NCBI RefSeq assembly: GCF_021295095.1
Contig: NZ_JAJLQX010000001.1
Location: 248,001 to 312,000, forward strand
Direction: 5' to 3'
Length of the DNA: 64,000 nt
Source: Phocaeicola oris
GTDB taxonomy: Bacteria > Bacteroidota > Bacteroidia > Bacteroidales > Bacteroidaceae
Part shown: one piece after another, positions 1 to 64,000 of the stretch
Layout of the letters: every line of letters starts with the position of its first letter
How positions within the stretch are numbered: the stretch's first letter is position 1
Position numbers and translations under genes: made by a program
The notes under the pieces: model-generated
The model's database searches: none
What the model saw: the letters and a program-made list of their open reading frames with translations, nothing else
Told to the model about the DNA's origin: nothing

Positions 1-2386
1 GACGGACACCTTGAGTAGCACGACCCATAATCCGTACATCAGCCAATTTCAAACGAATCGTAATACCCGATTTATTAATAATCATCAGGTCATGATCGTT
101 CGTAACACTCTTAATTGCGATAAGTTTACCGGTCTTATCGGTTATATTTAAGGTCTTTACACCTTTACCTCCACGATTTGTCAGACGATAATCCTCTATC
201 TCTGAACGTTTTCCGTAACCCTGCTCTGAAACAACCATAATTGTTTCATTCTTTGGGTCTTTGATACGAACCATTCCTATAACATAGTCGTCACCATCAT
301 CTAAAGTCATACCTTTAACACCGGTAGCTGTACGTCCCATCATACGGACTGTATGTTCGTTAAAACGAACTGCGCGACCATTTCTATTTGCTATGATAAT
401 TTCATCTTCACGACGAGTCAAGCATACATCAATTACTTCATCGCCTTCTAATATATTAATAGCATTAATACCATTAGTACGCGGACGTGAATACTGTTCA
501 AGCAAAGTCTTCTTCAAAAGCCCCCGCTTAGTACAGAACATCAAGCAATGTTCATTAATGTATTGCGTATTGGACAAATCCTTAATGCGGATATATGCTG
601 TAACAGCGTCTCCGGGTTCTATATTCAGTACATTTTGAATAGCACGCCCTTTTGAAGTCTTATTGCCTTCGGGTATTTCATAAACTTTCAGCCAGAAGCA
701 ACGTCCTTTCTTTGTGAAGAACATCATCGTATTATGCATTGTAGCCGGATAAATGTGCTCAACAAAGTCAGTATCACGAGTTTCGCTTCCCTTCGAACCG
801 ACTCCGCCTCTGTTTTGTGTACGGAAATCAGATAACAAGGTACGCTTGATATATCCTAAATGAGAAATAGTAATTACTACATCATCGTCGGCATAGAAAT
901 CTTCCGGATTAAAGCTATCGTCAGCGTCATAACGGATTTGAGTACGACGTTCATCACCATATTTCTCTTTTACTTCTATCAGCTCATCTTTAATAACTTT
1001 CTTGCAAAGTTCCGGATCATCAAGGATAGACTGCAAATAAGCAATTTGTTTTTCAAGTTCCTCGTACTCTGCGTGCAACTGTTCTTGAGATAATCCTGTC
1101 AACTGACGGAGTCGCATCTCAACAATGGCTTTTGCCTGAACATCATCCAAGTTGAAACGTTTGCATAAATTCTCTGTGGCTTCTTGCGGAGTTTTTGAGG
1201 CGCGAATAATATGAACAACTTCATCAATATTATCGCAAGCAATAATCAAACCTTCCAGAATATGAGCACGTTCCTGAGCCTTCTTCAAATCGAACTTAGT
1301 TCGACGGATAACCACATCGTGACGATGTCTGATAAAGTATTTGATTAGATCTTTCAGATTCAAGCATTTCGGACGTCCGTTTACCAAAGCGATATTGTTG
1401 ACGCTAAAGGCAGACTGCATAGCGGTAAGTTTGAATAACTTGTTTAATACCACATTTGCGTTCGCATCGCGCTTAATATCAATGACAATTCGCATACCTT
1501 CACGATCGGACTCGTCATTGACATTTGAAATTCCTTCAATTTTCTTATCGTTGACCAACGAAGCAATATTTTCAATGAGCTCTTTCTTATTAACATTATA
1601 AGGTATCTCTTCAACGATTATCTTATCGTGATTCTCTTCGCTTTCTATCTCAGTTTTGGCACGCATAACAACACGTCCTTTACCTGTTTCATAAGCATCG
1701 CGAACGCCGCCGATACCGTTAATAAAACCACCGGTTGGAAAATCAGGGCCTTTGATATATTTCATTAGTCCGGCAACATCAATGTCGGGGTCGTCAATAT
1801 AAGCGATACAGCCGTCAATTACTTCAGATAAATTATGTGTAGGCATGTTAGTAGCCATACCGACAGCAATACCGGACGCGCCGTTCACTAACAGATTCGG
1901 AATACGAGTCGGCATTACGGTCGGTTCCTTCAATGTATCATCGAAGTTGTTGACCATATCAACCGTTTCTTTGTACAAATCTTGCATCATTTCCTCGCCG
2001 ATCGGTTTCAAACGAGCTTCAGTATAACGCATTGCGGCTGCGCTATCACCATCGATAGAGCCAAAATTACCTTGCCCGTCTACCAACGGGTAACGCATAG
2101 CCCAGTCTTGAGCTTGGCGAACTAACGCGCCGTATACTGAAGAATCACCATGTGGATGATATTTACCGAGAACCTCTCCTACGATTCTGGCACATTTCTT
2201 ATATGGTTTATCTGATGTATTACCCAGTTCCATCATACCATAGAGAATACGTCGATGAACCGGCTTAAATCCATCACGAACATCTGGGAGGGCACGAGCA
2301 ACGATTACTGACATAGAGTAATCAATGTACGATGACTTCATTTCCTCGTCGATGTTAACCTTTATAATTCTGTCTTGATCTTGCAT
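1..2386 (-). CDS. gyrA: DNA gyrase subunit A (3' end outside window)
   Basis: GyrA is the DNA breakage and rejoining subunit of gyrase, which introduces negative supercoils together with GyrB. The reading frame opens at the ATG at 2384-2386 and runs without a stop to the left window edge, about 795 codons, so only the last part of the C-terminal pinwheel domain is missing. The N-terminal DARPDVRDG-type segment, the [10 protein letters not shown] quinolone-resistance region and the [11 protein letters not shown] motif are all present. The tyrosine at about residue 121 matches the DNA-linking catalytic tyrosine. The equivalents of E. coli S83 and D87 are Ser and Gly; I infer Gly to be an ordinary lineage variant rather than resistance. 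Identification is secure. The gene is divergent from clpC across a 588-bp gap that contains a short palindromic array. Confidence 0.97.
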
Positions 2387-2723
2387 TTAAAATAGTACCT
2401 TATTTATAATATCTAAAAAACCTTGTAAAAATACGACTTTTACCCCATATACGAAAAGATTTAGGCAAAAAAGTTGTTTCTTTACTTGTTTTTAGGACAA
2501 TTTACATCGAATGTTAAATCTTCTTGCCGATTTATACTAAACTAATTCATCAGGTGTACTATATAAATAAGGTATAGATAAAATAAATTGGCCTATACAT
2601 GAATCACCGCGTAAGAATATTTATCCTCAACAGATATTTTTCGCTTGCGAAATAGCAATTATATGGGACGAATTAATCATAACCTTTGAAAAACTAATCG
2701 TGTTTTCTTATAAACTAAACTTC
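2387..2723. other. Intergenic region between gyrA and clpC, left part
   Basis: No open frame of note and no RNA gene is visible here. On the minus strand a TATTTTTA box about 20-30 bases upstream of gyrA could be its -7 element, but I cannot find a convincing -33 element. The region is strongly AT-rich. The rest of the gap holds the 23-bp palindromic array (2724-2810) and the clpC promoter. Confidence 0.4.
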
Positions 2724-2810
2724 TCACCAGTTGTGGCAAAGGTCTCTCACGATAGGTGGTAAACATCTCTCACCTATCGTGACAAGCGTTTATCACGAAT
2801 GGTGAGAGAC
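2724..2810. repeat. Array of four 13-bp dyad cores at 23-bp period (second array class)
   Basis: Four copies of TCAC-N5-GTGR start at 2724, 2747, 2770 and 2793, so the period is exactly 23 bp: a 13-bp core plus a 10-bp spacer. The third core, TCACCTATCGTGA, is close to the reverse complement of the second. The last three cores are bracketed by GTCTCTCAC (2742-2750) and GTGAGAGAC (2802-2810), a perfect 9-bp inverted repeat. The layout (dyad core plus 10-bp spacer, inverted ends, intergenic) parallels the 22-bp arrays elsewhere in the window, but the core sequence is different. It lies between the divergent gyrA and clpC genes. Function unknown: a binding-site array or a short intergenic element are both possible. 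Confidence 0.8.
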
Positions 2811-2908
2811 TTAATTGTTCAGAAAATTGGAATAACTCGTCTTTTTAAAAAGATTAAATTTCTTTTTTTGGCACGTTATTTGTCTAAAAGAAAGAAATAA
2901 TGATTTCA

Positions 2909-2940
2909 TTGATAGATGTAAATTTTAAAGTGTATATTTG
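2909..2940 (+). promoter_or_regulatory. Predicted clpC promoter
   Basis: A TTG at 2909-2911 lies 21 bp upstream of TATATTTG (2933-2940), which matches the Bacteroidota primary sigma-factor pattern. Transcription would begin about 7 bp later, leaving a leader of roughly 30 nt ahead of clpC. Confidence 0.6.
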
Positions 2941-2960
2941 TAATTAGAAAAATTAGACTT

Positions 2961-2966
2961 AGGAGG
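2961..2966 (+). promoter_or_regulatory. Strong Shine-Dalgarno site of clpC
   Basis: AGGAGG lies 8 bases before the clpC ATG. Genes in this phylum mostly lack Shine-Dalgarno sequences, and most neighbours here have only A-rich leaders, so this full-length site stands out and fixes the start codon. Confidence 0.7.
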
Positions 2967-2974
2967 TTAATTTT

Positions 2975-5491
2975 ATGAAGAATCAATTTTCACAACGGGT
3001 GACCGACATAATAACTTATAGCAAGGAGGAAGCATATCGCCTTCAAAACGATTATATTGGCGCAGAACACTTATTGCTGGGACTGATTCGTGAAGGGGAA
3101 GGAAAGGCCATAGATATTCTCAACGCGCTTCATGTCAACTTGGCGGAAGTGAAAAGAAGTATTGAGGAACTATTAAAACTCCACTCAAAGGTAAATGAGA
3201 ATACAACAAACGAAGACATAAACTTTAATGAACAAGCTTCGCGCGTTTTAAAACTCTGCATACTTGAATCAAAACTGCTGAATAGTGAAATTGCCGATTC
3301 TGAGCATATTCTTCTGGCAATTATGAAACTTGACAAGAACGACGCGCGGAATCTGCTGGAAACATACGGTGTTACTTATCAGAATGTGTACGATCAACTT
3401 TCGTTGAAGCCGGATGTTCATAACGGATTGGGGTTTAGCGAGGATGAAGATGATGATGATGAGAATATGCCACACAGTAATATAAATGGCCCGATGGGGA
3501 CTCAACAACAGACTCGTATTCACCAACCAAAGAATGACACGCCTGCTCTCGATGCTTTTGGAACGGATTTAACCAGAATGGCTGAAGAAGGAAAGCTTGA
3601 TCCTGTTATAGGACGTGACAAAGAGATAGAGCGAGTAGCTCAAATCCTTACACGGCGCAAGAAAAACAATCCGGTTTTAATTGGTGAGCCGGGGGTTGGA
3701 AAGTCTGCTATAGTAGAAGGACTTGCTTTGCGAATTGTTCAACGGAAAGTATCGCGCATACTGTTCGATAAACGAGTAGTATCGCTCGACTTGGCTGCGG
3801 TGGTAGCAGGAACAAAATATCGCGGACAGTTTGAAGAACGTTTGCGTTCTATCCTTGCCGAGTTAAAAAAGAATACGAATATCATTTTGTTTATCGATGA
3901 AATTCATACGATTATCGGTGCCGGTTCGGCAGCCGGTTCTATGGATGCCGCAAATATGCTGAAGCCTTCTCTTTCCAGAGGTGAAATTCAGTGTATCGGA
4001 GCAACCACTTTGGATGAATACCGTCAGAGTATAGAAAAAGACCGTGCTCTGGAACGTCGTTTCCAGAAGATTATTGTTGAGCCTACGACGCCGGAAGAAA
4101 CACTCCAAATCCTTGAACAGATTAAAGATAAATACGAGGATCACCATAATGTGACTTATACCGAAGCTGCACTGAAAGCGTGTGTTTCGTTAACTGAGCG
4201 TTATATCAATGATCGCTTTTTCCCTGATAAAGCTATTGACGCGCTTGATGAGGCAGGATCGCGCGTACACCTTATTAATATAGCAGCTCCGAAAGAGTTG
4301 GAACAGCAGGAAAAGCGCATTGAGCAAATGAAGGTCTTAAAAAACCAAGCGGTTAAAGATCAGAATTTTGAACTTGCAGCCAACTATCGTGATAAAGAAA
4401 AGACGTTAGGTTTGCAATTAGACGCATTGCGCGACCAATGGGAACAGCAAATGAAAGAGAATCGTCAGATTGTTGACGAAAGTCAGATAGAAGATATTGT
4501 ATCTCAAATGTCGGGCGTGCCTATTCAACGTATGGTTCAGTCGGAAGGAAAGCGTCTGTTGACGATGAAATCTGATTTGAAATCAAAAGTCATCGGTCAA
4601 GATAAAGCGATTGATGTACTTGTGAAAGCTATTCAACGCAATCGTTTAGGTCTTAAAGAGCCGAATCGCCCTATTGGAACATTCATGTTCGTAGGTCCTA
4701 CTGGAGTTGGTAAAACCTATTTAGCCCAGCAATTGGCTTTACTCATGTTCGGATCAAAAGATGCCGTTATTCGGGTAGATATGAGTGAATATATGCAAGA
4801 CTTTAACGTCTCCCGTCTGATTGGCGCGCCTCCGGGATACGTCGGTTTTGAAGAAGGCGGTCAATTGACAGAGAAAGTTCGTCGCAAGCCCTACTCTATC
4901 ATATTACTTGATGAGATAGAAAAAGCACATCAAAATGTCTATAATATCTTGCTCCAAGTAATGGATGAAGGTCGTCTGACCGATGGTCAAGGTCGTACCA
5001 TCGACTTTAAAAATACCATTATTATCATGACATCCAATGTGGGCAGTCGGGAGTTGAAAGAGTTCGGTAAAGGCATTGGCTTTACAGCCGGAACGGAGCA
5101 AACTATGGAGAGTTACAGTAATTCTATCATTGACAAAGCTTTGCATAAGCGTTTTGCTCCCGAATTTCTGAACCGTCTGGATGAAGTGATAAATTTCGAG
5201 CAGTTGAATATGGATTCGCTGATTAAGATTATAGATATTGAGCTAAAAGGGTTGGTCGACCGTATTGATAAGATCGGTTATCACTTTGTAATTGACGATG
5301 AGGCAAAGAAATTCGTTGCCGAAAAGGGTTATGATGTAGAATACGGAGCCCGTCCGTTGAAGCGAGCTATTCAGAAATACATAGAAGATGAATTGTCAGA
5401 GTTCATCCTTAATTCCGAACTCACCTCAGGCGACACTATTCTTGCGACCTACGATAAGGATAAAAACAAATTAGTTATGTCAATTAAGTAA
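2975..5491 (+). CDS. clpC: ATP-dependent Clp protease ATP-binding subunit ClpC
   Basis: ClpC is a cytoplasmic AAA+ unfoldase that forms a hexamer, unfolds substrates and feeds them to ClpP. The 838-residue product has the expected order: a Clp N-terminal repeat domain (about 1-145), a first AAA module with Walker A GEPGVGKS at 237-244 and Walker B near 305, a UVR-like coiled middle segment near 447-480 that marks ClpC rather than ClpA or ClpB, a second AAA module with GPTGVGKT at 574-581, and a C-terminal D2-small domain. An acidic linker of consecutive Asp/Glu residues follows the N domain. It has its own promoter and strong ribosome-binding site and ends in a hairpin terminator, so it is probably monocistronic. 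Heat or stress control is plausible from its position ahead of htpG but is not shown by a recognisable operator. Confidence 0.96.
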
Positions 5492-5511
5492 TAGTTGGAC
5501 AGATAGTATAG

Positions 5512-5549
5512 ACAAAATGTCAGAAGCACTCACTTCTGGCATTTTGTTT
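5512..5549 (+). terminator. Terminator after clpC
   Basis: ACAAAATGTCAGAAG at 5512-5526 pairs with CTTCTGGCATTTTGT at 5533-5547 (15 bp, one G-U pair, 6-nt loop). The A-rich left arm and T-rich right arm suggest it could work in both directions. Confidence 0.75.
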
Positions 5550-5590
5550 GTCATATCAGTCAACAAAACAAATAATAAAAACAACAGATT

Positions 5591-7642
5591 ATGCAAAAAG
5601 GTAATATTGGGGTTACAACAGAAAATATATTCCCCGTTATTAAGAAGTTTTTATATAGCGATCATGAGATTTTTCTTCGCGAAATAGTTTCTAACGCAAT
5701 TGACGCTACTCAGAAGTTAAAGACACTGGCTCAGTCCGGCGAATTCAAAGATGAGCTTGGCGATTTAACCGTTCATGTTAAGTTGGAAAAAGACACATTA
5801 ACTATTTCCGATCGGGGTATTGGCATGACAGCCGAAGAAATTGACAAGTATATTAATCAGATTGCTTTTTCCGGCGCCAATGATTTTCTGGAGAAATATA
5901 AGAATGACGCAAATGCTATCATTGGGCATTTCGGTTTAGGATTCTATTCTGCGTTTATGGTTTCTAAAAAGGTAGAAATCATTACCAAATCGTATAAGCA
6001 AGATGCCAAAGCTGCTCATTGGACTTGCGATGGTTCTCCTTCGTTTGTGCTGGAAGATTCCGATAAAGCTGATCGTGGTACCGATATTATCCTTCATATT
6101 GATGACGACTGTCGGGAATTTTTGCAGGAGTCACGAATCAGTGAACTGTTAAATAAGTATTGTCGCTTTTTACCTGTTCCTATTGCTTTCGGAAAAAAGA
6201 AAGAATGGAAAGACGGTAAGCAGGTTGAAACTGCCGAAGATTTAATTGTTAACGATGTAGATCCGTTATGGACAAAACGTCCGGCCGATTTGAAAGACGA
6301 AGACTATAAGAAATTCTATCACGACCTCTACCCTATGGCCGACGATCCTCTGTTTTGGATTCACTTGAACGTGGATTATCCTTTCCATTTGACCGGTATC
6401 CTTTATTTCCCGAAAGTTCATCGCCATGTTGAACTCCAGAAGAATAAAATCCAGCTTTATTGTAATCAGGTTTTTGTAACTGACATTGTCGAAGGCATTG
6501 TTCCTGAGTTTATGACATTGCTTCATGGCGTCATCGATTCTCCGGATATACCTCTGAATGTGTCCCGTTCTTATTTACAGAGCGATTCCAACGTAAAAAA
6601 AATCTCTACATATATTACAAAGAAGGTAGCCGACCGCTTAGATCAGATATTTAAGGATAACCGATCTGAATTTGAACAAAAGTGGGATAATCTTAGGATT
6701 TTCATTAACTTCGGAATGCTGACACAAGAGGATTTTTATGAGCGTGCTACGAAGTTTAACCTTTTAAAAGATACGGAAGGAAAATACTATACCTTGGATG
6801 AATATAAGGAATTGATAAAAGGTGAGCAGACTGATAAGGACGGTTCAATAGTCTATCTTTACGCCAATAATAAAGATGAGCAGTATAGCTTTATACAAGC
6901 TGCAAACAACAAGGGATATAACGTATTGTTGATGGATGGCGAAATAGATGTTGCTGTAGTCAACATGTTAGAACAGAAGTTAGACAAGACTCGTTTTGTC
7001 CGTGTTGATAGTGATACTGTCGAGCGTTTGATTCCTAAGAAAGATTCTACAAAAGATGAATTGGAGAAAGCGGAGAATAGCCTTCTCTCTACCATGTTCA
7101 GTTCACAATTGCCTAAGAACGAAAAAATGGATTTTCATGTTATGACGGAGTCTATGGGTGAAAACAATGAACCGATTATTATTACTCAAAGCGAATATAT
7201 GCGTCGTATGAAAGATATGGCAAATATTCAGGCAGGAATGGGATACTATGGCCAGATGCCTGATATGTATACCGTTGTTTTGAACTCCGACCATCATCTG
7301 ATTAAAGATTTATTGAATAAGGCAGAAGAATCATGTAAAGCTGCTCTTACTCCTATTGATGTTGAGATGACTACCATCCGGAAACGTCATGATGAACTTT
7401 GGGCAGCTCGGCAGGGAAAGAAAGATGATGAAGTACCACAGAGCGAGAAAGATGAGTTAGATAATATCAATAAAACTCTAAATGAAAAGAAAACGCAGAA
7501 AGATGCCATTATCACCGAATATGCTAAAGATAATCAAATTGTTCATCAATTGATTGATCTGGCACTTCTTCAGAATAATCTGTTGAAAGGTGAAGCTTTG
7601 AGTGAATTCATCAAGCGAAGTGTGAATATGATTAAGGAATAA
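5591..7642 (+). CDS. htpG: Molecular chaperone HtpG (Hsp90)
   Basis: HtpG is the bacterial Hsp90, a cytoplasmic ATP-driven dimeric chaperone. The 683-residue product is slightly longer than the E. coli protein, usual for Bacteroidota. The GHKL ATPase pocket is intact: REIVSNAIDA with E31, N35 and D38, DRGIGMT with D74, and GHFGLGFYSAF near residue 112. Middle and C-terminal dimerisation domains follow, with a lysine- and glutamate-rich helical segment around 600-650. It lies 99 bp after clpC beyond a terminator, in the same direction, so the two stress chaperone genes are neighbours but probably not co-transcribed. A clear hairpin terminator follows. Confidence 0.97.
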   Translation: MQKGNIGVTTENIFPVIKKFLYSDHEIFLREIVSNAIDATQKLKTLAQSGEFKDELGDLTVHVKLEKDTLTISDRGIGMTAEEIDKYINQIAFSGANDFLEKYKNDANAIIGHFGLGFYSAFMVSKKVEIITKSYKQDAKAAHWTCDGSPSFVLEDSDKADRGTDIILHIDDDCREFLQESRISELLNKYCRFLPVPIAFGKKKEWKDGKQVETAEDLIVNDVDPLWTKRPADLKDEDYKKFYHDLYPMADDPLFWIHLNVDYPFHLTGILYFPKVHRHVELQKNKIQLYCNQVFVTDIVEGIVPEFMTLLHGVIDSPDIPLNVSRSYLQSDSNVKKISTYITKKVADRLDQIFKDNRSEFEQKWDNLRIFINFGMLTQEDFYERATKFNLLKDTEGKYYTLDEYKELIKGEQTDKDGSIVYLYANNKDEQYSFIQAANNKGYNVLLMDGEIDVAVVNMLEQKLDKTRFVRVDSDTVERLIPKKDSTKDELEKAENSLLSTMFSSQLPKNEKMDFHVMTESMGENNEPIIITQSEYMRRMKDMANIQAGMGYYGQMPDMYTVVLNSDHHLIKDLLNKAEESCKAALTPIDVEMTTIRKRHDELWAARQGKKDDEVPQSEKDELDNINKTLNEKKTQKDAIITEYAKDNQIVHQLIDLALLQNNLLKGEALSEFIKRSVNMIKE

Positions 7643-7667
7643 TAAGCTGTCTTTTACAAGCAAAAGG

Positions 7668-7702
7668 GTCGAATGGTCGTTATAAATCATTCGACTTTTT
7701 TT
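7668..7702 (+). terminator. Terminator after htpG
   Basis: GTCGAATG (7668-7675) pairs perfectly with CATTCGAC (7688-7695) and is followed directly by seven T residues. Confidence 0.85.
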
Positions 7703-7736
7703 ATTTGTCATAAAAATTAAAAAAGTAACTAAAAAA

Positions 7737-7767
7737 TTTGATTCTTTCTTTATTTCCGCTACATTTG
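7737..7767 (+). promoter_or_regulatory. Predicted aquaporin promoter, full consensus match
   Basis: TTTG (7737-7740), 19 bp, then TACATTTG (7760-7767). This matches the Bacteroidota housekeeping promoter TTTG-N19-TAnnTTTG at every defined base. Its intactness argues that the downstream frameshifted aquaporin gene is still transcribed. Confidence 0.75.
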
Positions 7768-7804
7768 ATGTCTGATAATATTATTTTCTTAAATAATTAT
7801 AGTT

Positions 7805-8487
7805 ATGAAAAAGTATTTAGCAGAATTAGTTGGTACGTTTGTATTAACATTTTTGGGTTGCAGTGCAGCTGTTAGTTTGAATTGCGGTTCCGATGCGGCT
7901 TCGGTTGTGGGGGGACAGCTGTTGCGTTTGGTTTATCAGTTGTTGCTATGGCATATACCATTGGCGGTATTTCCGGTTGTCATATCAATCCGGCTATCAC
8001 TTTAGGAGTATTCCTTAGTGGAAGAATGAGCGGTAAAGACGCAGCTATGTATATGGTTTTCCAAGTTATTGGCGCTATTATCGCCGCTGCTGTTTTGGCT
8101 GGCATCGTTGCTACATCTCCGGGGCTGGCTCAAGGCACAACAACCGGTGCAAACGCTTGTGCGGCAGGTACAACTAATGGTTTATTCGTAGAAATTGTGC
8201 TTACCTGTATTTTTGTTCTCGTTGTGTTAGGCGCAACTGCAAAGACTAACGGCGCGACTAACAATTTTGCAGGCTTGGCTATTGGCCTCTCTTTAATCCT
8301 TATTCATCTGGTCGGTATCCATTATACAGGAACATCTGTTAATCCGGCGCGCTCTATCGGTCCTGCTCTTTTTCAAGGTGGTCAGGCTCTTGCTGAACTT
8401 TGGGTATTTATTGTTGGCCCTTTCGTTGGCGGTGCTCTTGCTGCCGGAATATGGAAAGTTATCAGCCTTGATAAGAAAGAAAACTAA
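7805..8487 (+). CDS. aqpZ: Aquaporin Z family channel, interrupted by a frameshift at a G6 run
   Basis: AqpZ is an inner-membrane water channel of the MIP family. The N-terminal 36 or so residues are read from the ATG at 7805 (MKKYLAELVGTFVLTFLG, first membrane helix). From GTAVAFGLSVVAMAY onward the protein continues in the -1 frame to the stop at 8487. Both pore motifs are present downstream, HINPAITL and SVNPARS. The switch occurs at a run of six G residues (7909-7914) read as GTG GGG GGA. One additional G, or a -1 ribosomal shift on the heptamer G-GGG-GGA, would restore a 227-residue protein, the usual AqpZ length. As written, translation of the first frame stops at 8005 after 66 residues. 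It may be a sequencing or assembly error in the homopolymer, a phase-variable or decayed gene, or programmed frameshifting. The promoter and terminator are intact. Confidence 0.85.
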
Positions 8488-8502
8488 TATCTATTTTGAT
8501 GA

Positions 8503-8534
8503 TAAAAGGGCGGCTTGATAAGTCGCCTTTTCTT
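8503..8534 (+). terminator. Terminator after aquaporin gene
   Basis: A GC-rich stem, GGCGGCT with AGTCGCC (one G-U pair), is flanked by complementary A and T tracts and followed by a T-rich tail. Confidence 0.75.
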
Positions 8535-8646
8535 TTGTTTCTATATATCATGATATGAGTTTAATGAATTTGCAAAGTTCTTTTTAGATGGATACACACG
8601 ACTTTGAGAGAAAGCTATTATTTCGATACGTAAGAATGTAGAATAA

Positions 8647-9018
8647 CTACCGCACTATCTGACGCCCAAAAGGAGTCAGCGCAATGTGTGCCATCTTCAT
8701 GTGTTGCTTCCCAAATGGAGCGCCAATAATGGTAATATAAAGAAGTATTCCGAAAAATACATGCGTAAGGGCTATCCATATACCGCCTATGAAGAACCAG
8801 ATAAGATTCATCAACGTACTAAGACAACTCGGCTGACCGGCTGCCGGACGGACTTTCGAACCAAAAGGCCACAAGCATAACATCCCAATCTTTAGCGTTT
8901 GTAATCCGAAAGGTATGCCAATGATTGTAATCATCAGAGCAACACTTGCCAAGAAATACTCAATAGCTGTTTCTGCTCCACCAAAAATCAACCAGATTAT
9001 ATTGCCTAAAACTTTCAT
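8647..9018 (-). CDS. yccF: YccF domain-containing inner membrane protein
   Basis: The 123-residue protein contains two copies of the short YccF (DUF307) module, each a hydrophobic helix pair ending in an IIGxPFG...PFG signature: one near residues 33-53 (IIGIPFG then LWPFG) and one near 96-118 (IIGAPFG then LTPFG). The family is an inner membrane protein of unknown function. Length and both repeats are normal. It stands alone, convergent with the aquaporin gene; a minus-strand TATATTTG box (9047-9054) about 30 bp upstream is a likely -7 element. Confidence 0.9.
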   Translation of the reverse strand: MKVLGNIIWLIFGGAETAIEYFLASVALMITIIGIPFGLQTLKIGMLCLWPFGSKVRPAAGQPSCLSTLMNLIWFFIGGIWIALTHVFFGILLYITIIGAPFGKQHMKMAHIALTPFGRQIVR

Positions 9019-9091
9019 TCTCTTTACCTTTAAACGATATTTGGGACAAATATACGAGATAATTTTCTTAACTTCGTAACCAAATTAATAA

Positions 9092-9123
9092 TTGATATGA
9101 AAAAAACGGAAAATGTACTTTTG
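9092..9123 (+). promoter_or_regulatory. Predicted promoter of the YfiH-family gene
   Basis: TTG at 9092-9094, a 21-bp spacer and TACTTTTG at 9116-9123 fit the phylum consensus; the start codon lies about 48 bp downstream. Confidence 0.55.
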
Positions 9124-9170
9124 GGCAAAAGACAGAGAAACTATATTTAGCAAGCATTAAAGAAAAGAAA

Positions 9171-9947
9171 ATGAGCTATCAAATAGATAAACACTACATT
9201 ACTTATCGCCTATTCGATTCGCACCCCGAAATGACAGCTTTCTCAACTACTCGTCACGGAGGAGTTAGTGATGGAACATACGCTACATTTAACTGCACCA
9301 TTCACGGAGGAGATTCACCGGAACATGTTAACAGGAACTTACAACTACTCTCCGGCTCCTTGCCGAATCAGCCGGATCGTTACATCATTCCGCGTCAGTG
9401 CCATAAAAATACAATATGTTTTATAGAAGATAAAGATACTGAATATAACTTGGAGGATGTAGATGCCGTAGTAACAAATATTCCGAAAGTATGTGTATGC
9501 GTGTCTACGGCCGACTGTGTACCCATACTTCTTTATGATTCTGCAAAGCATGTGGTTGCAGCCGTTCATTCCGGTTGGAGGGGTACGGTAATTCGTATTA
9601 TAGAAACTACGATTGATGCGTTAAAGCAGAGATACGATTGTAATTCTTCCGACATTTTGGCATGTATTGGACCAAGCATTTCACTTGCAGCCTTTGAAGT
9701 TGGCAATGAAGTGTACGATACATTTCATCATGCCGGATTTGATATGCGTTTAATAGCCAGACATTACAATAAATGGCACATCGATTTATGGGAAGCCAAT
9801 CGTCAGATACTGCTTTCGAAAGGTGTACTTGATAAACATATTGAAGTGAGTGGCATTTGTACTTATTATAATAATGAAGACTTTTTCTCTGCACGTCGGT
9901 TAGGGAAAAAATCAGGACGCATTCTGAACGGAATAATGCTACTTTAA
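9171..9947 (+). CDS. pgeF: YfiH/laccase-domain protein (purine nucleoside phosphorylase or peptidoglycan editing factor family)
   Basis: Members of this cytosolic metalloprotein family have been reported to act as purine nucleoside phosphorylases or adenosine deaminases, and as editing factors that keep wrong amino acids out of peptidoglycan precursors. The 258-residue product carries the family's metal-binding motifs: HGGVSDGTYATFN near the N terminus, STADCVPILLYD around residue 110 and AVHSGWRGT around residue 130, with the conserved Cys and His, and GPSISLAAFEVG around 165. The start ATG follows an A-rich leader and a predicted promoter. Its 3' end overlaps tilS on the other strand by 9 bp. 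The symbol follows family usage and the substrate is not shown by the sequence. Confidence 0.88.
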   Translation: MSYQIDKHYITYRLFDSHPEMTAFSTTRHGGVSDGTYATFNCTIHGGDSPEHVNRNLQLLSGSLPNQPDRYIIPRQCHKNTICFIEDKDTEYNLEDVDAVVTNIPKVCVCVSTADCVPILLYDSAKHVVAAVHSGWRGTVIRIIETTIDALKQRYDCNSSDILACIGPSISLAAFEVGNEVYDTFHHAGFDMRLIARHYNKWHIDLWEANRQILLSKGVLDKHIEVSGICTYYNNEDFFSARRLGKKSGRILNGIMLL

Positions 9948-11225
9948 ACAAACAATTGCAACACGGCAAGTATCCTCAGTCACGCAATAACGATTGTCAA
10001 TACGCTCCTCAATCAACCAGACAATATCGGAACCTGAGCAAGCCACGAACTGATGCTGCTTTTGAAACAAAGAGAATTTCCGATCTGTCAAATAATCGGA
10101 TACATTCTTTGTTCCTTTCATTCCGAAGGGAACAAACTTATCCCCATGCTTCCAATGACGGACAGTAAGTGGCAGATGGAGCTTGTCGGCATCTAAATAA
10201 GCTAAATGTTTATCCTTCTTGATTTGAAAATCAGCATCATAATTAACTATTTTAATATCTAATTGAGGGATAATAACTTGATGATTCTTATTAAAAGCAA
10301 TAATTTCAGTTCGATCTCGAACTATATCCCATTCTTTAGACGAGAATTGTTTTCCGGATTGACCGTCAAGACTCTGAATAATATCTTTAATCTGAGCAGA
10401 GTTGAATCCCAAAGGAGACAAGATTTCAAATAAAACGGAGGAAGGAGCAATCTCTCTTTTTAATTGAGCAATATCAATGATCTTTTCATCCTCTTCATCT
10501 TTTAATAATACGCGATGTTTCGATTCAGTTATTGCAACATTATAGACTTTTGCCACATCAGACAGATGATTTGCTGTATCTATGATTGCATCGTTCACAG
10601 AAGGATTCATTCTTTTTAAAATGGGCATCACATCCAATCGGATAATATTACGTTTCACTTCATCAATTAAATTTGTACTATCCGTTACATAACTCTGATG
10701 TAGTTCGTCCAGATAAGTTAACATCTCATCCCTGCTTACTTCCAATAGCGGTCGAATAATATATCCGTTCTTTGCTTGAATCCCCCGAAGTCCGTTTATT
10801 CCCGTTCCACGAATAAGGTTTAAAAGAATAGTCTCCACACTGTCATCACGATGATGAGCTACGGCAATTACATCAGCATTCGTTTCAGTTTTCAAAGCAT
10901 CGAACCAAGTATAACGAAGTTCACGGGCAGCCATCTCAACAGACAAATGGTTTTCATTAGCGTAATCGATCGTTTTAAAAGACTTTACATAAAGTGGTAC
11001 GTGCACTTGATTACAGAGATTTCGAACAAACTCCTCATCCCTGTCCGACTCTATGCCACGTAAATGGAAATTGCAGTGGGCTGCAATCACATGATAATGT
11101 AATGCAAGCAATACACGTAACAAAGCAACGGAATCCGGTCCGCCACTCAGTGTCACTATCACCTTCTGTTCCGGAAGAATGAGTGATTTCCGGTTGATAT
11201 ACGACTGAACTTTCTTTTTAAACAC
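9939..11225 (-). CDS. tilS: tRNA(Ile)-lysidine synthetase TilS
   Basis: TilS attaches lysine to C34 of the CAU anticodon of a minor tRNA-Ile in the cytoplasm, which changes its decoding to AUA; it is essential in most bacteria. The 428-residue product has the PP-loop ATP pyrophosphatase motif SGGPDS at 27-32, the HHRDDSVETILLNLIRGTGINGLRGI region that follows it in TilS, and a C-terminal domain with a KHGDKFVPFGMKG stretch. The start is GTG: an in-frame stop lies a few codons upstream and no earlier ATG is available. It converges on the YfiH-family gene with a 9-bp overlap and no terminator between. Confidence 0.95.
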   Translation of the reverse strand: MFKKKVQSYINRKSLILPEQKVIVTLSGGPDSVALLRVLLALHYHVIAAHCNFHLRGIESDRDEEFVRNLCNQVHVPLYVKSFKTIDYANENHLSVEMAARELRYTWFDALKTETNADVIAVAHHRDDSVETILLNLIRGTGINGLRGIQAKNGYIIRPLLEVSRDEMLTYLDELHQSYVTDSTNLIDEVKRNIIRLDVMPILKRMNPSVNDAIIDTANHLSDVAKVYNVAITESKHRVLLKDEEDEKIIDIAQLKREIAPSSVLFEILSPLGFNSAQIKDIIQSLDGQSGKQFSSKEWDIVRDRTEIIAFNKNHQVIIPQLDIKIVNYDADFQIKKDKHLAYLDADKLHLPLTVRHWKHGDKFVPFGMKGTKNVSDYLTDRKFSLFQKQHQFVACSGSDIVWLIEERIDNRYCVTEDTCRVAIVCLK

Positions 11226-11337
11226 GAAACAAAGTTAAGACAAATCTCTATCTTTAGAAAAAAAACGGAAATAAGATTTGGTGATTCCGAAACTTAAGCC
11301 TATATTTGCACCGCTGAATGAAACAATCAAGGCGAAT

Positions 11338-11409
11338 GGTACCTTGGATGAGTGGCTTAGTCAGCGGTCTGCAAAACCGTGTACGGCAGTTCGAATCTGC
11401 CAGGTACCT
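11338..11409 (+). tRNA. tRNA-Cys (GCA anticodon)
   Basis: A 72-nt cloverleaf. Acceptor arm GGTACCT (11338-11344) pairs with AGGTACC (11402-11408) and the discriminator is U, as in tRNA-Cys. The anticodon stem GCGGT/ACCGT encloses loop CTGCAAA with GCA, and the T arm is GGCAG-TTCGAAT-CTGCC. The 3' CCA is not encoded. Confidence 0.96.
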
Positions 11410-11419
11410 CAATAAAATT

Positions 11420-11452
11420 AAAAGGAGTTGGGATAAAATCTCAACTCCTTTT
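11420..11452. terminator. Bidirectional terminator between the two tRNA genes
   Basis: AAAAGGAGTTG (11420-11430) pairs perfectly with CAACTCCTTTT (11442-11452). The tRNA genes converge on this hairpin, whose A/T tracts serve both directions. Confidence 0.85.
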
Positions 11453-11462
11453 GCTTTTCCAG

Positions 11463-11549
11463 CGGAGAGACAGGGATTCAAACCCTGGATACGGTTACCC
11501 GTATGCCGCATTTCGAGTGCGGTCCGATCGGTCACTCCGGCATCTCTCC
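11463..11549 (-). tRNA. tRNA-Ser (CGA anticodon)
   Basis: An 87-nt tRNA with a long variable arm typical of serine. On the minus strand the acceptor GGAGAGA pairs with TCTCTCC and the discriminator is G. The anticodon stem CCGCA/TGCGG holds loop CTCGAAA with CGA, the variable arm is a TACGGGTAACCGTA hairpin, and the T arm is CAGGG-TTTGAAT-CCCTG. Confidence 0.96.
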
Positions 11550-11606
11550 CTTTTTGACTTGCAAATTTAAACGCTTTCTACAACTAAAACAAATAACTCT
11601 TCTGAA

Positions 11607-11639
11607 TTTTGCAATAAATCTTTTTGTATAGTAATTTTG
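11607..11639 (+). promoter_or_regulatory. Predicted mutS2 promoter
   Basis: TTTTG ending at 11611, a 20-bp spacer and TAATTTTG at 11632-11639. Transcription should begin near 11646, which places an ATG at 11624 outside the message and supports the start at 11663. Confidence 0.6.
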
Positions 11640-11662
11640 TACCCTTATATAATAAGGTAATA

Positions 11663-14164
11663 ATGGTATATCCGAAAAACTACGAACAAAAGATAGGATT
11701 CGATTATATCCGACAGTTATTAAAAAGTAACTGTCTGAGCACTCTTGGCATGCAGAGGGTGGATGAGATGACATTTTCCAATCAATTCGATGATATAAAC
11801 AGCAAGCTCGATCAAACCGCTGAGTTCGTCCGCATTATTCAGGAGGAAAGTAATTTTCCTTCTCAATATTTCATTGATGTGCGTTCTTCTTTGAAACGAA
11901 TCCGTTTAGAGAGGATGTATTTAGATGAACAAGAACTCTTCGACTTAAGGCGTTCTCTGGAAACAATACGTGATATTATTTGTTTTCTTACTAAAAAAGA
12001 AGATGAAGACGATAAAACAGATTACGTTCCTTATCCGGCATTATGTAAGTTAACAGGTAATATTCAGGTTTTTCCTCAACTGATTAATAAAATCAATCAA
12101 CTTCTTGACAAGTTCGGAAAGATTCGAGATAATGCTTCCCCAGCCCTGAGTGATATTCGAAGAGAACTGGTCAAAATGGCAGGAAGTATTTCACATACAC
12201 TGAATAGCATTTTAAGGAGTGCTCAATCGGAAGGTTATATTGACAAAGATATCACTCCTACTCTTCGCGATGGACGATTGGTTATTCCTGTGGTTCCGGC
12301 ATTAAAGCGAAAAATTAAAGGTATTGTTCACGATGAATCGTCATCCGGTAAAACCGTTTTTATAGAACCTGAGGAAGTTGTTGAAGCAAATAATAAAATC
12401 CGTGAATTAGAAAACGATGAACGAAGAGAAATAATTCGTATCCTTACGGAATTCTCTTGTGTCATTCGTCCACAAATTCCGGAAATACTGCAATCATACG
12501 AATTTCTTGCTGAGATTGATTTTATTCGTGCGAAAGCTCTATTCAGCATCCAAACAAAGAGTTTGAAGCCTGAATTTAATAATGAATTGATTCTTGATTG
12601 GGGAACAGCTATTCATCCCATTCTTCAGATGTCTCTTGCAAAGCATGGAAAGAAAATCGTTCCTTTAGACATTGAACTGAATAAGACACAACGTATTCTT
12701 ATCATTTCCGGACCAAACGCAGGAGGCAAGTCCGTTTGTCTAAAAACTGTCGGGTTACTTCAATATATGCTCCAATGCGGTATGCTCGTTCCAATGGCGG
12801 AAAGTAGTAAAACAGGTATATTCGATAGTTTATTTATTGATATTGGTGACGAGCAAAGTATAGAGGACGATTTGAGCACTTATTCTTCTCATCTGACTAA
12901 TATGAAGATGATGTTGAAATCTTGTAATGAACGCAGTTTGATTCTGATTGATGAATTTGGAGGTGGAACAGAACCTCAGATTGGAGGTGCCATAGCAGAA
13001 GCTTTATTGAAACGATTCAATGAAAAAAATACTTTCGGAGTTGTTACAACTCACTATCAGAATCTAAAGCATTACGCCGAAGATCATGAAGGTATTGTAA
13101 ATGGCGCTATGCTTTACGACCGTCATTTAATGCAAGCTCTTTTTCAATTGCAAATAGGTAATCCAGGAAGTTCGTTTGCTGTGGAGATAGCCCGAAAAAT
13201 TGGTCTGCCCGATGATGTGATTACTGACGCGTCTGCTATTGTTGGTCAGGACTATATCAATTCGGATAAGTACTTGCAAGACATCGTTAGAGATAAACGT
13301 TATTGGGAAACCAAACGACAGAATATTCGTCTGCGAGAAAAACGAATGGAAGAGATTATTGCCAAATATGAGGCTGAGATTCAAGAACTCGACAAGAACA
13401 GAAAGGAAATTATTCGAAAGGCGAAAGATGATGCCGAAGAACTGTTGAAAGAGTCGAATGCCAGGATCGAAAGTACTATTAAAGCGATTAGAGAGGCTCA
13501 AGCTGAAAAAGAACAAACGAAAATCGTCCGTAAACAATTAGAGGATTATAAGTCTCAAGTTAAAGAGGTTTTTAATGATGATAAGATAGAACAGAAAATG
13601 CAGAAGTTGCGTAGAAAACAGCAACAGAAGCAAGAGCATAAAGAGAAAAAGATGCCAAAAACGGCGATCACTTCTATCGAAAAGAAAGAATTGCCCATTC
13701 AGGTGGGGGATTCGGTAAAGATTAAAGGTCAGACCGTCATTGGAAAGGTTAGTGAAATAAACGGTAACAATGCGATTGTAGTCTTCGGAATACTAAAAAC
13801 CAACATAAAGGTTGATCGATTAGAACATGTCGCAAAACAAAAAGTAGCCAATCAACCCATTGCGAAAAGCACGTTTGTCAGTACACAAACGCAAGACCAA
13901 GTATATGAAAAGAAACTGAATTTCAAACAAGATTTCGACGTTCGTGGAATGCGAGGTGAAGAAGCTATTCACGCGGTAACTTATTTCATAGATGATGCTA
14001 TTCTTCTGGGTGTTAGCAGAGTTCGTATTCTTCATGGAACCGGATCGGGAATTCTCCGGACATTAATCCGACAATACTTGGCTACAGTTCCCGGAGTTGC
14101 TCATTTCGAGGATGAGAATGTTCAATTCGGAGGAGCCGGTATTACCGTTGTCGATTTAGTTTAA
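11663..14164 (+). CDS. mutS2: Endonuclease MutS2
   Basis: MutS2 is a cytoplasmic MutS-like ATPase with an Smr nuclease domain; in different bacteria it suppresses recombination or rescues collided ribosomes. The 833-residue product lacks the mismatch-recognition domain of MutS. It has core/clamp helices, the ABC-type ATPase with Walker A GPNAGGKS at 350-357 and Walker B DEFGGGTEP from 430, a long charged coiled-coil around 530-650, and a C-terminal Smr domain with DVRG at 759-762 and HGTGSG at 791-796. The start at 11663 is chosen over an in-frame ATG 39 bp upstream because that one precedes the predicted transcription start. The gene follows the two tRNA genes and stands alone. Confidence 0.94.
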   Translation: MVYPKNYEQKIGFDYIRQLLKSNCLSTLGMQRVDEMTFSNQFDDINSKLDQTAEFVRIIQEESNFPSQYFIDVRSSLKRIRLERMYLDEQELFDLRRSLETIRDIICFLTKKEDEDDKTDYVPYPALCKLTGNIQVFPQLINKINQLLDKFGKIRDNASPALSDIRRELVKMAGSISHTLNSILRSAQSEGYIDKDITPTLRDGRLVIPVVPALKRKIKGIVHDESSSGKTVFIEPEEVVEANNKIRELENDERREIIRILTEFSCVIRPQIPEILQSYEFLAEIDFIRAKALFSIQTKSLKPEFNNELILDWGTAIHPILQMSLAKHGKKIVPLDIELNKTQRILIISGPNAGGKSVCLKTVGLLQYMLQCGMLVPMAESSKTGIFDSLFIDIGDEQSIEDDLSTYSSHLTNMKMMLKSCNERSLILIDEFGGGTEPQIGGAIAEALLKRFNEKNTFGVVTTHYQNLKHYAEDHEGIVNGAMLYDRHLMQALFQLQIGNPGSSFAVEIARKIGLPDDVITDASAIVGQDYINSDKYLQDIVRDKRYWETKRQNIRLREKRMEEIIAKYEAEIQELDKNRKEIIRKAKDDAEELLKESNARIESTIKAIREAQAEKEQTKIVRKQLEDYKSQVKEVFNDDKIEQKMQKLRRKQQQKQEHKEKKMPKTAITSIEKKELPIQVGDSVKIKGQTVIGKVSEINGNNAIVVFGILKTNIKVDRLEHVAKQKVANQPIAKSTFVSTQTQDQVYEKKLNFKQDFDVRGMRGEEAIHAVTYFIDDAILLGVSRVRILHGTGSGILRTLIRQYLATVPGVAHFEDENVQFGGAGITVVDLV

Positions 14165-14226
14165 AGGAAAATAAAGAATAGAATAACAGATAATTTCATA
14201 TTTTTGCAATCAATTTAAATAATTAA

Positions 14227-15435
14227 ATGAAATCATTACGCGAATTATATAGAATAGGTAACGGACCATCAAGCAGTCATACTATTGGTCCACGTCGTGC
14301 AGCTTTGAAATTTCTTGCCAAGCATCCGGAGGCAAAAAGTTTCGAAGTAACGCTTTATGGGAGTCTGGCTGCAACCGGAAAGGGACACATGACCGATAAG
14401 GCGATTCTCAATGTGCTTGAGCCGGCCGCTCCTACTGAAATTATCTGGAAATCACATGTCTTCCTCCCATTCCATCCTAACGGCATGACTTTCAAGTCGA
14501 AAGATAAGAAAGGAAAAATGACTGATGAATGGACTATTTACAGTGTAGGTGGTGGTGCCTTGGCAGAAGAAGGTTTTGACGATCGTTCCATTCCCGACAT
14601 TTACGATATGAACAAGATGGGAGAAATTCTTTATTGGTGTGAACATACGGGAAAAACTTATTGGGAATACGTCGATCAATGTGAAGATTCCAATATATGG
14701 AATTATTTGGACGAAGTATGGAACGTAATGAAACAATCTATTGAACGTGGGTTGGATCATGAAGGTGTGTTACCCGGTCCGCTTCATCTTCAGCGTAAAG
14801 CACCCACTTATTATGTAAAATCAATGGGGTATAAAGATAGCCTCCGCTCGCGCGGATTGGTTTTTGCTTATGCTTTAGCGGTAAGTGAAGAAAATGCGTC
14901 GGGAGGGCTGATTGTTACTGCCCCTACCTGTGGTTCGTGTGGTGTATTGCCTGCCGTGCTGTATCATCTTCAAAAAAATCATGGATTCAGCGACACCCGT
15001 ATTCTACGAGCTTTGGCGACTGCCGGATTAATCGCTAATGTTGTTAAAAGAAATGCATCTATTTCGGGAGCTGAAGCCGGTTGTCAAGCTGAAGTAGGAG
15101 TTGCCTGTTCTATGGCATCTGCCGCTTCGTGCCAATTATTTGGAGGTAGTCCAGCGCAAATAGAGTATGCCGCTGAAATGTCGCTTGAACATCATTTGGG
15201 AATGACTTGTGATCCTGTATGCGGACTGGTTCAAATTCCATGTATCGAACGTAATGCTTATGCGGCAGTTCAAGCTCTTGACGCAAACATCTATGCATCG
15301 TTCACCGACGGACGTCATCGTGTATCATTCGATAAGGTAGTCGAAGTCATGAAACAAACAGGACACGACCTGCCTTCTTTATATAAAGAAACCAGTGAAG
15401 GCGGATTGGCCAAAGGATACCGGCAAATGGATTAA
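14227..15435 (+). CDS. sdaA: L-serine ammonia-lyase, iron-sulfur dependent, single chain
   Basis: This enzyme deaminates L-serine to pyruvate and ammonia using a [4Fe-4S] cluster. The 402-residue chain joins the beta domain (SSSHT motif at residues 15-19) and the alpha domain in one polypeptide. The alpha domain carries the conserved PTCGSCGVLPAV, CMASAASCQ and GMTCDPVCGLVQIPCIERNA segments, whose cysteines include the cluster ligands. Length is somewhat shorter than E. coli SdaA (454), mostly between the two domains. A TATTTTTG box at 14199-14206 lies 20 bp before the ATG. The last 4 bp overlap the stop of the convergent lipoprotein gene. Confidence 0.94.
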   Translation: MKSLRELYRIGNGPSSSHTIGPRRAALKFLAKHPEAKSFEVTLYGSLAATGKGHMTDKAILNVLEPAAPTEIIWKSHVFLPFHPNGMTFKSKDKKGKMTDEWTIYSVGGGALAEEGFDDRSIPDIYDMNKMGEILYWCEHTGKTYWEYVDQCEDSNIWNYLDEVWNVMKQSIERGLDHEGVLPGPLHLQRKAPTYYVKSMGYKDSLRSRGLVFAYALAVSEENASGGLIVTAPTCGSCGVLPAVLYHLQKNHGFSDTRILRALATAGLIANVVKRNASISGAEAGCQAEVGVACSMASAASCQLFGGSPAQIEYAAEMSLEHHLGMTCDPVCGLVQIPCIERNAYAAVQALDANIYASFTDGRHRVSFDKVVEVMKQTGHDLPSLYKETSEGGLAKGYRQMD

Positions 15436-16025
15436 TCCTCAGAACTTTCGACGCTATCGACTACTGTAACAGGTATGTCGACAGCATCTTCATCTTTATC
15501 GATACTCATTTTTCCGAATGGTGTAATGGTAACTGAAAAAGGTATGTATAAGTCACTGCCGGGATAGCTTACGCTGGCAGCTAAAATTATATTTCCGTTA
15601 GCTTTTTCGGTTTTCTCTACATCAAATACCACTCCTTCGAGAATGGTTTTATTCAAATAATTATCAGATAAGAAAGAAGAAAAATCTCTTTTTACAAATG
15701 TTTTGCTAAACAAACGGGAATGATCCTGACGAGTAATGGTAACAATTATCACATTGTCGCTAAAAGTTCCCATATCCGACTTTACAAGTGGTAGAGAATC
15801 ACTTGGAATACGATTGATATATAATTGATAGTGTTTAGTACCCGCGACAATTTCCTGTTCAACCAACCAACTCTTCATGCGTTGAACACCGGTTTGTTTG
15901 TCAACACTGTCAATCTGATACATCAATTGTTTCTTTGCTTTCATATCCTCCGTCTTTGTATTTTTACAACCAGTCATAAAGAATGCTCCAAGTAACAGTA
16001 TAGTAAGATATCTCATAACTTTCAT
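15432..16025 (-). CDS. Lipoprotein, probably DUF4738 family
   Basis: The 197-residue product begins with a lipoprotein signal peptide ending in FMTGC (lipidated Cys at about residue 20), so it is expected in the envelope. The rest is a soluble, beta-rich sequence with no catalytic motif that I recognise. It resembles Bacteroidales lipoproteins assigned to DUF4738; that assignment is from memory of the family pattern and is moderate. It is monocistronic, convergent with sdaA with a 4-bp overlap, and divergent from the TrpB2 gene. Confidence 0.75.
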   Translation of the reverse strand: MKVMRYLTILLLGAFFMTGCKNTKTEDMKAKKQLMYQIDSVDKQTGVQRMKSWLVEQEIVAGTKHYQLYINRIPSDSLPLVKSDMGTFSDNVIIVTITRQDHSRLFSKTFVKRDFSSFLSDNYLNKTILEGVVFDVEKTEKANGNIILAASVSYPGSDLYIPFSVTITPFGKMSIDKDEDAVDIPVTVVDSVESSED

Positions 16026-16136
16026 TTTATTCTCACAAAATAACAGAAATAGATTGGTACTTGCAAGGAAAGAACAAAGATTTTCATTTTCTAAGAACTT
16101 TCTATCATTAGTTACTAATTTCTACTATTTTTTAAC

Positions 16137-16144
16137 TACATTTG
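16137..16144 (+). promoter_or_regulatory. Predicted -7 element of the trpB2 promoter
   Basis: TACATTTG matches TAnnTTTG. No good -33 TTTG is seen at the right distance, so confidence is moderate. Confidence 0.45.
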
Positions 16145-16182
16145 TCAATCAAAAAGAACTATAATATTAATTTTTTAATAGA

Positions 16183-17556
16183 ATGAGCAATAAACAAAAA
16201 CGTTTTTTCTTATCGGAAGAAGAAATTCCAAAGTATTGGTATAATATTCAGGCTGATATGGTTAACAAACCTCTGCCTCCTTTGAATCCTAAAACAAAAA
16301 AGCCTTTGAAGCCGGAAGATCTCTTCCCTATTTTTGCTAAAGAAGTTTGTTATCAGGAATTGAATCAGGAAGACGCATGGATAGAAATCCCCGAACCGGT
16401 TCTTGAAAAGTATAAATTTTATCGTAGCACACCTTTGGTTCGTGCATACGGACTGGAGAAAGCATTGGGTACTCCGGCACATATTTATTTCAAGAACGAG
16501 AGTGTCAGTCCGGTAGGTTCACATAAATTGAACTCTGCCCTTGCTCAGGCTTATTATTGTAAGATTCAGGGAGTTACCAATATCACTACGGAGACAGGTG
16601 CCGGACAGTGGGGAGCAGCTTTATCGTACGCCGCCAAGGTGTTTGGCCTGGAAGCTGCCGTATTCCAAGTTAAGATCAGTTATGAGCAAAAGCCTTATCG
16701 ACGTAGTATGATGCAGACATTCGGTGCTATTGTCACCGCATCGCCATCTATGTCAACTCGCGCAGGAAAGGATATCCTTACCAAATATCCTAACCATCAG
16801 GGATCTTTGGGTACCGCTATATCTGAAGCTATTGAATTAGCCATGAATACTCCGAACTGTAAATACACTTTAGGTTCTGTTCTAAATCATGTTGCTTTGC
16901 ATCAGACAATTATTGGTCTGGAAGCAGAAAAACAAATGAAGATGGCGGGGGAATATCCTGATATCGTTGTCGCTTGTTTCGGTGGCGGTTCAAACTTTGG
17001 AGGTATATCTTTCCCATTCATGCGCCATAAGATTTTGGAAGGCAAACAGACTCGTTTCATTGCTGCAGAGCCTGCATCTTGTCCTAAACTTACTCGTGGA
17101 AAATTTGAGTATGACTATGGTGATGAGGTTGGTTATACGCCATTACTTCCTATGTATACATTAGGACATAACTTCCAACCGGCCAACATTCATGCGGGTG
17201 GCTTACGTTACCATGGTGCCGGTGTCATTGTTTCACAGTTATTGAAAGATAAACTCATGGAAGCTGTTGATATTAAACAGTTAGAGTCATTCGAAGCCGG
17301 TGTTTTGTTTGCTCAGACCGAAGGAATTATTCCTGCTCCTGAATCATGTCATGCTATTGCAGCTACCATTCGTGAGGCAAAAAAATGCAAAGAGACGGGC
17401 GAAGACAAGGTTATTCTCTTCAACCTTTCCGGACATGGCTTGATTGATATGACTGCTTACGACCAATTCTTAGCAGGTAACTTGCAGAATTATGAGTTGA
17501 GTGATGCTGAAATTTCTAAAGATTTGGAAAATGTAATTCCATTACAACCTAAATAA
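16183..17556 (+). CDS. trpB: TrpB2-type tryptophan synthase beta-like protein
   Basis: A PLP enzyme that joins indole and serine to give tryptophan. The 457-residue length, the long N-terminal extension and the GSHKLNSALAQAYY motif mark the TrpB2 subclass, which lacks the usual contacts to TrpA. K115 in GSHK is the PLP lysine, ETGAGQWG at about 138-145 is the substrate loop, and GGGSNFGG near residue 268 binds the PLP phosphate. No other trp gene is nearby, so it is a stand-alone copy, possibly for indole salvage. It has its own -7 box and hairpin terminator. Confidence 0.93.
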   Translation: MSNKQKRFFLSEEEIPKYWYNIQADMVNKPLPPLNPKTKKPLKPEDLFPIFAKEVCYQELNQEDAWIEIPEPVLEKYKFYRSTPLVRAYGLEKALGTPAHIYFKNESVSPVGSHKLNSALAQAYYCKIQGVTNITTETGAGQWGAALSYAAKVFGLEAAVFQVKISYEQKPYRRSMMQTFGAIVTASPSMSTRAGKDILTKYPNHQGSLGTAISEAIELAMNTPNCKYTLGSVLNHVALHQTIIGLEAEKQMKMAGEYPDIVVACFGGGSNFGGISFPFMRHKILEGKQTRFIAAEPASCPKLTRGKFEYDYGDEVGYTPLLPMYTLGHNFQPANIHAGGLRYHGAGVIVSQLLKDKLMEAVDIKQLESFEAGVLFAQTEGIIPAPESCHAIAATIREAKKCKETGEDKVILFNLSGHGLIDMTAYDQFLAGNLQNYELSDAEISKDLENVIPLQPK

Positions 17557-17572
17557 ACGATGTTATTTTAAT

Positions 17573-17606
17573 AAAGAGGCTTCCTTTCAAAGGGAGCTTC
17601 TTTTGT
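17573..17606 (+). terminator. Terminator after trpB2
   Basis: AAAGAGGCTTCCTTT and AAAGGGAGCTTCTTT pair over 15 bp with two G-U pairs around a tight CA loop, followed by a T-rich stretch. Confidence 0.75.
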
Positions 17607-17648
17607 TTTCTATTGATAAGATGTCATTCATAAACAAAGTCGCTCAAC

Positions 17649-17774
17649 TGATGCATATCAATCGTTCAACTCATCCGCATGAATCGTTCAACTCATCCGC
17701 ATGAATCGTTCAACTCATCCGCATGAATCGTTCAACTCATCCGCATGAATTACTCAACTCATACGTATCACTTT
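17649..17774. repeat. 22-bp palindromic array A (six cores)
   Basis: Six 12-bp cores start at 17649, 17671, 17693, 17715, 17737 and 17759, exactly 22 bp apart. The middle four are identical (TCATCCGCATGA) with a fixed ATCGTTCAAC spacer; the outer two differ (TGATGCATATCA and TCATACGTATCA followed by CTTTTT). The array fills the gap between the convergent trpB2 and thioredoxin-like genes, past the trpB2 terminator. It is not a CRISPR array: the spacers are short and nearly constant. Confidence 0.9.
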
Positions 17775-17842
17775 TTCAATTTATAAAGAAAAAAAGATAG
17801 GTAGATCCGTATGACCTACCTATCTGATATATATGACAAAGT

Positions 17843-18688
17843 TTACTTTAGCTCATCATCGATTCTCTTTACCAAATCGGCAAATTCTTCGGGCTTATAA
17901 AGACGGGTGCGCATCATAATCTTTCCTTCTTTATTAATCAAAACATTACGTGTAATGCCCGACTCTCGTACAGCATATTTTGCATAGATTTCGGCTCCAG
18001 GGTCTAATCCAAGCGGATACGTCACACCGGTTTGCTCAGCAAACTTCTTCACTGTCTCAATTGGTTCGTCACGGTCGATGCCTATTAAAACAAAATTCGG
18101 ATCATCCTTGTATTGCTGCCAAATTTCACTTTCTATATGCGGCATCTCTTTTCGGCATACACCACACCAACTGGCTGTAAACTGTAACATAACCACTTTT
18201 CCACGGAGCTTACTCAGTGTAACTTGTTTCCCATCGACCAGTGTAATGGTAAAGTCTGGCGCTTCGTCACCATCGAAAACAATGTAACCGTTCTTATCCG
18301 ACTTTTCCAAGGAGTCCTCTCCCATAGACTTTTTCCATGTTTTAATTCCACCGCCCAAATTAATCATCCTATAACCGGCTTCAGTTAACAGAGTAGCTGC
18401 TTTGGCACTGCGTATACCTCCCAAGCAATATACTGCAACCGGCTTATCTGTCGTTAACAATTCTTTTGCTTGATCGAGGAAATCAGTTGCTTTCATATCA
18501 ATATTCATCGCGTTTCTAATATGACCGGCTACATATTCGCTATCAGTTCGCACATCCAGCAACTGAATGGTATCGGAATCAATAATCTTAGCAAATTCTT
18601 CTGCGCTGACGGTTGCAAACTTTTCCTGACTACATGCCGAAATAACAATACCGGCACTTATTAAAAGGAGAGAAAGAATCTTTTTCAT
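17843..18688 (-). CDS. Lipoprotein with rhodanese and TlpA-like thioredoxin domains
   Basis: The 281-residue product starts at the ATG at 18686-18688, one base after the stop of the upstream gene; an in-frame extension to 18721 would lie inside that gene and lacks a signal peptide. A lipoprotein signal ends at VISAC (C19). Residues about 25-125 form a rhodanese domain with active loop CLGGIR (C88), and residues about 140-281 form a TlpA/AhpC-type thioredoxin domain with WCGVC (C175, C178). The sequence suggests a periplasm-facing sulfur or thiol-redox protein; the substrate is unknown. The one-base spacing to the PHP-type lipoprotein gene implies translational coupling. Confidence 0.88.
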   Translation of the reverse strand: MKKILSLLLISAGIVISACSQEKFATVSAEEFAKIIDSDTIQLLDVRTDSEYVAGHIRNAMNIDMKATDFLDQAKELLTTDKPVAVYCLGGIRSAKAATLLTEAGYRMINLGGGIKTWKKSMGEDSLEKSDKNGYIVFDGDEAPDFTITLVDGKQVTLSKLRGKVVMLQFTASWCGVCRKEMPHIESEIWQQYKDDPNFVLIGIDRDEPIETVKKFAEQTGVTYPLGLDPGAEIYAKYAVRESGITRNVLINKEGKIMMRTRLYKPEEFADLVKRIDDELK

Positions 18689-18689
18689 A

Positions 18690-20102
18690 TTACTTTTTTT
18701 GCCCAAAATGATTATAATCAACTGCTTGGCGAGTATTACGAATACTCATTGGCGGAAACCAAATATCATCGGCAGTAATACCACATTCCTTTATAGCCTG
18801 AATAGCATACTCACACTTTCCAAAATTAGCGTCCACATTGTTCGTTCCAAAAGTGAACTTCAAACCACGCTCTTTAGCTTTCTTAATAATAGCTATACTG
18901 GGTATCTTATATCGCGGACTGATTTCCAATGCGATATGATATTTTTCTAATACATCAAGTACTTTGTTTACACGTTTGTCTGTCCAATACTTATCATAAT
19001 CAGCCTGCATGTCATCAGGAATATATGTAGCATTGGCATAAATATCGACAGGCTCATTGGTTAAAATTTTCACAATCTGATCAACGATGAGATCCATATA
19101 TTGTTCCATATTTAAACCTTCACGCTTCACTTCTTCCGGATGATAAATACGGGATATACGGTTTTTATGATCGACAATGGTCATGGCGTCAGTAAACAAA
19201 TAGTCGAACAAGCCTAATGCTTCCTTAGAAAAGACAGTTGACCAGCGGCGTCCTTCACCCTGCGCGCCACGCAAGAACGGCATATCTTTAACTTCATTAA
19301 AATAATCGTATGCTTCGGCATCGTTAGCAAGCATACGTCCTACTCCACCTTCGCCAAGATTTGGAGCAACACCGTAATTAATGCCATAATTCATAGACAT
19401 AGCGTGCGCCATCTCCTTAGTCAGTCCACCTTTCAAATGAACATGGTAATCAATAACCGGGAAATTCTGCTGTTGCAACTTAATAATCTCATCGTTCTGC
19501 TCATCAATAACAGGCATGGTATCGTTAGGATTAACTGCAGTCTTATCTAACGGAGTGATAGTTAAATCGCTAAACTTAACATCGCCCTTCTGTCCTATCA
19601 GCACAATTGGTCCTTTACTTAATATTTTATTTGCATTCTCCGGGATACGATATGGATTCTCAGGCTCTGTATAACAAACCACATCCATTCCATTGATACT
19701 CACTTCAATGTTCTTTCCACGAACAGCAATTTGAAAATCAAAAGGCTGACCATCGGTAGCTAAAGAACGGTACAGGTTACGAACCGTTGATAAACTTCCT
19801 GTCTTACGAGTTCCATCTATTGGTCCGTTATGAAAAAGAACTTCGTATCCTTGGTGGAATCGAAGGGAAGCTACACCTTCCGCGTCGGCAATTGCCTTAC
19901 CTTTTAAAATAAAATTCTGATACTCTCCTTTGGCAGTCAGTTGCTGACCGGCTACCAAATCAAATTCTGAACTTTCAACAGCTTTGTTATTCACATCGCT
20001 GAACTGAAGGGCTTGTTCTTCACCCACTTTCTGTCCGCAAGCCGCGAACAAGAATGTCATTATGGCAACAAGTGCCATGTTTAATAATGTAATTTTCTTC
20101 AT
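18690..20102 (-). CDS. Lipoprotein with concanavalin-like and PHP/amidohydrolase-like domains
   Basis: The 470-residue product has a lipoprotein signal ending in LFAAC (C22). The first half (about 35-190) is beta-rich and resembles the 3-keto-disaccharide hydrolase/DUF1080 carbohydrate fold (GPIVLIGQKGDVKFSDLTI near its end). The second half begins with DYHVHLKGG near residue 218, a metal-binding DxHxH motif of PHP or amidohydrolase TIM-barrel enzymes, and continues through LEISPRYKIPS and FTFGTNNVDANFG, as in PHP-type phosphoesterases. A hydrolase working on an envelope or dietary substrate is inferred. It is the first of a coupled pair with the rhodanese-thioredoxin lipoprotein gene. Confidence 0.78.
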   Translation of the reverse strand: MKKITLLNMALVAIMTFLFAACGQKVGEEQALQFSDVNNKAVESSEFDLVAGQQLTAKGEYQNFILKGKAIADAEGVASLRFHQGYEVLFHNGPIDGTRKTGSLSTVRNLYRSLATDGQPFDFQIAVRGKNIEVSINGMDVVCYTEPENPYRIPENANKILSKGPIVLIGQKGDVKFSDLTITPLDKTAVNPNDTMPVIDEQNDEIIKLQQQNFPVIDYHVHLKGGLTKEMAHAMSMNYGINYGVAPNLGEGGVGRMLANDAEAYDYFNEVKDMPFLRGAQGEGRRWSTVFSKEALGLFDYLFTDAMTIVDHKNRISRIYHPEEVKREGLNMEQYMDLIVDQIVKILTNEPVDIYANATYIPDDMQADYDKYWTDKRVNKVLDVLEKYHIALEISPRYKIPSIAIIKKAKERGLKFTFGTNNVDANFGKCEYAIQAIKECGITADDIWFPPMSIRNTRQAVDYNHFGQKK

Positions 20103-20107
20103 AATAT

Positions 20108-20500
20108 TTAATTCATCCAGTTGACTACATAATGTAATTGCAAGTATTGGCGTCCGGGTTTAACATATCCTTGTTCCATCACATTTTTCCTGATTGTAAA
20201 TACTTCCAGACGCTTTTTCAAATAACTCTCCACTTTCATTGTCTGTTTTTTACAGTAACTCAGTACTTCAACTTTACCGAACGGAGACACTTCAGCATAT
20301 ACTTTCACGTTCCGTGTTATAGCATGGAAAGGGAGTTCTCGTCCTCTGGTATAATCCACCCAAAGAATGGCTGTTGCCTTACAAGTATCGCATTCCTCAT
20401 CAAGTCCCTTATCATAAAGATTCCCTTTAAGGAAAATAGATAAAGGAAAGAAAGACAATAGGATAACAACAATAATTATTAATGTAATGTGCTTCTTCAT
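20108..20500 (-). CDS. Hypothetical membrane-anchored protein
   Basis: I do not recognise this 130-residue protein. A single N-terminal hydrophobic segment (about residues 5-24) is followed by a soluble domain with a CDTC pair near residue 37-40 and another Cys near 82. The C-terminal half has alternating beta and basic residues. It lies 5 bp ahead of the PHP-type lipoprotein gene and 15 bp behind the DUF308 gene on the same strand, so the four minus-strand genes 17843-21142 look like one operon. Probably periplasmic and membrane-tethered. Confidence 0.65.
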   Translation of the reverse strand: MKKHITLIIIVVILLSFFPLSIFLKGNLYDKGLDEECDTCKATAILWVDYTRGRELPFHAITRNVKVYAEVSPFGKVEVLSYCKKQTMKVESYLKKRLEVFTIRKNVMEQGYVKPGRQYLQLHYVVNWMN

Positions 20501-20515
20501 TGTTTAGATGCTATA

Positions 20516-21142
20516 TTATATCTTTTGTTCTTGGTCTGTAGAATTTTCAATTGACTTTGTTCTTTCGAATGCAGACTCTGCGTCAGTCACATCCTCTGCT
20601 TCCACATCAACAATCGTTTTCTCAGCTTGTTCTATAAATTTACGAAATCGAATAATTCGTATTATATCGGTAATAGCGTAAATAATAGCACTCATACCCA
20701 ATATTATAATAGGTACAGTTCGGGCTGTAAACGGATTAGCCAAAACCAAAACACCTGCAAATAGAATTAATATAGAAAAGAAATAGTATGCGCCCGATAC
20801 CTTTGTCAGATTCTTTATGGCAACAAGTCGAGATATTTGATGGATACCGGCAAGAACAAGTACTGCACCCAAGACATACATTAATATATTAGCGAAGAAC
20901 CCCGGCATAACCATCAGCCAGAGTCCGAAAAAAGCACTTCCGATGCCTGACAATGGAAAAGGCAAACCTTGTTTCTGCCTATTTATATAATATGAAAAGA
21001 TAGTAAACATCCCTGGGATAAAAAACAAAGCTCCTATTAATATAATAAGATAGATGGATATCTCATTAGGAAATAAAATAAGAAGTATTCCTACGGCCAA
21101 TGCACAGACGCATCTTATAATAGCATAATTTAGTATCTTCAT
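20516..21142 (-). CDS. HdeD/DUF308 family membrane protein
   Basis: The 208-residue protein has about six hydrophobic helices in three hairpins with the small-residue patterns of the HdeD/DUF308 family (GALFFIPGMFTIF, GAVLVLAGIHQISRLVAI, GMSAIIYAITDIIRI). A charged acidic tail follows from about residue 175. HdeD proteins are linked to acid resistance in enterobacteria, but the function here is unknown. It is the first gene of the predicted four-gene minus-strand operon. Confidence 0.82.
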   Translation of the reverse strand: MKILNYAIIRCVCALAVGILLILFPNEISIYLIILIGALFFIPGMFTIFSYYINRQKQGLPFPLSGIGSAFFGLWLMVMPGFFANILMYVLGAVLVLAGIHQISRLVAIKNLTKVSGAYYFFSILILFAGVLVLANPFTARTVPIIILGMSAIIYAITDIIRIIRFRKFIEQAEKTIVDVEAEDVTDAESAFERTKSIENSTDQEQKI

Positions 21143-21324
21143 TTGATAACGTATTTAAAAGGATAGTGCGAATATATATATTTTTCTTAAATTAGATTTG
21201 TTTTTGCGTCATAAATATTGCAAATGAAAAGAAGATTTTGTAGTTTTACATTATGAAGCATAAGAGGTTTAGATTCTCTATTGTAACAGTTGGATAGTTA
21301 TTTATAGTTTAAAAAATAAAGATT

Positions 21325-21588
21325 ATGAGAAAAGGTGAATTTCTTTTAGGTATGGCTCTGGGAACGATTGTTGGTGGAGCTCTCGGTTTCTTATCACAGA
21401 CAAGAAAAGGTCGGAGATTCAGAAGAGACATGAAGCACAAGCTTGAAGATTTGCAAGATGAGGTATGCGATTATGTACAGCGTGCAAAAGACAAAGCGAC
21501 AAACGTTAAAGACGATGTTGTAGAAAAAGTCAACAAGCAGGCTGATGCTATTAAAGAAAAATTGAATACTTCTGAGGATTACGATTAA
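21325..21588 (+). CDS. YtxH domain-containing protein
   Basis: The 87-residue protein has a glycine-rich hydrophobic N terminus (FLLGMALGTIVGGALGFL) followed by TRKGRRFRR and a long amphipathic, lysine-rich helix, the pattern of YtxH/gas-vesicle-like small stress proteins that are membrane-anchored. Function is unknown in general. It is monocistronic with a strong terminator and is divergent from the DUF308 gene. Confidence 0.82.
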   Translation: MRKGEFLLGMALGTIVGGALGFLSQTRKGRRFRRDMKHKLEDLQDEVCDYVQRAKDKATNVKDDVVEKVNKQADAIKEKLNTSEDYD

Positions 21589-21610
21589 TTAATCCCAAAA
21601 AATTAGTTAT

Positions 21611-21640
21611 AAAGCTCAGATTAAAAGGTCTGAGCTTTTT
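21611..21640 (+). terminator. Terminator after the YtxH gene
   Basis: AAAGCTCAGA (21611-21620) pairs perfectly with TCTGAGCTTT (21629-21638), followed by T residues. Confidence 0.85.
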
Positions 21641-21800
21641 CATGTTTTCATAAATATGTCTTCAATGCTGATGGTCAACAAAGTGTTATCGTGTCCATTT
21701 TATTGAAGATATTCTCTTTGATATTTGATAATATAAAATTTTTCTGTAATTTCTTATAAAAAAAAATAGCAAAAAAGTTTATTTTTATAAATAAAGATCG

Positions 21801-21808
21801 TATATTTG
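21801..21808 (+). promoter_or_regulatory. Predicted -7 element of a small RNA transcript
   Basis: TATATTTG matches the phylum consensus and lies about 100 bp upstream of a strong terminator hairpin with no ORF between. The -33 region is only AAGTTT, so the promoter call is moderate. Confidence 0.5.
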
Positions 21809-21814
21809 TAGCGT

Positions 21815-21946
21815 AGTCAATAGGCTGTGAAGTTTATTGATTATTCTAATCGAAAGATTAGATAAATAGAATAGTTTAGTTAAGTCTAGTTTAGTTTTTG
21901 TGTTGTAATAGAAGTTCTCACGGGCGAGTGTGAACTTCTATTTTTG
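21815..21946 (+). ncRNA. Candidate small RNA, about 130 nt
   Basis: The region between a TATATTTG box and an intrinsic terminator has no start-codon-led frame of note. It folds into distinct elements: TCAATA and TATTGA arms around 21828-21842, a TCTAATC-GAAA-GATTAGA hairpin at 21845-21862 closed by a GNRA tetraloop, and the terminal ATAGAAGTTCTCAC/GTGTGAACTTCTAT hairpin (21908-21941) followed by TTTTG. Such a promoter, structured body and terminator layout fits an independent small RNA. I do not recognise its family; 6S RNA is one possibility that I could neither support nor exclude. Confidence 0.5.
21908..21946 (+). terminator. Intrinsic terminator of the candidate small RNA
   Basis: A 14-bp stem with one mismatch and a GGGCGA loop, followed by TTTT. 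Confidence 0.8.
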
Positions 21947-22111
21947 TATATAAAATACCTGATTGCTCCCATTTTTGGTGTGCAGACAGAGGCGGTTGAT
22001 GTCGATTTGTAGGTATTTTTAATACGGATGACGTTTGGCTATGTCTCCAAGTCTTTTCTTTTCTTTTTTATCATGTTGATGTGGTAAGGTCTCTTTTTGA
22101 AACAATTTTTA

Positions 22112-22143
22112 TTGTCACTTTATAAATAAATATTGTAACTTTG
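22112..22143 (+). promoter_or_regulatory. Predicted promoter of the monooxygenase-like gene
   Basis: TTG at 22112-22114, a 21-bp spacer and TAACTTTG at 22136-22143; the ATG follows 20 bp later. Confidence 0.6.
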
Positions 22144-22162
22144 TAAATAAAAACAATATAAT

Positions 22163-22615
22163 ATGAGAATATCGTTAAGAATGATTTTACTTTCTGTTTT
22201 GATAGTATCATCCACCAAAATAGATGCTCAAGAGCCAAATATGGAAAAGACAAAACAAGGCGATTCTCTTCAAAGCGCAGAGGAAAAAGTTATTACCGTT
22301 AATCTTTATTATACAGGGAAGAACGGATCGGCAAGGAAGTTTGTTGAGGAAATGGAAAGCAGTGGGACTGTAACTGCCATACGGAATGAATCGGGTAATT
22401 TGCGTTATGAGTATTTTATCTCGATTTCCGATCCGGAAACAGTGCTGCTCATTGACAGTTGGAGCAGTCAAGAAGCTATAGACATTCATCATACATCGCC
22501 TATGATGAAGACGATAGCGACTCTCCGCGAAAAATATGATTTACACATGAAAGTTGAGCGTTATATTAAAGATGAAGGTTTTCGGGTGAAAGATGATGAG
22601 TTTATCCGACATTAA
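22163..22615 (+). CDS. Secreted antibiotic biosynthesis monooxygenase (ABM)-like protein
   Basis: The 150-residue product has an N-terminal signal-like segment (about 1-22) and then a single ABM/YgiN dimeric ferredoxin-like domain (VITVNLYYTGKNGSARKFVEE, then ETVLLIDSWSSQEAIDIHHTSPMM). ABM domains act as quinol monooxygenases or heme- and flavin-free oxygenases; family members are usually cytosolic, so the signal segment is a point of interest. It precedes, on the same strand, a CMD-cupin protein and a glyoxalase-like protein, but array B separates it from them. The substrate is not predictable. Confidence 0.75.
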   Translation: MRISLRMILLSVLIVSSTKIDAQEPNMEKTKQGDSLQSAEEKVITVNLYYTGKNGSARKFVEEMESSGTVTAIRNESGNLRYEYFISISDPETVLLIDSWSSQEAIDIHHTSPMMKTIATLREKYDLHMKVERYIKDEGFRVKDDEFIRH

Positions 22616-22649
22616 GGAGAATGGAATGAGAGAAACGGTTCATCTCTCC

Positions 22650-22733
22650 AAGTGATACGTATGAATCGCTCAACTCATCCGCATGAATTGCCCAACTCAT
22701 CCGCATGAACCGGTTAACTCATACGTATCACTT
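22650..22733. repeat. 22-bp palindromic array B (four cores, perfect inverted ends)
   Basis: Cores start at 22653, 22675, 22697 and 22719, spaced exactly 22 bp apart. The outer cores TGATACGTATGA and TCATACGTATCA are exact reverse complements, and with flanking bases give a perfect 15-bp inverted repeat (22650-22664 with 22719-22733). The two inner cores are both TCATCCGCATGA. The element lies between two same-strand genes, 35 bp past the upstream stop and 90 bp ahead of the next start. Confidence 0.9.
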
Positions 22734-22822
22734 TGCCGGATGATGACCGTCTCTTTCGGAAGAGATACTTATCCCCCACCAACAGCCTATGGAATAAGAG
22801 AATTCGTTAAATAATTAAATAT

Positions 22823-24076
22823 ATGAATAGAATACGTCTTGTGCTCTTACTCTGCTTCTTCATGGCATCGGGTATAATGTACGCGCAAAAAACTACAGAA
22901 CAAAAAATGGAGGTAAATATGTTGAAAGAGAACAATTTTATGAAGAATGATCCTGAATTTGCAGAACGTTTTGACCGTTTTGCTTTTGGTGAAGTGTACG
23001 ATCAGACGAAGACACAAATAGACGACCGCGTACGCTATATGTGTTATATGGCAACTTTGCTTGGTTGTCAAGGTGTTGATGTTTACAAACCTTTATTGCA
23101 AGATGCCCTTGATAAGGGAGTGACACCAATTGAAGTAAAAGAAATTATCTATCAGGCAACTGCTTACCTTGGTCTTGGGCGTGTTTATCCGTTTCTTACA
23201 GTCGCTAATCATGTTTTTAAAAAGCGAGGTATAGAATTACCATTGGAACCACAGAGTCAGACCATTATTTCTAACCGTCGTAAAAAAGGAAACCAAGTGC
23301 AAATAGACATCTTCGGCGAGCGGATACGTGAATCGTGGAAGAATGCTCCTGAAGACTCGCGTCACATCAATGAATGGCTTGCCGATAATTGCTTTGGTGA
23401 TTACTACACTCGAAAAGGATTGACAATTAAGCAGCGCGAGATGATCACTTTCTGTTATATTGCCGCACAAGGAGGTTGTGAATCGCAATTAAAAGCGCAT
23501 ATTATGGGTAACTTCAGTGTTGGTAACGACAAAGATTTTCTTATTGCTGTCATTTCCAATAATATCCCTTTTATTGGTTATCCTCGCGCATTAAATGCGC
23601 TGAATTGTATTCGTGAGGTTGTAAAACAAACAGAATCATCTGAAGCATCATTAAACATAAGTAAATATAATATTACTAAAGAACAATTGGTGTTTCCTTT
23701 TGGGCAGCCTAACACTGCTTACGCTAAATACTTTATTGGCCATTCATACCTTGCGTCTATTGCTTCAGGTGAAGGTAAGTTGCCGGTTCATAATGTAACT
23801 TTCGAGCCGGGATGCCGGAATAATTGGCACATCCATAAAGGTGGTGGGCAGATTCTAATCTGTGTAGCCGGTAGAGGATGGTATCAGGAATGGGGAAAAC
23901 CGGTGCAGGAACTTAAACCGGGCGATACCATCGATATTCCCGCAGGTGTAAAACATTGGCATGGCGCAGCCAAAGACTCATGGTTCCAACATATAGCACT
24001 TGCCGTACCGGCAGAGAATTCGAGTACCGATTGGCTGGAAGCTGTATCGGATGAAGAATATGGAAAATTGAAGTAG
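22823..24076 (+). CDS. Secreted carboxymuconolactone decarboxylase-cupin fusion protein
   Basis: The 417-residue product has a signal peptide (cleavage expected after IMYAQ, about residue 21). Two carboxymuconolactone decarboxylase/AhpD-like helical domains follow (about 45-155 and 165-280, the second with AAQGGCESQLKAHI), and then a C-terminal cupin (about 310-410) with the metal-site pattern NNWHIHKGGGQILICVAGRG and PAGVKHWHG. Fused CMD-cupin proteins are common and poorly characterised; peroxide reduction or ring-lactone chemistry is possible. The AhpD CxxC is not obvious: only single cysteines are seen. It is followed 44 bp later by a glyoxalase-like gene, likely in one operon. Confidence 0.82.
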   Translation: MNRIRLVLLLCFFMASGIMYAQKTTEQKMEVNMLKENNFMKNDPEFAERFDRFAFGEVYDQTKTQIDDRVRYMCYMATLLGCQGVDVYKPLLQDALDKGVTPIEVKEIIYQATAYLGLGRVYPFLTVANHVFKKRGIELPLEPQSQTIISNRRKKGNQVQIDIFGERIRESWKNAPEDSRHINEWLADNCFGDYYTRKGLTIKQREMITFCYIAAQGGCESQLKAHIMGNFSVGNDKDFLIAVISNNIPFIGYPRALNALNCIREVVKQTESSEASLNISKYNITKEQLVFPFGQPNTAYAKYFIGHSYLASIASGEGKLPVHNVTFEPGCRNNWHIHKGGGQILICVAGRGWYQEWGKPVQELKPGDTIDIPAGVKHWHGAAKDSWFQHIALAVPAENSSTDWLEAVSDEEYGKLK

Positions 24077-24120
24077 AAAAATAAGTATTAAAATAAATCT
24101 TAAACAAAGAAAAGTTGATA

Positions 24121-24504
24121 ATGAAAATTGAGCATTTGGCGATTTGGGCAGACGATATTGAATTATTGCGTAATTTCTACGTGAAATATTTCGGCATGAC
24201 TGCTAATGAAGTCTATATCAATGAGAAAAAAGGATTCCGTTCTTATTTCCTCTCCTTTGACGATGAAGACACTCGGTTAGAAATAATGAGTCAGGGAAAG
24301 AAAACGGATTCTTTGCCAAATCAAATGAAAGGGTTAGCACATTTTGCCATATCGTTGGGAAGTGAAGAGAAAGTTCTGGCACTGACTAAACAATTGCATA
24401 ACGATGGGTATTGTATATTGAGCCATCCTCGATATACCGGTGATGGTTATTTTGAATCGGCATTTGCAGATCCGGAAGGTAATTATGTGGAACTAACAGT
24501 ATAA
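24121..24504 (+). CDS. VOC/glyoxalase superfamily protein
   Basis: The 127-residue product is a single vicinal-oxygen-chelate domain: MKIEHLAIWADDIELLRNFY at the start, GLAHFAISLGS in the middle and FADPEGNYVELTV at the end, with H5, H-containing GLAHFAI and E near the C terminus placed as metal ligands. Substrate unknown. The ATG at 24121 is preferred over an in-frame TTG 6 bp upstream. It is likely co-transcribed with the CMD-cupin gene. Its 3' end overlaps the phosphopantetheinyl transferase gene on the other strand by 22 bp. Confidence 0.85.
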   Translation: MKIEHLAIWADDIELLRNFYVKYFGMTANEVYINEKKGFRSYFLSFDDEDTRLEIMSQGKKTDSLPNQMKGLAHFAISLGSEEKVLALTKQLHNDGYCILSHPRYTGDGYFESAFADPEGNYVELTV

Positions 24505-25139
24505 GTAAAAACAAAATCAGGATATAGAAAATAATGAATTTGGAATATTTGTTTTTCTGTTGACCCCAATTCCTGAGCTTGAAAGGTTCCATTTTGTCGG
24601 AGATCAAAAGGGTAAACGCGCATATTATTTAATAAATCGACATCTATCTCTCCCATTATTTTAAAGATGGTTTCTTTTGCCGACCAATGAAGCAGCATGG
24701 CATATATTTCATTGGAACGAGATGGGATTATTTCTTCCAGTTCTATTGCTTTTGAAACTGTTGATTCCTCATCCGGACGGATAAATCGAGAAGAAACACG
24801 ACGAACCCGATCGTTATATTGTTCAATATCCAAACCGATTTCACTTGTTGGATGAAGTGCCAAAGCTACATATCCTTTTGTATGAGAAATACTGATATGC
24901 CATTTATTATCAGAGAAATAAGGTTTACCGGAAAGATAATATTCTATCTTTCTTTCTTCATCTTTTAATAACGTTTTCAACAGAACACGAACTGCCAGTT
25001 TTTCCTGTATTCGTTGTCTGTTATTTGTATAATCGAAATGGGAATGAATTAAAAAAGAACTCAACTCCTCGTTGGATTCGGTTACTTTCCAAATACCATA
25101 TAATAACTCTGAATCTTGTTTCTTATATAGAAGAGGCAT
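24483..25139 (-). CDS. 4'-phosphopantetheinyl transferase (Sfp-type)
   Basis: The enzyme transfers the phosphopantetheine arm of coenzyme A to a serine of carrier proteins. The 218-residue product shows the Sfp-family motifs: ISISHTKGYVALAL near 82-95, GLDIE with D104 and E106 as magnesium ligands, and HWSAKETIFK with W152, E156 and K160. It is the last gene of the mutY-ssb-gldE cluster, 2 bp after gldE, a conserved Bacteroidales arrangement. Whether it serves fatty acid synthesis (AcpS role) or other carriers cannot be told. Confidence 0.9.
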   Translation of the reverse strand: MPLLYKKQDSELLYGIWKVTESNEELSSFLIHSHFDYTNNRQRIQEKLAVRVLLKTLLKDEERKIEYYLSGKPYFSDNKWHISISHTKGYVALALHPTSEIGLDIEQYNDRVRRVSSRFIRPDEESTVSKAIELEEIIPSRSNEIYAMLLHWSAKETIFKIMGEIDVDLLNNMRVYPFDLRQNGTFQAQELGSTEKQIFQIHYFLYPDFVFTYTVSST

Positions 25140-25141
25140 CT

Positions 25142-26530
25142 TTAATCTTCTTTCTTTTCTGTATTCGACTTCTTTTCCTTGGCATCGTTATCAGCAGACT
25201 CAGTTATAGAATCGACAATAACCTTTACTTGTTTAATTCTTCGAGTGTCCATAGCTAACACTTCAAAATGAAAATTCTTATAGTCCATTTTCTCATGCAA
25301 GCGAGGAAAATCACCTTTTATTTCAAGCAATAAACCTGCTAACGTATCAGCGTCACCTTCTATATCCTCAAATATATTCGTATCACTGTCAAGTACTTTA
25401 TAAAAATCACTCAGAAGAATTTTTCCTTCAAAGATAAATGTATTGTCGTTCAGCTTTACATAATTACGTTCATCTTCATCATATTCATCATTGATTTCAC
25501 CAACAATCTCTTCTATAATATCTTCCATTGTAACGATGCCGGAAGTTCCGCCAAATTCATCAACAACGATAGCCATGTGTACTCTGTTTTGCTGGAATTC
25601 ACGAAGCAAATCGTCAATCATTTTTGTTTCCGGAACAAAGTATGCCGAACGAACTAAGCTTTGCCAACGAAAATTATCAGGTTTTTTTAGATGAGGAAGT
25701 AAATCTTTAATGTAAAGAATACCTTTTATATTATCAGGCGATTTGGAATAAATAGGAATTCGGGAATATACATTATCAACGATGCACTTCAGTACGTCAG
25801 GATAAGTAGTATTGATCTCCAAGCCTACCATATCCATTCGAGGAGTCATAATTTCTTTTGCTGTTTCGCCACCGAAGCGAATTATGCCTTCCAAAATATT
25901 ACTCTCGTCGAAAATCTCTTTTTTATCCGTCAGTTCTAAAGCCTGTGATAAGTCATCAACCGATATATTATATTTTTTCTTGTCGACCACTTTCTTCATA
26001 AAGAAAGAAGATCGAACCAGCAGATTAGATAATGGAGAAAATATTTTTTTTAGAATACACAATGTGTGTGCGGCTTTCCTTGCAAACTTTAACGGATATT
26101 GGGCGGAATATATTTTAGGTATGATTTCGCCGAACAATAATAACAGAAAAGTCAGGATAATAGTAACAACAACAAATTGTAGAATCACTGAATTTCCCCA
26201 CGAAATAATATTAGCGAAGAAATAGTTCAGCAACATAATGATTGTTACGTTCACAAAATCATTGGCTATCAAAATGGTTGCTAATAAGTGTTCGGAATCA
26301 TTTAATAAAGATTTAATACGTTTATCAACCATATTTTCCTGCTTGTCCACTTCATTTAAATCACTTGGGGAGAGAGAAAAGAACGCTATTTCAGATGCAG
26401 AGACAAAAGCAGAGCATCCTAAAAGTATCACAGCTAATAAAAGTGCTACAATAGCACCAAAACTCGGTGCCATTACCGTAACACCATTGAATAGAGATTG
26501 TATCTCTGATATGAACGAATCAGAATCCAA
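25142..26530 (-). CDS. gldE: GldE-like CNNM/CorC family membrane protein
   Basis: The 462-residue product has a four-helix CNNM transmembrane domain (about 20-190), with SASEIAFFSLSPSD typical of the family, a pair of CBS domains (about 215-340, TPRMDMVGLEI at its start) and a C-terminal CorC/HlyC domain (about 355-440). In gliding Bacteroidota this gene is called gldE; in non-gliding members it may handle divalent metal transport. The frame has no upstream ATG: an in-frame stop lies six codons ahead and a TTG at 26528-26530 gives the family-like MDSDS start. Position between ssb and the phosphopantetheinyl transferase gene is the conserved order. Confidence 0.88.
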   Translation of the reverse strand: MDSDSFISEIQSLFNGVTVMAPSFGAIVALLLAVILLGCSAFVSASEIAFFSLSPSDLNEVDKQENMVDKRIKSLLNDSEHLLATILIANDFVNVTIIMLLNYFFANIISWGNSVILQFVVVTIILTFLLLLFGEIIPKIYSAQYPLKFARKAAHTLCILKKIFSPLSNLLVRSSFFMKKVVDKKKYNISVDDLSQALELTDKKEIFDESNILEGIIRFGGETAKEIMTPRMDMVGLEINTTYPDVLKCIVDNVYSRIPIYSKSPDNIKGILYIKDLLPHLKKPDNFRWQSLVRSAYFVPETKMIDDLLREFQQNRVHMAIVVDEFGGTSGIVTMEDIIEEIVGEINDEYDEDERNYVKLNDNTFIFEGKILLSDFYKVLDSDTNIFEDIEGDADTLAGLLLEIKGDFPRLHEKMDYKNFHFEVLAMDTRRIKQVKVIVDSITESADNDAKEKKSNTEKKED

Positions 26531-26558
26531 AGAGATCAGATTTAGTTAGACTTCTTTT

Positions 26559-26999
26559 TTAGAAAGGCAAATTATTTGAATCTGATGATTCCTGTGCCAT
26601 ATTCGTATTTTCCAATGGCTGTGAGACTTCGTTAGCCGTTGTAGTAGTTTGTTGACGTTGACTACTTCTGTTGGAAAGCATTTCCATATTATCAACATAA
26701 ATCTCTACACGAGTGCGATGAACACCATTCTGATCGTCATATTGACGGCTTCGTATCTTGCCTTCAATATATAACAAATCACCTTTATGAACATATTTTT
26801 CAGCAACCTGAGCCAAACCTCGCCATAAAACAATATTATGCCATTCTGTACGATCAGGAACTTGTGTGCCATTTGCTAAAGTATAGCCACGTTCGGTAGT
26901 AGCCAAAGGAAAACTCGCTACAGCTTGATTACTATCATAATATCTTATGTCCGGATCTTTCCCGACATTACCAATTAATTGAACTTTATTTAAGGACAT
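26559..26999 (-). CDS. ssb: Single-stranded DNA-binding protein
   Basis: SSB coats single-stranded DNA during replication and repair. The 146-residue product has the OB fold (MSLNKVQLIGNVGKDPDIRY to about residue 110), a polar low-complexity linker rich in Gln, Thr and Asn, and the interaction tip ending in NNLPF. It lies 22 bp after mutY in the same operon. Confidence 0.96.
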   Translation of the reverse strand: MSLNKVQLIGNVGKDPDIRYYDSNQAVASFPLATTERGYTLANGTQVPDRTEWHNIVLWRGLAQVAEKYVHKGDLLYIEGKIRSRQYDDQNGVHRTRVEIYVDNMEMLSNRSSQRQQTTTTANEVSQPLENTNMAQESSDSNNLPF

Positions 27000-27021
27000 A
27001 ATTAAAAACTTACTTTGTTTG

Positions 27022-28068
27022 CTACAAAGTTAGCGAAAGAAACTGATTTATCAAGCGAGATACCGCAAATTTATGTATATCATTAATCTTTATTTTATGA
27101 TAATTCTTAAAAGATTCTGAATCTTCAGGCAAATTTACTTCATAAAAATTAGCATATATTATCCGATGCGAAAGTACGTGCTTCACTCCTTTCTGAACCA
27201 ATTTGAATACTGGCTTGTCGTTTGAGGAAATCATATTATGTAACTGAGGCAAAGAATAAAACTCTTCCTCCGAAACTGCTCGATCGGTTTCTATCATAGG
27301 AAACTCATATAAATTTTTCCATATATCATCTGCAATCCGTTTGTGAATGACGGTTTCTTCTCCCATCCGGACAAAGATGTAATTATAATATCTGTTACTT
27401 GTTTTTGTTTTATGTTGCTTCACGGGAAGGGTTTCAACTAACCCTTTCTTATATGCTATACAACAGTCAATTAGAGGACAAAACATACAATTTGGGTTGT
27501 TCTTTGTGCATTGTAAAGCTCCAAATTCCATAATAGCTTGATTATGAAGTGCAGGGCGGTTCTTATCTAATAACATTTTTGCCGCTTCGGAAATCATTCT
27601 TTTCCCCTCTCCGGAATCAATAGGTCTGTCAATACCCAGCCAGCGAGACAGAACACGATATACATTTCCGTCAACGACTGCGTATGGCATATCGTAAGCA
27701 AAAGAACAAATGGCAGCAGCTGTATATTCGCCAACACCTCTTAAATTTAAAACATCTTCCAATGTTTTCGGAAACTCTCCTATTTCTGCTATTTGTTTAG
27801 CTGCCATATGTATATTTCGAGCTCGTGAATAATAACCTAATCCTTGCCAACATTTTAAAACTTCATCTTCCTCAGCTTCTGCTAATTTAAACACATTAGG
27901 GAAACGACTGACAAAACGTTGATAATAATCAAGTCCCTGTTCTACACGGGTTTGTTGGAGAATAATTTCTGATACCCAAATTAAAAAAGGGTCTTTTGTT
28001 TTTCTCCAAGGTAAATCACGTTTATGCTCCTCGTACCAATTAATTATAGTGTTACTAAAATCATTCAT
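27022..28068 (-). CDS. mutY: A/G-specific adenine glycosylase MutY
   Basis: MutY removes adenine mispaired with 8-oxoguanine. The 348-residue product has the HhH-GPD domain with catalytic E34 in VSEIILQQTR, hairpin LRGVGEYTAAAI near 109-120 and D133 in VVDGNVYRVL. The [4Fe-4S] ligands C187, C194, C197 and C203 have the canonical C-X6-C-X2-C-X5-C spacing. A C-terminal NUDIX-like domain recognises 8-oxoguanine (about 225-345). It is the first gene of the mutY-ssb-gldE-phosphopantetheinyl transferase operon and is divergent from HU. Confidence 0.96.
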   Translation of the reverse strand: MNDFSNTIINWYEEHKRDLPWRKTKDPFLIWVSEIILQQTRVEQGLDYYQRFVSRFPNVFKLAEAEEDEVLKCWQGLGYYSRARNIHMAAKQIAEIGEFPKTLEDVLNLRGVGEYTAAAICSFAYDMPYAVVDGNVYRVLSRWLGIDRPIDSGEGKRMISEAAKMLLDKNRPALHNQAIMEFGALQCTKNNPNCMFCPLIDCCIAYKKGLVETLPVKQHKTKTSNRYYNYIFVRMGEETVIHKRIADDIWKNLYEFPMIETDRAVSEEEFYSLPQLHNMISSNDKPVFKLVQKGVKHVLSHRIIYANFYEVNLPEDSESFKNYHKIKINDIHKFAVSRLINQFLSLTL

Positions 28069-28185
28069 AATCCATTTATTAAAAGAAATACTTAATTCTG
28101 AAGCAAAATTAGAAGATAAATACTTAGCAACTAATTTTTTAAGAAATTATTTTGTGAAATATTTCGTTTCAAAATGGAAAAGTAC

Positions 28186-28193
28186 TATATTTG
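28186..28193 (+). promoter_or_regulatory. Predicted -7 element of the HU promoter
   Basis: TATATTTG, about 60 bp ahead of the HU start codon. No clear -33 TTTG; TTTC at 28167-28170 is the nearest candidate. Confidence 0.5.
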
Positions 28194-28252
28194 CAGTCCA
28201 ATTTAGCGAATTATGTAATAAACATTTGTATAACAGTATAATTTAGGCAAAA

Positions 28253-28528
28253 ATGACTAAAGCAGATATCGTTAATGAAATTGCAGAAAAGACAGGAATG
28301 TCTAAGCCAGAAGTATTAAATGTGGTTGAAGCATTTATGGTAAGTGTGAAAAACTCTCTCACAAATGGAGAGAATGTCTATCTCCGCGGCTTCGGCAGTT
28401 TCATAGTTAAAACACGTGCACAGAAGACAGCACGTAACATCTCGAAGAACACTACGATTATTGTTCCGGAGCATAAAATTCCAGCCTTCAAACCAGCTAA
28501 GACTTTCACTATTTCAGTAAAGAAATAA
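28253..28528 (+). CDS. HU-family DNA-binding protein
   Basis: The 91-residue protein is a complete HU/IHF-type histone-like protein: MTKADIVNEIAEKTGMSKPEVLNVVE helices, GENVYLRGFGSF turn, and the DNA-contacting arm with NTTIIVPEHKIPAFKPAK ending in F-K residues. It bends and compacts DNA. It is followed 36 bp later by a 29-residue basic protein gene, and the pair probably share a transcript. Confidence 0.95.
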   Translation: MTKADIVNEIAEKTGMSKPEVLNVVEAFMVSVKNSLTNGENVYLRGFGSFIVKTRAQKTARNISKNTTIIVPEHKIPAFKPAKTFTISVKK

Positions 28529-28564
28529 GGAAAAATATTATTAACAATTTAAACTTTTAGAGCT

Positions 28565-28654
28565 ATGCCAAGCGGAAAAAAGAAAAAAAGACATAAAATG
28601 TCTACTCATAAACGGAAAAAAAGATTACGTAAAAACAGACATAAAAGCAAATAA
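28565..28654 (+). CDS. Cox24/AURKAIP1 (mS38)-like small basic ribosome-associated protein
   Basis: A 29-residue, strongly basic frame (MPSGKKKKRHKMSTHKRKKR then LRKNRHKSK). The K/R/H pattern with KMSTHKRKKRLRKNRHK is the short Cox24/AURKAIP1 motif, homologous to mitochondrial ribosomal protein mS38 and widespread as tiny proteins in Bacteroidota. It is expected to bind the small ribosomal subunit. It is easily missed because of its size. It lies between HU and rng. Confidence 0.85.
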   Translation: MPSGKKKKRHKMSTHKRKKRLRKNRHKSK

Positions 28655-28682
28655 ATAGATTTGTTGTCTGTTATTGACACAG

Positions 28683-28744
28683 AAATAAAGAACAAACCAC
28701 AAAAAGTAGAATATATAAATACTTAGTAGGTTTGTTCTTTATTT
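28683..28744 (+). promoter_or_regulatory. Perfect 16-bp inverted repeat ahead of RNase G
   Basis: AAATAAAGAACAAACC (28683-28698) and GGTTTGTTCTTTATTT (28729-28744) are exact reverse complements, separated by 30 nt. The structure lies 29 bp after the Cox24-like gene and 31 bp before the rng start. It could terminate the HU transcript, or be a 5' UTR hairpin through which RNase G controls its own message, as RNase E does. A TAGGTTTG box (28727-28734) inside the right arm also fits a -7 element. Confidence 0.65.
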
Positions 28745-28775
28745 AGGAAAGAAAAGTGATTAAAAAAACATTGAT

Positions 28776-30350
28776 GTGACAAGCGAATTAGTAATTGATG
28801 TACAACCCAAGGATATTTCTATCGCTCTTACCGAAGATAAGCAGTTGGTGGAATTCCAAAAAGAAGGAAGGAGTGCTTCTTTTAATGTGGGAGATATGTA
28901 TTTCGGGAAAGTTAAGAAGATTATGCCCGGATTAAATGCCTGTTTCGTAGATGTCGGTTTTGAAAAAGACGCTTTTCTTCACTATTTAGACCTCGGTTCT
29001 CAATTTTATTCTTTTCAAAAGTATTTGAAGCAAGTTTTAAGCGATCGCAAAAAACTTTATCCTATTACAAAAGCTACAATGATGCCAGATATCGACAAAA
29101 ATGGTACGGTATCGGATGTTTTAAAGCAAGGGCAAGAAATCATTGTACAAATTGTAAAAGAACCTATATCAACAAAGGGACCACGACTAACATGTGACTT
29201 GTCGTTTGCAGGACGTTTTCTTGTCCTCATACCGTTTAATGATAAGGTATCTGTTTCTCAAAAAATTAAATCAAACGAAGAACGCGCCCGTCTGAAACAA
29301 TTGATACAAAGCATCAAACCTAAAAACTTTGGAGTGATTGTACGAACTGTTGCGGAAGGAAAACGCGTTGCGGAACTCGACGCTGAGCTGAAACTATTGC
29401 TTCAAAGATGGGAAAGTATGATCACAAAGGTACAAAAGTCAAGTAAACTGCCTGCATTGGTCTATGAAGAGACAAGCAGAACAGTTGGTATGCTTCGCGA
29501 TTTGTTTAATCCTTCTTATGAAGCCATTTATGTAAACGATAATACCGTTTTACAAGAGATTAAGGATTATGTCAAATTCATTGCCCCTGAACGGGAAAGC
29601 ATTGTAAAATTGTATACAGGTCAGTTACCCATCTTCGATAATTATGGAATAACCAAACAGTTGAAAGCTTCGTTTGGGAAAATTGTAACGTATAAAAGTG
29701 GTGCGTATCTTATTATTGAGCATACAGAAGCACTGCATGTGGTTGATGTAAATAGCGGTAACCGTTCGAAATCGACCAATGGACAGGAAGAGAATGCCAT
29801 TGACGTAAATTTAGGTGCCGCAGATGAATTGGCACGACAACTCAGACTCCGTGATATGGGAGGAATCATTGTCGTTGACTTTATTGATATGAACTTGGCT
29901 GAAAACCGTCAGAAGCTTTATGAAAGAATGTGTAAAGACATGCAAAAAGATAGAGCAAAACATAATATATTGCCACTCAGCAAGTTCGGTTTGATGCAGA
30001 TTACCCGTCAACGAGTACGTCCTGCTATGGATGTTACCACTGACGAACTTTGTCCTACATGTTTTGGTAAAGGTCATATTAAATCATCTATTTTGTTTAC
30101 GGATACATTAGAGAATAAACTTGATTACTTGGTTAATAAGCTGAAGATTAAGAAATTCACACTGTACATTCACCCCTATGTTGCCGCTTATGTCAACAAG
30201 GGAGTCATGTCCTTAAAGAGGAAATGGCAAATGAAATACGGATTTGGCATTAAGATAATTCCAGATCAGAGTTTAGCTTTTCTCCAGTATAAGTTCACGG
30301 ATGAACATGGAGAAGAGATCGACATGAAAGAAGAAATGGAAATTAAATAA
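28776..30350 (+). CDS. rng: Ribonuclease G (RNase E/G family)
   Basis: A cytoplasmic single-strand-specific endoribonuclease for rRNA maturation and mRNA decay. The 524-residue product has the S1-like RNA-binding domain (about 40-130, MYFGKVKKIMPGLNACFVDVG), the DNase-I-like catalytic part with D324 in VVDVNSG and D368 in VVDFIDM, and the zinc-link CPTC (C426, C429) that joins subunits. It lacks the long scaffold tail of RNase E. The start codon is GTG at 28776; an ATG two bases upstream is out of frame. A perfect inverted repeat precedes it and a strong terminator follows. Confidence 0.95.
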   Translation: MTSELVIDVQPKDISIALTEDKQLVEFQKEGRSASFNVGDMYFGKVKKIMPGLNACFVDVGFEKDAFLHYLDLGSQFYSFQKYLKQVLSDRKKLYPITKATMMPDIDKNGTVSDVLKQGQEIIVQIVKEPISTKGPRLTCDLSFAGRFLVLIPFNDKVSVSQKIKSNEERARLKQLIQSIKPKNFGVIVRTVAEGKRVAELDAELKLLLQRWESMITKVQKSSKLPALVYEETSRTVGMLRDLFNPSYEAIYVNDNTVLQEIKDYVKFIAPERESIVKLYTGQLPIFDNYGITKQLKASFGKIVTYKSGAYLIIEHTEALHVVDVNSGNRSKSTNGQEENAIDVNLGAADELARQLRLRDMGGIIVVDFIDMNLAENRQKLYERMCKDMQKDRAKHNILPLSKFGLMQITRQRVRPAMDVTTDELCPTCFGKGHIKSSILFTDTLENKLDYLVNKLKIKKFTLYIHPYVAAYVNKGVMSLKRKWQMKYGFGIKIIPDQSLAFLQYKFTDEHGEEIDMKEEMEIK

Positions 30351-30390
30351 AATAAGAGGATGTGTCAAAATGAGCACATCCTCTTATTTT
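30351..30390 (+). terminator. Terminator after rng
   Basis: AATAAGAGGATGTG (30351-30364) pairs perfectly with CACATCCTCTTATT (30375-30388), followed by T residues. It starts directly after the rng stop codon. Confidence 0.9.
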
Positions 30391-30555
30391 TATGTACCAA
30401 AGATCTATTTATATTATTGTATATCGAAATGGTATAAGATGAATTGGGGGTAAATCTTCATAAGCAATCAAATTACATAAGCTATTGGAAGCTATGAGAT
30501 GATGAATCTATGAGCCTATCTATATTGATTAAATTTATCATCAAGATGAACCGAC

Positions 30556-30681
30556 AAAGTGATACGCATGAACCGTCCAACTCATACGGATGACTTTAAC
30601 AACTCATGCGGATGAATTAACTAACTCATCAGCATCACTTACTCAACTCATCAGCATCACTTCAATCGCTCATACGTAACA
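30556..30681. repeat. 22-bp palindromic array C (six cores)
   Basis: Cores start at 30560, 30582, 30604, 30626, 30648 and 30670, exactly 22 bp apart. They are the most varied set in the window: TGATACGCATGA, TCATACGGATGA, TCATGCGGATGA, two TCATCAGCATCA and TCATACGTAACA. The left end has the AAAG-TGATACG terminus. The array lies about 165 bp past the rng terminator and 100 bp upstream of the predicted promoter of the next gene. Confidence 0.88.
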
Positions 30682-30783
30682 AATGTTGTTATTGTATGTT
30701 TGCTCAAACAACAACCATTACGATCCCTAAAATTTAACTATAAAAAAACATCTAATGACATTATCTTCAGAATTTTTATTTCG

Positions 30784-30791
30784 TACCTTTG
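30784..30791 (+). promoter_or_regulatory. Predicted -7 element ahead of the barrel protein gene
   Basis: TACCTTTG fits TAnnTTTG; the resulting leader would be about 145 nt long before the chosen ATG at 30936. Confidence 0.4.
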
Positions 30792-30935
30792 CCGGGCTGT
30801 AAGCCTAAATTCATTATCTTCTACGCAACATAAAGGTAAATGAATGTGGGAATATGGCTACATTTGCGACAGCCGATTGTTGCCACAAAACTTAATTGGA
30901 AAGATTTATTATGTTGCGAAATTAAAAATAACAAA

Positions 30936-31514
30936 ATGAAAAGATATTTGTTTCTCATAGTTTGTATTTTCTGTTCATCCATGACTTTCTCTCACACAAT
31001 AGGCTTTAACGAAAAGCGCATAAAACCAGCCAACAATATCTTCAAACTCAGTTATGGCCCGGGTGTGTTATTATCAACTTTCTATGACTACGGCGAAATA
31101 TACAATAACGCCACCATGATTGAACTCTCTTTGGATTACGAACATGTATGGAATAACGGTTTCGGCTTTGGTATCAATGCTTTACAAAATCACTGTAACA
31201 AAGGTGACTTCAATGTCTTCTATATCGGCCCAAGCTTTGTTTATAATTATACCACGAACAAAGGTATTCGTCTTGATACCACTTGTGGCGTCGGTTATGC
31301 CGCCAATGATTTTGATTATCGCAAGTCGCGAAACGGTGTCGGTGTGTTTGTCTCTTTCAGCCTTGATTATATGTTTACCAAACACTTTGGCTTTGGAGTC
31401 GAAATTCGTGACATGGTTACTTCTTATAAGAAGCCGAAAGAATTTAAGAGATTTAAAGGTCGTTATGCCATCGATTGGGCAAGTGTCTCATTAGGTGCAC
31501 GTTATTATTTCTAA
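30936..31514 (+). CDS. Outer-membrane beta-barrel protein
   Basis: The 192-residue product begins with a signal peptide (MKRYLFLIVCIFCSSMTFSH). After it come alternating aromatic and small residues typical of an eight-stranded outer-membrane barrel (LSYGPGVLLSTFYDYG, FGFGINALQNH, FYIGPSFVYNYTT, VGVFVSFSLDYMFTKHFGFGVEI), ending in a C-terminal ARYYF with terminal Phe, the BamA recognition signal. The start at 30936 is chosen because the frame's upstream extension lacks a signal peptide. The function is unknown; opacity-like surface or stress proteins are the nearest comparison. Confidence 0.8.
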   Translation: MKRYLFLIVCIFCSSMTFSHTIGFNEKRIKPANNIFKLSYGPGVLLSTFYDYGEIYNNATMIELSLDYEHVWNNGFGFGINALQNHCNKGDFNVFYIGPSFVYNYTTNKGIRLDTTCGVGYAANDFDYRKSRNGVGVFVSFSLDYMFTKHFGFGVEIRDMVTSYKKPKEFKRFKGRYAIDWASVSLGARYYF

Positions 31515-31612
31515 ACTTGTACAAAAAAGAATTCTTTCTGTTAAAAGCATCCATTTGTTTTCAAAAAAGAATATAACTTTGCAGATGGTAAAACAATAAA
31601 ACAAATAAAATT

Positions 31613-32170
31613 ATGAAACGATTTTTATTTATTACGCTCGCGCTCTTCACCTTAAGTTTAGGTGTAAGCGCTCAAACAAATGAAGGAGGTAAGAAAATGA
31701 AGACATTAGTCGCATACTTCTCTGCTACCGGAACAACGGAGAAAGTTGCAAAAGATTTGGCAGACGTTATAAAAGGTGACCTGTTCAAAATAGAACCGGC
31801 CAAACCATATACCACAGCTGATTTGAACTGGAACGATAAAGAATCGCGCAGCACAGTAGAGATGGCAGACAAATCATCTCGTCCGGCTATAGCTAACAAA
31901 GTTCAGAATATGGCTGACTACGACATCGTATTCATAGGATTCCCTATCTGGTGGTACACGAACCCAACTATTATCAATACATTTATGGAAAGTTATGATT
32001 TTACAGGCAAGACGGTAGTTCCTTTCGCCACTTCCGGGGGAAGTAACACCAAGAAAGCTGAAGCCGATATGAAAAAGCTCTACCCAAATGTCCATTTCCG
32101 TCAAGGCAAGTTGTTGAACGACGCTGACAGAAACACGTTGATTAACTGGACTTCATGGCTGAATAAATAA
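31613..32170 (+). CDS. Flavodoxin with N-terminal signal peptide and internal start
   Basis: The 185-residue frame encodes a signal peptide (MKRFLFITLALFTLSLGVSA, cleavage near residue 21) and then a flavodoxin-4 domain. FMN-phosphate loop SATGTTEKVAK is near residues 38-48, PIWWYTNPTI near 120 and FATSGGSNTKKAEADM near 144. Flavodoxins normally work in the cytosol, so an exported one is unusual. An internal ATG at 31697-31699 is preceded by GGAGG at 31685-31689 with 7-nt spacing, and from it the protein would be a 157-residue leaderless flavodoxin. A TAACTTTG box lies at 31574-31581. Both starts may be used. Confidence 0.85.
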   Translation: MKRFLFITLALFTLSLGVSAQTNEGGKKMKTLVAYFSATGTTEKVAKDLADVIKGDLFKIEPAKPYTTADLNWNDKESRSTVEMADKSSRPAIANKVQNMADYDIVFIGFPIWWYTNPTIINTFMESYDFTGKTVVPFATSGGSNTKKAEADMKKLYPNVHFRQGKLLNDADRNTLINWTSWLNK

Positions 32171-32190
32171 ATTTTAGTTTTTGAGGAAGA

Positions 32191-32220
32191 AGCGGGTCTA
32201 TTGCTGATCCGCTTTTTTTA
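32191..32220 (+). terminator. Terminator after the flavodoxin gene
   Basis: AGCGGGTC (32191-32198) and GATCCGCT (32206-32213) pair over 8 bp with one G-U pair, followed by seven T residues. Confidence 0.85.
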
Positions 32221-32318
32221 TTTTACAATTTCATAAGCAAATATGCTATTTTCTTCATAAAAAATAAAAAAATAAAGCTAAATATCATTACTTCCTGTCA
32301 ACTTAACCATTATGACAT

Positions 32319-32326
32319 TATATTTG
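32319..32326 (+). promoter_or_regulatory. Predicted -7 element of the secreted protein gene
   Basis: TATATTTG, 16 bp before the ATG at 32343. No clear -33 element. Confidence 0.45.
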
Positions 32327-32342
32327 TCGGAAAATTAAAAAT

Positions 32343-33065
32343 ATGAGAGTTAAACATTGGACTTTGTTTTTATTATATGTTCTTTGCTGCATTTCTATGG
32401 CAAACGCGCAAACAAGACAAACAACAAGAACCGGTACAAAAAAGCAAACTTTCAGTGCTGATGACTCTCTAAGGATAAGACGTCAGAAAGATAAAGAAGA
32501 AATAAAGTTAAACCAAGAAGCTGTTAACGCTATTATCTTTAATTATATGGATGATGCTCCTACCATTCTTGATGCCCCAAAACTTGATCAGCACAAAAAG
32601 AATTTGGAGTTTCGTGAAGATGCTGTGAAAGATATGGTATTTATAAAGGAACAGAAAAGCAGAAAAAGAGTTACCATGCAACTGAATCCGAACAGTCACT
32701 CAAGTATATACGATGTAAGTGAGAATGATATCCGCAATCGTCCGGTAGCTCCTTTTACAAAGGACGATGGAACAATGCAAGCAGGTATCGGCGTCCGCCA
32801 TACCTTTGACGCTCAAAAGTTGCTTACGGAAAATTTAACGAAACGCGGACGAACCCTTCGCCATAACCGAAAATACGCCAATGCCTGGAAGCATTATCGT
32901 GACGATATTCCGGAAAAAGGAGATTCCATAAAGAAAGATTCTACCATTATGCTGCAAACAATGTATGACATGGCAGACCGTCTTTATCCTCTGAAAAAAG
33001 ATTCTCTTTCGAGCCAAACGAAAATAGCATTAAAGCACAAAGTAGATTCCCTGAAAATTAAATAA
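32343..33065 (+). CDS. Hypothetical secreted, charged protein
   Basis: I do not recognise this 240-residue protein with certainty; it may belong to a Bacteroidales-specific DUF (DUF4858-like), an impression only. A signal peptide (about 1-22, ending in ANAQ) is followed by a highly charged, mostly helical sequence rich in Lys, Asp and Arg, with no transmembrane segment and no cysteine in the mature part. A conserved-looking central block is MQAGIGVRHTFDAQKLLTEN. Periplasmic or outer-envelope location is inferred. It stands between the flavodoxin gene and the convergent cbiK. Confidence 0.7.
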   Translation: MRVKHWTLFLLYVLCCISMANAQTRQTTRTGTKKQTFSADDSLRIRRQKDKEEIKLNQEAVNAIIFNYMDDAPTILDAPKLDQHKKNLEFREDAVKDMVFIKEQKSRKRVTMQLNPNSHSSIYDVSENDIRNRPVAPFTKDDGTMQAGIGVRHTFDAQKLLTENLTKRGRTLRHNRKYANAWKHYRDDIPEKGDSIKKDSTIMLQTMYDMADRLYPLKKDSLSSQTKIALKHKVDSLKIK

Positions 33066-33090
33066 ATAACTTATATCTTCGTATTCACCT

Positions 33091-34008
33091 TTACTTGCTA
33101 TAAATAGCTTTTTTGGTCATTATGTCCATCGTTGCATGATTCATGGCAAAGCGTATATGATTGATAAATATATCTTGTACCTCCGGAATCTGACCAAGAC
33201 CTTCAATGTGGAGCTGTACCTTGAAGCCTTCTTTCTCAAGCATCTCTTTCCATTCTATCGAAATATCGTTTTGAGCATGATCACCTGCAACGAACATAAA
33301 CGGAACAAGGGTAATCACCTTTGCTTTTGCAGCTTTCAACTGAGACAACATAGTCTGAAAAGTAGGATATCCTTCAATAGTTCCTACATGATAATTAGAA
33401 TGTCCTTCAGCTTTCAACATATAGTCTATCTCACTGTAAATAGCAGTCGACGGATTCGTGGTTCCGTGTCCGACCAGTACCACATGTTCATGCTTTTTTG
33501 TATCGGCAGGAACACGCCGTGTAAGAATAGAAACCACTTCCTGCGCATCCTTTACATCGTAGAGTAGTGGATTCCCCAGCCGTACCACCTTAAAAAACGG
33601 AGCAACACCCGCTATATCTTTCTGTAACGACTCGTTTTCCCATCCGGTAATAATGTTCGTACTCTGCACCAATACGCGAGTATAACCTTCAGAACGAAGT
33701 TTCAAAAGCATATCGAGTGGAGTCAGTTTCACTATTCCACGAGTTTTCAATCGCTTAATGATAATACGTGACGTATAAGCCTCGAACATATCCAGATCAG
33801 GGAAAGTAACTTGAGCCTTCTTATTAATAGCATCAATAGTAAGTGCACGAGTATCATCGTGTGTAGTCCCGAAGTGCACCATCAACAAGGCAACCTTCTC
33901 CCCTTTCTCCATATTCTGAAGAAAATTACTTTCTGAATAATCCTCTAAACCCTGCCCATAACATCCAACCGAAATAAGACCAATGAGAAAAAAAAGTATC
34001 TGTTTCAT
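33091..34008 (-). CDS. cbiK: Sirohydrochlorin cobaltochelatase CbiK with signal peptide
   Basis: CbiK inserts cobalt into sirohydrochlorin, the first committed step of anaerobic corrin synthesis. The 305-residue product carries the family's catalytic and metal residues: VHFGTTH (H45), VGHGTTNPS (H181), GTIEGYPT (E212) and VAGDHAQND (H244). The first 19 residues (MKQILFFLIGLISVGCYGQG) form a signal peptide or poor lipobox, so the enzyme may be periplasmic, as reported for the CbiKP form of Desulfovibrio. A TACCTTTG box on the minus strand at 34031-34038 provides a likely promoter separate from the riboswitch on the other strand. It may chelate cobalt for biosynthesis or have a role in metal trafficking. 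Confidence 0.9.
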   Translation of the reverse strand: MKQILFFLIGLISVGCYGQGLEDYSESNFLQNMEKGEKVALLMVHFGTTHDDTRALTIDAINKKAQVTFPDLDMFEAYTSRIIIKRLKTRGIVKLTPLDMLLKLRSEGYTRVLVQSTNIITGWENESLQKDIAGVAPFFKVVRLGNPLLYDVKDAQEVVSILTRRVPADTKKHEHVVLVGHGTTNPSTAIYSEIDYMLKAEGHSNYHVGTIEGYPTFQTMLSQLKAAKAKVITLVPFMFVAGDHAQNDISIEWKEMLEKEGFKVQLHIEGLGQIPEVQDIFINHIRFAMNHATMDIMTKKAIYSK

Positions 34009-34094
34009 GATATCGTTTGTTTATTTTCAGCAAAGGTATATTTTTTTAGAGTAATTCATACAATATATAAAGAAATTGATTATTTTTGCGCTTG

Positions 34095-34290
34095 GAAATC
34101 AGGTGAGACAATGACTGACCGGTCGGAGTCTTTAAAAGGGAATTCGGTGAAAGGCCGAAACAGTACCCGCTACTGTAAGATCCAGTTCCTTGAAATATAG
34201 GAATTTACATTTCTACAATACCACTGTCCGGAAGTAATAACGGATGGGAAGGTGAAGGATCAAGTCAGGAGACCTGCCCGATAACCATAA
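34095..34290 (+). promoter_or_regulatory. Cobalamin riboswitch upstream of the TonB receptor operon
   Basis: The B12 box AAGTCAGGAGACCTGCC lies at 34262-34278, and upstream are the other conserved blocks of the cobalamin class: CAGTACCCGCTACTGTAA around 34161-34178, GGTGAAAGGCCGAAA before it, and CACTGTCCGG then GGGAAGGTGAAGG. A TATTTTTG box at 34081-34088 gives a likely start near 34095. High adenosylcobalamin would be expected to reduce expression of the TonB receptor and possibly the downstream genes. Confidence 0.95.
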
Positions 34291-34348
34291 TTAACGAAGT
34301 TCCCGGGTAAGGAACTTATTTAATAACTTAAATTACACTTTTCTTTTT

Positions 34349-36697
34349 ATGAAGAAACTGTTTGTTTCTGTCCTGTCAATTATGATGGGATTATCTGCAA
34401 GTGCGCAGAATGACAAGAAGGAATACACCAATTTCAACGATACGGTGCTTTCCATTAATGAAGTACAGGTAATGGGAAAAGACATGTCGAGGTCTAAAGC
34501 TTTAAAACTGGATGTACCAAAACGTTATTTACCTATCTCAACAGCCACATTGCCATCCGAGGTTTTAACTAACCGTGATATTACGGACATTCAAAGTGCG
34601 GTACAATTTATCCCGGGAGTTCGTTTTCAAACCTCTTATGGTGCTTTTCAACAAGTTTCAATCCGCGGATTCGATAAATCAATTGTCATGATAGACGGTG
34701 TCCGTGATGAACGTTCGGCCATAGACAACTCATATCCTTTCATGGATCTGTCATCAATCGAAAAGATAGAATTGCTGAAGGGTCCTTCATCCGTACTCTA
34801 CGGTTCATCATCCGTCGGTGGTGTGCTGAACATCGTTCGTAAAGCTCCTATCGCTAAAAATAACTTCAATGCCCGTATAGCTTATGGAAGTTGGTACAAC
34901 AAACAGGCTACAGTAGGATTTGGCGGCAAACTGACCGGACCTGTCAACTATCGTGCCAACATCAACTTCCAAAATACCGAAGGATGGAGAGACAATAAAA
35001 TAAATCGTTTGTCCGGCTATTTTGTTTTAGGCGGGAAGATAACCGAAAAGGATGAATTCGATATTCGCTGGTCGGGAAACCACGATTTCTACTCAACCGA
35101 AATCGGTTTACCCAACATCATGCCGGAAGATATTTATAATGCTTCTACAGGATCTCTTTATTTAAAAAAGAATGACGAGCTTCCCGGACTTGATAGGAAA
35201 TGGAGATACAACAGTGAATCGGACTTTATGTACAACCGCTCACAGAATATCTCCGGTCAGTGGAAACATACTTTCAGCGATAAAGTGAAGTTGATGGACA
35301 AACTCTCGTACAGCTACGATGATATCGATTATTTCGGAACAGAGTCTCTGGATTATCTCACCAGTACCGATCCTATCTATCCTTATTATTACGAGTCAGG
35401 TAATAAACGAACTTATATCAGTCTTGATTCCTTATATTATAGTTATCCATTAAGATTCTCACACATCGCCAAGACATTAAACAATCAGTTGGAACTGAAC
35501 GGTAAGTTCAATACCGGTTCTATAAAACACAATTATTTAGCCGGCTGGTCTATCATCTATCTGGATCGTACCTCATACAGCGGATACAACTTTGGCAAAA
35601 AGGGCGACGATGTAATCGGCCCCGGTCTGACAGGTCATGGTACAACTCACAACCCGCACAGCATCGGTTGGATGGAAACTAAGTTCAGTAAGGCAACTCC
35701 TCAGTACACACTCATGAATGGATTCTATCTATACGACTTAATAGAGTTCAGCAAACAATGGAAAGTCTTGTTGGCAGCTCGATACGATTTTTACAACTAC
35801 AAACGTGCTTCCGGAATCAATACAATTAATGGTGGTCGCAAGCATGAGGCAGTGAATGGCGATGAATATTCTAAGATTAAAAACCACGCTTTCACTTTCC
35901 GTGTCGGCGGTGTTTATCTTCCAATGGAAGAATGGTCAATCTATGCTTCTGTAGGTTCGTATTTCAAACCTATCCGAACATTCTATAACGATAATACCAT
36001 ATACGTTGACAGAAACGGTCATCCTTATACACCTACAAAAGGAGAAGAAGTATTCAAGCCGGAAAAAGGTATGCAGGCTGAATTGGGTACCAGCTATGAA
36101 CTGACAAATAAATTGAAAGTTGATTTTAGCATCTTCTATATTAATAAGTATAATATGACTCGCACATTGGCTAATAAAGGTGAAGTTATCAATGGTGAAA
36201 CCTTAGATAAGAATGTCATAGGACAAGTTGGCCGTATGGATTCTAAAGGTTTCGATATTGAATTAACTTATAATCCTATCCCTGGCATGACTTTCATGAC
36301 CGGTTATGCCTACACTGACGCACAAGTTCGTGAGATGGAAGATAATATTTGGATGAGCAGTGACGCAACAAAGGGCAAGCAATATCCTCGTATTCCTAAA
36401 AATACTTTCTTTGTATTGGGAGACTATACAGTTCAGAAAGGATTTTTGAGAGGATTTGGAGTCAATTTCGATGTGGACTTCCAGGATAAGGTTTACCGTA
36501 ACAGTGCTAACACTACATACTTTGATTCTTTCTGGTTGACTAATCTTGGTTTCAGTTATAAATTCAAGAACGGTATTCGTGCCGGATTGAATATCAAGAA
36601 TTTATTCAATGAGAAATACTGCAACCAATCATTAGGAAATCAGTTTGTACCAAGTGCGCCTCGTAATTACATGGCATCTTTATCTTACTCATTCTAA
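34349..36697 (+). CDS. TonB-dependent outer-membrane receptor under B12 riboswitch control
   Basis: The 782-residue product has a signal peptide (about 1-19, SASAQ), a TonB-box-like segment, a plug domain (about 55-165: IPGVRFQTSYGAFQQVSIRGF, DGVRDERSA, ELLKGPSSVLYGSSSVGGVLNIV) and a 22-strand barrel that ends in SLSYSF with terminal Phe. It lacks the N-terminal carboxypeptidase-like domain of SusC proteins and looks like a siderophore or cobalamin receptor. Riboswitch control and its corrin-synthesis neighbours suggest uptake of a corrinoid or a cobalt complex, but the PepSY partner is more typical of metal-chelate receptors. Confidence 0.9.
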   Translation: MKKLFVSVLSIMMGLSASAQNDKKEYTNFNDTVLSINEVQVMGKDMSRSKALKLDVPKRYLPISTATLPSEVLTNRDITDIQSAVQFIPGVRFQTSYGAFQQVSIRGFDKSIVMIDGVRDERSAIDNSYPFMDLSSIEKIELLKGPSSVLYGSSSVGGVLNIVRKAPIAKNNFNARIAYGSWYNKQATVGFGGKLTGPVNYRANINFQNTEGWRDNKINRLSGYFVLGGKITEKDEFDIRWSGNHDFYSTEIGLPNIMPEDIYNASTGSLYLKKNDELPGLDRKWRYNSESDFMYNRSQNISGQWKHTFSDKVKLMDKLSYSYDDIDYFGTESLDYLTSTDPIYPYYYESGNKRTYISLDSLYYSYPLRFSHIAKTLNNQLELNGKFNTGSIKHNYLAGWSIIYLDRTSYSGYNFGKKGDDVIGPGLTGHGTTHNPHSIGWMETKFSKATPQYTLMNGFYLYDLIEFSKQWKVLLAARYDFYNYKRASGINTINGGRKHEAVNGDEYSKIKNHAFTFRVGGVYLPMEEWSIYASVGSYFKPIRTFYNDNTIYVDRNGHPYTPTKGEEVFKPEKGMQAELGTSYELTNKLKVDFSIFYINKYNMTRTLANKGEVINGETLDKNVIGQVGRMDSKGFDIELTYNPIPGMTFMTGYAYTDAQVREMEDNIWMSSDATKGKQYPRIPKNTFFVLGDYTVQKGFLRGFGVNFDVDFQDKVYRNSANTTYFDSFWLTNLGFSYKFKNGIRAGLNIKNLFNEKYCNQSLGNQFVPSAPRNYMASLSYSF

Positions 36698-36699
36698 TT

Positions 36700-36900
36700 A
36701 TGAGATCAGCTGTTTCATGTACAAAATTTGATAAAGAAAACTGTAACAAGATACAAACGACCAACTTTATTCCTAAACATGTAAAGAAAATAATAATAAA
36801 TGCTCAAAGTGATTATTCAAAAAAATTTAGTGGTTATTGTTCCTATAAAGATTTATTTTCTAATGTATCATGGGATAGTTGCAAAATTATAATAAAATGA
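36700..36900 (+). CDS. Doubtful small ORF between the TonB receptor and the secreted protein genes
   Basis: A 66-residue frame opens 2 bp after the receptor stop and ends in an ATGA overlap with the next gene, a layout seen in coupled operons. Against it, the product has no signal, no recognisable motif, and a composition (Lys, Ile, Asn, Ser, four Cys) close to that of translated AT-rich spacer. Probably not a gene. Confidence 0.2.
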   Translation: MRSAVSCTKFDKENCNKIQTTNFIPKHVKKIIINAQSDYSKKFSGYCSYKDLFSNVSWDSCKIIIK

Positions 36901-37418
36901 AACATATATTTTTCTTTATAACTATTTTGTTTGTGAACATAGCAGAACTAAATGCACAAATACCTACAAACAGTCAAATTATTGAAGTTGCAAATAAAGT
37001 TTATGCTAAGCAAAAGTATAAGAACTTCCAAATAAAAAATGGTGATCCTATTATAGAAGAACAAGAAACAATCTACCTTCCCCCTGAAAAACTGAATAAG
37101 ATAAGAAAAATTTCTTCTTTTGGAGGAGCAAAAGCCGGCTGCAAATATTATATCGTTAAATATCCATGCGACATGAAAAAGTACCAAACAGAAAGCCGCT
37201 ATTGCATGCAAGTCTATATTTGGGCAAATTCTTTACGTGCCTTTTCTGTAAAATTAGGTAATGGCATTATATTTAAAGAAAATGTTGGAGGCAACGGGAA
37301 ACCTGATTGGGAAGAAAAAAGCAGAAATTGTCACATAGAATATAAGGGAGATACCGAACTTCTGAAAAATGCGCCCAATAGTGCTTTATATGGTAAAAAC
37401 ATACAATGTGCTTTGTAA
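36897..37418 (+). CDS. Hypothetical secreted protein in the B12 operon
   Basis: I do not recognise this 173-residue protein. The start at the ATG 36897-36899 gives a signal peptide (MKHIFFFITILFVNIAELNAQ). The mature part has five Cys residues in spaced positions (CKYY, YPCD, YCMQ, NCHIEY, IQCAL), which could form disulfides in the periplasm. A KYYIVKYPCD-type beta core is seen. Its location between a riboswitch-controlled TonB receptor and a PepSY membrane protein suggests an accessory role in corrinoid or metal uptake; this is inference from context only. Confidence 0.65.
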   Translation: MKHIFFFITILFVNIAELNAQIPTNSQIIEVANKVYAKQKYKNFQIKNGDPIIEEQETIYLPPEKLNKIRKISSFGGAKAGCKYYIVKYPCDMKKYQTESRYCMQVYIWANSLRAFSVKLGNGIIFKENVGGNGKPDWEEKSRNCHIEYKGDTELLKNAPNSALYGKNIQCAL

Positions 37419-37448
37419 TGGAGATATGGTTATTGAAATAAATTAATT

Positions 37449-38948
37449 ATGATAAACAGGTTTATATACACCTTACATAAGATACTGGGAACAATTCTCA
37501 GTATCTTATTCCTGATGTGGTTTCTAACGGGAATTGTGATGATTTATCATCAGTTTCCATCGGCCAATAGGGATGAGAAAATGGCAAAGTATGATGCTCT
37601 ACCAGATTCACTTCCTTCAATCGACAATATAGCTCAACGACTAACGAATAAAAAGCCCAAAAGACTCAGTGTGTATTCATACTTAGGAAAAACCTACTTC
37701 AGCGCAAGTGAAGAAATAAGTACGCGAAGCAGAAACGGCAATCCGGAAAGACTGATGGCCGACAGTACACAGATAATTCCGGTGGTAAATGCTGACTATA
37801 TTAATAAGGTAGCTGCTCTATGGTGTGATGGACCGATAGCAAAAGTAGACACTTTGAATAAGTTGGAGCAATGGATTCCATTTGATCGGCTGAAGAAAGA
37901 CTTTCCAATCTATAAGTTCTACTTCAGTGATAAAGACCGAACACAATTATATATTTCTTCCATTACAGGAGAAGTACTTCAACAAACCACTCATGCCGAA
38001 CGGATATGGGCTTGGATAGGAGCTATTCCCCACTGGGTATACTTCACATGGCTTCGCCATGATGTAGATTTGTGGAAAGATGTCATTATCTGGATTTCTA
38101 TTATAGGCATCTTTATGCTAATAGCTGGATTTTACATTGCTATCCGATCGTTCCGTATATCAGTAAAGCGTGGAAAAGGATTAAGCAGCCCATACAAAAA
38201 GAAATGGTATCGTTATCACCATATCTACGGAACCATATTTGGCATATTCCTCCTGACATGGATTCTCAGCGGTATGTACTCACTCACCGATACACCAAAA
38301 TGGTTGGGTAAAGAATATAAGGAATATCCCTCACACAAAATAATGAGTCAAGGGGTTCTTCCACTCAATGAATATAAGTTGGACTACCGAAATGTAATTC
38401 ATCAGTACACAGGAAAGGTAACTCAAATAACGTGGAGTAGTTTTTACAATATTCCCATCTATCAAATACAATTAAAAGGTGAAGATAAAATGTTGTATGT
38501 TGATGCATCAGAAAATAGTATCGTATCACTTGATATAACAAAAAAGATAGTAACTGATGCCATACAAAAAACACATGGAAATGAACCATTCACCATTACT
38601 AAAATGACAGAATACGACAATTATTACCTCGACAGAAAAGGCAAACTTGATTTACCTGTATGGAAAGTCAAAGTAGATAATGCCGACAATACCGTATATT
38701 ATATCAATCCCAATACAGGAAATTTCCGTAGTGTAAACAACCATTCACGATGGCATTTCCTACTCTATCAAGGTTTTCACAGTTTAAGGTATAAAGTTTT
38801 TATAGGTCACAATACTTTATGGACAGTAGTGATGTGGGGATTATTACTTGCAGGAGCCTTTGTATCACTTACCGGTCTGGTATTAGGTATTAAATATATT
38901 ATCCGCTTATTCAAAAAACCAAACAAGCTCAACAACACAAACAATTAA
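37449..38948 (+). CDS. PepSY-associated transmembrane protein
   Basis: The 499-residue inner-membrane protein has the PepSY_TM layout: an N-terminal helix (FIYTLHKILGTILSILFLMWFLTGIVMIYH), a periplasmic PepSY region, paired helices around 190-235 with WIGAIPHWVYFTWLR, another helix near 255-280 with KKWYRYHHIYGTIFGIFLLTWILSG, a second PepSY region, and a last helix near 455-485. Conserved His and Trp residues beside the helices (LHKILG, IPHWVYF, WHFLLYQGFHSLR) may bind heme. Such proteins accompany TonB receptors for siderophores and are thought to reduce or strip metal; here the riboswitch context points to cobalt or corrinoid. Confidence 0.85.
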   Translation: MINRFIYTLHKILGTILSILFLMWFLTGIVMIYHQFPSANRDEKMAKYDALPDSLPSIDNIAQRLTNKKPKRLSVYSYLGKTYFSASEEISTRSRNGNPERLMADSTQIIPVVNADYINKVAALWCDGPIAKVDTLNKLEQWIPFDRLKKDFPIYKFYFSDKDRTQLYISSITGEVLQQTTHAERIWAWIGAIPHWVYFTWLRHDVDLWKDVIIWISIIGIFMLIAGFYIAIRSFRISVKRGKGLSSPYKKKWYRYHHIYGTIFGIFLLTWILSGMYSLTDTPKWLGKEYKEYPSHKIMSQGVLPLNEYKLDYRNVIHQYTGKVTQITWSSFYNIPIYQIQLKGEDKMLYVDASENSIVSLDITKKIVTDAIQKTHGNEPFTITKMTEYDNYYLDRKGKLDLPVWKVKVDNADNTVYYINPNTGNFRSVNNHSRWHFLLYQGFHSLRYKVFIGHNTLWTVVMWGLLLAGAFVSLTGLVLGIKYIIRLFKKPNKLNNTNN

Positions 38949-39015
38949 CACAATTAATTAATTCAATTTATGGAAAATGAATAATGGAGAGAGCATAAGC
39001 AATCTTCATTATTCA

Positions 39016-39046
39016 TTTGATTTTAAAAACAGAAGCGTTAAATTTG
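39016..39046 (+). promoter_or_regulatory. Internal promoter ahead of the corrin biosynthesis genes
   Basis: TTTG (39016-39019), 19 bp, then TAAATTTG (39039-39046): a full match to the Bacteroidota consensus. The message would begin near 39053, shortly before the ATG at 39064. It implies that the biosynthetic genes can be transcribed independently of the riboswitch 5 kb upstream. Confidence 0.7.
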
Positions 39047-39063
39047 CACTAAAATTGAAGATT

Positions 39064-40473
39064 ATGAGTACAAAGAGAATAACAGTGGTTGGCATAGGAC
39101 CAGGAAGTTCTGAAGATATTACTCCTGCCGCAATGAACGCCCTGAAAGAAGCTGATATCATCATTGGCTACAAATATTATTTCCAATTTATCAATCCATT
39201 TCTGTCCCAGCAGACAGAGTGTATAGATACAGGAATGAAACGAGAGAAAGACCGTGTTCAACAAGCTTTTGAACTTGCGGAACAAGGCAAAAAAATAGTA
39301 GTAATCAGCTCTGGTGATGCTGGGATTTATGGTATGACTCCACTGGTCTACGAAATGAAACGTGAGCGAAACAGTGAAGTTGAGGTAGTTTCCTATCCGG
39401 GAATTAGTGCGTTTCAAAAGGCAGCTTCTATTTTAGGTGCTCCTATAGGACACGATTTTTGTATCATCTCTTTATCCGATCTGATGACTCCATGGGAAAT
39501 TATTGAAAAACGTATTTTAGCTGCATCCATAGGAGACTTTGTTACAGCTGTATATAACCCTAAAAGCAATGAACGTTACTGGCAGCTCTACCGTCTGAAG
39601 GAAATCTTTCTCAGCGAAGGACGCTCTGAAAATACACCTGTTGGATATGTTCGTCAAGCAGGCAGAAAGGAACAGACAACCACTATCACTACCTTAGGGA
39701 AATTCAATCCGGAAGAAGTGGATATGTTCACTATTGTTATCATCGGGAACTCTCAGTCATATACTTGGAATAATCGCTTTATTACTCCTCGAGGATATTA
39801 TCGTGAAGACCAAAATAAGGAAATAAAGATTGGACAAAGCATTATGATCAATAGTTTCCGTACCATTGAGAAGGAGCTGAAGAATAAAGATATTCCTCTT
39901 GATCGTAAATGGCCGTTACTACATGCCATTCATACTACAGCCGACTTTAATATGGAAGATATTCTTTATACCGATAAACATGCTGTAGAAATCCTTTATA
40001 ATAAAATTATCAATAGAGAATTGAAATATATTATTTCAGATGTAAATATGGTAGTCAGTGGCATTCGTAAAGGTGCTTTGAGCCGCCTAAATATTCAAGC
40101 TCTTTGTTACTTAGATGATTCTCGTGTAGCAGATATGGCTCAAAATGAGAATATAACTCGCACACAAGCTGGAATCCGATTAGCTGTAACCGATCATCCT
40201 GATGCTCTTTTTGTCTTTGGAAATGCTCCTACAGCCCTTATAGAGTTATGCCATTTGATTCGAAAACGGAAAGCCTGCCCCGTTGGAATTATTGCAGCGC
40301 CTGTAGGATTCGTTCATGTAAAAGAATCCAAATACATGGTAAAACCATTCACCGAGATTCCGAAAATTATTGTAGAAGGCCGGAAAGGAGGTAGTAATCT
40401 GGCCGCCACATTAGTAAATTCCATTCTTACCTTCAATGATGCAGAAGCCCTGCTTCCTGGAAGAGATTTATAG
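39064..40473 (+). CDS. cobJ-cbiC: Fused precorrin-3B C17-methyltransferase / precorrin-8X methylmutase
   Basis: Two corrin-ring enzymes in one 469-residue chain. Residues about 1-245 are the SAM-dependent CobJ/CbiH methyltransferase (GIGPGSSEDITPAA, ISSGDAGIYGM, SYPGISAFQKAA), which methylates C17 and contracts the ring. From about residue 261 (MINSFRTIEKEL) the CbiC/CobH methylmutase follows, with the conserved His in HTTADF and the GNAPTAL and PVGFVHVKESK loops; it moves the C11 methyl to C12. The ATG at 39064 fits the promoter just upstream; an in-frame extension to 38977 would start before the transcript. First gene of a tightly packed biosynthetic run. Confidence 0.93.
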   Translation: MSTKRITVVGIGPGSSEDITPAAMNALKEADIIIGYKYYFQFINPFLSQQTECIDTGMKREKDRVQQAFELAEQGKKIVVISSGDAGIYGMTPLVYEMKRERNSEVEVVSYPGISAFQKAASILGAPIGHDFCIISLSDLMTPWEIIEKRILAASIGDFVTAVYNPKSNERYWQLYRLKEIFLSEGRSENTPVGYVRQAGRKEQTTTITTLGKFNPEEVDMFTIVIIGNSQSYTWNNRFITPRGYYREDQNKEIKIGQSIMINSFRTIEKELKNKDIPLDRKWPLLHAIHTTADFNMEDILYTDKHAVEILYNKIINRELKYIISDVNMVVSGIRKGALSRLNIQALCYLDDSRVADMAQNENITRTQAGIRLAVTDHPDALFVFGNAPTALIELCHLIRKRKACPVGIIAAPVGFVHVKESKYMVKPFTEIPKIIVEGRKGGSNLAATLVNSILTFNDAEALLPGRDL

Positions 40474-40483
40474 TGAATAAAAT

Positions 40484-41695
40484 ATGAAATATATTGTAAT
40501 AGGAATTAACGACTCATACTCTCCTTATTTCTCTCCTGATATACTTGAAGAAATCAGTAAAGGAAAGGTGTTCTCCGGAGGGAAACGACATCACGAGATA
40601 GTAAAGGCTCTTCTCCCAAAGGATATAGAATGGATTGATATTACCATTCCTCTGGAGGAGGTTTTTTATCAATATAATAAGTTAGATGCCAAAGGAATAG
40701 AACGAATCATTGTATTTGCATCGGGCGATCCGCTATTCTTTGGCTTCGCCAATACGATTAAACGTAAAGAGCCAAATGCAATTATCAAAGTTTATCCTAC
40801 CTTCAACTCCCTACAAACACTGGCACACCGATTAATAATGCAATATCACGATATGCGAATCGTCTCTCTTACCGGTCGCCCATGGACAGAATTAGATAAG
40901 GCACTCATAGAACGTTCTCCTAAAATAGGCATTCTAACCGATAAGGAACATACTCCAGCAATGATAGCACAACGGATGATAAAATTCGGTTATACCACTT
41001 ACCAGATGCATATCGGTGAACATCTGGGAAATTCAGAGATGGAACGAATCACCTCATGTACTATATGGGAGGCTTCCAAACATGCTTTTGATAATCCGAA
41101 CTGTTTAATTATAGAAACTCCCAAAGAACTATTAACAGTACGACAATATGGTATTCCCGATCAAAGTTTTGAACTATTAAATGGTAGAGAAAAGATGATT
41201 ACTAAAATGCCTATCCGTCTACTCACTCTACAGGCGTTAGAATTGAATAGGCATCATGTCTTGTGGGATATAGGATTTTGTACGGGATCCGTCTCCATAG
41301 AAGCCCGTCTGCAATTCCCTGATGTAACAGTTGTCTCTTTCGAGATTCGAGAAGAAGGAAAAAAATTGATGTATGAAAACAGCCGTAAGTTCGGTACTCC
41401 TGGCATTACAACCCTTATCGGTGATTTTCTGACAATTGATATTTCCGATCTTCCCAAACCCGATGCAGTCTTTATTGGAGGACATGGTGGCCGATTGAAA
41501 GAGATGATGGCAAAGGTGATGACTGTCCTTCAACCTGGTGGATGTATCGTAATGAACTCCGTACCAAACAAATCAAATAGCGAAGAACTGTTTAAAGAAA
41601 CAATAAAAGAATTAAGACTGCACATGGAACCTGTAACTCACATTACATTAAACGATTATAACCCGATAGATATTTTAAAAGCAACAAATAAATGA
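40484..41695 (+). CDS. cobL: Precorrin-6Y C5,15-methyltransferase (CbiE-CbiT fusion, CobL)
   Basis: The 403-residue chain joins CbiE (about 1-205, with FASGDPLFFGF and the typical tetrapyrrole-methylase fold), which methylates C5, and CbiT (about 215-403), which methylates C15 and decarboxylates the acetate side chain. The CbiT SAM motif reads DIGFCTGSVSIEA; the usual sequence has G where this has C. FIGGHGGRLKEMM is the second signature. The gene overlaps the next by 4 bp (ATGA), indicating coupling. Confidence 0.93.
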   Translation: MKYIVIGINDSYSPYFSPDILEEISKGKVFSGGKRHHEIVKALLPKDIEWIDITIPLEEVFYQYNKLDAKGIERIIVFASGDPLFFGFANTIKRKEPNAIIKVYPTFNSLQTLAHRLIMQYHDMRIVSLTGRPWTELDKALIERSPKIGILTDKEHTPAMIAQRMIKFGYTTYQMHIGEHLGNSEMERITSCTIWEASKHAFDNPNCLIIETPKELLTVRQYGIPDQSFELLNGREKMITKMPIRLLTLQALELNRHHVLWDIGFCTGSVSIEARLQFPDVTVVSFEIREEGKKLMYENSRKFGTPGITTLIGDFLTIDISDLPKPDAVFIGGHGGRLKEMMAKVMTVLQPGGCIVMNSVPNKSNSEELFKETIKELRLHMEPVTHITLNDYNPIDILKATNK

Positions 41696-43488
41696 AAGCA
41701 GCTGTCATATTGATTTCTGAAGCAGGTTATGAAACTGCTCAATCTATTCATAAGGAATATAAATTCCCTGTATACTCACTTCATAAGGAACAGAAAACGA
41801 TTTATATAAATAATATAGATGAACTGTTAAAAGTAGAATTCCACCACTTTGAGGCATTCATCTTCATTGGAGCAATGGGTATTTGTGTCCGTAGCATAGC
41901 TTCTTATATAGAAGATAAACATACCGATCCGGCTATACTCTGTATCGACTGTAATGGTCAGTCGGTTATCAGTGTTCTATCCGGTCACATAGGTGGAGCC
42001 AACGAGCTGGCCAAACAAGTTGCCGCAACTATTGGTGCTACTCCGGTCATTACAACCCAAAGCGATAAATTAGGATTATGGGCACTCGATACACTGGCTA
42101 AACGTTTCAACTGGTATGTGAATAAACAGCAAATGAATAAGGAGATATCCCTCTTTACTTCCGGAAAATCAACTGCTCTTCTATTATCCATCCGCGATAA
42201 AGGAACAGAATGGATGGAAGCTAATCATCCTGCAAACGTAAAGGTATTTTATCACTACGAAGACATTCAACAAAATGACTATTCTCTGCTACTCATCGTC
42301 TCTCCTTTTACTCCGAGAAATATACATATTCCATACCTTATATATGCCCCTAAATGTTTGCATATTGGCATAGGATTAGCACATCAGGCAGAACCAGTTG
42401 AAGAAATTTTAAAAGAGATGGAATCTACTTTGAATGAACATGGAATTTCGAAAGATACCATTCTTGATTTCTCCACAATTAATGAGAAAAAAGATGAACC
42501 GGCAGTAAAGAGATTACAGCAAACTTATCCAATTCTTTTCTACGCTGCGAAAGAACTGAAAGAAGTGAATGTTCCTAACCCGAGTTCCACCGTAAAAAAG
42601 TATATGAATACTTATAGTGTAAGTGAAGCATCTGCTATTTTATCTGCTGACAATAAAAAACTTATTATAAATAAAACTAAAGGGAAGAAATGGACTTTAG
42701 CTGCCTCTATTGATTACAAATTCCTTCGTCAAGGACATATTGAAATAATAGGTGCAGGACCGGGAGATCCTGATCTTATCTCTGTTCGTGGAAGAAAAAT
42801 GCTGGAGAAAGCTGATCTTATCCTCTATGCTGGCAGTTTGGTTCCACGTGAGTTAACAGAGTGTGCCAAATTAGGAGCAACCGTTAAAAGCTCCGCTTCA
42901 CTTGACTTAGAGGAGCAAATTGATTTAATGAAAAAATTTTATGATAAAGGTAAACTTGTAGTTCGTCTGCATACCGGAGATCCCTGTCTCTACGGAGCCA
43001 TTCAGGAACAAATGAATTTCTTCGACAAGTATCACATGAATTATCATATCACTCCCGGAATATCTGCCTTTCAAGCTGCTGCTGCAGAACTGCGTTCACA
43101 GTTCACCATTCCTCGCAAGGTACAAACCATCATCCTCACCCGTGGAGAAGGACGTACTCTAATGCCTGAGAAAGAAAAACTACATCTATTGGCTCGTTCA
43201 CAAAGTACCATGTGCATTTATCTGAGTGCTGATATTGTAGAAAAAGTACAAGCAGAATTACTTCAAGAATATCCTGAGACTACTCCTGTAGCTGCCTGCT
43301 ATCGACTAACTTGGAAAGAACAACGTATCTATAGAGGTCAATTAAAAGATCTGAATCATCTATTGAGAGACAACAATCTTACACTTGATACATTAATCGT
43401 GGTGGGTGATGCTATAGACAATCGTCAAGGCTTGTCGGAACTATACTCATCCCACTTCACTCATTTATTCAGAAAGGCAAAAGAATGA
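41692..43488 (+). CDS. cbiG-cobM: Fused cobalt-precorrin-5A hydrolase / precorrin-4 C11-methyltransferase
   Basis: In this 598-residue chain the N-terminal part (about 1-335) is CbiG, which opens the delta-lactone of cobalt-precorrin-5A: FIGAMGICVRSIASYI and VISVLSGHIGGANELA are its signatures. After a linker, CobM/CbiF begins near residue 349 (IEIIGAGPGDPDLISVRG) and continues with LHTGDPCLYGAIQEQ and TPGISAFQAAAAEL. The two enzymes act in succession, methylation at C11 then lactone opening. It overlaps both neighbours by 4 bp. Confidence 0.93.
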   Translation: MKAAVILISEAGYETAQSIHKEYKFPVYSLHKEQKTIYINNIDELLKVEFHHFEAFIFIGAMGICVRSIASYIEDKHTDPAILCIDCNGQSVISVLSGHIGGANELAKQVAATIGATPVITTQSDKLGLWALDTLAKRFNWYVNKQQMNKEISLFTSGKSTALLLSIRDKGTEWMEANHPANVKVFYHYEDIQQNDYSLLLIVSPFTPRNIHIPYLIYAPKCLHIGIGLAHQAEPVEEILKEMESTLNEHGISKDTILDFSTINEKKDEPAVKRLQQTYPILFYAAKELKEVNVPNPSSTVKKYMNTYSVSEASAILSADNKKLIINKTKGKKWTLAASIDYKFLRQGHIEIIGAGPGDPDLISVRGRKMLEKADLILYAGSLVPRELTECAKLGATVKSSASLDLEEQIDLMKKFYDKGKLVVRLHTGDPCLYGAIQEQMNFFDKYHMNYHITPGISAFQAAAAELRSQFTIPRKVQTIILTRGEGRTLMPEKEKLHLLARSQSTMCIYLSADIVEKVQAELLQEYPETTPVAACYRLTWKEQRIYRGQLKDLNHLLRDNNLTLDTLIVVGDAIDNRQGLSELYSSHFTHLFRKAKE

Positions 43489-45314
43489 TTCTGGTATTCG
43501 GAGGAACTACAGAGGGACGCAAGGCCGTTAAAGAGCTGGAAGAAAGTGGAAAACCATTCTATTATTCCACCAAAGGTAATGAGCAGGAAATTACCTTAAA
43601 AAATGGAATTCGTCTTGAAGGAGCTCTTCTGAAAGAAGATATGCTGAACTTTTGTAAAAAGAAAAACATTCGACTGCTTATTGATGCAGCTCATCCGTTT
43701 GCTACACATCTTCACCAAACAGTAGCCGAAGTAGCGGAAATTCTTCATCTGCCGGCTATTCGCTTTGAGCGAATATTTCCTTCACAGCATACAAATCACA
43801 TAACTTGGTGTGCTGATTATGCCGATGCCATCAACAAGATTAATGTACCGGTACTGCTTGCTACTACGGGAGTACAGAGTATTAGCCAACTAAAGCCTCT
43901 GGAAGAGAAAGGTGTAAAAATATACTACCGCATTCTGGAACGGGATAGTTCTATTAAATTAGCCCGTCAGCAAGGAGTCAAAGAATCTATGCTTTGCTAT
44001 TATCATCAAGGAGAGAACGAACTAAATATTTTTCGTCAAATTCATCCTGACGCTATTCTACTGAAAGATAGCGGAGAAACGGGAGGCTTCAATGAAAAGA
44101 TTCGTGCAGCCGAGGAATTGAATCTTCAAATCTTTGCTATCTCCCGACCAACTACACCTAAAATTTTCACCCGTGTCAACGGAGAACACGGACTCCGACG
44201 AATGGTAGAGAAACTCCTACCGGACTTCTACACTTTACATAGCGGGCTCACTACCGGAAGTTATGCTACAGCTGCTGCAGTAGCAGCAACCCAACAATTG
44301 TTACAACGCAAAGGAAATGGTTATATTCTATCGGACACTATCCCTGAGAATACCGTCCCAATTATATTACCCAATGGGGAAACAATCTATGTTCCTGTAA
44401 CTTATGGTAAAAACAATAAAGCAACCGTGATTAAAGATAGTGGAGATGATCCCGATGTTACCAATGGGGTGGAAATCATTGCAGAGGTTTCTTATCTGAC
44501 AGACAATCAACCTAACGAACTTATTCGTATTAAAGGTGGTGAAGGCATCGGGCACATCACACTTCCCGGATTTGACTATCCTGTTGGTGAGGCTGCAATA
44601 AACAAAGTGCCACGGCAAATGATACAGAAGAATATTATAAGTCAGTTATATCCCGAAAAACCTCTTTTAGTCACCATCTCCATCCCTAAAGGTAAAGAAT
44701 TAGCAAAACGAACCTTTAATCCTCGTTTAGGCATCACCGACGGTATATCTGTCGTAGGCGTATCGGGTATTATCAAACCATTCTCCAAAGAAGGATTTCT
44801 GAATTCTATACGCAAATGCATGGATGTAGCGAAAGCTACAGGATGCGACCGCATCGTCATCAACTCAGGTGCCAAAAGTGAAGGATTTGTTAAAGCCTAC
44901 TATCCCGAACTACCAGCTCAAGTATTCGTGGAATATGGCAACTTTATTGGTGAAACTATTAAGTTAGCTCAAGAGATGCATATCCCGAATGTTACACTGG
45001 GTATCATGATGGGGAAAGCTGTTAAATTAGCAGAAGGAAATCTTGATACACATAGTAAGAAAGTGACGATGAACAAGGAATTCATCAAACAAATGGCGCG
45101 TGAAGCCGGTTGTGATGAATCTATCATCAATGAAATAGACACTATTAACTTGGCCCGCGAGCTTTGGGAAAAGATTCCTGCCAATAAGATAGAAGATTTT
45201 TGCGAAACCATCATCCATCACTGCCATAACTGTTGTGATCCGCTTCTTCCGGACGGAAAACTCTCCATTTTGATTATTGGCGAAAAGGGTGATATACATG
45301 CCACCGTTAGCTGA
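43485..45314 (+). CDS. cobK-cbiD: Fused precorrin-6A reductase / cobalt-precorrin-5B C1-methyltransferase
   Basis: The 609-residue chain starts with CobK/CbiJ (about 1-250: ILVFGGTTEGRKAV, DAAHPFATHLHQ, LLKDSGETGGFNEKI), the NADPH-dependent reductase of precorrin-6A. CbiD follows from about residue 251 (HSGLTTGSYATAAAVAA; KDSGDDPDVTNG; GGEGIGHIT), the C1-methyltransferase of the anaerobic pathway. The presence of CbiD, CbiG and CbiK shows an oxygen-independent, early-cobalt route. Its stop codon abuts that of btuD on the opposite strand, with no bases between and no terminator. Confidence 0.93.
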   Translation: MILVFGGTTEGRKAVKELEESGKPFYYSTKGNEQEITLKNGIRLEGALLKEDMLNFCKKKNIRLLIDAAHPFATHLHQTVAEVAEILHLPAIRFERIFPSQHTNHITWCADYADAINKINVPVLLATTGVQSISQLKPLEEKGVKIYYRILERDSSIKLARQQGVKESMLCYYHQGENELNIFRQIHPDAILLKDSGETGGFNEKIRAAEELNLQIFAISRPTTPKIFTRVNGEHGLRRMVEKLLPDFYTLHSGLTTGSYATAAAVAATQQLLQRKGNGYILSDTIPENTVPIILPNGETIYVPVTYGKNNKATVIKDSGDDPDVTNGVEIIAEVSYLTDNQPNELIRIKGGEGIGHITLPGFDYPVGEAAINKVPRQMIQKNIISQLYPEKPLLVTISIPKGKELAKRTFNPRLGITDGISVVGVSGIIKPFSKEGFLNSIRKCMDVAKATGCDRIVINSGAKSEGFVKAYYPELPAQVFVEYGNFIGETIKLAQEMHIPNVTLGIMMGKAVKLAEGNLDTHSKKVTMNKEFIKQMAREAGCDESIINEIDTINLARELWEKIPANKIEDFCETIIHHCHNCCDPLLPDGKLSILIIGEKGDIHATVS

Positions 45315-46115
45315 CTATACTTCTTTCAGGATATGAATGGAAAGATCTTCTTTATTGAACACGATGCCATTCTTTTCAATATAATGACTCAACACTCCAT
45401 TCTGAGCCAAATCCCGAGGAGTACCGGTACTTAATCCGTTATACTTATCCATCATCCATACTTTATCAGCTATCTGTAAAGCAAGCTCCAAATCATGAGT
45501 AGAGAAAAAAATGGTCTTATCCATCTCTCTACTCAACCGTTGCATCAGTTGCATCATCTCCACCTTACTGGGAAAATCCAGAAAAGCAGTCGGTTCATCT
45601 AAGAATATCACAGGAGTCTGTTGTGCCAAAGCTTTAGCTATCATCACCTTCTGACGTTCTCCATCGCTTAGTGTCTGAATCATTCGATGCGTTAAATGCA
45701 GAATGCCCACCATCGCCATCGATTCATCTACAATGGTATAATCCTCCTTTGTAAGATTTCCCCAAAAACCGGTATATGGGCTACGTCCCAAACCTATTAA
45801 CTCACGAACAGACATATTCTGGATATGAACCCTGCCAGTCAATACTACACCTATCAACTTTGACAATTGTTTGTCCGAGTAAGTCATTATCTCTTTATCA
45901 TTGAGGAATATCTTCCCACCCAACTTAGGTTGAAAGACCGAAAGCGTACGCAGTAAAGTGGATTTACCTACTCCATTCGCGCCAAGCAAACAAGTAAGCT
46001 CTCCGCTTCGAATCGAAGCATTGATATGTGAGGCAACTACTTTTACATCAGCTTTCTTTCCTATATATCCTATGCTCAAATTCTGCAGACGGATGGTTTC
46101 TTTACTCATGGACAT
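45315..46115 (-). CDS. btuD: ABC transporter ATP-binding protein, cobalamin/iron-complex type
   Basis: The 266-residue ATPase has Walker A GANGVGKST near 44-52, signature LSDGERQKV near 147, Walker B VIFLDEPT near 172 and a switch histidine in FSTHDLEL. It belongs to the FecE/BtuD group that powers FecCD-type importers. It is the third gene of the riboswitch-led btuF-btuC-btuD operon and overlaps btuC by 14 bp. Starts at 46115 or two codons later are equally possible. Cobalamin is favoured as substrate by the riboswitch and neighbours. Confidence 0.9.
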   Translation of the reverse strand: MSMSKETIRLQNLSIGYIGKKADVKVVASHINASIRSGELTCLLGANGVGKSTLLRTLSVFQPKLGGKIFLNDKEIMTYSDKQLSKLIGVVLTGRVHIQNMSVRELIGLGRSPYTGFWGNLTKEDYTIVDESMAMVGILHLTHRMIQTLSDGERQKVMIAKALAQQTPVIFLDEPTAFLDFPSKVEMMQLMQRLSREMDKTIFFSTHDLELALQIADKVWMMDKYNGLSTGTPRDLAQNGVLSHYIEKNGIVFNKEDLSIHILKEV

Positions 46116-47139
46116 CCTCCTTCCTTCTTCTGAACAATACAGACGCGATGATTGGCGCGCCTACCAGTGCCGTTACCGAATTTACCGGAAGTGCTCCCTC
46201 AAATCCGGGCATACGGGCTATTAAATTACATATAAGTGCTAAAGCCGAACCTGTGAGCATTGTGCCGGGCATTAGAATACGATGATCGGAAGTATGGAAA
46301 ATAGCTCTACATAGATGAGAAACTGCCAGGCCTATAAACATAATAGGACCACAATAGGCGGTAACAATAGCCACCAGTATACCCGAACAGGTAATGACCT
46401 GCATTCGCGCCTTTTTGATATTCAATCCCAGATTACGGGCATAACCATCACCTAAAAGCAACAAATTCATGGTTTTTACTAAAAGCATGGACAACGGTAG
46501 AAGAATACACATCAATGCTACAAACAGAAACATCTGATCGCCTGATACCCGTGCGAAACTACCTAAGCCCCAAACTACATAAGCTTTCACATCTTCCTCG
46601 GGACTAAAGAATTTCAATACACCGATAATAGCGGAAGCCAAGTATCCTATCATAACGCCTATAATAAGCAAAGTGACATTCCCTTTTACTTTTTGTGAAA
46701 CATAAACAATAAGCACCATCACGGCCAATGCCCCAATAATAGCAGCTACAGACATAGCTGCGTCACCAAAATAACCCAGACGGCTCAGAGCTACCTTACC
46801 AATAGCTCCTGACATAAGCACCACGAAAGCAACACCTAAACTGGCTCCGCTACTGATTCCCAACACCGACGGACCGGCCAACGGATTACGAAATACCGTT
46901 TGCATCTGAAGTCCACTCACTGCTAATCCCGCTCCTGCTACCATTGCAGTCAACGCTTGTGGAAGACGCGATTTCCATATAATATTCTGCCATATCTCAG
47001 ACTCATTTCCTTCATTAAAAAGAATCTTCACAATATCTTTCACAGGAATATGTACCGAACCTATGAACAGGTTAATCATAAAGAATAACAGGATCAGTAC
47101 CAACAACAGCAATATCATGGGAATCGACTTACGTATCAT
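46102..47139 (-). CDS. btuC: FecCD/BtuC family ABC transporter permease
   Basis: The 345-residue permease has about ten transmembrane helices and the family's landmarks: LPQALTAMVAGAGLAVSGLQ with the coupling region NPLAGPSVLGISSGASLGVA, CGPIMFIGLAVSHLCR and GALPVNSVTALVGAPI at the C-terminal end. It moves the corrinoid across the inner membrane from BtuF. It overlaps btuF by 4 bp and btuD by 14 bp, consistent with stoichiometric translation. Confidence 0.93.
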   Translation of the reverse strand: MIRKSIPMILLLLVLILLFFMINLFIGSVHIPVKDIVKILFNEGNESEIWQNIIWKSRLPQALTAMVAGAGLAVSGLQMQTVFRNPLAGPSVLGISSGASLGVAFVVLMSGAIGKVALSRLGYFGDAAMSVAAIIGALAVMVLIVYVSQKVKGNVTLLIIGVMIGYLASAIIGVLKFFSPEEDVKAYVVWGLGSFARVSGDQMFLFVALMCILLPLSMLLVKTMNLLLLGDGYARNLGLNIKKARMQVITCSGILVAIVTAYCGPIMFIGLAVSHLCRAIFHTSDHRILMPGTMLTGSALALICNLIARMPGFEGALPVNSVTALVGAPIIASVLFRRRKEDVHE

Positions 47140-48296
47140 TTCAGTAAAGTATAGAACGTAGGTTTATAATTCTCAGGCATCAATTCGGAATGAAATATAT
47201 AAGTTAAATCTGCAAGCAGTACATCCGGTTCCACAGGAGTAATCTCGTAATATGGAGTTTGCTGCATGTTACAATAAATCACTTGTTTCTCCTTGAATGC
47301 CTTGAAATCGGCATTCCGCTCATTGCTCTTTTTCAGAATCTCATAACTAAAATCACCTTTAAAGCTGTTTAAAATACGCCAATAATCGGCATTTGCAGCC
47401 ATACTGTACATCTTCTCAAAATCTATATTCACGCCCCCGCTACTGGGATTATCTTTCATCACATAATCAGCCCCGGCATCTTCGAACATTCGTGCCAAAT
47501 AACTCTTTCCTCCCACTGCATACCAATTACCTCCATGCATCTCTCCGCTGAACACCAACGGACGATGTTTCACTTTCGCCACTTTCTCTTTCAGGTCATT
47601 ATAACGTTGTGCTATCCCGTTAAACACACTATTTGCTTCTGTCTCCTTACCTATAAACATACCTATGAACTTTATCCATTCGGCTTGTCCAAGTGGATCC
47701 AGTTCCTTATATCCTAAATGCGGAATCATTGTAATACCCGTCTCTTTAATAACTTCGTAGCCCCCTCGCTTAAACGGTGAGATAAAAATAACATCAGGAT
47801 TGGCTGCCATAATTACCTCAGAATCAAAATTACCTTCCATTCCTATTTTTACTATCTTTCCTTCTTTCACACGGGACAAGATATCTTTATTATAGAGATT
47901 CTTCGTTCCTGTGATACCTGTCACAAAATCGTGTGCATTCAGTGCTGTAAAGTTCGACAACTGCAAAGCTGTCATGCATATACATTGCTTGATGGGTACA
48001 TTCACCCGTATGTATTGATCTGGAATATCTGTTTCTTTCGCTTTCTGTGGAACTAAAGCGAAATGGTAATCAAGACTCTCTTCATCTTGAGGATCGTGTA
48101 TATCCACCAGTCGCACGCCATTCTCTATGTACTTCACTTTAAAACCTTTAGCGTAATAGGGATGAATATGCAACGAATCTTTCATAATGCCGGGCGTTAC
48201 CGACTCCGTAGTTTTTTGTTCTTTCTGCTTTGAGCTGCATGCGCCCATTATGACGGCAAGTATCAAGACCGTTCCAAAAAATAATGCTTTTTTCAT
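47136..48296 (-). CDS. btuF: Periplasmic substrate-binding lipoprotein, BtuF-like
   Basis: The 386-residue product has a lipoprotein signal ending in IMGAC at about residue 20 and a periplasmic-binding fold of the TroA/BtuF class (ITGTKNLYN, GNFDSEVIMAANPDVIFIS, TGITMIPHLGYKELDPLGQAEWIKFIGMFIGKE). The start at 48294-48296 gives the signal peptide; an upstream in-frame extension to 48365 would lie inside the riboswitch. It is the first gene after the cobalamin riboswitch and delivers substrate to BtuCD. Confidence 0.9.
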   Translation of the reverse strand: MKKALFFGTVLILAVIMGACSSKQKEQKTTESVTPGIMKDSLHIHPYYAKGFKVKYIENGVRLVDIHDPQDEESLDYHFALVPQKAKETDIPDQYIRVNVPIKQCICMTALQLSNFTALNAHDFVTGITGTKNLYNKDILSRVKEGKIVKIGMEGNFDSEVIMAANPDVIFISPFKRGGYEVIKETGITMIPHLGYKELDPLGQAEWIKFIGMFIGKETEANSVFNGIAQRYNDLKEKVAKVKHRPLVFSGEMHGGNWYAVGGKSYLARMFEDAGADYVMKDNPSSGGVNIDFEKMYSMAANADYWRILNSFKGDFSYEILKKSNERNADFKAFKEKQVIYCNMQQTPYYEITPVEPDVLLADLTYIFHSELMPENYKPTFYTLLK

Positions 48297-48339
48297 TGAA
48301 TATAAATTTATTCTCCACACCCGGAAGTTTGATTCCATT

Positions 48340-48492
48340 ACGATTCGGCAGGTCTTCTGACTCACTCCTTAACCCAACGCCTTCCCGTCTGAACTAACAG
48401 TGGCTGTAGTATGGATCTTTTCAGAGCTTACAGCAGCGGGTACTGCTCAGGATTCTCACCTGATTCCCTTTTAATTAGTTTTAAACCAAATC
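48340..48492 (-). promoter_or_regulatory. Cobalamin riboswitch upstream of btuFCD
   Basis: On the minus strand the B12 box GAGTCAGAAGACCTGCC lies at 48363-48347. Upstream in the transcript are CAGTACCCGCTGCTGTAAGC, GCCACTGTTAG and GACGGGAAGGC, the conserved blocks of the class in the right order. A minus-strand TATTTTTG box (48499-48506) places the transcription start near 48492. It is expected to shut off transport genes when cobalamin is plentiful. Confidence 0.96.
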
Positions 48493-48645
48493 AAGGTACA
48501 AAAATACACACTTCTTATAGCAAAACAAAATTCTCACTACAAATTCTAAATAAAGAAACGGAACTTTTTGATGGAAGATAGGCTATTTATTGCGCATTTT
48601 CATGGTTCAGACTATCATGGCTCCTGCTATTACAGAGATCCGAGA

Positions 48646-48796
48646 AAAGTAATACGTATGAGTTTTCAAAATCATCAGAAGTTTTGAGCAACTCATACGT
48701 ATCAATCAAACGATTCATGCGCATCACTTTGTCAATTCATGCGCATCACTTTATCGGTTTATGCGTATCACTTTGTCGGTTTATGCGTATCACTTT
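48646..48796. repeat. 22-bp palindromic array D (seven cores)
   Basis: Cores start at 48650, 48672, 48693, 48715, 48737, 48759 and 48781. Spacing is 22 bp except one step of 21. The second core is degenerate (TCATCAGAAGTT). Later cores are two TCATGCGCATCA and two TTATGCGTATCA, so this array has its own centre sequence. Left end AAAG-TAATACGTATGA and right end CGTATCA-CTTT fit the inverted termini. It lies about 140 bp upstream of the btuF promoter and just past the 3' end of the cupin gene. Confidence 0.88.
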
Positions 48797-48834
48797 TATC
48801 ATTCTTCAAAACGACTTTTTAAAGTAACACTTAT

Positions 48835-49173
48835 CTATTTAATTGATGTCGTCCGACTAATCATGGTGATAAGCATTTTAAAATTCATATCGGCACGGAC
48901 ACTGTGAATGCGTCCTGAAGGAATCATGAACAACTCTCCGGCCTTTACCACATGCTCTACATTATCGAGCGTCATAACCATTTCACCATCGGTAACTTGA
49001 ACGAGTGCGTCAAAAGGAGCCGAATGAGGACTCAACTGTTGACCTCTCGCAATAGCAAACAGGGTTATACTTCCACTTTCGTTGTGAAGAAGCTCCATAC
49101 TTACAATGCCTCCATCCTGATACGCCACTACTTCATTAGGATTAATGGCCTTTCCCTTAACAAAATTTGTCAT
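48835..49173 (-). CDS. Small single-domain cupin protein
   Basis: The 112-residue protein is one cupin barrel: QQLSPHSAPFDALVQVTDGEM is the first motif, with one His and an Asp where a Glu ligand is common, and MIPSGRIHSVRA is the second, with one His. Proteins of this size are often annotated as metal-binding or sugar-related cupins with unknown substrate. It is monocistronic on the minus strand, with array D between it and btuF. Confidence 0.8.
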   Translation of the reverse strand: MTNFVKGKAINPNEVVAYQDGGIVSMELLHNESGSITLFAIARGQQLSPHSAPFDALVQVTDGEMVMTLDNVEHVVKAGELFMIPSGRIHSVRADMNFKMLITMISRTTSIK

Positions 49174-49314
49174 AACAATATTCCTTTATCAGTAAATTCT
49201 TTTAATTTTTAATTCAGCTACTGCAAAATTAAAGAAGCCACCAATTAAAAGATGGGCACAATTGTTACCGGTGAGATATAAAATTCTTTAAAAAGAAACT
49301 TTTCTGAACAAGTA

Positions 49315-50724
49315 TTACCATGTATAGTTTAATCCGAAGCTAAGGAGTTCGGTCAACTGAAAGTAACTATGATTCTTTGTCACACCATCATCATATCTCG
49401 GATTAATAAATAGCTTGGTAGACAAATATTTATTTACCTTAAAGTCGAAAGTATTCTCCCAGTTGGCAATGATTTTCTTATATGTAGTAAAATATTCCAA
49501 AACGGAAGTCCAAGTAATATTCTTCGAGATATTCCATGTCAGATTACCTGTAATTTTAGAACCGAACATATGAGCAGTGATATGCCCCGTCTCCACATTA
49601 AACTTCGTCACGTCATTGATATGATCATTATTAATATATATAAAGGTATAAGCCAAAGGAGAAGTCAGGACAGACAACGTATAATTCTTTTCCTGTCGCT
49701 TATAATCCATACCAAGAGTTATATCAAGTTCTAAAGGAGAAAGGAAATTAGAAATCATATTATCAGTATTCGTTGAGTAGCTGGCAAAGAACTGCGACTT
49801 CACTTCAGCAGCTAATGTATAATACCAGTGTTTCCATGCCTGAACACCAAGTTTACTTGTTATACGAAGCAAGTCTTGATTCGTCTTATAGCTATGCACC
49901 GTATCAGAAGGAGCTGTAATAAATCCGAGTTTAGCCTCGAACTTATTATCCCATTGCACTTTCTGCCTATCATTATAGTTCGCCTCCAAAACAATACCGG
50001 ATAAGAGAGATACCGTACTCTCACCACCTTTATACCAGTTATCGGAAATATAATGTTGAGAGAGCTGCGTATATCCGTTTCCTTTCTTAGTCCAAAAGTT
50101 TGGACGAAGCACAACAAGCCCCTCATCCGAGGTCACATTGGTCACTTCCTTGGCAGGTTCCACATAATCAGTAACCGCTTCCTCACGAGGAGCAGTAACC
50201 ACATGTGTTGCGCCCAACGGTTTGGCATCGGCCAGATAAGCCTCATTGCCGAGGACATTATTAGGCTGTTCCAAGTAGTATGTAAGCAATATCTTATTCA
50301 CCCACTTATCTACCGCCTTTTTCCTTTCCATATCAGGGAGCTGATAAAGTTCGGCCGATTTGTGAACACAACTATACAGACTGTCGGCAGCTGTATTCTC
50401 AGGATAAATAGACTCCGGTTTCTTCCAATTGATAACATAGGCTTGTTCAGCTACACTATTATAATAAGTAGGCGGAACAAAAAGCTTGTAGAAATCAGGA
50501 TCAGGCTTTAGCTTCGGCATCACCACCGTAGGATCTTCCCACAAACGTGCCCATGCACGATACGATGCAGCCAAATTATTTAATGAATCGGAAAAAGCCT
50601 TAGGTACATTAATAGTCTGAGTGACAGGAATAGCTTTTATATTAGAAGGAATAATTATGTCCTGAGCAGACAACGAAGAACATAATATTAAAAGAAATGC
50701 AAAGATAAATAAATGTTTCTTCAT
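49315..50724 (-). CDS. DUF3078 outer-membrane protein
   Basis: The 469-residue product has a signal peptide (about 1-21, SLSAQ), an alpha-helical N-terminal part to about residue 190, and a C-terminal beta-barrel of the DUF3078 family with GYTQLSQHYISDNWYKGGES, NKFEAKLGFITAP and a final GLNYTW. It is expected in the outer membrane; the function is unknown. It is divergent from pyrG, a neighbour seen in other Bacteroidales. Confidence 0.82.
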   Translation of the reverse strand: MKKHLFIFAFLLILCSSLSAQDIIIPSNIKAIPVTQTINVPKAFSDSLNNLAASYRAWARLWEDPTVVMPKLKPDPDFYKLFVPPTYYNSVAEQAYVINWKKPESIYPENTAADSLYSCVHKSAELYQLPDMERKKAVDKWVNKILLTYYLEQPNNVLGNEAYLADAKPLGATHVVTAPREEAVTDYVEPAKEVTNVTSDEGLVVLRPNFWTKKGNGYTQLSQHYISDNWYKGGESTVSLLSGIVLEANYNDRQKVQWDNKFEAKLGFITAPSDTVHSYKTNQDLLRITSKLGVQAWKHWYYTLAAEVKSQFFASYSTNTDNMISNFLSPLELDITLGMDYKRQEKNYTLSVLTSPLAYTFIYINNDHINDVTKFNVETGHITAHMFGSKITGNLTWNISKNITWTSVLEYFTTYKKIIANWENTFDFKVNKYLSTKLFINPRYDDGVTKNHSYFQLTELLSFGLNYTW

Positions 50725-50857
50725 AAAATCGTTTAGTCGTTAAATAATATTTCACAAAAGTATATCATTTTTTCTACAATTACATTATTTACACGGAAAA
50801 TTCTATTATCTGATTCAATTTTTAGTATTTATATCCCTTTAAACCAAAAAGATTTTA

Positions 50858-50865
50858 TAATTTTG
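50858..50865 (+). promoter_or_regulatory. Predicted -7 element of the pyrG promoter
   Basis: TAATTTTG, 38 bp before the ATG at 50903. Transcription would start near 50872. Confidence 0.5.
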
Positions 50866-50902
50866 TGACTTATAATAATTGATAAAAAACAAAATAAATA
50901 TC

Positions 50903-52510
50903 ATGCAAGGAGAAACAAGATATATCTTCGTAACCGGTGGTGTGGCCTCTTCATTAGGAAAAGGTATAATTTCTTCATCCATCGGCAAGTTATTGCAAGC
51001 CAGAGGCTATAATATTACCATCCAAAAATTTGATCCCTATATTAATATTGATCCGGGAACACTGAATCCATACGAACATGGTGAATGTTATGTTACCATA
51101 GACGGACATGAAGCCGATTTGGATTTAGGTCATTACGAACGTTTTACGGGTATTCAAACCACTAAAGCAAATAATATTACTACAGGTCGTATTTACAAAA
51201 GCGTAATTGATAAAGAACGCCATGGCGATTATTTGGGAAAAACAATTCAAGTTATTCCTCACATCACCGATGAAATTAAACGTTGCGTCAAACTATTGGG
51301 TACAAAGAAAAACTTCGACTTTGTTATTACAGAAATCGGCGGTACAGTAGGTGATATTGAATCTCTTCCTTATCTGGAGAGTATTCGTCAGTTAAAATGG
51401 GAAATGGGGAAAAACGCACTCTGTGTCCATTTAACTTATGTTCCTTATCTGGCTGCAGCTAAAGAGTTGAAAACAAAACCGACCCAGCACTCTGTAAAAC
51501 AATTACAGGCAGCCGGTATTCAACCTGATATTCTTGTTCTTCGTACAGAGCACGACTTAAACACAAGTATCCGCAAAAAGGTAGCGCAATTCTGTAATGT
51601 AGAAGAGAAAGCTGTTGTCCAATCACTTGATCAGCCGACTATCTATGAAGTTCCCCTGAGAATGCAAGAACAAGAGTTAGACGCAACTATCCTCAAAAAG
51701 ATGGGATTACCGGTAGGCCCTACTCCTAACCTCGGCCCATGGAGAGAGTTCCTGGACAGACGTCATAAAGCAAAAGAGGTAGTGAAGATTGGTTTGGTAG
51801 GCAAATATGATTTACAGGATGCTTATAAGTCTATCCTTGAGTCTATCTCCCAAGCTGCTACTTATAACGATCATAAAGCCAATGTTGAGTTCATTAATAG
51901 TGAATACCTGACAGACGAGAACGTTGAAGAGAAATTGGGTGGTAAAGATGGAATCATTATTTGTCCGGGATTTGGTCAGCGTGGCATAGACGGAAAGTTT
52001 GTGGCTGCTAAGTTCGGACGTACTCACGATATTCCCACATTCGGCATCTGCCTTGGCATGCAATGTATGGCTATCGAGTTCGCACGTGATGTACTCGGTC
52101 TACAGGATGCCAACAGTAGAGAGATGGATCAGAAAACGCAGCATAATGTGATTGATATCATGGAAGAACAAAAATCCATTACCAATATGGGTGGTACCAT
52201 GCGACTCGGAGCTTATGATTGTCGTCTGAAAAAAGGTTCAAAGGTTCATGAAATCTATGGAAAGGATCATATTCAAGAACGACACCGCCACCGTTACGAA
52301 TTCAATAACGAATATAAAGAAGTCTATGAAAAAGCCGGAATGAAGTGTGTTGGTATCAATCCGGATTCCGACTTAGTAGAAATCATTGAGATTCCTAAAC
52401 TTCGCTGGTACATTGGAACACAGTTTCATCCGGAGTATAGCAGTACAGTTCTGAATCCGCATCCTCTGTTCCTTTCATTTATCAAAGCAGCAATCACTAA
52501 AAAGAAATAA
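50903..52510 (+). CDS. pyrG: CTP synthase
   Basis: PyrG aminates UTP to CTP with glutamine and ATP. The 535-residue product has the synthetase domain (FVTGGVASSLGKGI at residues 8-21; FDPYINIDPGTLNPYEHGE) and a class I glutamine amidotransferase domain with the nucleophile C383 in FGICLGMQ and the HPE triad residues near the C terminus (QFHPEYSS). The in-frame extension to 50879 is rejected because the chosen ATG begins the conserved sequence. YidC follows 18 bp later, probably in the same transcript. Confidence 0.97.
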   Translation: MQGETRYIFVTGGVASSLGKGIISSSIGKLLQARGYNITIQKFDPYINIDPGTLNPYEHGECYVTIDGHEADLDLGHYERFTGIQTTKANNITTGRIYKSVIDKERHGDYLGKTIQVIPHITDEIKRCVKLLGTKKNFDFVITEIGGTVGDIESLPYLESIRQLKWEMGKNALCVHLTYVPYLAAAKELKTKPTQHSVKQLQAAGIQPDILVLRTEHDLNTSIRKKVAQFCNVEEKAVVQSLDQPTIYEVPLRMQEQELDATILKKMGLPVGPTPNLGPWREFLDRRHKAKEVVKIGLVGKYDLQDAYKSILESISQAATYNDHKANVEFINSEYLTDENVEEKLGGKDGIIICPGFGQRGIDGKFVAAKFGRTHDIPTFGICLGMQCMAIEFARDVLGLQDANSREMDQKTQHNVIDIMEEQKSITNMGGTMRLGAYDCRLKKGSKVHEIYGKDHIQERHRHRYEFNNEYKEVYEKAGMKCVGINPDSDLVEIIEIPKLRWYIGTQFHPEYSSTVLNPHPLFLSFIKAAITKKK

Positions 52511-52528
52511 TATAATAAGATTTGAAGA

Positions 52529-54418
52529 ATGGATAAAAACACATTAGTGGGATTCGTGTTGATTGGAACGGTATTAATAGGTTTCTCTATTTATAACCGC
52601 CCAAGTAAAGAAGACTTGGAACAAGCACACCACTATCAGGATTCTATACAAGCTATTCAAAAGGAACAGTCTAACAAAGTCGACGTTGAAGTACAAAAAG
52701 ATTCTATCTCGTATACACAAATCGTAGCTGATTCTACATCTGCTTTCTATAGCTCACTAAAAGGAACAGAACAAGAGATCTCTTTGGAGAATAATTTAAT
52801 ACAATTAAAACTTTCGAATAAAGGTGGTACACCGCAAGAAGCAATCCTAAAAAGCTATAAAGACCAAAATGGTCAGCCTCTGGTTGTCTTCGACAAGAAA
52901 GATATTCAGATGGATTTTTCTATTGACGGAAAGAATGAAAACATTCTGACTAACAATCTTTATTTCACTCCGACTAACGTAACCGATAGTACGGTTACCA
53001 TGCGACTGCAAATAAATGGAGGTGGAACACTCGACTTTAATTATAAATTGCTAAAGGACAGTTATGTGCTTAACTTCTCCATTCAGGCTAACAACATGCA
53101 GAACTTCTTCCCTTCGGCATCTAAATCAATCAACCTGAATTGGCATCAGAAAATACGTCATCAAGAGAAAGGATATAGCTTTGAACAACGTTACACTGCT
53201 CTTACATACAAACGTAGCGGACATGATTCCAATAAATTAAGCGAAGGTCGTGATGCAAATAAAGAAATAGAAGACGCACTCGACTGGATTGCATTCAAGG
53301 GACAATTCTTTTCAACTATCTGGATCGCTCATCAAGACTTTAACAATACGATACTGAATTCAAAGGTGTTGGCAGAGAACAGTGGCTATATGAAAGAATA
53401 TAATGCTAATATGACCACTTCTTTTGATCCGACAGGTAAGGAACCGACAAACATGCAAATGTACATCGGTCCGAACCGCTTCAACACCTTAAAAGCAACC
53501 AATAAAATTTGTGCAGCTGCCTCTCCTAAAAGTCTGGAGCTACAAGATTTAGTATATTTAGGATGGCCGATTGTACGATTAATCAATCGTTACTTCACTA
53601 TTCCTTTGTTCGACTGGTTGTCGGGCTGGGGACTGTCAATGGGTATAGTCCTATTGCTCATGACCTTCATTGTCAAAAGCATTGTTTACCCGGCTACATA
53701 TAAATCATATATGTCATCAGCCAAGATGCGTGCATTAAAACCTTACATGGACAAAATTAACGAGAAATATCCAAACAAGGACGATGCTTTAAAGAAACAG
53801 CAGGAAATGATGAGCTTATATAGTCAATATGGCGTAAGTCCTATGGGGGGCTGTCTGCCCATGCTTGTCCAAATGCCTGTTTTCATGGCCTTATTCTTCT
53901 TTGTTCCTAACGCTATTGAACTACGACAACAGAGTTTCTTATGGGCAAGCGATTTGTCAGCATACGATGATGTCATCAACTGGGGAACAAATCTACCTAT
54001 TATTGGCAATCACCTGAGTTTGTTCTGTGTATTGTTCTCTGCATCCAGCTTACTGAATACTTATATCTCTATGAAGATGCAAGACCCAATGGGACAACAG
54101 CAACAGATGCCTGCCATGAAGTGGATGATGTACCTAATGCCGCTTATGTTCTTCTTCATCTTCAATACTTACTCTTCCGGTTTAAATTATTATTATTTCA
54201 TTTCCGGCTTGATTAGTATTATTACAATGGTCATTTTACGTAAGACAACTGATGAGAAGAAGCTGCTCGCTAAGCTGGAGACTAACAAGGTTAAGATTCA
54301 AGCCGATCGGACAGCGAAAGGTTCTCGAGGTGGAATGATGGCTAAACTGGAAGCACTGAAAAAAGAGCAAGAACGTATTGAAGCTGAACGTCAGAAAACA
54401 TTAAAGAATAAACATTAA
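52529..54418 (+). CDS. yidC: Membrane protein insertase YidC
   Basis: YidC/Oxa1 inserts and folds inner-membrane proteins. The 629-residue product has an N-terminal helix (TLVGFVLIGTVLIGFSIY), a large periplasmic domain (about 60-345), and the conserved five-helix insertase core from about residue 365 (WGLSMGIVLLLMTFIVKSIV; MSLYSQYGVSPMGGCLPMLV). A basic, coiled-coil tail rich in Lys and Glu ends the chain, able to contact ribosomes. It lies between pyrG and a peptidase gene, all three closely spaced. Confidence 0.96.
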   Translation: MDKNTLVGFVLIGTVLIGFSIYNRPSKEDLEQAHHYQDSIQAIQKEQSNKVDVEVQKDSISYTQIVADSTSAFYSSLKGTEQEISLENNLIQLKLSNKGGTPQEAILKSYKDQNGQPLVVFDKKDIQMDFSIDGKNENILTNNLYFTPTNVTDSTVTMRLQINGGGTLDFNYKLLKDSYVLNFSIQANNMQNFFPSASKSINLNWHQKIRHQEKGYSFEQRYTALTYKRSGHDSNKLSEGRDANKEIEDALDWIAFKGQFFSTIWIAHQDFNNTILNSKVLAENSGYMKEYNANMTTSFDPTGKEPTNMQMYIGPNRFNTLKATNKICAAASPKSLELQDLVYLGWPIVRLINRYFTIPLFDWLSGWGLSMGIVLLLMTFIVKSIVYPATYKSYMSSAKMRALKPYMDKINEKYPNKDDALKKQQEMMSLYSQYGVSPMGGCLPMLVQMPVFMALFFFVPNAIELRQQSFLWASDLSAYDDVINWGTNLPIIGNHLSLFCVLFSASSLLNTYISMKMQDPMGQQQQMPAMKWMMYLMPLMFFFIFNTYSSGLNYYYFISGLISIITMVILRKTTDEKKLLAKLETNKVKIQADRTAKGSRGGMMAKLEALKKEQERIEAERQKTLKNKH

Positions 54419-54428
54419 TACTCTACTT

Positions 54429-56546
54429 ATGAATAAAACATACTTAATCTTAATGGCAGCTGCACTAATGATGACTTCTTGCAAAAAGGAAGAAAAGCAA
54501 ACAGAAGAACAAGCCCCTTTCATTGGTAAGCAAGAGGTTACCATAAAAGATGGAAGAATGACTCCCGAAGTACTCTGGGCTATGGGACGTATCGGCAGTA
54601 GCTCTGTATCTCCTGATGGCAAAAAGGTTGCCTATACAGTAGCTTATTACAGTGTTACAGAAAACAAAAGCCACCGCGTCATATATACCATGAACGCAGA
54701 TGGAACAGAGAACAAGATACTCACTAAAACTTCGTTCAACGAAGGTGATCCGCAATGGATCAATAATGGAGAACAAATAGCTTTCCTCTGCAACGAAGAC
54801 GGAAGCAATCAACTTTGGGTAATGAACACCGATGGATCTAATCGGCATAAGGTATCATCGTACAAAGGTGATATAGAAGGATTCAGTTTCTCTCCGGATG
54901 GAACAAAAGTACTCTTCATTGCTCAAATAAATAATGGGAAAAGCACAGCAGAACGTTATCCCGACTTACCTAAAGCTACAGGTATGGTCATAGACGATTT
55001 AAACTACAAACATTGGGATGAATATGTGCTAACCATTCCACACCCTTTTGTGGCTGATTTTACGGATGGTAAAGTAGGCGAAGCTACTGATATTCTTCAA
55101 GGCGAACCATACGAAAGTCCGATGAAACCGTTCGGTGGTATTGAACAGTTGGCTTGGAGCCCGTATTCTAATTTCATCGCCTATACTTGCCGGAAGAAGG
55201 AAGGATTGGCATACGCGCAGTCTACCGATTCTGATATTTATCTGTACGACTTGAACACTAAACAAACTACTAATGTTTGTAAGATTGAAGGTGATACTGA
55301 CCAGAATATGGGTTATGACACGAATCCGAAATTTAGTCCTGACGGACAGTGGTTGGCATGGCAAAGTATGCAACGTGATGGTTATGAAAGCGACCGAAAC
55401 CGCTTGTGCGTATATAATCTGATGAGCCATAGAAAGAACTATGTAACAGAAAGTTTTGAAAGTAATGTGGACGATTATGTGTGGAATAATGACTGCAAGA
55501 GCTTTTATTTTATAGGTGTATGGCATGGGACTACCATGGTATACAGTGCTAACTTCGACGGTGATGTGAAAAAGATTACCAATGGTAACTTCGACTATGG
55601 ATCGGTTGCTTTGTTAGGTGATCAAATTCTTTGTAAGCGTCACTCTATCAGTGCTGCAGACGAACTTTACGCTATCAATCCTACAGATGGAACAGCTACT
55701 CAGTTAACCCACGAAAACGATGCAATCTTCAAACAGCTCACACTTGGAAAAGTAGAGGAACGCTGGACAAAAACTACCGATGGTGAGGACATGCTGTCAT
55801 GGGTAATATATCCATCGAACTTTGATCCCAATAAAAAGTACCCTACTCTGCTCTTCTGCGAAGGCGGTCCCCAAAGTCCGGTAAGCCAATTCTGGAGCTA
55901 CCGGTGGAACTTCCAGATTATGGCAGCCAATAATTATATTATCATCGCTCCAAATCGTCGTGGCCTTCCCGGTTTCGGAATGAAATGGCTTGAAGAAATC
56001 AGTGGTGATTACGCAGGGCAGTGCATGAAAGATTATCTTTCTGCTATTGATGATATTGCTAAGGAACCTTATGTCGATGCCGAACATTTAGGTTGTGTCG
56101 GTGCCAGCTTTGGTGGTTATTCCGTTTACTGGCTGGCCGGTAATCACAATAAGCGTTTCAAAGCCTTTATTGCTCACGATGGTATTTTTAATGTTGAGCA
56201 ACAATACCTTGAAACAGAGGAACTCTGGTTCACCAAATGGGATTTAGGTGGTCCGTACTGGGAGAAGAACAACCCTATTGCACAGCGCAGTATAGCAACT
56301 TCTCCTCACCGTTACATTGATAATTGGGATACTCCTATACTTTGTATCCATGGTGATAAAGACTATCGAATCCTATCCTCTCAGGGGCAATCAGCATTCC
56401 AGGCTGCTCTGCTGAAAGGTATTCCTGCCGAATTGTTACTCTATCTGGATGAAAACCACTGGGTATTGAAACCACAAAACGGAATTCTATGGCAGCGAAC
56501 TTTCTTCGCTTGGCTTGACAAATGGTTAAAACCACAAAACAAATAA
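54429..56546 (+). CDS. S9 family prolyl oligopeptidase, dipeptidyl-peptidase type, lipoprotein
   Basis: The 705-residue product begins with a lipoprotein signal ending in LMMTSC (C17), giving an envelope location. A beta-propeller made of WD40-like/TolB-like repeats (SPDGKK, SPDGTK, SPDGQW) occupies about 40-450. The C-terminal alpha/beta-hydrolase domain has nucleophile S560 in GASFGGY, D645 in HGDKDYR and H677 in ENHW, as in DPP-V-like and acyl-aminoacyl peptidases. It probably cleaves dipeptides from peptides in the periplasm. It follows yidC by 10 bp and ends at a strong terminator. Confidence 0.9.
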   Translation: MNKTYLILMAAALMMTSCKKEEKQTEEQAPFIGKQEVTIKDGRMTPEVLWAMGRIGSSSVSPDGKKVAYTVAYYSVTENKSHRVIYTMNADGTENKILTKTSFNEGDPQWINNGEQIAFLCNEDGSNQLWVMNTDGSNRHKVSSYKGDIEGFSFSPDGTKVLFIAQINNGKSTAERYPDLPKATGMVIDDLNYKHWDEYVLTIPHPFVADFTDGKVGEATDILQGEPYESPMKPFGGIEQLAWSPYSNFIAYTCRKKEGLAYAQSTDSDIYLYDLNTKQTTNVCKIEGDTDQNMGYDTNPKFSPDGQWLAWQSMQRDGYESDRNRLCVYNLMSHRKNYVTESFESNVDDYVWNNDCKSFYFIGVWHGTTMVYSANFDGDVKKITNGNFDYGSVALLGDQILCKRHSISAADELYAINPTDGTATQLTHENDAIFKQLTLGKVEERWTKTTDGEDMLSWVIYPSNFDPNKKYPTLLFCEGGPQSPVSQFWSYRWNFQIMAANNYIIIAPNRRGLPGFGMKWLEEISGDYAGQCMKDYLSAIDDIAKEPYVDAEHLGCVGASFGGYSVYWLAGNHNKRFKAFIAHDGIFNVEQQYLETEELWFTKWDLGGPYWEKNNPIAQRSIATSPHRYIDNWDTPILCIHGDKDYRILSSQGQSAFQAALLKGIPAELLLYLDENHWVLKPQNGILWQRTFFAWLDKWLKPQNK

Positions 56547-56553
56547 ACTTCAT

Positions 56554-56593
56554 AAAACACCGTTCACCTTTTGAAGAACGGTGTTTTTTTATT
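56554..56593 (+). terminator. Terminator after the S9 peptidase gene
   Basis: AAAACACCGTTC (56554-56565) pairs perfectly with GAACGGTGTTTT (56576-56587), followed by a T run. Confidence 0.9.
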
Positions 56594-56752
56594 TCCTATT
56601 GGAATAAGTATGCCTTTTATAACTCAGCCTGACCTTTTGCCTTTCCTACAACATCAATAGAAAGGTTATGTTAAACCTCATTCTTGAGCAGAAGCGTCCT
56701 TACAATGCGTTTAAACATTGTTTTTGTATTCTTGTCAGATGTATTAAATTGG
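56588..56752. other. Intergenic stretch before array E
   Basis: About 165 bp with no ORF, promoter or hairpin that I can support. Confidence 0.4.
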
Positions 56753-56878
56753 TCATAAGGATGACCGGAAAAAGTGATACGTATAAACCGTCTAACTCAT
56801 ACGCATGAATCGATCAACTCATACGCATGACCGAGGAAAGTGATACGCATGAATTGATCAACTCATACGCATCACTTT
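56753..56878. repeat. 22-bp palindromic array E (six cores)
   Basis: Cores start at 56753, 56775, 56797, 56819, 56841 and 56863, exactly 22 bp apart. Three are TCATACGCATGA or its variant TCATACGCATCA, one TGATACGTATAA and one TGATACGCATGA; the first (TCATAAGGATGA) is more diverged. Two AAAG-TGATACG left-end forms occur (56771 and 56837), and the right end is CGCATCA-CTTT. This suggests that two shorter elements have joined. It lies past the S9 peptidase terminator and about 200 bp ahead of the patatin gene. Confidence 0.88.
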
Positions 56879-57084
56879 GCATAAACTTCTAATGAACTCG
56901 GAAGCTCAATGCGTATCTCCTCGATTAAAGATAAAAGCACATTAAAATAAAGTACTTGATAAGCACATTCAATGATATATCCTAATTCTACAGAGTTACT
57001 ATTTGAACATAAAGAAAGAGGAAAAGAACTTGCGAAAGAAAGAAAAATCTATCATCTTTGCGATATGAACGCAAAAATACATTT

Positions 57085-59322
57085 ATGAGGAAGATTCACT
57101 TTATTTTCATTTTAATCATCCATATACTGGCATTTAACCAACCGATCACTTCACAAGAAAAAGCTCATGAACGCCCTAAAGTAGGTGTTGTTCTCAGTGG
57201 TGGAGGCGCTAAAGGCATGGCTCATATCAGTGCGCTGAAAATCATTGAAGAAGCCGGAGTTCCTATTGATTATATCGTAGGAACAAGCATGGGATCTATC
57301 ATCGGCGGCCTCTATTCCATCGGTTATACACCTGCTCAAATGGACAGTATGGTACACAAACAAGACTGGACTTTCCTTCTCACTGATAAGATAGTATCTA
57401 CAGAACAGAATATCACACAGAAAGAAAATAAAGAAACGTATCTTCTCTCCGTTCCTATTCACAAAGACATGAAAAAGGAAATATTAAGTGGACTCATTCG
57501 TGGTGAGAATTTGGCCAATCTCTTTAGCGAACTCACTATCGGTTACCACGACTCTATCGATTTCAATACCTTAAAGACTCCGTTTGCCTGTGTTTCAGAG
57601 GATATAGTAAGTGGTAAGCCTTACGTGTTTCATAATGGTATACTAACCGAAGCGATGCGGTCGAGTATGGCTATTCCGGCCGTTTTTACTCCAGTCCGTA
57701 AAGACAGTATGGTATTAGTTGACGGTGGTGCCGTCAATAACTATCCTGTAGATGTGGCTAAAGCCATGGGAGCTGACTATATTATTGGTATAGATGTACA
57801 GAGTGATAAACGGAATGCCAATGAACTAACCAGTGCAAAAGATATTATTTTTCAACTTGTCAACATGATGGGGAGTGACCTCTATAAAGAAAACCTAAAG
57901 AATACAGATGTCTATATCAAGGTGAATGTAGAAGGATATAGTTCTGCCAGTTTCACTCCTGACGCTATTGATTCACTTATTCGTCGTGGCGAGGAAGCCG
58001 CGACAGCTCAATTACCTGCATTACGCAGTTTGAAGAAAATGTTGGGGCTCCCCAACTATTACAAACCAGACAGAGGCAATCCATATCCCTGCATGCAGAA
58101 CAAAATAGTAAAGGTAAACAATATCACCATTAACGGAATGGATCAGAACGATGAGAAATGGATAGAGAAACATTTTAACCTGCAGGAGAACTCAGAAATC
58201 AGTATTGACAAAATAAAAGAGATTGCTAATGATATCCGTGCCAATCTAAACTATAAAAGCGCTATCTATCACCTCACACGTTCGGAAACCAATAAAGGAT
58301 ACGACTTGAGCTTTGACCTTACCAAACAAACAGATGATAAGATTAATGTTGGCTTTCGATTCGATTCAGAAGAAAATGCTTCCCTTCTTATCAATATGAC
58401 CGGTCACCTGAAGCGGAAAAGTAAACCGAATATCTTCTCCGCTACCATCCGCTTAGGAAAGCGTATGGGAGCCGACATATCGTACGCATGGGCTCCATCG
58501 CCTATGCGAAAAATTGGCTTACAATACAGTTTCCGTTACAATGATATAAACTTCTATTATAATAATAGGAAGGTATTTAATACTAACTTCCGCTATCATA
58601 AAGCAGAGATTGCTTACTCCGATGTATGGCACACTAATTTAGGATTCTCCTTGGGAGTTCGCTATGAACTATACGATTACAGCAAGTTTCTCTATGAACC
58701 GGACTTTTATATGAGTTCCTCCATCAATCTGGACACAGAACATTTCTTTACCTACTTTGCTAAAATTAAATACGATTCCACTGATAAGCCTTATTTTCCT
58801 TCAAAGGGTATGATAGCAACGGCATCGTATGAGTATATCACCGATAACTTTGCTAAATACTATGATATAGTCGGCCCTTCGGCTGTACAGGGAAGCATAG
58901 AAAGCGTAATACGCATGAGCCATCGATTCGCGACCATACCTTTTATCTATGGAAGGTTTCTTTTTGGAAAGACTATTCCATATTCCAAGATGAATGTGAT
59001 GGGTGGCGATGTCCCCGGATATATGATGGAAAAAGAACTTCCGTTTGTGGGTGTAAATACCGCCCAACTAATGAATCATTCGCTGGTGGTAGGTGGCATA
59101 AAACTCCGTCAGCGTATCGGTAAGGCACACTACATTACCATGACCAATAACTATGCTCTGAGCAGTAAGAAGATAAAAGATCTTTTGAACAGCTATACCG
59201 CCTACGGATTCAGTCTGGGCTATGGGATGGATAGTATATTTGGCCCGTTGGAACTATCCTTAAACTACATGAATCACTCCAGCAAAGTACGTTTCTTTGT
59301 CAATCTTGGATTTCGATTCTAA
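57085..59322 (+). CDS. Patatin-like phospholipase with C-terminal outer-membrane barrel
   Basis: The 745-residue product starts at the ATG at 57085, which opens a signal peptide (RKIHFIFILIIHILAFNQPI). The patatin domain (about 30-300) has the oxyanion loop SGGGAKG, nucleophile S68 in GTSMGS and D213 in DGGAVNN, forming the Ser-Asp dyad. A POTRA-like segment (about 350-420) and a BamA/TamA-type 16-stranded barrel follow, ending in FFVNLGFRF with terminal Phe. This is the PlpD-like type V autotransporter layout, so the lipase may face the periplasm or be displayed. An in-frame TTG at 57058 is less likely. Its end overlaps pullulanase by 4 bp. Confidence 0.88.
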   Translation: MRKIHFIFILIIHILAFNQPITSQEKAHERPKVGVVLSGGGAKGMAHISALKIIEEAGVPIDYIVGTSMGSIIGGLYSIGYTPAQMDSMVHKQDWTFLLTDKIVSTEQNITQKENKETYLLSVPIHKDMKKEILSGLIRGENLANLFSELTIGYHDSIDFNTLKTPFACVSEDIVSGKPYVFHNGILTEAMRSSMAIPAVFTPVRKDSMVLVDGGAVNNYPVDVAKAMGADYIIGIDVQSDKRNANELTSAKDIIFQLVNMMGSDLYKENLKNTDVYIKVNVEGYSSASFTPDAIDSLIRRGEEAATAQLPALRSLKKMLGLPNYYKPDRGNPYPCMQNKIVKVNNITINGMDQNDEKWIEKHFNLQENSEISIDKIKEIANDIRANLNYKSAIYHLTRSETNKGYDLSFDLTKQTDDKINVGFRFDSEENASLLINMTGHLKRKSKPNIFSATIRLGKRMGADISYAWAPSPMRKIGLQYSFRYNDINFYYNNRKVFNTNFRYHKAEIAYSDVWHTNLGFSLGVRYELYDYSKFLYEPDFYMSSSINLDTEHFFTYFAKIKYDSTDKPYFPSKGMIATASYEYITDNFAKYYDIVGPSAVQGSIESVIRMSHRFATIPFIYGRFLFGKTIPYSKMNVMGGDVPGYMMEKELPFVGVNTAQLMNHSLVVGGIKLRQRIGKAHYITMTNNYALSSKKIKDLLNSYTAYGFSLGYGMDSIFGPLELSLNYMNHSSKVRFFVNLGFRF

Positions 59323-61310
59323 TCGTGCATGATGAGAGCCGACTGCGCCGGAATAGATACTGTTGAGCCCCACAAAATAGAAAGCCCCATCGGTTCTACC
59401 CGCCCGTCTTTGCATACCACCGTGTATTTCCCGTCAGGTACCTGAACGGTAGCCGGTTCTTTACGACTGTTGAAGAATACATAGATAGTATTCCATTCAT
59501 CACCTCCGGCATGATCTTTTAACTTAAAAGCTATTAAGTCCGGTCCGTCTACATTTATAAACTCCATATACTGACGAACTCTCTCAGCATTATTCAGACG
59601 GAAAGCAACATGTGCTTTCCGTAAAGCTATCAATCCTTTTACATAGTCAAATATATCCTTATGCACCGATTTCAGATTCCAATCGATAGCATTGATACTG
59701 TCTGGACTATTGTAAGAGTTGTGCACCCCTCTCTTATTACGCATCATCTCATCTCCATTGAAAATGAAAGGAATACCCTGAGAAGTAAAAATGACTGTCT
59801 CGGCCAACTTTTGTAATGCAACCAACTCTGTTTCCGAAGCCGTCGGATTGGTGGTTCTTAATCTGTCAGCCAAACACATATCATCATGGCAACTCACATA
59901 ACTTATCATTTGCGTCGGTTGAATAGCCCAAGCCGACTTACTATAGTTCACCTTATCATAATCTATCTGTGGATGTTGTATGGCACCCACCAAACCAAAC
60001 TTAACGCTCTCCTCATTTCCGGGTTTACCAACCAAGAATGCACCCATCTTATTATCATTCCACGGTCCTCTTAGACCATCTCGCATTTCATCACCAAAAG
60101 CAGATATACGAGACATCTCACTCATATTCTTCTTCATGGCAAGCTTCTTTTCCGGATAAGCAGGAGTACCGGCAGCCCATCCTTCCCCATAAATAAAGAT
60201 GGATGGATCAATATCATCCAGTGCCTTGCGAATCTCATTCATCGTCTCTATATCATGAATGCCCATCAAATCGAAACGAAAACCATCAATATGATACTCT
60301 CGTGCCCAATAACACACCGATTGAATCATGAACTTACGCATCATCGGGTGATCACTGGCAGTTTCATTACCACAACCCGAAGCATTCGAATATTTCCCTT
60401 CTTCGGTCACGCGATAAAAATATCCCGGAGCAGTCCGTTCAAATGCACTGCCCTTTATGTCATAGGTATGATTATATACCACATCGAGTACCACACGGAT
60501 TCCGGCATTGTGCAGAGCCTGAACCATCTGTTTGAATTCTAATATACGAACTTCCGGCTTAAAAGGGTCAGTTGAGTACGAGCCGTCAGGAACATTATAG
60601 TTTACAGGATCATATCCCCAATTATATTGTTCCTTTTCCAGATGTACCTCATCCACCGATGCATAATCTGTCGACGGCAACAAATGCACATGAGTAACAC
60701 CAAGTTCTTTCAGATGATCCAGACCGGAAGTCTCTCCTTGCATAGTCTTTACCCCTTCTTCGGTGAGTGCTATATATTTCCCTTTATTACGAATACCCGA
60801 AATAGTATCAATGGAAAAGTCACGATGATGCATCTCATATACAATAATATCCCCGTAATCATTCAGAACGGGACGCCTATCTGCGCTCCATCCTTCCGGA
60901 TCGGTCATCTTCCAATCAATAACAGCCCCTCTCTTTCCATTCACACCCACCGCTTTAGCAAATATGCCCGGAGTATCACCCATCCAACGCTTATCTTTCT
61001 TCACGTTGAATGTATAAAACTTGCCTTTCAAATCTCCATCGCATTCAGCGTTCCAAACACCATCCTCACCAAGGGTCATATCAATTGACCGCAACGCAGA
61101 GCCCGAATTAGCAGACTCATATAACAACACACGAACCTCATCTGCTTCAGGCGACCATAGATGGAAATCAGTCTTTGCGGGAGAATACAACATTTCATTT
61201 ATCTCTCCTGCAGGAACCGGATAATCCATTACCGAGGTATAAACTTTCTTTTCTTCCTTGCAGCCGGCACCTAACAACATCATCATAATCAACGCATATT
61301 TTAATTTCAT
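59319..61310 (-). CDS. pulA: Type I pullulanase, lipoprotein
   Basis: Pullulanase cleaves alpha-1,6 branch points of pullulan, amylopectin and glycogen. The 663-residue product has a lipoprotein signal ending in LLGAGC (C17), a CBM48-type beta domain (about 35-140) and a GH13 barrel. The type I signature YNWGYDPVNYNVPDGSY is near 233-249, the nucleophile is D347 in FRFDLMG and the acid-base residue is E376 in YGEGWAAG. A C-terminal beta domain follows. It lies 4 bp after ruvC on the same strand and overlaps the patatin gene's end, so it belongs to the DUF4286-ruvC-pulA operon. Confidence 0.94.
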   Translation of the reverse strand: MKLKYALIMMMLLGAGCKEEKKVYTSVMDYPVPAGEINEMLYSPAKTDFHLWSPEADEVRVLLYESANSGSALRSIDMTLGEDGVWNAECDGDLKGKFYTFNVKKDKRWMGDTPGIFAKAVGVNGKRGAVIDWKMTDPEGWSADRRPVLNDYGDIIVYEMHHRDFSIDTISGIRNKGKYIALTEEGVKTMQGETSGLDHLKELGVTHVHLLPSTDYASVDEVHLEKEQYNWGYDPVNYNVPDGSYSTDPFKPEVRILEFKQMVQALHNAGIRVVLDVVYNHTYDIKGSAFERTAPGYFYRVTEEGKYSNASGCGNETASDHPMMRKFMIQSVCYWAREYHIDGFRFDLMGIHDIETMNEIRKALDDIDPSIFIYGEGWAAGTPAYPEKKLAMKKNMSEMSRISAFGDEMRDGLRGPWNDNKMGAFLVGKPGNEESVKFGLVGAIQHPQIDYDKVNYSKSAWAIQPTQMISYVSCHDDMCLADRLRTTNPTASETELVALQKLAETVIFTSQGIPFIFNGDEMMRNKRGVHNSYNSPDSINAIDWNLKSVHKDIFDYVKGLIALRKAHVAFRLNNAERVRQYMEFINVDGPDLIAFKLKDHAGGDEWNTIYVFFNSRKEPATVQVPDGKYTVVCKDGRVEPMGLSILWGSTVSIPAQSALIMHD

Positions 61311-61314
61311 ATAA

Positions 61315-61905
61315 TCACATTTTTATATTTTTCTCATCAACTACTTTCCCCGGATTCCGGTCAACAAAATCTTTCCAACTATGATATTTCTTTGTTATAA
61401 CATCAGGTTTACCCATTTCCAAATAATGGCAGTAAGCAGCCCCCAACGCATCGGTCGCATCTAAAAACGGTCCCATCTCACTGTCCGGAATATGAAGCAT
61501 ACGTTGCAGCATATCGCCTACTTGCTCTTTACTCGCTCGCCCGTTTCCCGTAATGGCCATCTTAATTTTTAACGGAGCATATTCCGTGATAGGAATATCA
61601 CGACTTAATGCCGCGGCCATCGCCACTCCCTGAGCACGCCCCAGTTTCAACATTGATTGTACGTTCTTCCCATAGAAAGGAGCCTCAATAGCCAATTCAT
61701 CCGGCAAAAACGATTCGATAATCCCTATAACCCGCTCAAAAATATGTTTCAGTTTCAAGTAATGGTTCCTGTATTTACGCAAATCGATAACTCCTAACGA
61801 TACCACTGTCGGCTTCGTTCCTGTTACTCTCAATACCCCATACCCCATGATATTTGTACCGGGATCAATACCCAAAATAATCTTTTCCTTCACTGAATAA
61901 ATCAC
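61315..61905 (-). CDS. ruvC: Crossover junction endodeoxyribonuclease RuvC
   Basis: RuvC resolves Holliday junctions with RuvAB. The 196-residue product has the acidic active-site residues in place: D14 in GIDPGT, E74 in LAIEAPF, and D149 and D152 in LDATDAL. The start is GTG (61903-61905), overlapping the DUF4286 stop as GTGA, which points to coupled translation. A second GTG four codons later is an alternative. Confidence 0.95.
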
Positions 61906-62207
61906 CTTACTACCTCCATTAATGTATCGAAACCAAGTACCTTATTCTTAAAGACTTTGTTCAGCTCCTGAGTAATGCGGGGACTATATTGTGTATGGAA
62001 TTTCTGTAACATACCCAAACTTTCTGCTTCCCACTGCATGGAAAAACATTCACTATCGTGTTCCTTATGTGTCAAGATTCGTGTTAATCGCGGATTCATC
62101 AACATCCCCGTCTTCTCCACCTCCGGAATGAGGTAGGTATCCACCCAAGTTACAAAATTCCTTGCATCGGGTAACTCCACATGATATGTAGTATTATATA
62201 CGATCAT
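61902..62207 (-). CDS. DUF4286 family protein
   Basis: The 101-residue protein is a small alpha/beta domain starting [11 protein letters not shown] and ending in [10 protein letters not shown], the pattern of DUF4286, a ferredoxin-like-fold family common next to ruvC in Bacteroidota. Function unknown. It heads the DUF4286-ruvC-pulA operon. A minus-strand TAAATTTG box (62244-62251) is the likely -7 element. Confidence 0.87.
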
Positions 62208-62451
62208 ATTCCTTTATTTACAATATAAAAATTCTTTCTTTTACAAATTTATAAAACAATTCTCATAACCCTAAAAAATAGTGATGTAAAATATCTCTAA
62301 AGAACATGTCCTTCAGATTGATCATACTGCTGAATAAAGATAAAGCCGATACGCTACCATGAAATAACGAAGACTGATTGATTGATATATAAAACAAGAG
62401 ATATATGCCGTTTATAAGAATCAACCGGAAAAGTCTGTTTGACTATACTAC
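62208..62451. other. Intergenic region between DUF4286 and array F
   Basis: Apart from the predicted minus-strand -7 box at 62244-62251, I see no ORF, RNA gene or hairpin in this AT-rich stretch. Confidence 0.4.
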
Positions 62452-62599
62452 AAAGTGATACATATAAGTCAGTCAACTCATCAGCATGAATCAGTCAACT
62501 CATCAGCATGAATCAGTCAACTCATCAGCATGAATCGGTCAACTCATCAGCATGAATTTGTCAACTCATACGGATCACTTTTACAACTCATACGTGTTG
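62452..62599. repeat. 22-bp palindromic array F (seven cores)
   Basis: Cores start at 62456, 62478, 62500, 62522, 62544, 62566 and 62588, exactly 22 bp apart. Four are identical (TCATCAGCATGA) with ATCAGTCAAC or near-identical spacers. The ends are TGATACATATAA with AAAG before it, TCATACGGATCA with CTTTT after it, and a decayed TCATACGTGTTG. It lies between the hxlR 3' end and the DUF4286 promoter. Confidence 0.9.
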
Positions 62600-62769
62600 A
62601 CTTTTGCAACGGTCACCACCGGTAAGCAAAGTGCTATGTATCAAGGAGATAAAACATCGGCCATTCAATAGCCCATCCACCGGTCATTGCGTCAACAGAT
62701 AAAATATTGCCGGAATGATCCATGCCAACAGCAACCATCATATTACCTTACCATTATAATGAAAAAAGC

Positions 62770-63138
62770 TTACTTCAGCAGAAACTGACGTCTCGATTCA
62801 ATGATATCATCCATATTATTCGTTGCCCAAGTAAGCAGTTCATCTATCAGTGGCAACAAACTTCTACCTTTCTCTGTAAGTGAGTATTCCACTCGCGGCG
62901 GTATTTCCGGATACGATTCTCTATGTAACAAAGCATCCGCTTCAAGAGTTTTAAGTGTAGCCGTAAGCATCTTTTGCGAAATATCGGGAATGTTACGCTG
63001 CAACTCTTTAAAACGTAGGCAATCTGATTGTTCCAAAGTGAACAATACCAACATAGACCATTTATCTCCTATCCGTGACAAAATATTGCGTATAGGACAA
63101 TGAGGAAATAATCTATCTCTAACTTCAACTCTATTCAT
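62770..63138 (-). CDS. HxlR-family transcriptional regulator
   Basis: The 122-residue protein is a winged helix-turn-helix regulator of the HxlR/MarR-like group: CPIRNILSRIGDKWSMLVLFTL at 14-35, then FKELQRNIPDISQKMLTATLKTLEADALLHRESY and PPRVEYSLTEKGRSLLPL. The Cys in HCPIRNIL matches the redox or electrophile-sensing cysteine of HypR/QorR-type members. It is divergent from a cupin gene, and two AGTTAC/GTAACT palindromes lie between them, one over its own promoter box. Autorepression and control of the cupin gene by an oxidant or quinone is inferred. Confidence 0.92.
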   Translation of the reverse strand: MNRVEVRDRLFPHCPIRNILSRIGDKWSMLVLFTLEQSDCLRFKELQRNIPDISQKMLTATLKTLEADALLHRESYPEIPPRVEYSLTEKGRSLLPLIDELLTWATNNMDDIIESRRQFLLK

Positions 63139-63151
63139 ATACTTTCTACAA

Positions 63152-63172
63152 TTAGTTTACAAAAGTAACTAA
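63152..63172. promoter_or_regulatory. Probable HxlR operator overlapping its own promoter
   Basis: TTAGTTTAC-AAAA-GTAACTAA is an inverted repeat with one extra base. It covers the minus-strand TACTTTTG box (63160-63167), so binding would block hxlR transcription. Confidence 0.65.
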
Positions 63173-63243
63173 TTATCTTTTAGAACCAATCATTTTTGTT
63201 AAATCATATAAAAGAAATATTTTAAAATGACGATGTAGTCACA

Positions 63244-63265
63244 TTAGTTACTATAAGGTAACTGA
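63244..63265. promoter_or_regulatory. Probable HxlR operator upstream of the cupin promoter
   Basis: AGTTAC (63246-63251) and GTAACT (63258-63263) are exact inverted arms with a 6-bp centre. The half-sites match the operator next to hxlR. It lies 22 bp upstream of the cupin -33 element. Confidence 0.65.
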
Positions 63266-63284
63266 CTTACTTATATGTACCTAC

Positions 63285-63315
63285 TTGCAATATCTCTATT
63301 GGGAAATTATCTTTG
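63285..63315 (+). promoter_or_regulatory. Predicted promoter of the cupin gene
   Basis: TTG at 63285-63287, a 20-bp spacer and TATCTTTG at 63308-63315. The ATG is 43 bp downstream. Confidence 0.6.
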
Positions 63316-63357
63316 TATCATCAAAAAAGATAATAACTAACTTAAATAATAAAACAA

Positions 63358-63813
63358 ATGAAAGAAATTAAAACAACAAAGAACGGTAAGAATTTTACCG
63401 CAGTGAATTTAGGTAAATTGAATGAGATTAAGGATTATGAACTTCACATGGGGCCGAGCATGGTTATCCCCGGAAAAGTTTTTGTCGGGCAATCCCTTGG
63501 GACAACAGGCAGTGAGATTTCTTTTCAATCACTCGCGCCCAATCAGGACAGCGGTTTTCTGCACACTCATAAGACACACGAAGAACTTTACCTTATTGTA
63601 AAAGGTGAAGGAGAATATCAAGTAGACGGTGAGATTTTCCCTGTAAGTGAAGGTAGTATTGTGAGGGTAGCGCCAAAAGGAAAGCGTGCGTTGAAGAATA
63701 CAGGTAAGGATGAAATGATTATGATGTGTATTCAATACAAGGCTAATACATTTACTGAAGACGATTCACCAGCCGGTGATGGCGTTATTCTGAACGAACC
63801 TTTGAAATGGTAA
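63358..63813 (+). CDS. Cupin-domain protein, probable HxlR target
   Basis: The 151-residue protein has a complete cupin barrel: GFLHTHKTHEELYLIVKGEGEYQVDGE holds the two His and the Glu ligands of motif 1, and PVSEGSIVRVAPKGKRALKN is motif 2, in which the usual final His is replaced by Arg or Leu. It could be a dioxygenase-like or quercetinase-like metalloprotein; the substrate is unknown. Divergent arrangement with the HxlR regulator and the matching palindromes indicate that it is the regulated gene, perhaps in an electrophile or quinone response. Confidence 0.85.
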   Translation: MKEIKTTKNGKNFTAVNLGKLNEIKDYELHMGPSMVIPGKVFVGQSLGTTGSEISFQSLAPNQDSGFLHTHKTHEELYLIVKGEGEYQVDGEIFPVSEGSIVRVAPKGKRALKNTGKDEMIMMCIQYKANTFTEDDSPAGDGVILNEPLKW

Positions 63814-63838
63814 TTGATTTAAATTTTTCCTAATACCT

Positions 63839-63871
63839 GATCCGCAACATGCTTTCCACATATTGCGGATC
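63839..63871 (+). terminator. Hairpin after the cupin gene
   Basis: GATCCGCAA with TTGCGGATC forms a 9-bp perfect stem extended by ATG/CAT after one mismatch. The downstream tail is only weakly T-rich, so termination is probable rather than sure. Confidence 0.6.
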
Positions 63872-64000
63872 GGATTCTTTATAAATATTCCATATTCGAA
63901 ATGTAAATACCTATTTGCATAACAAACCCAACTTTGAAGAAAATAAAAGCATTTCTTTCTTAATTAAAGTAAAATCACTATTTTCGTAGAAATTTGATTG
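63872..64000. other. Right window edge, no gene
   Basis: AT-rich sequence with a TATTTTCG box near 63979-63986 that may be a weak -7 element for a gene beyond the window. No ORF can be supported. Confidence 0.3.

Follow-up and report, generated by a model that had tools for sequence, protein, structure and literature searches.

We identified the six intergenic arrays in a 64,000-nucleotide stretch of Phocaeicola oris DNA (the window) as, in all probability, the tandem-repeat middle, or internal minisatellite, of a high-copy non-autonomous MITE carried on IS982-type ends. Their place in a known design is most likely that of the variable middle of short non-autonomous jumping elements.

The arrays themselves stand out clearly. 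Within the window, the core TSATN4ATSA occurs 47 times against 10.93 expected (sd 3.13), and none of 100 shuffles reached 47. An earlier note on this DNA had described six intergenic arrays on a 22-bp pitch, which these counts confirm, and its tally of 36 cores was fair: the 22-bp grid of the six named regions holds 29 exact cores and five with one mismatch, and three more one-mismatch cores lie off the grid (48650, 48666 and 48790). All six arrays fall between ORFs of at least 100 aa. That reading had missed the direction of the arrays, their AAAGTGA-like and TCACTT ends and the conserved modules that flank them. The features in the window are as follows.

17649 to 17774, minus strand: array 1, six exact cores, in the gap that separates a PALP enzyme gene from a rhodanese/redoxin gene; the trimmed models pick up no MITE module.
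22650 to 22738, minus strand: array 2, four exact cores, with AAGTGAT...ATCACTTT as its bounds; the trimmed models pick up no module.
30538 to 30681, minus strand: array 3, six exact cores and one with a mismatch, downstream of an RNase E/G-family gene; no module by the trimmed models.
48640 to 48692, plus strand: candidate left sub-module (...ATCATCAGAAGTTTT...) before array 4, matched by nhmmer with a model that includes array units (C11:296640-296739, E 9.1e-20); the trimmed left model gives no significant match here.
48693 to 48796, plus strand: array 4, three exact and two one-mismatch cores on the grid.
56646 to 56769, minus strand: MITE right module adjoining array 5, nhmmer E 9e-20.
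56753 to 56882, minus strand: array 5, five exact cores and one with a mismatch.
56875 to 56924, minus strand: candidate left sub-module adjoining array 5, matched by nhmmer (C11:304924-304838, E 3e-17) with a model that includes array units; again no significant match with the trimmed left model.
62452 to 62599, minus strand: array 6, five exact cores, one with a mismatch, and degenerate edge units; no module by the trimmed models.

Beyond the window, the family is genome-wide, with 65 arrays in the 1.157 Mb examined (39% of the genome), each with three to nine units on the grid. Only four of the 65 share more than 40 bp with an ORF of 100 aa or longer, in sequence of which such ORFs make up 88.7%; the refuting condition set in the earlier note, cores as frequent inside genes as between them, is thus not borne out. 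The 22-bp phase is also enriched: dyads made of two 4-bp arms around a 4-bp centre lie 22 bp apart 101 times in 757 kb of the genome, compared with a mean of 23.6 over periods of 14-40 (22 included). Direction, given by the linker ATGAGTTGNNCGRTTCAT, is clear in 49 of the 65; 31 start with an AAAGTGA-like sequence and 32 finish with TCACTT. At gathering score, the only Rfam matches in the window were a tRNA and two cobalamin riboswitches, none of them over an array. The exact two-unit pattern had no matches in a collection of genome contigs, from which near relatives may be absent, and one array queried in each of the plasmid and phage collections gave no match.

The MITE is about 375-450 bp long and consists, in order, of a terminal inverted repeat ACGTGARTTCGAYGAA (ends written ACGTGARTTCG), a left module, the 22-bp units, a right module of ~145 bp and a second terminal inverted repeat. 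Left ends align to GTGARTTCGACGAATT and copies of the right module share the aligned end ...CGAATTCACGTTA; the far end of the right module is the terminal inverted repeat in better copies than that of array 5 itself. Complete copies, with both modules and an array, were found at loci L292-L295 and C33, and full copies of 405, 426, 427 and 449 bp are 97-99% identical outside gaps, differing by about one or two units. When the module models were trimmed of array sequence (zero matches each in reversed sequence), both modules were found at eight of the 65 arrays, one at 17 and none at 40, so that modules are detectable in 25; a first count of 36 was dropped because the left model still held array sequence. 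In 21 of these 25, the array points the same way as its element. Of the window's six arrays, four to five belong to the 40 without modules, and since no trimmed module reaches them, our confidence in the main reading is tempered. A second search of the 40 gave no matches with either trimmed model; the left model that contains array sequence matched the upstream flank of seven and the downstream flank of one, compared with seven of 400 random stretches.

Target duplications of 7 bp accompany the two-ended elements. Nine pairings of terminal repeats were listed, two of which (L293 414-1504 and L295 767-1389) join wrong partners, and the remaining seven elements were read by eye. The duplication is perfect in three, all recent copies (L292 TAAATTA, L293 TATCTTA and L295 TATCTTA), and matches at six of seven letters in three others, while L294 shows no clear duplication. 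All six duplication-bearing elements contain units of the GTTTCAC type rather than the TCAT type described in the note; L294 is the sole complete two-ended copy with TCAT-type units, and a perfect duplication was seen on no TCAT-type copy. With terminal inverted repeats shared with an IS, target duplications on its best copies, short length and many copies without transposase, the family is best read as a MITE; an array set between leader and tail modules and varying in length by whole units would make it a minisatellite-bearing one. A selfish intergenic repeat had been among the functions suggested for the arrays, and the terminal inverted repeats, 7-bp duplications, flanking modules and IS982 relatives support this.

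The ends point to the probable parentage. The MITE's terminal repeat also begins fragments that encode the N-terminus of an IS982 transposase (NF033520, E 7.8e-7, short of the curated cut-off); neither of the two transposase fragments was matched by Pfam. An intact IS982-family copy at C13 encodes 308 aa scoring 220.8 bits against a curated cut-off of 130. This copy is flanked by a perfect 7-bp duplication (ATTAGTT), and its terminal repeat, ACGCGAGTTCGGG, is related to the MITE's but different from it. IS982 elements generate duplications of a few bp. For the IS with the exact MITE repeat (ACGTGAGTTCGATGAA ends), only fragments turned up, most of them where contigs end. Of 12 contig ends inspected, 11 fall inside IS982-type ends; related IS ends break this assembly. 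In addition, C1:1197-1840 is a hybrid of an IS982 left half and the MITE right module. The genome has six IS982 transposase matches and, apart from this hybrid, no MITE copy contains one.

Short, high-copy, intergenic palindromes could also recall REP/BIME sequences moved by a RAYT (Y1) transposase, and both are interspersed dyads. This origin is highly improbable here, where the dyads are tandem units inside an element with long terminal inverted repeats and target duplications. Moreover, Y1_Tnp (PF01797), matched in three of 40 genus genomes, gave no match in the sister species (G029) or in the P. oris assembly, which is 95% complete and may miss a gene.

We suggest that the element would be mobilised in trans by an IS982 transposase, and that slippage or unequal exchange would make the array grow and shrink. 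Neighbouring units resemble each other more closely (0.725) than do non-adjacent units within one array (0.635) or units from different arrays (0.634). Older copies may lose their recognisable ends first and leave bare arrays, as are mostly found in the window. With less confidence, we propose that, since the unit is a G·U palindrome, RNA copied from one strand could fold into a long hairpin, and that copies might persist mainly behind genes, oriented for a hairpin at the message end.

The pitch of the arrays had been read as suited to cooperative binding by a dimeric protein, and arrays of such type are easily taken for regulatory sites. Two helical turns span about 22 bp, and the central CG and the GTTG of the unit are conserved whereas the NN spacer is variable; the core arms were required for detection and their conservation is not independent. 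Yet the core arms do not covary. Among cores with otherwise intact arms, the arm pairs are C-G in 155, G-G in 76, C-C in 49 and G-C in seven, against about 16 G-C expected from the margins, and contingency tables for core and linker likewise lack covariation. The arms are also replaced wholesale, from TCAT/ATGA to TTTCAC/GTGAAA within the same MITE and to CTA/TAG in the sister species. The pitch needs no protein, because tandem duplication passes it on. Judged from sequence patterns, it is therefore unlikely that the arrays would be DNA sites for such a protein, nucleoid or regulatory, and cooperative dimer binding is unsupported.

The proposal that the arrays form an mRNA element fared better in part. 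Of the 65 arrays, 16 of unclear direction were dropped from a comparison of strand folding; of the other 49, the oriented strand had the lower energy in 46 (mean difference -16.85 kcal/mol), a result partly built in, because the G·U pairs sit in the linker used to set orientation. Six consensus units fold at -70.6 kcal/mol on the oriented strand and -24.1 on the other. Arrays in gaps between tandem genes (n=40) lie in the same direction as the genes in 29 cases and opposite in 11 (p 0.006), or 25 and nine when unclear directions are dropped (p 0.009), and for convergent gaps the count is 28 of 85 compared with 74 of 347 in the background (p 0.032). In contrast, nothing indicates compensation between units. 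Re-ordering units within an array left the fold unweakened (mean z -0.03, n=46), as did drawing them from other arrays (mean z +0.29, n=47), and centres at mirror positions showed no significant complementarity in 25 delimitable arrays, with 703 of 2000 permutations reaching the observed value (130 for Watson-Crick pairs only and 90 for internal ones only). An mRNA element is therefore possible on the predicted strand-specific fold and the gene-orientation bias, and is not supported by unit compensation.

This raises a real, if lesser, chance that the arrays are host RNA elements, message-end hairpins that would stop or protect transcripts, with the MITE a mere vehicle and the arrays now kept by the host. 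The folding of one strand would fit, as would the bias in P. oris beside a sister species with 13 arrays in one orientation and 10 in the other (no bias) and strands that fold about equally (18 of 30), and the excess of bare arrays over module-bearing ones, 40 to 25. However, besides the lack of compensation, arrays lacking modules are not better conserved than module-bearing ones (arm consensus 0.861 vs 0.895), the linker-pattern excess is absent from 59 of the 61 genus genomes searched, and removal of harmful insertions would explain the orientation bias equally well.

Among 60 other members of the genus searched, a related family was found only in the sister species. It has the 22-bp dyad plan with CTA/TAG arms, mostly of 3 bp, and other ends. 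When 40-200 kb from eight congeners was scanned for dyads in general, no 22-bp excess like that of P. oris appeared; the scan also missed the sister species' family with its mostly 3-bp arms, and its negatives therefore carry little weight. In one genome (G007), seven pairs with a 4-bp loop lie 22 bp apart against a mean of three, and with a 6-bp loop there are 33 at both 22 and 33 bp, probably from one tandem array. By eye, the gap beside the PALP gene in 15 relatives contained neither the P. oris neighbour nor the array, although at least two of these stretches lie inside coding sequence. In four named relatives, different genes follow RNase G, and no array was seen there. The gaps in these relatives are not syntenic with those of P. 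oris.

The 22-nt dyad plan is filled by at least three unit sequences, in two MITEs with different ends and in two species. We tentatively put forward, as an idea that is more doubtful than not, that what stays constant is the architecture, weak dyads around a 4-nt centre on a 22-nt pitch that fold into a long hairpin, and that the array might be functional cargo read by its RNA shape, shielding insertions behind genes and letting the MITE reach high copy. The recurrence of the design with other units and ends makes a question testable: do strand-specific hairpins lower the cost of insertion near gene ends?

The open-licence papers searched contained no description of this array family. Nevertheless, the earlier view that it matches nothing known no longer holds, as BrickBuilt (PMC4596501) and BOX (PMC3049150) are of the same kind. 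In the parts of the source available, BrickBuilt of Porphyromonas gingivalis consists of a leader, tandem 23-nt units (AGAYCATARTATCCTCTCRTRTG) and a tail between terminal inverted repeats; it is reported as always intergenic, with whole-unit number variation, predicted long stem-loops and no transposase remnant, in 19 copies in strain ATCC 33277, and its ends GAGACCTTTGCA resemble those of the IS5-family ISPg1/ISPg9, with 4-bp duplications (PMC4596501). On that description, the likeness lies in tandem short units between end modules, intergenic position, whole-unit variation and long stem-loops. BrickBuilt itself was rejected as an identification, since its unit sequence and IS5-type terminal repeats were not encountered; here the unit is 22 bp of other sequence, the ends are IS982-type, the duplications 7 bp and the arrays 65 in 39% of the genome. 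Six units of the BrickBuilt consensus fold at -42.1 and -35.9 kcal/mol on the two strands, against the much wider difference given above.

Cardinium, like P. oris, belongs to the Bacteroidota. MITECca01 of Cardinium cOegib, derived from ISCca4 (IS982 family), has 169 copies of about 240 bp and, in the portion of the paper available, is similar in being an IS982-derived, high-copy and mostly intergenic MITE (PMC9769881); the word 'tandem' appears zero times in that paper's main text and no array is described in those terms, in contrast to the array here. BOX of Streptococcus pneumoniae and S. suis, as the available text describes it, is built as boxA-(boxB)n-boxC, with a variable tandem middle, IS-like terminal repeats, folded RNA and enrichment between convergent genes, and in S. 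suis one boxB type occurs between two different pairs of outer modules (PMC3049150). Our family shares the variable middle, IS-like ends, RNA fold and convergent-gap enrichment, a likeness by description; BOX has a different parent IS and belongs to another phylum. The array-bearing kind of MITE is already known, then, and what goes beyond it here is the long hairpin of one strand and the 22-bp plan filled by other units. A repeat that looked alone thereby joins BrickBuilt and BOX in a recurrent design, the MITE whose tandem middle forms hairpins, here on IS982-type ends in one species of the Phocaeicola group.

We counted the dyad core TSATN4ATSA 47 times in the window, where 10.93 occurrences were expected, and none of 100 shuffles got to 47. 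Within the six array regions, 29 exact and five one-mismatch cores lie on a 22-bp grid and three one-mismatch cores lie off it, and all six regions fall in gaps separating ORFs, which bears out the earlier note on both the intergenic position and the 22-bp period of the arrays. At the Rfam gathering score, no match was found over the arrays, and only two cobalamin riboswitches and one tRNA were reported in the window. The RNA features are:

11338-11549, opposite directions: tRNA-Cys and tRNA-Ser genes
34084-34295, forward strand: cobalamin riboswitch, above the Rfam gathering score
48330-48505, reverse strand: cobalamin riboswitch, above the Rfam gathering score

The array at 48693 adjoins the riboswitch at 48330-48505 and lies upstream of a periplasmic-binding-protein gene.

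The genome containing the window spans 2.98 Mb in 50 contigs, and the 16-letter pattern CAACTCATMHGSATSA occurs in it 114 + 142 times (control, 0). A search with the RNase E/G protein encoded in the window gave matches to Phocaeicola abscessus (92%), to two uncultured Bacteroidetes/Bacteroidales MAGs (90%), to an uncultured Phocaeicola (81%) and to records of the Prevotella group, which suggests a species of the Phocaeicola group. In contig stretches summing to 1,156,761 bp, 65 arrays with three or more grid units were identified, a number that extrapolates to about 167 for the whole genome. The intergenic preference holds here too, as only 4 of the 65 overlap an ORF of at least 100 aa by more than 40 bp, and such ORFs make up 88.7% of the sequence examined. 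Across 61 genomes of the genus, the linker pattern is in excess only in P. oris (113 matches) and its sister species G029 (50), with at most nine matches in each of the remaining genomes. When 35 genus members were searched with the unit pattern, G029 gave three matches and G032 one; of 24 genomes from other families of the order, three had a single match each. A further intergenic segment is common to sites downstream of the arrays at C11:27552, C11:115925 and C47:76881 (two of the three share 106 bp at 90.6%) and carries repeated GTAGGTTC-like words. In another genus genome, G007 (L165-L171), dyads having a loop of 6 bp were counted 33 times at a spacing of 22 bp and 33 times at 33 bp, and are probably one 11-bp tandem array.

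The arrays most likely belong to a MITE. To their right, copies align over about 145 bp up to a common end, ...TTATTTCATCGAATTCACGTTA; to their left, conserved sequence extends to GTGARTTCGACGAATT; and these ends form inverted repeats, ACGTGARTTCGAYGAA. Using module models trimmed of array sequence, which had no matches in reversed sequence, we found both modules at 8 of the 65 arrays, the left only at 6, the right only at 11 and neither at 40. In the window, the right module was found at the array at 56753 (E 9e-20); this array and that at 48693 match a left model that still holds array units, and the trimmed left model reached neither. The window arrays are thus mostly bare, and their membership in the MITE family rests on the shared unit.

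Nine terminal-repeat pairings were obtained by script, two with wrong partners, leaving seven elements, of which three have perfect 7-bp flanking duplications and three have duplications agreeing in 6 of 7 letters. L294, the sole complete copy with TCAT-type units, is the one where no clear 7-bp duplication was read. All six duplication-flanked elements bear another 22-bp unit, e.g. GTTTCACAGATGTGATACATTC, likewise a dyad about four bases; in five it is enclosed by the left and right modules already described, and the sixth is an IS/MITE hybrid on contig C1. Outside gaps, four copies with this type of unit (405, 426, 427 and 449 bp) share 97-99% identity, and their lengths differ by roughly whole units.

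The terminal repeat of the MITE also begins fragments encoding the N-terminus of an IS982-family transposase, which match NF033520 below the curated cut-off (E 0.0021 and 7.8e-7) and have no Pfam match. Of 12 contig ends examined, 11 fall within ends of this kind, six in an IS left end and five in a second end resembling the MITE left end. Contig C13 carries an intact IS982-family transposase of 308 aa; this copy has the ends ACGCGAGTTCGGG, its 7-bp duplication reads ATTAGTT, and a short distance beyond it come the left end of a MITE and a TCAT array. The C1 hybrid (L245:1197-1840) fuses an IS982 left half and transposase N-terminus to the MITE right module, between near-perfect 7-bp duplications (6/7). 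Because of the shared ends, the intact C13 copy and the C1 hybrid, we infer that an IS982 transposase moves the MITE.

Each unit can pair with itself, G·U allowed, on the strand reading ATGAGTTGNNCGRTTCAT. With 16 of 65 arrays of unclear direction dropped, this strand has the lower folding energy in 46 of 49 (mean gap 16.85 kcal/mol), a comparison partly built in since the same linker defines the direction label. Mean folding z is -5.49 on this strand versus -3.69 on the other, and linker pairs comprise 362 Watson-Crick, 343 G·U, 33 A·C and 126 others. Compensation between units of an array was looked for and none was found, which counts against constraint on structure. The bias in gene orientation is not built in by the label: in gaps between tandem genes, 29 of 40 arrays are oriented with the genes (p 0.006), or 25 of 34 with unclear directions dropped (p 0.009). 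Of 92 arrays examined for placement, four overlapping an ORF and three at a stretch edge were unplaced; 28 of the 85 placed lie in convergent gaps, a class that makes up 74 of the 347 gaps in the background (p 0.032).

The sister species G029 has a separate high-copy intergenic element (L061, L066, L067, L197-L226) of four 22-bp dyads, with different arms and outer inverted repeats. Scoring 40 of 226 candidates genome-wide gave at least 41 matches, and 49 matches were found in 600 kb. The 30 copies inspected have, with exceptions, four units at 22-bp pitch, arms CTA/TAG or CAT/ATG and the linker TAGYGTTGNNCGGTTCTA, similar to the P. oris linker ATGAGTTGNNCGRTTCAT. The G029 core model matches the P. 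oris arrays weakly (best E 1.5e-4), and the outer ends of the G029 element, GA(A/G)CTTGTTTAAACTTT and the inverse, are unlike those of the P. oris MITE. In G029 the two strands fold alike (18 of 30), 13 of 23 elements in tandem gaps are oriented with the genes, and there is no convergent-gap excess (5 of 38 placed elements versus 28 of 188 background gaps).

The earlier note could not match the arrays to the repeat and RNA motifs it considered, but systems of the same kind are known. BrickBuilt of P. gingivalis is a 23-nt minisatellite within a MITE having a leader and tail, with predicted long stem-loops and unit number varying by whole units (PMC4596501); BOX is a composite element with a tandem middle of variable length (PMC3049150); and Cardinium has an IS982-derived MITE in 169 copies (PMC9769881). 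The P. oris family shares the minisatellite in a MITE and the whole-unit variation with the first, the composite plan with a variable tandem middle with the second and a link to IS982 with the third, and therefore falls, as a variant, within an already known kind. Relative to these three, the P. oris family is new in joining an array to IS982-type ends, in its high density, in how strongly its two strands differ in folding, and in that one 22-bp plan recurs with different units and different ends.
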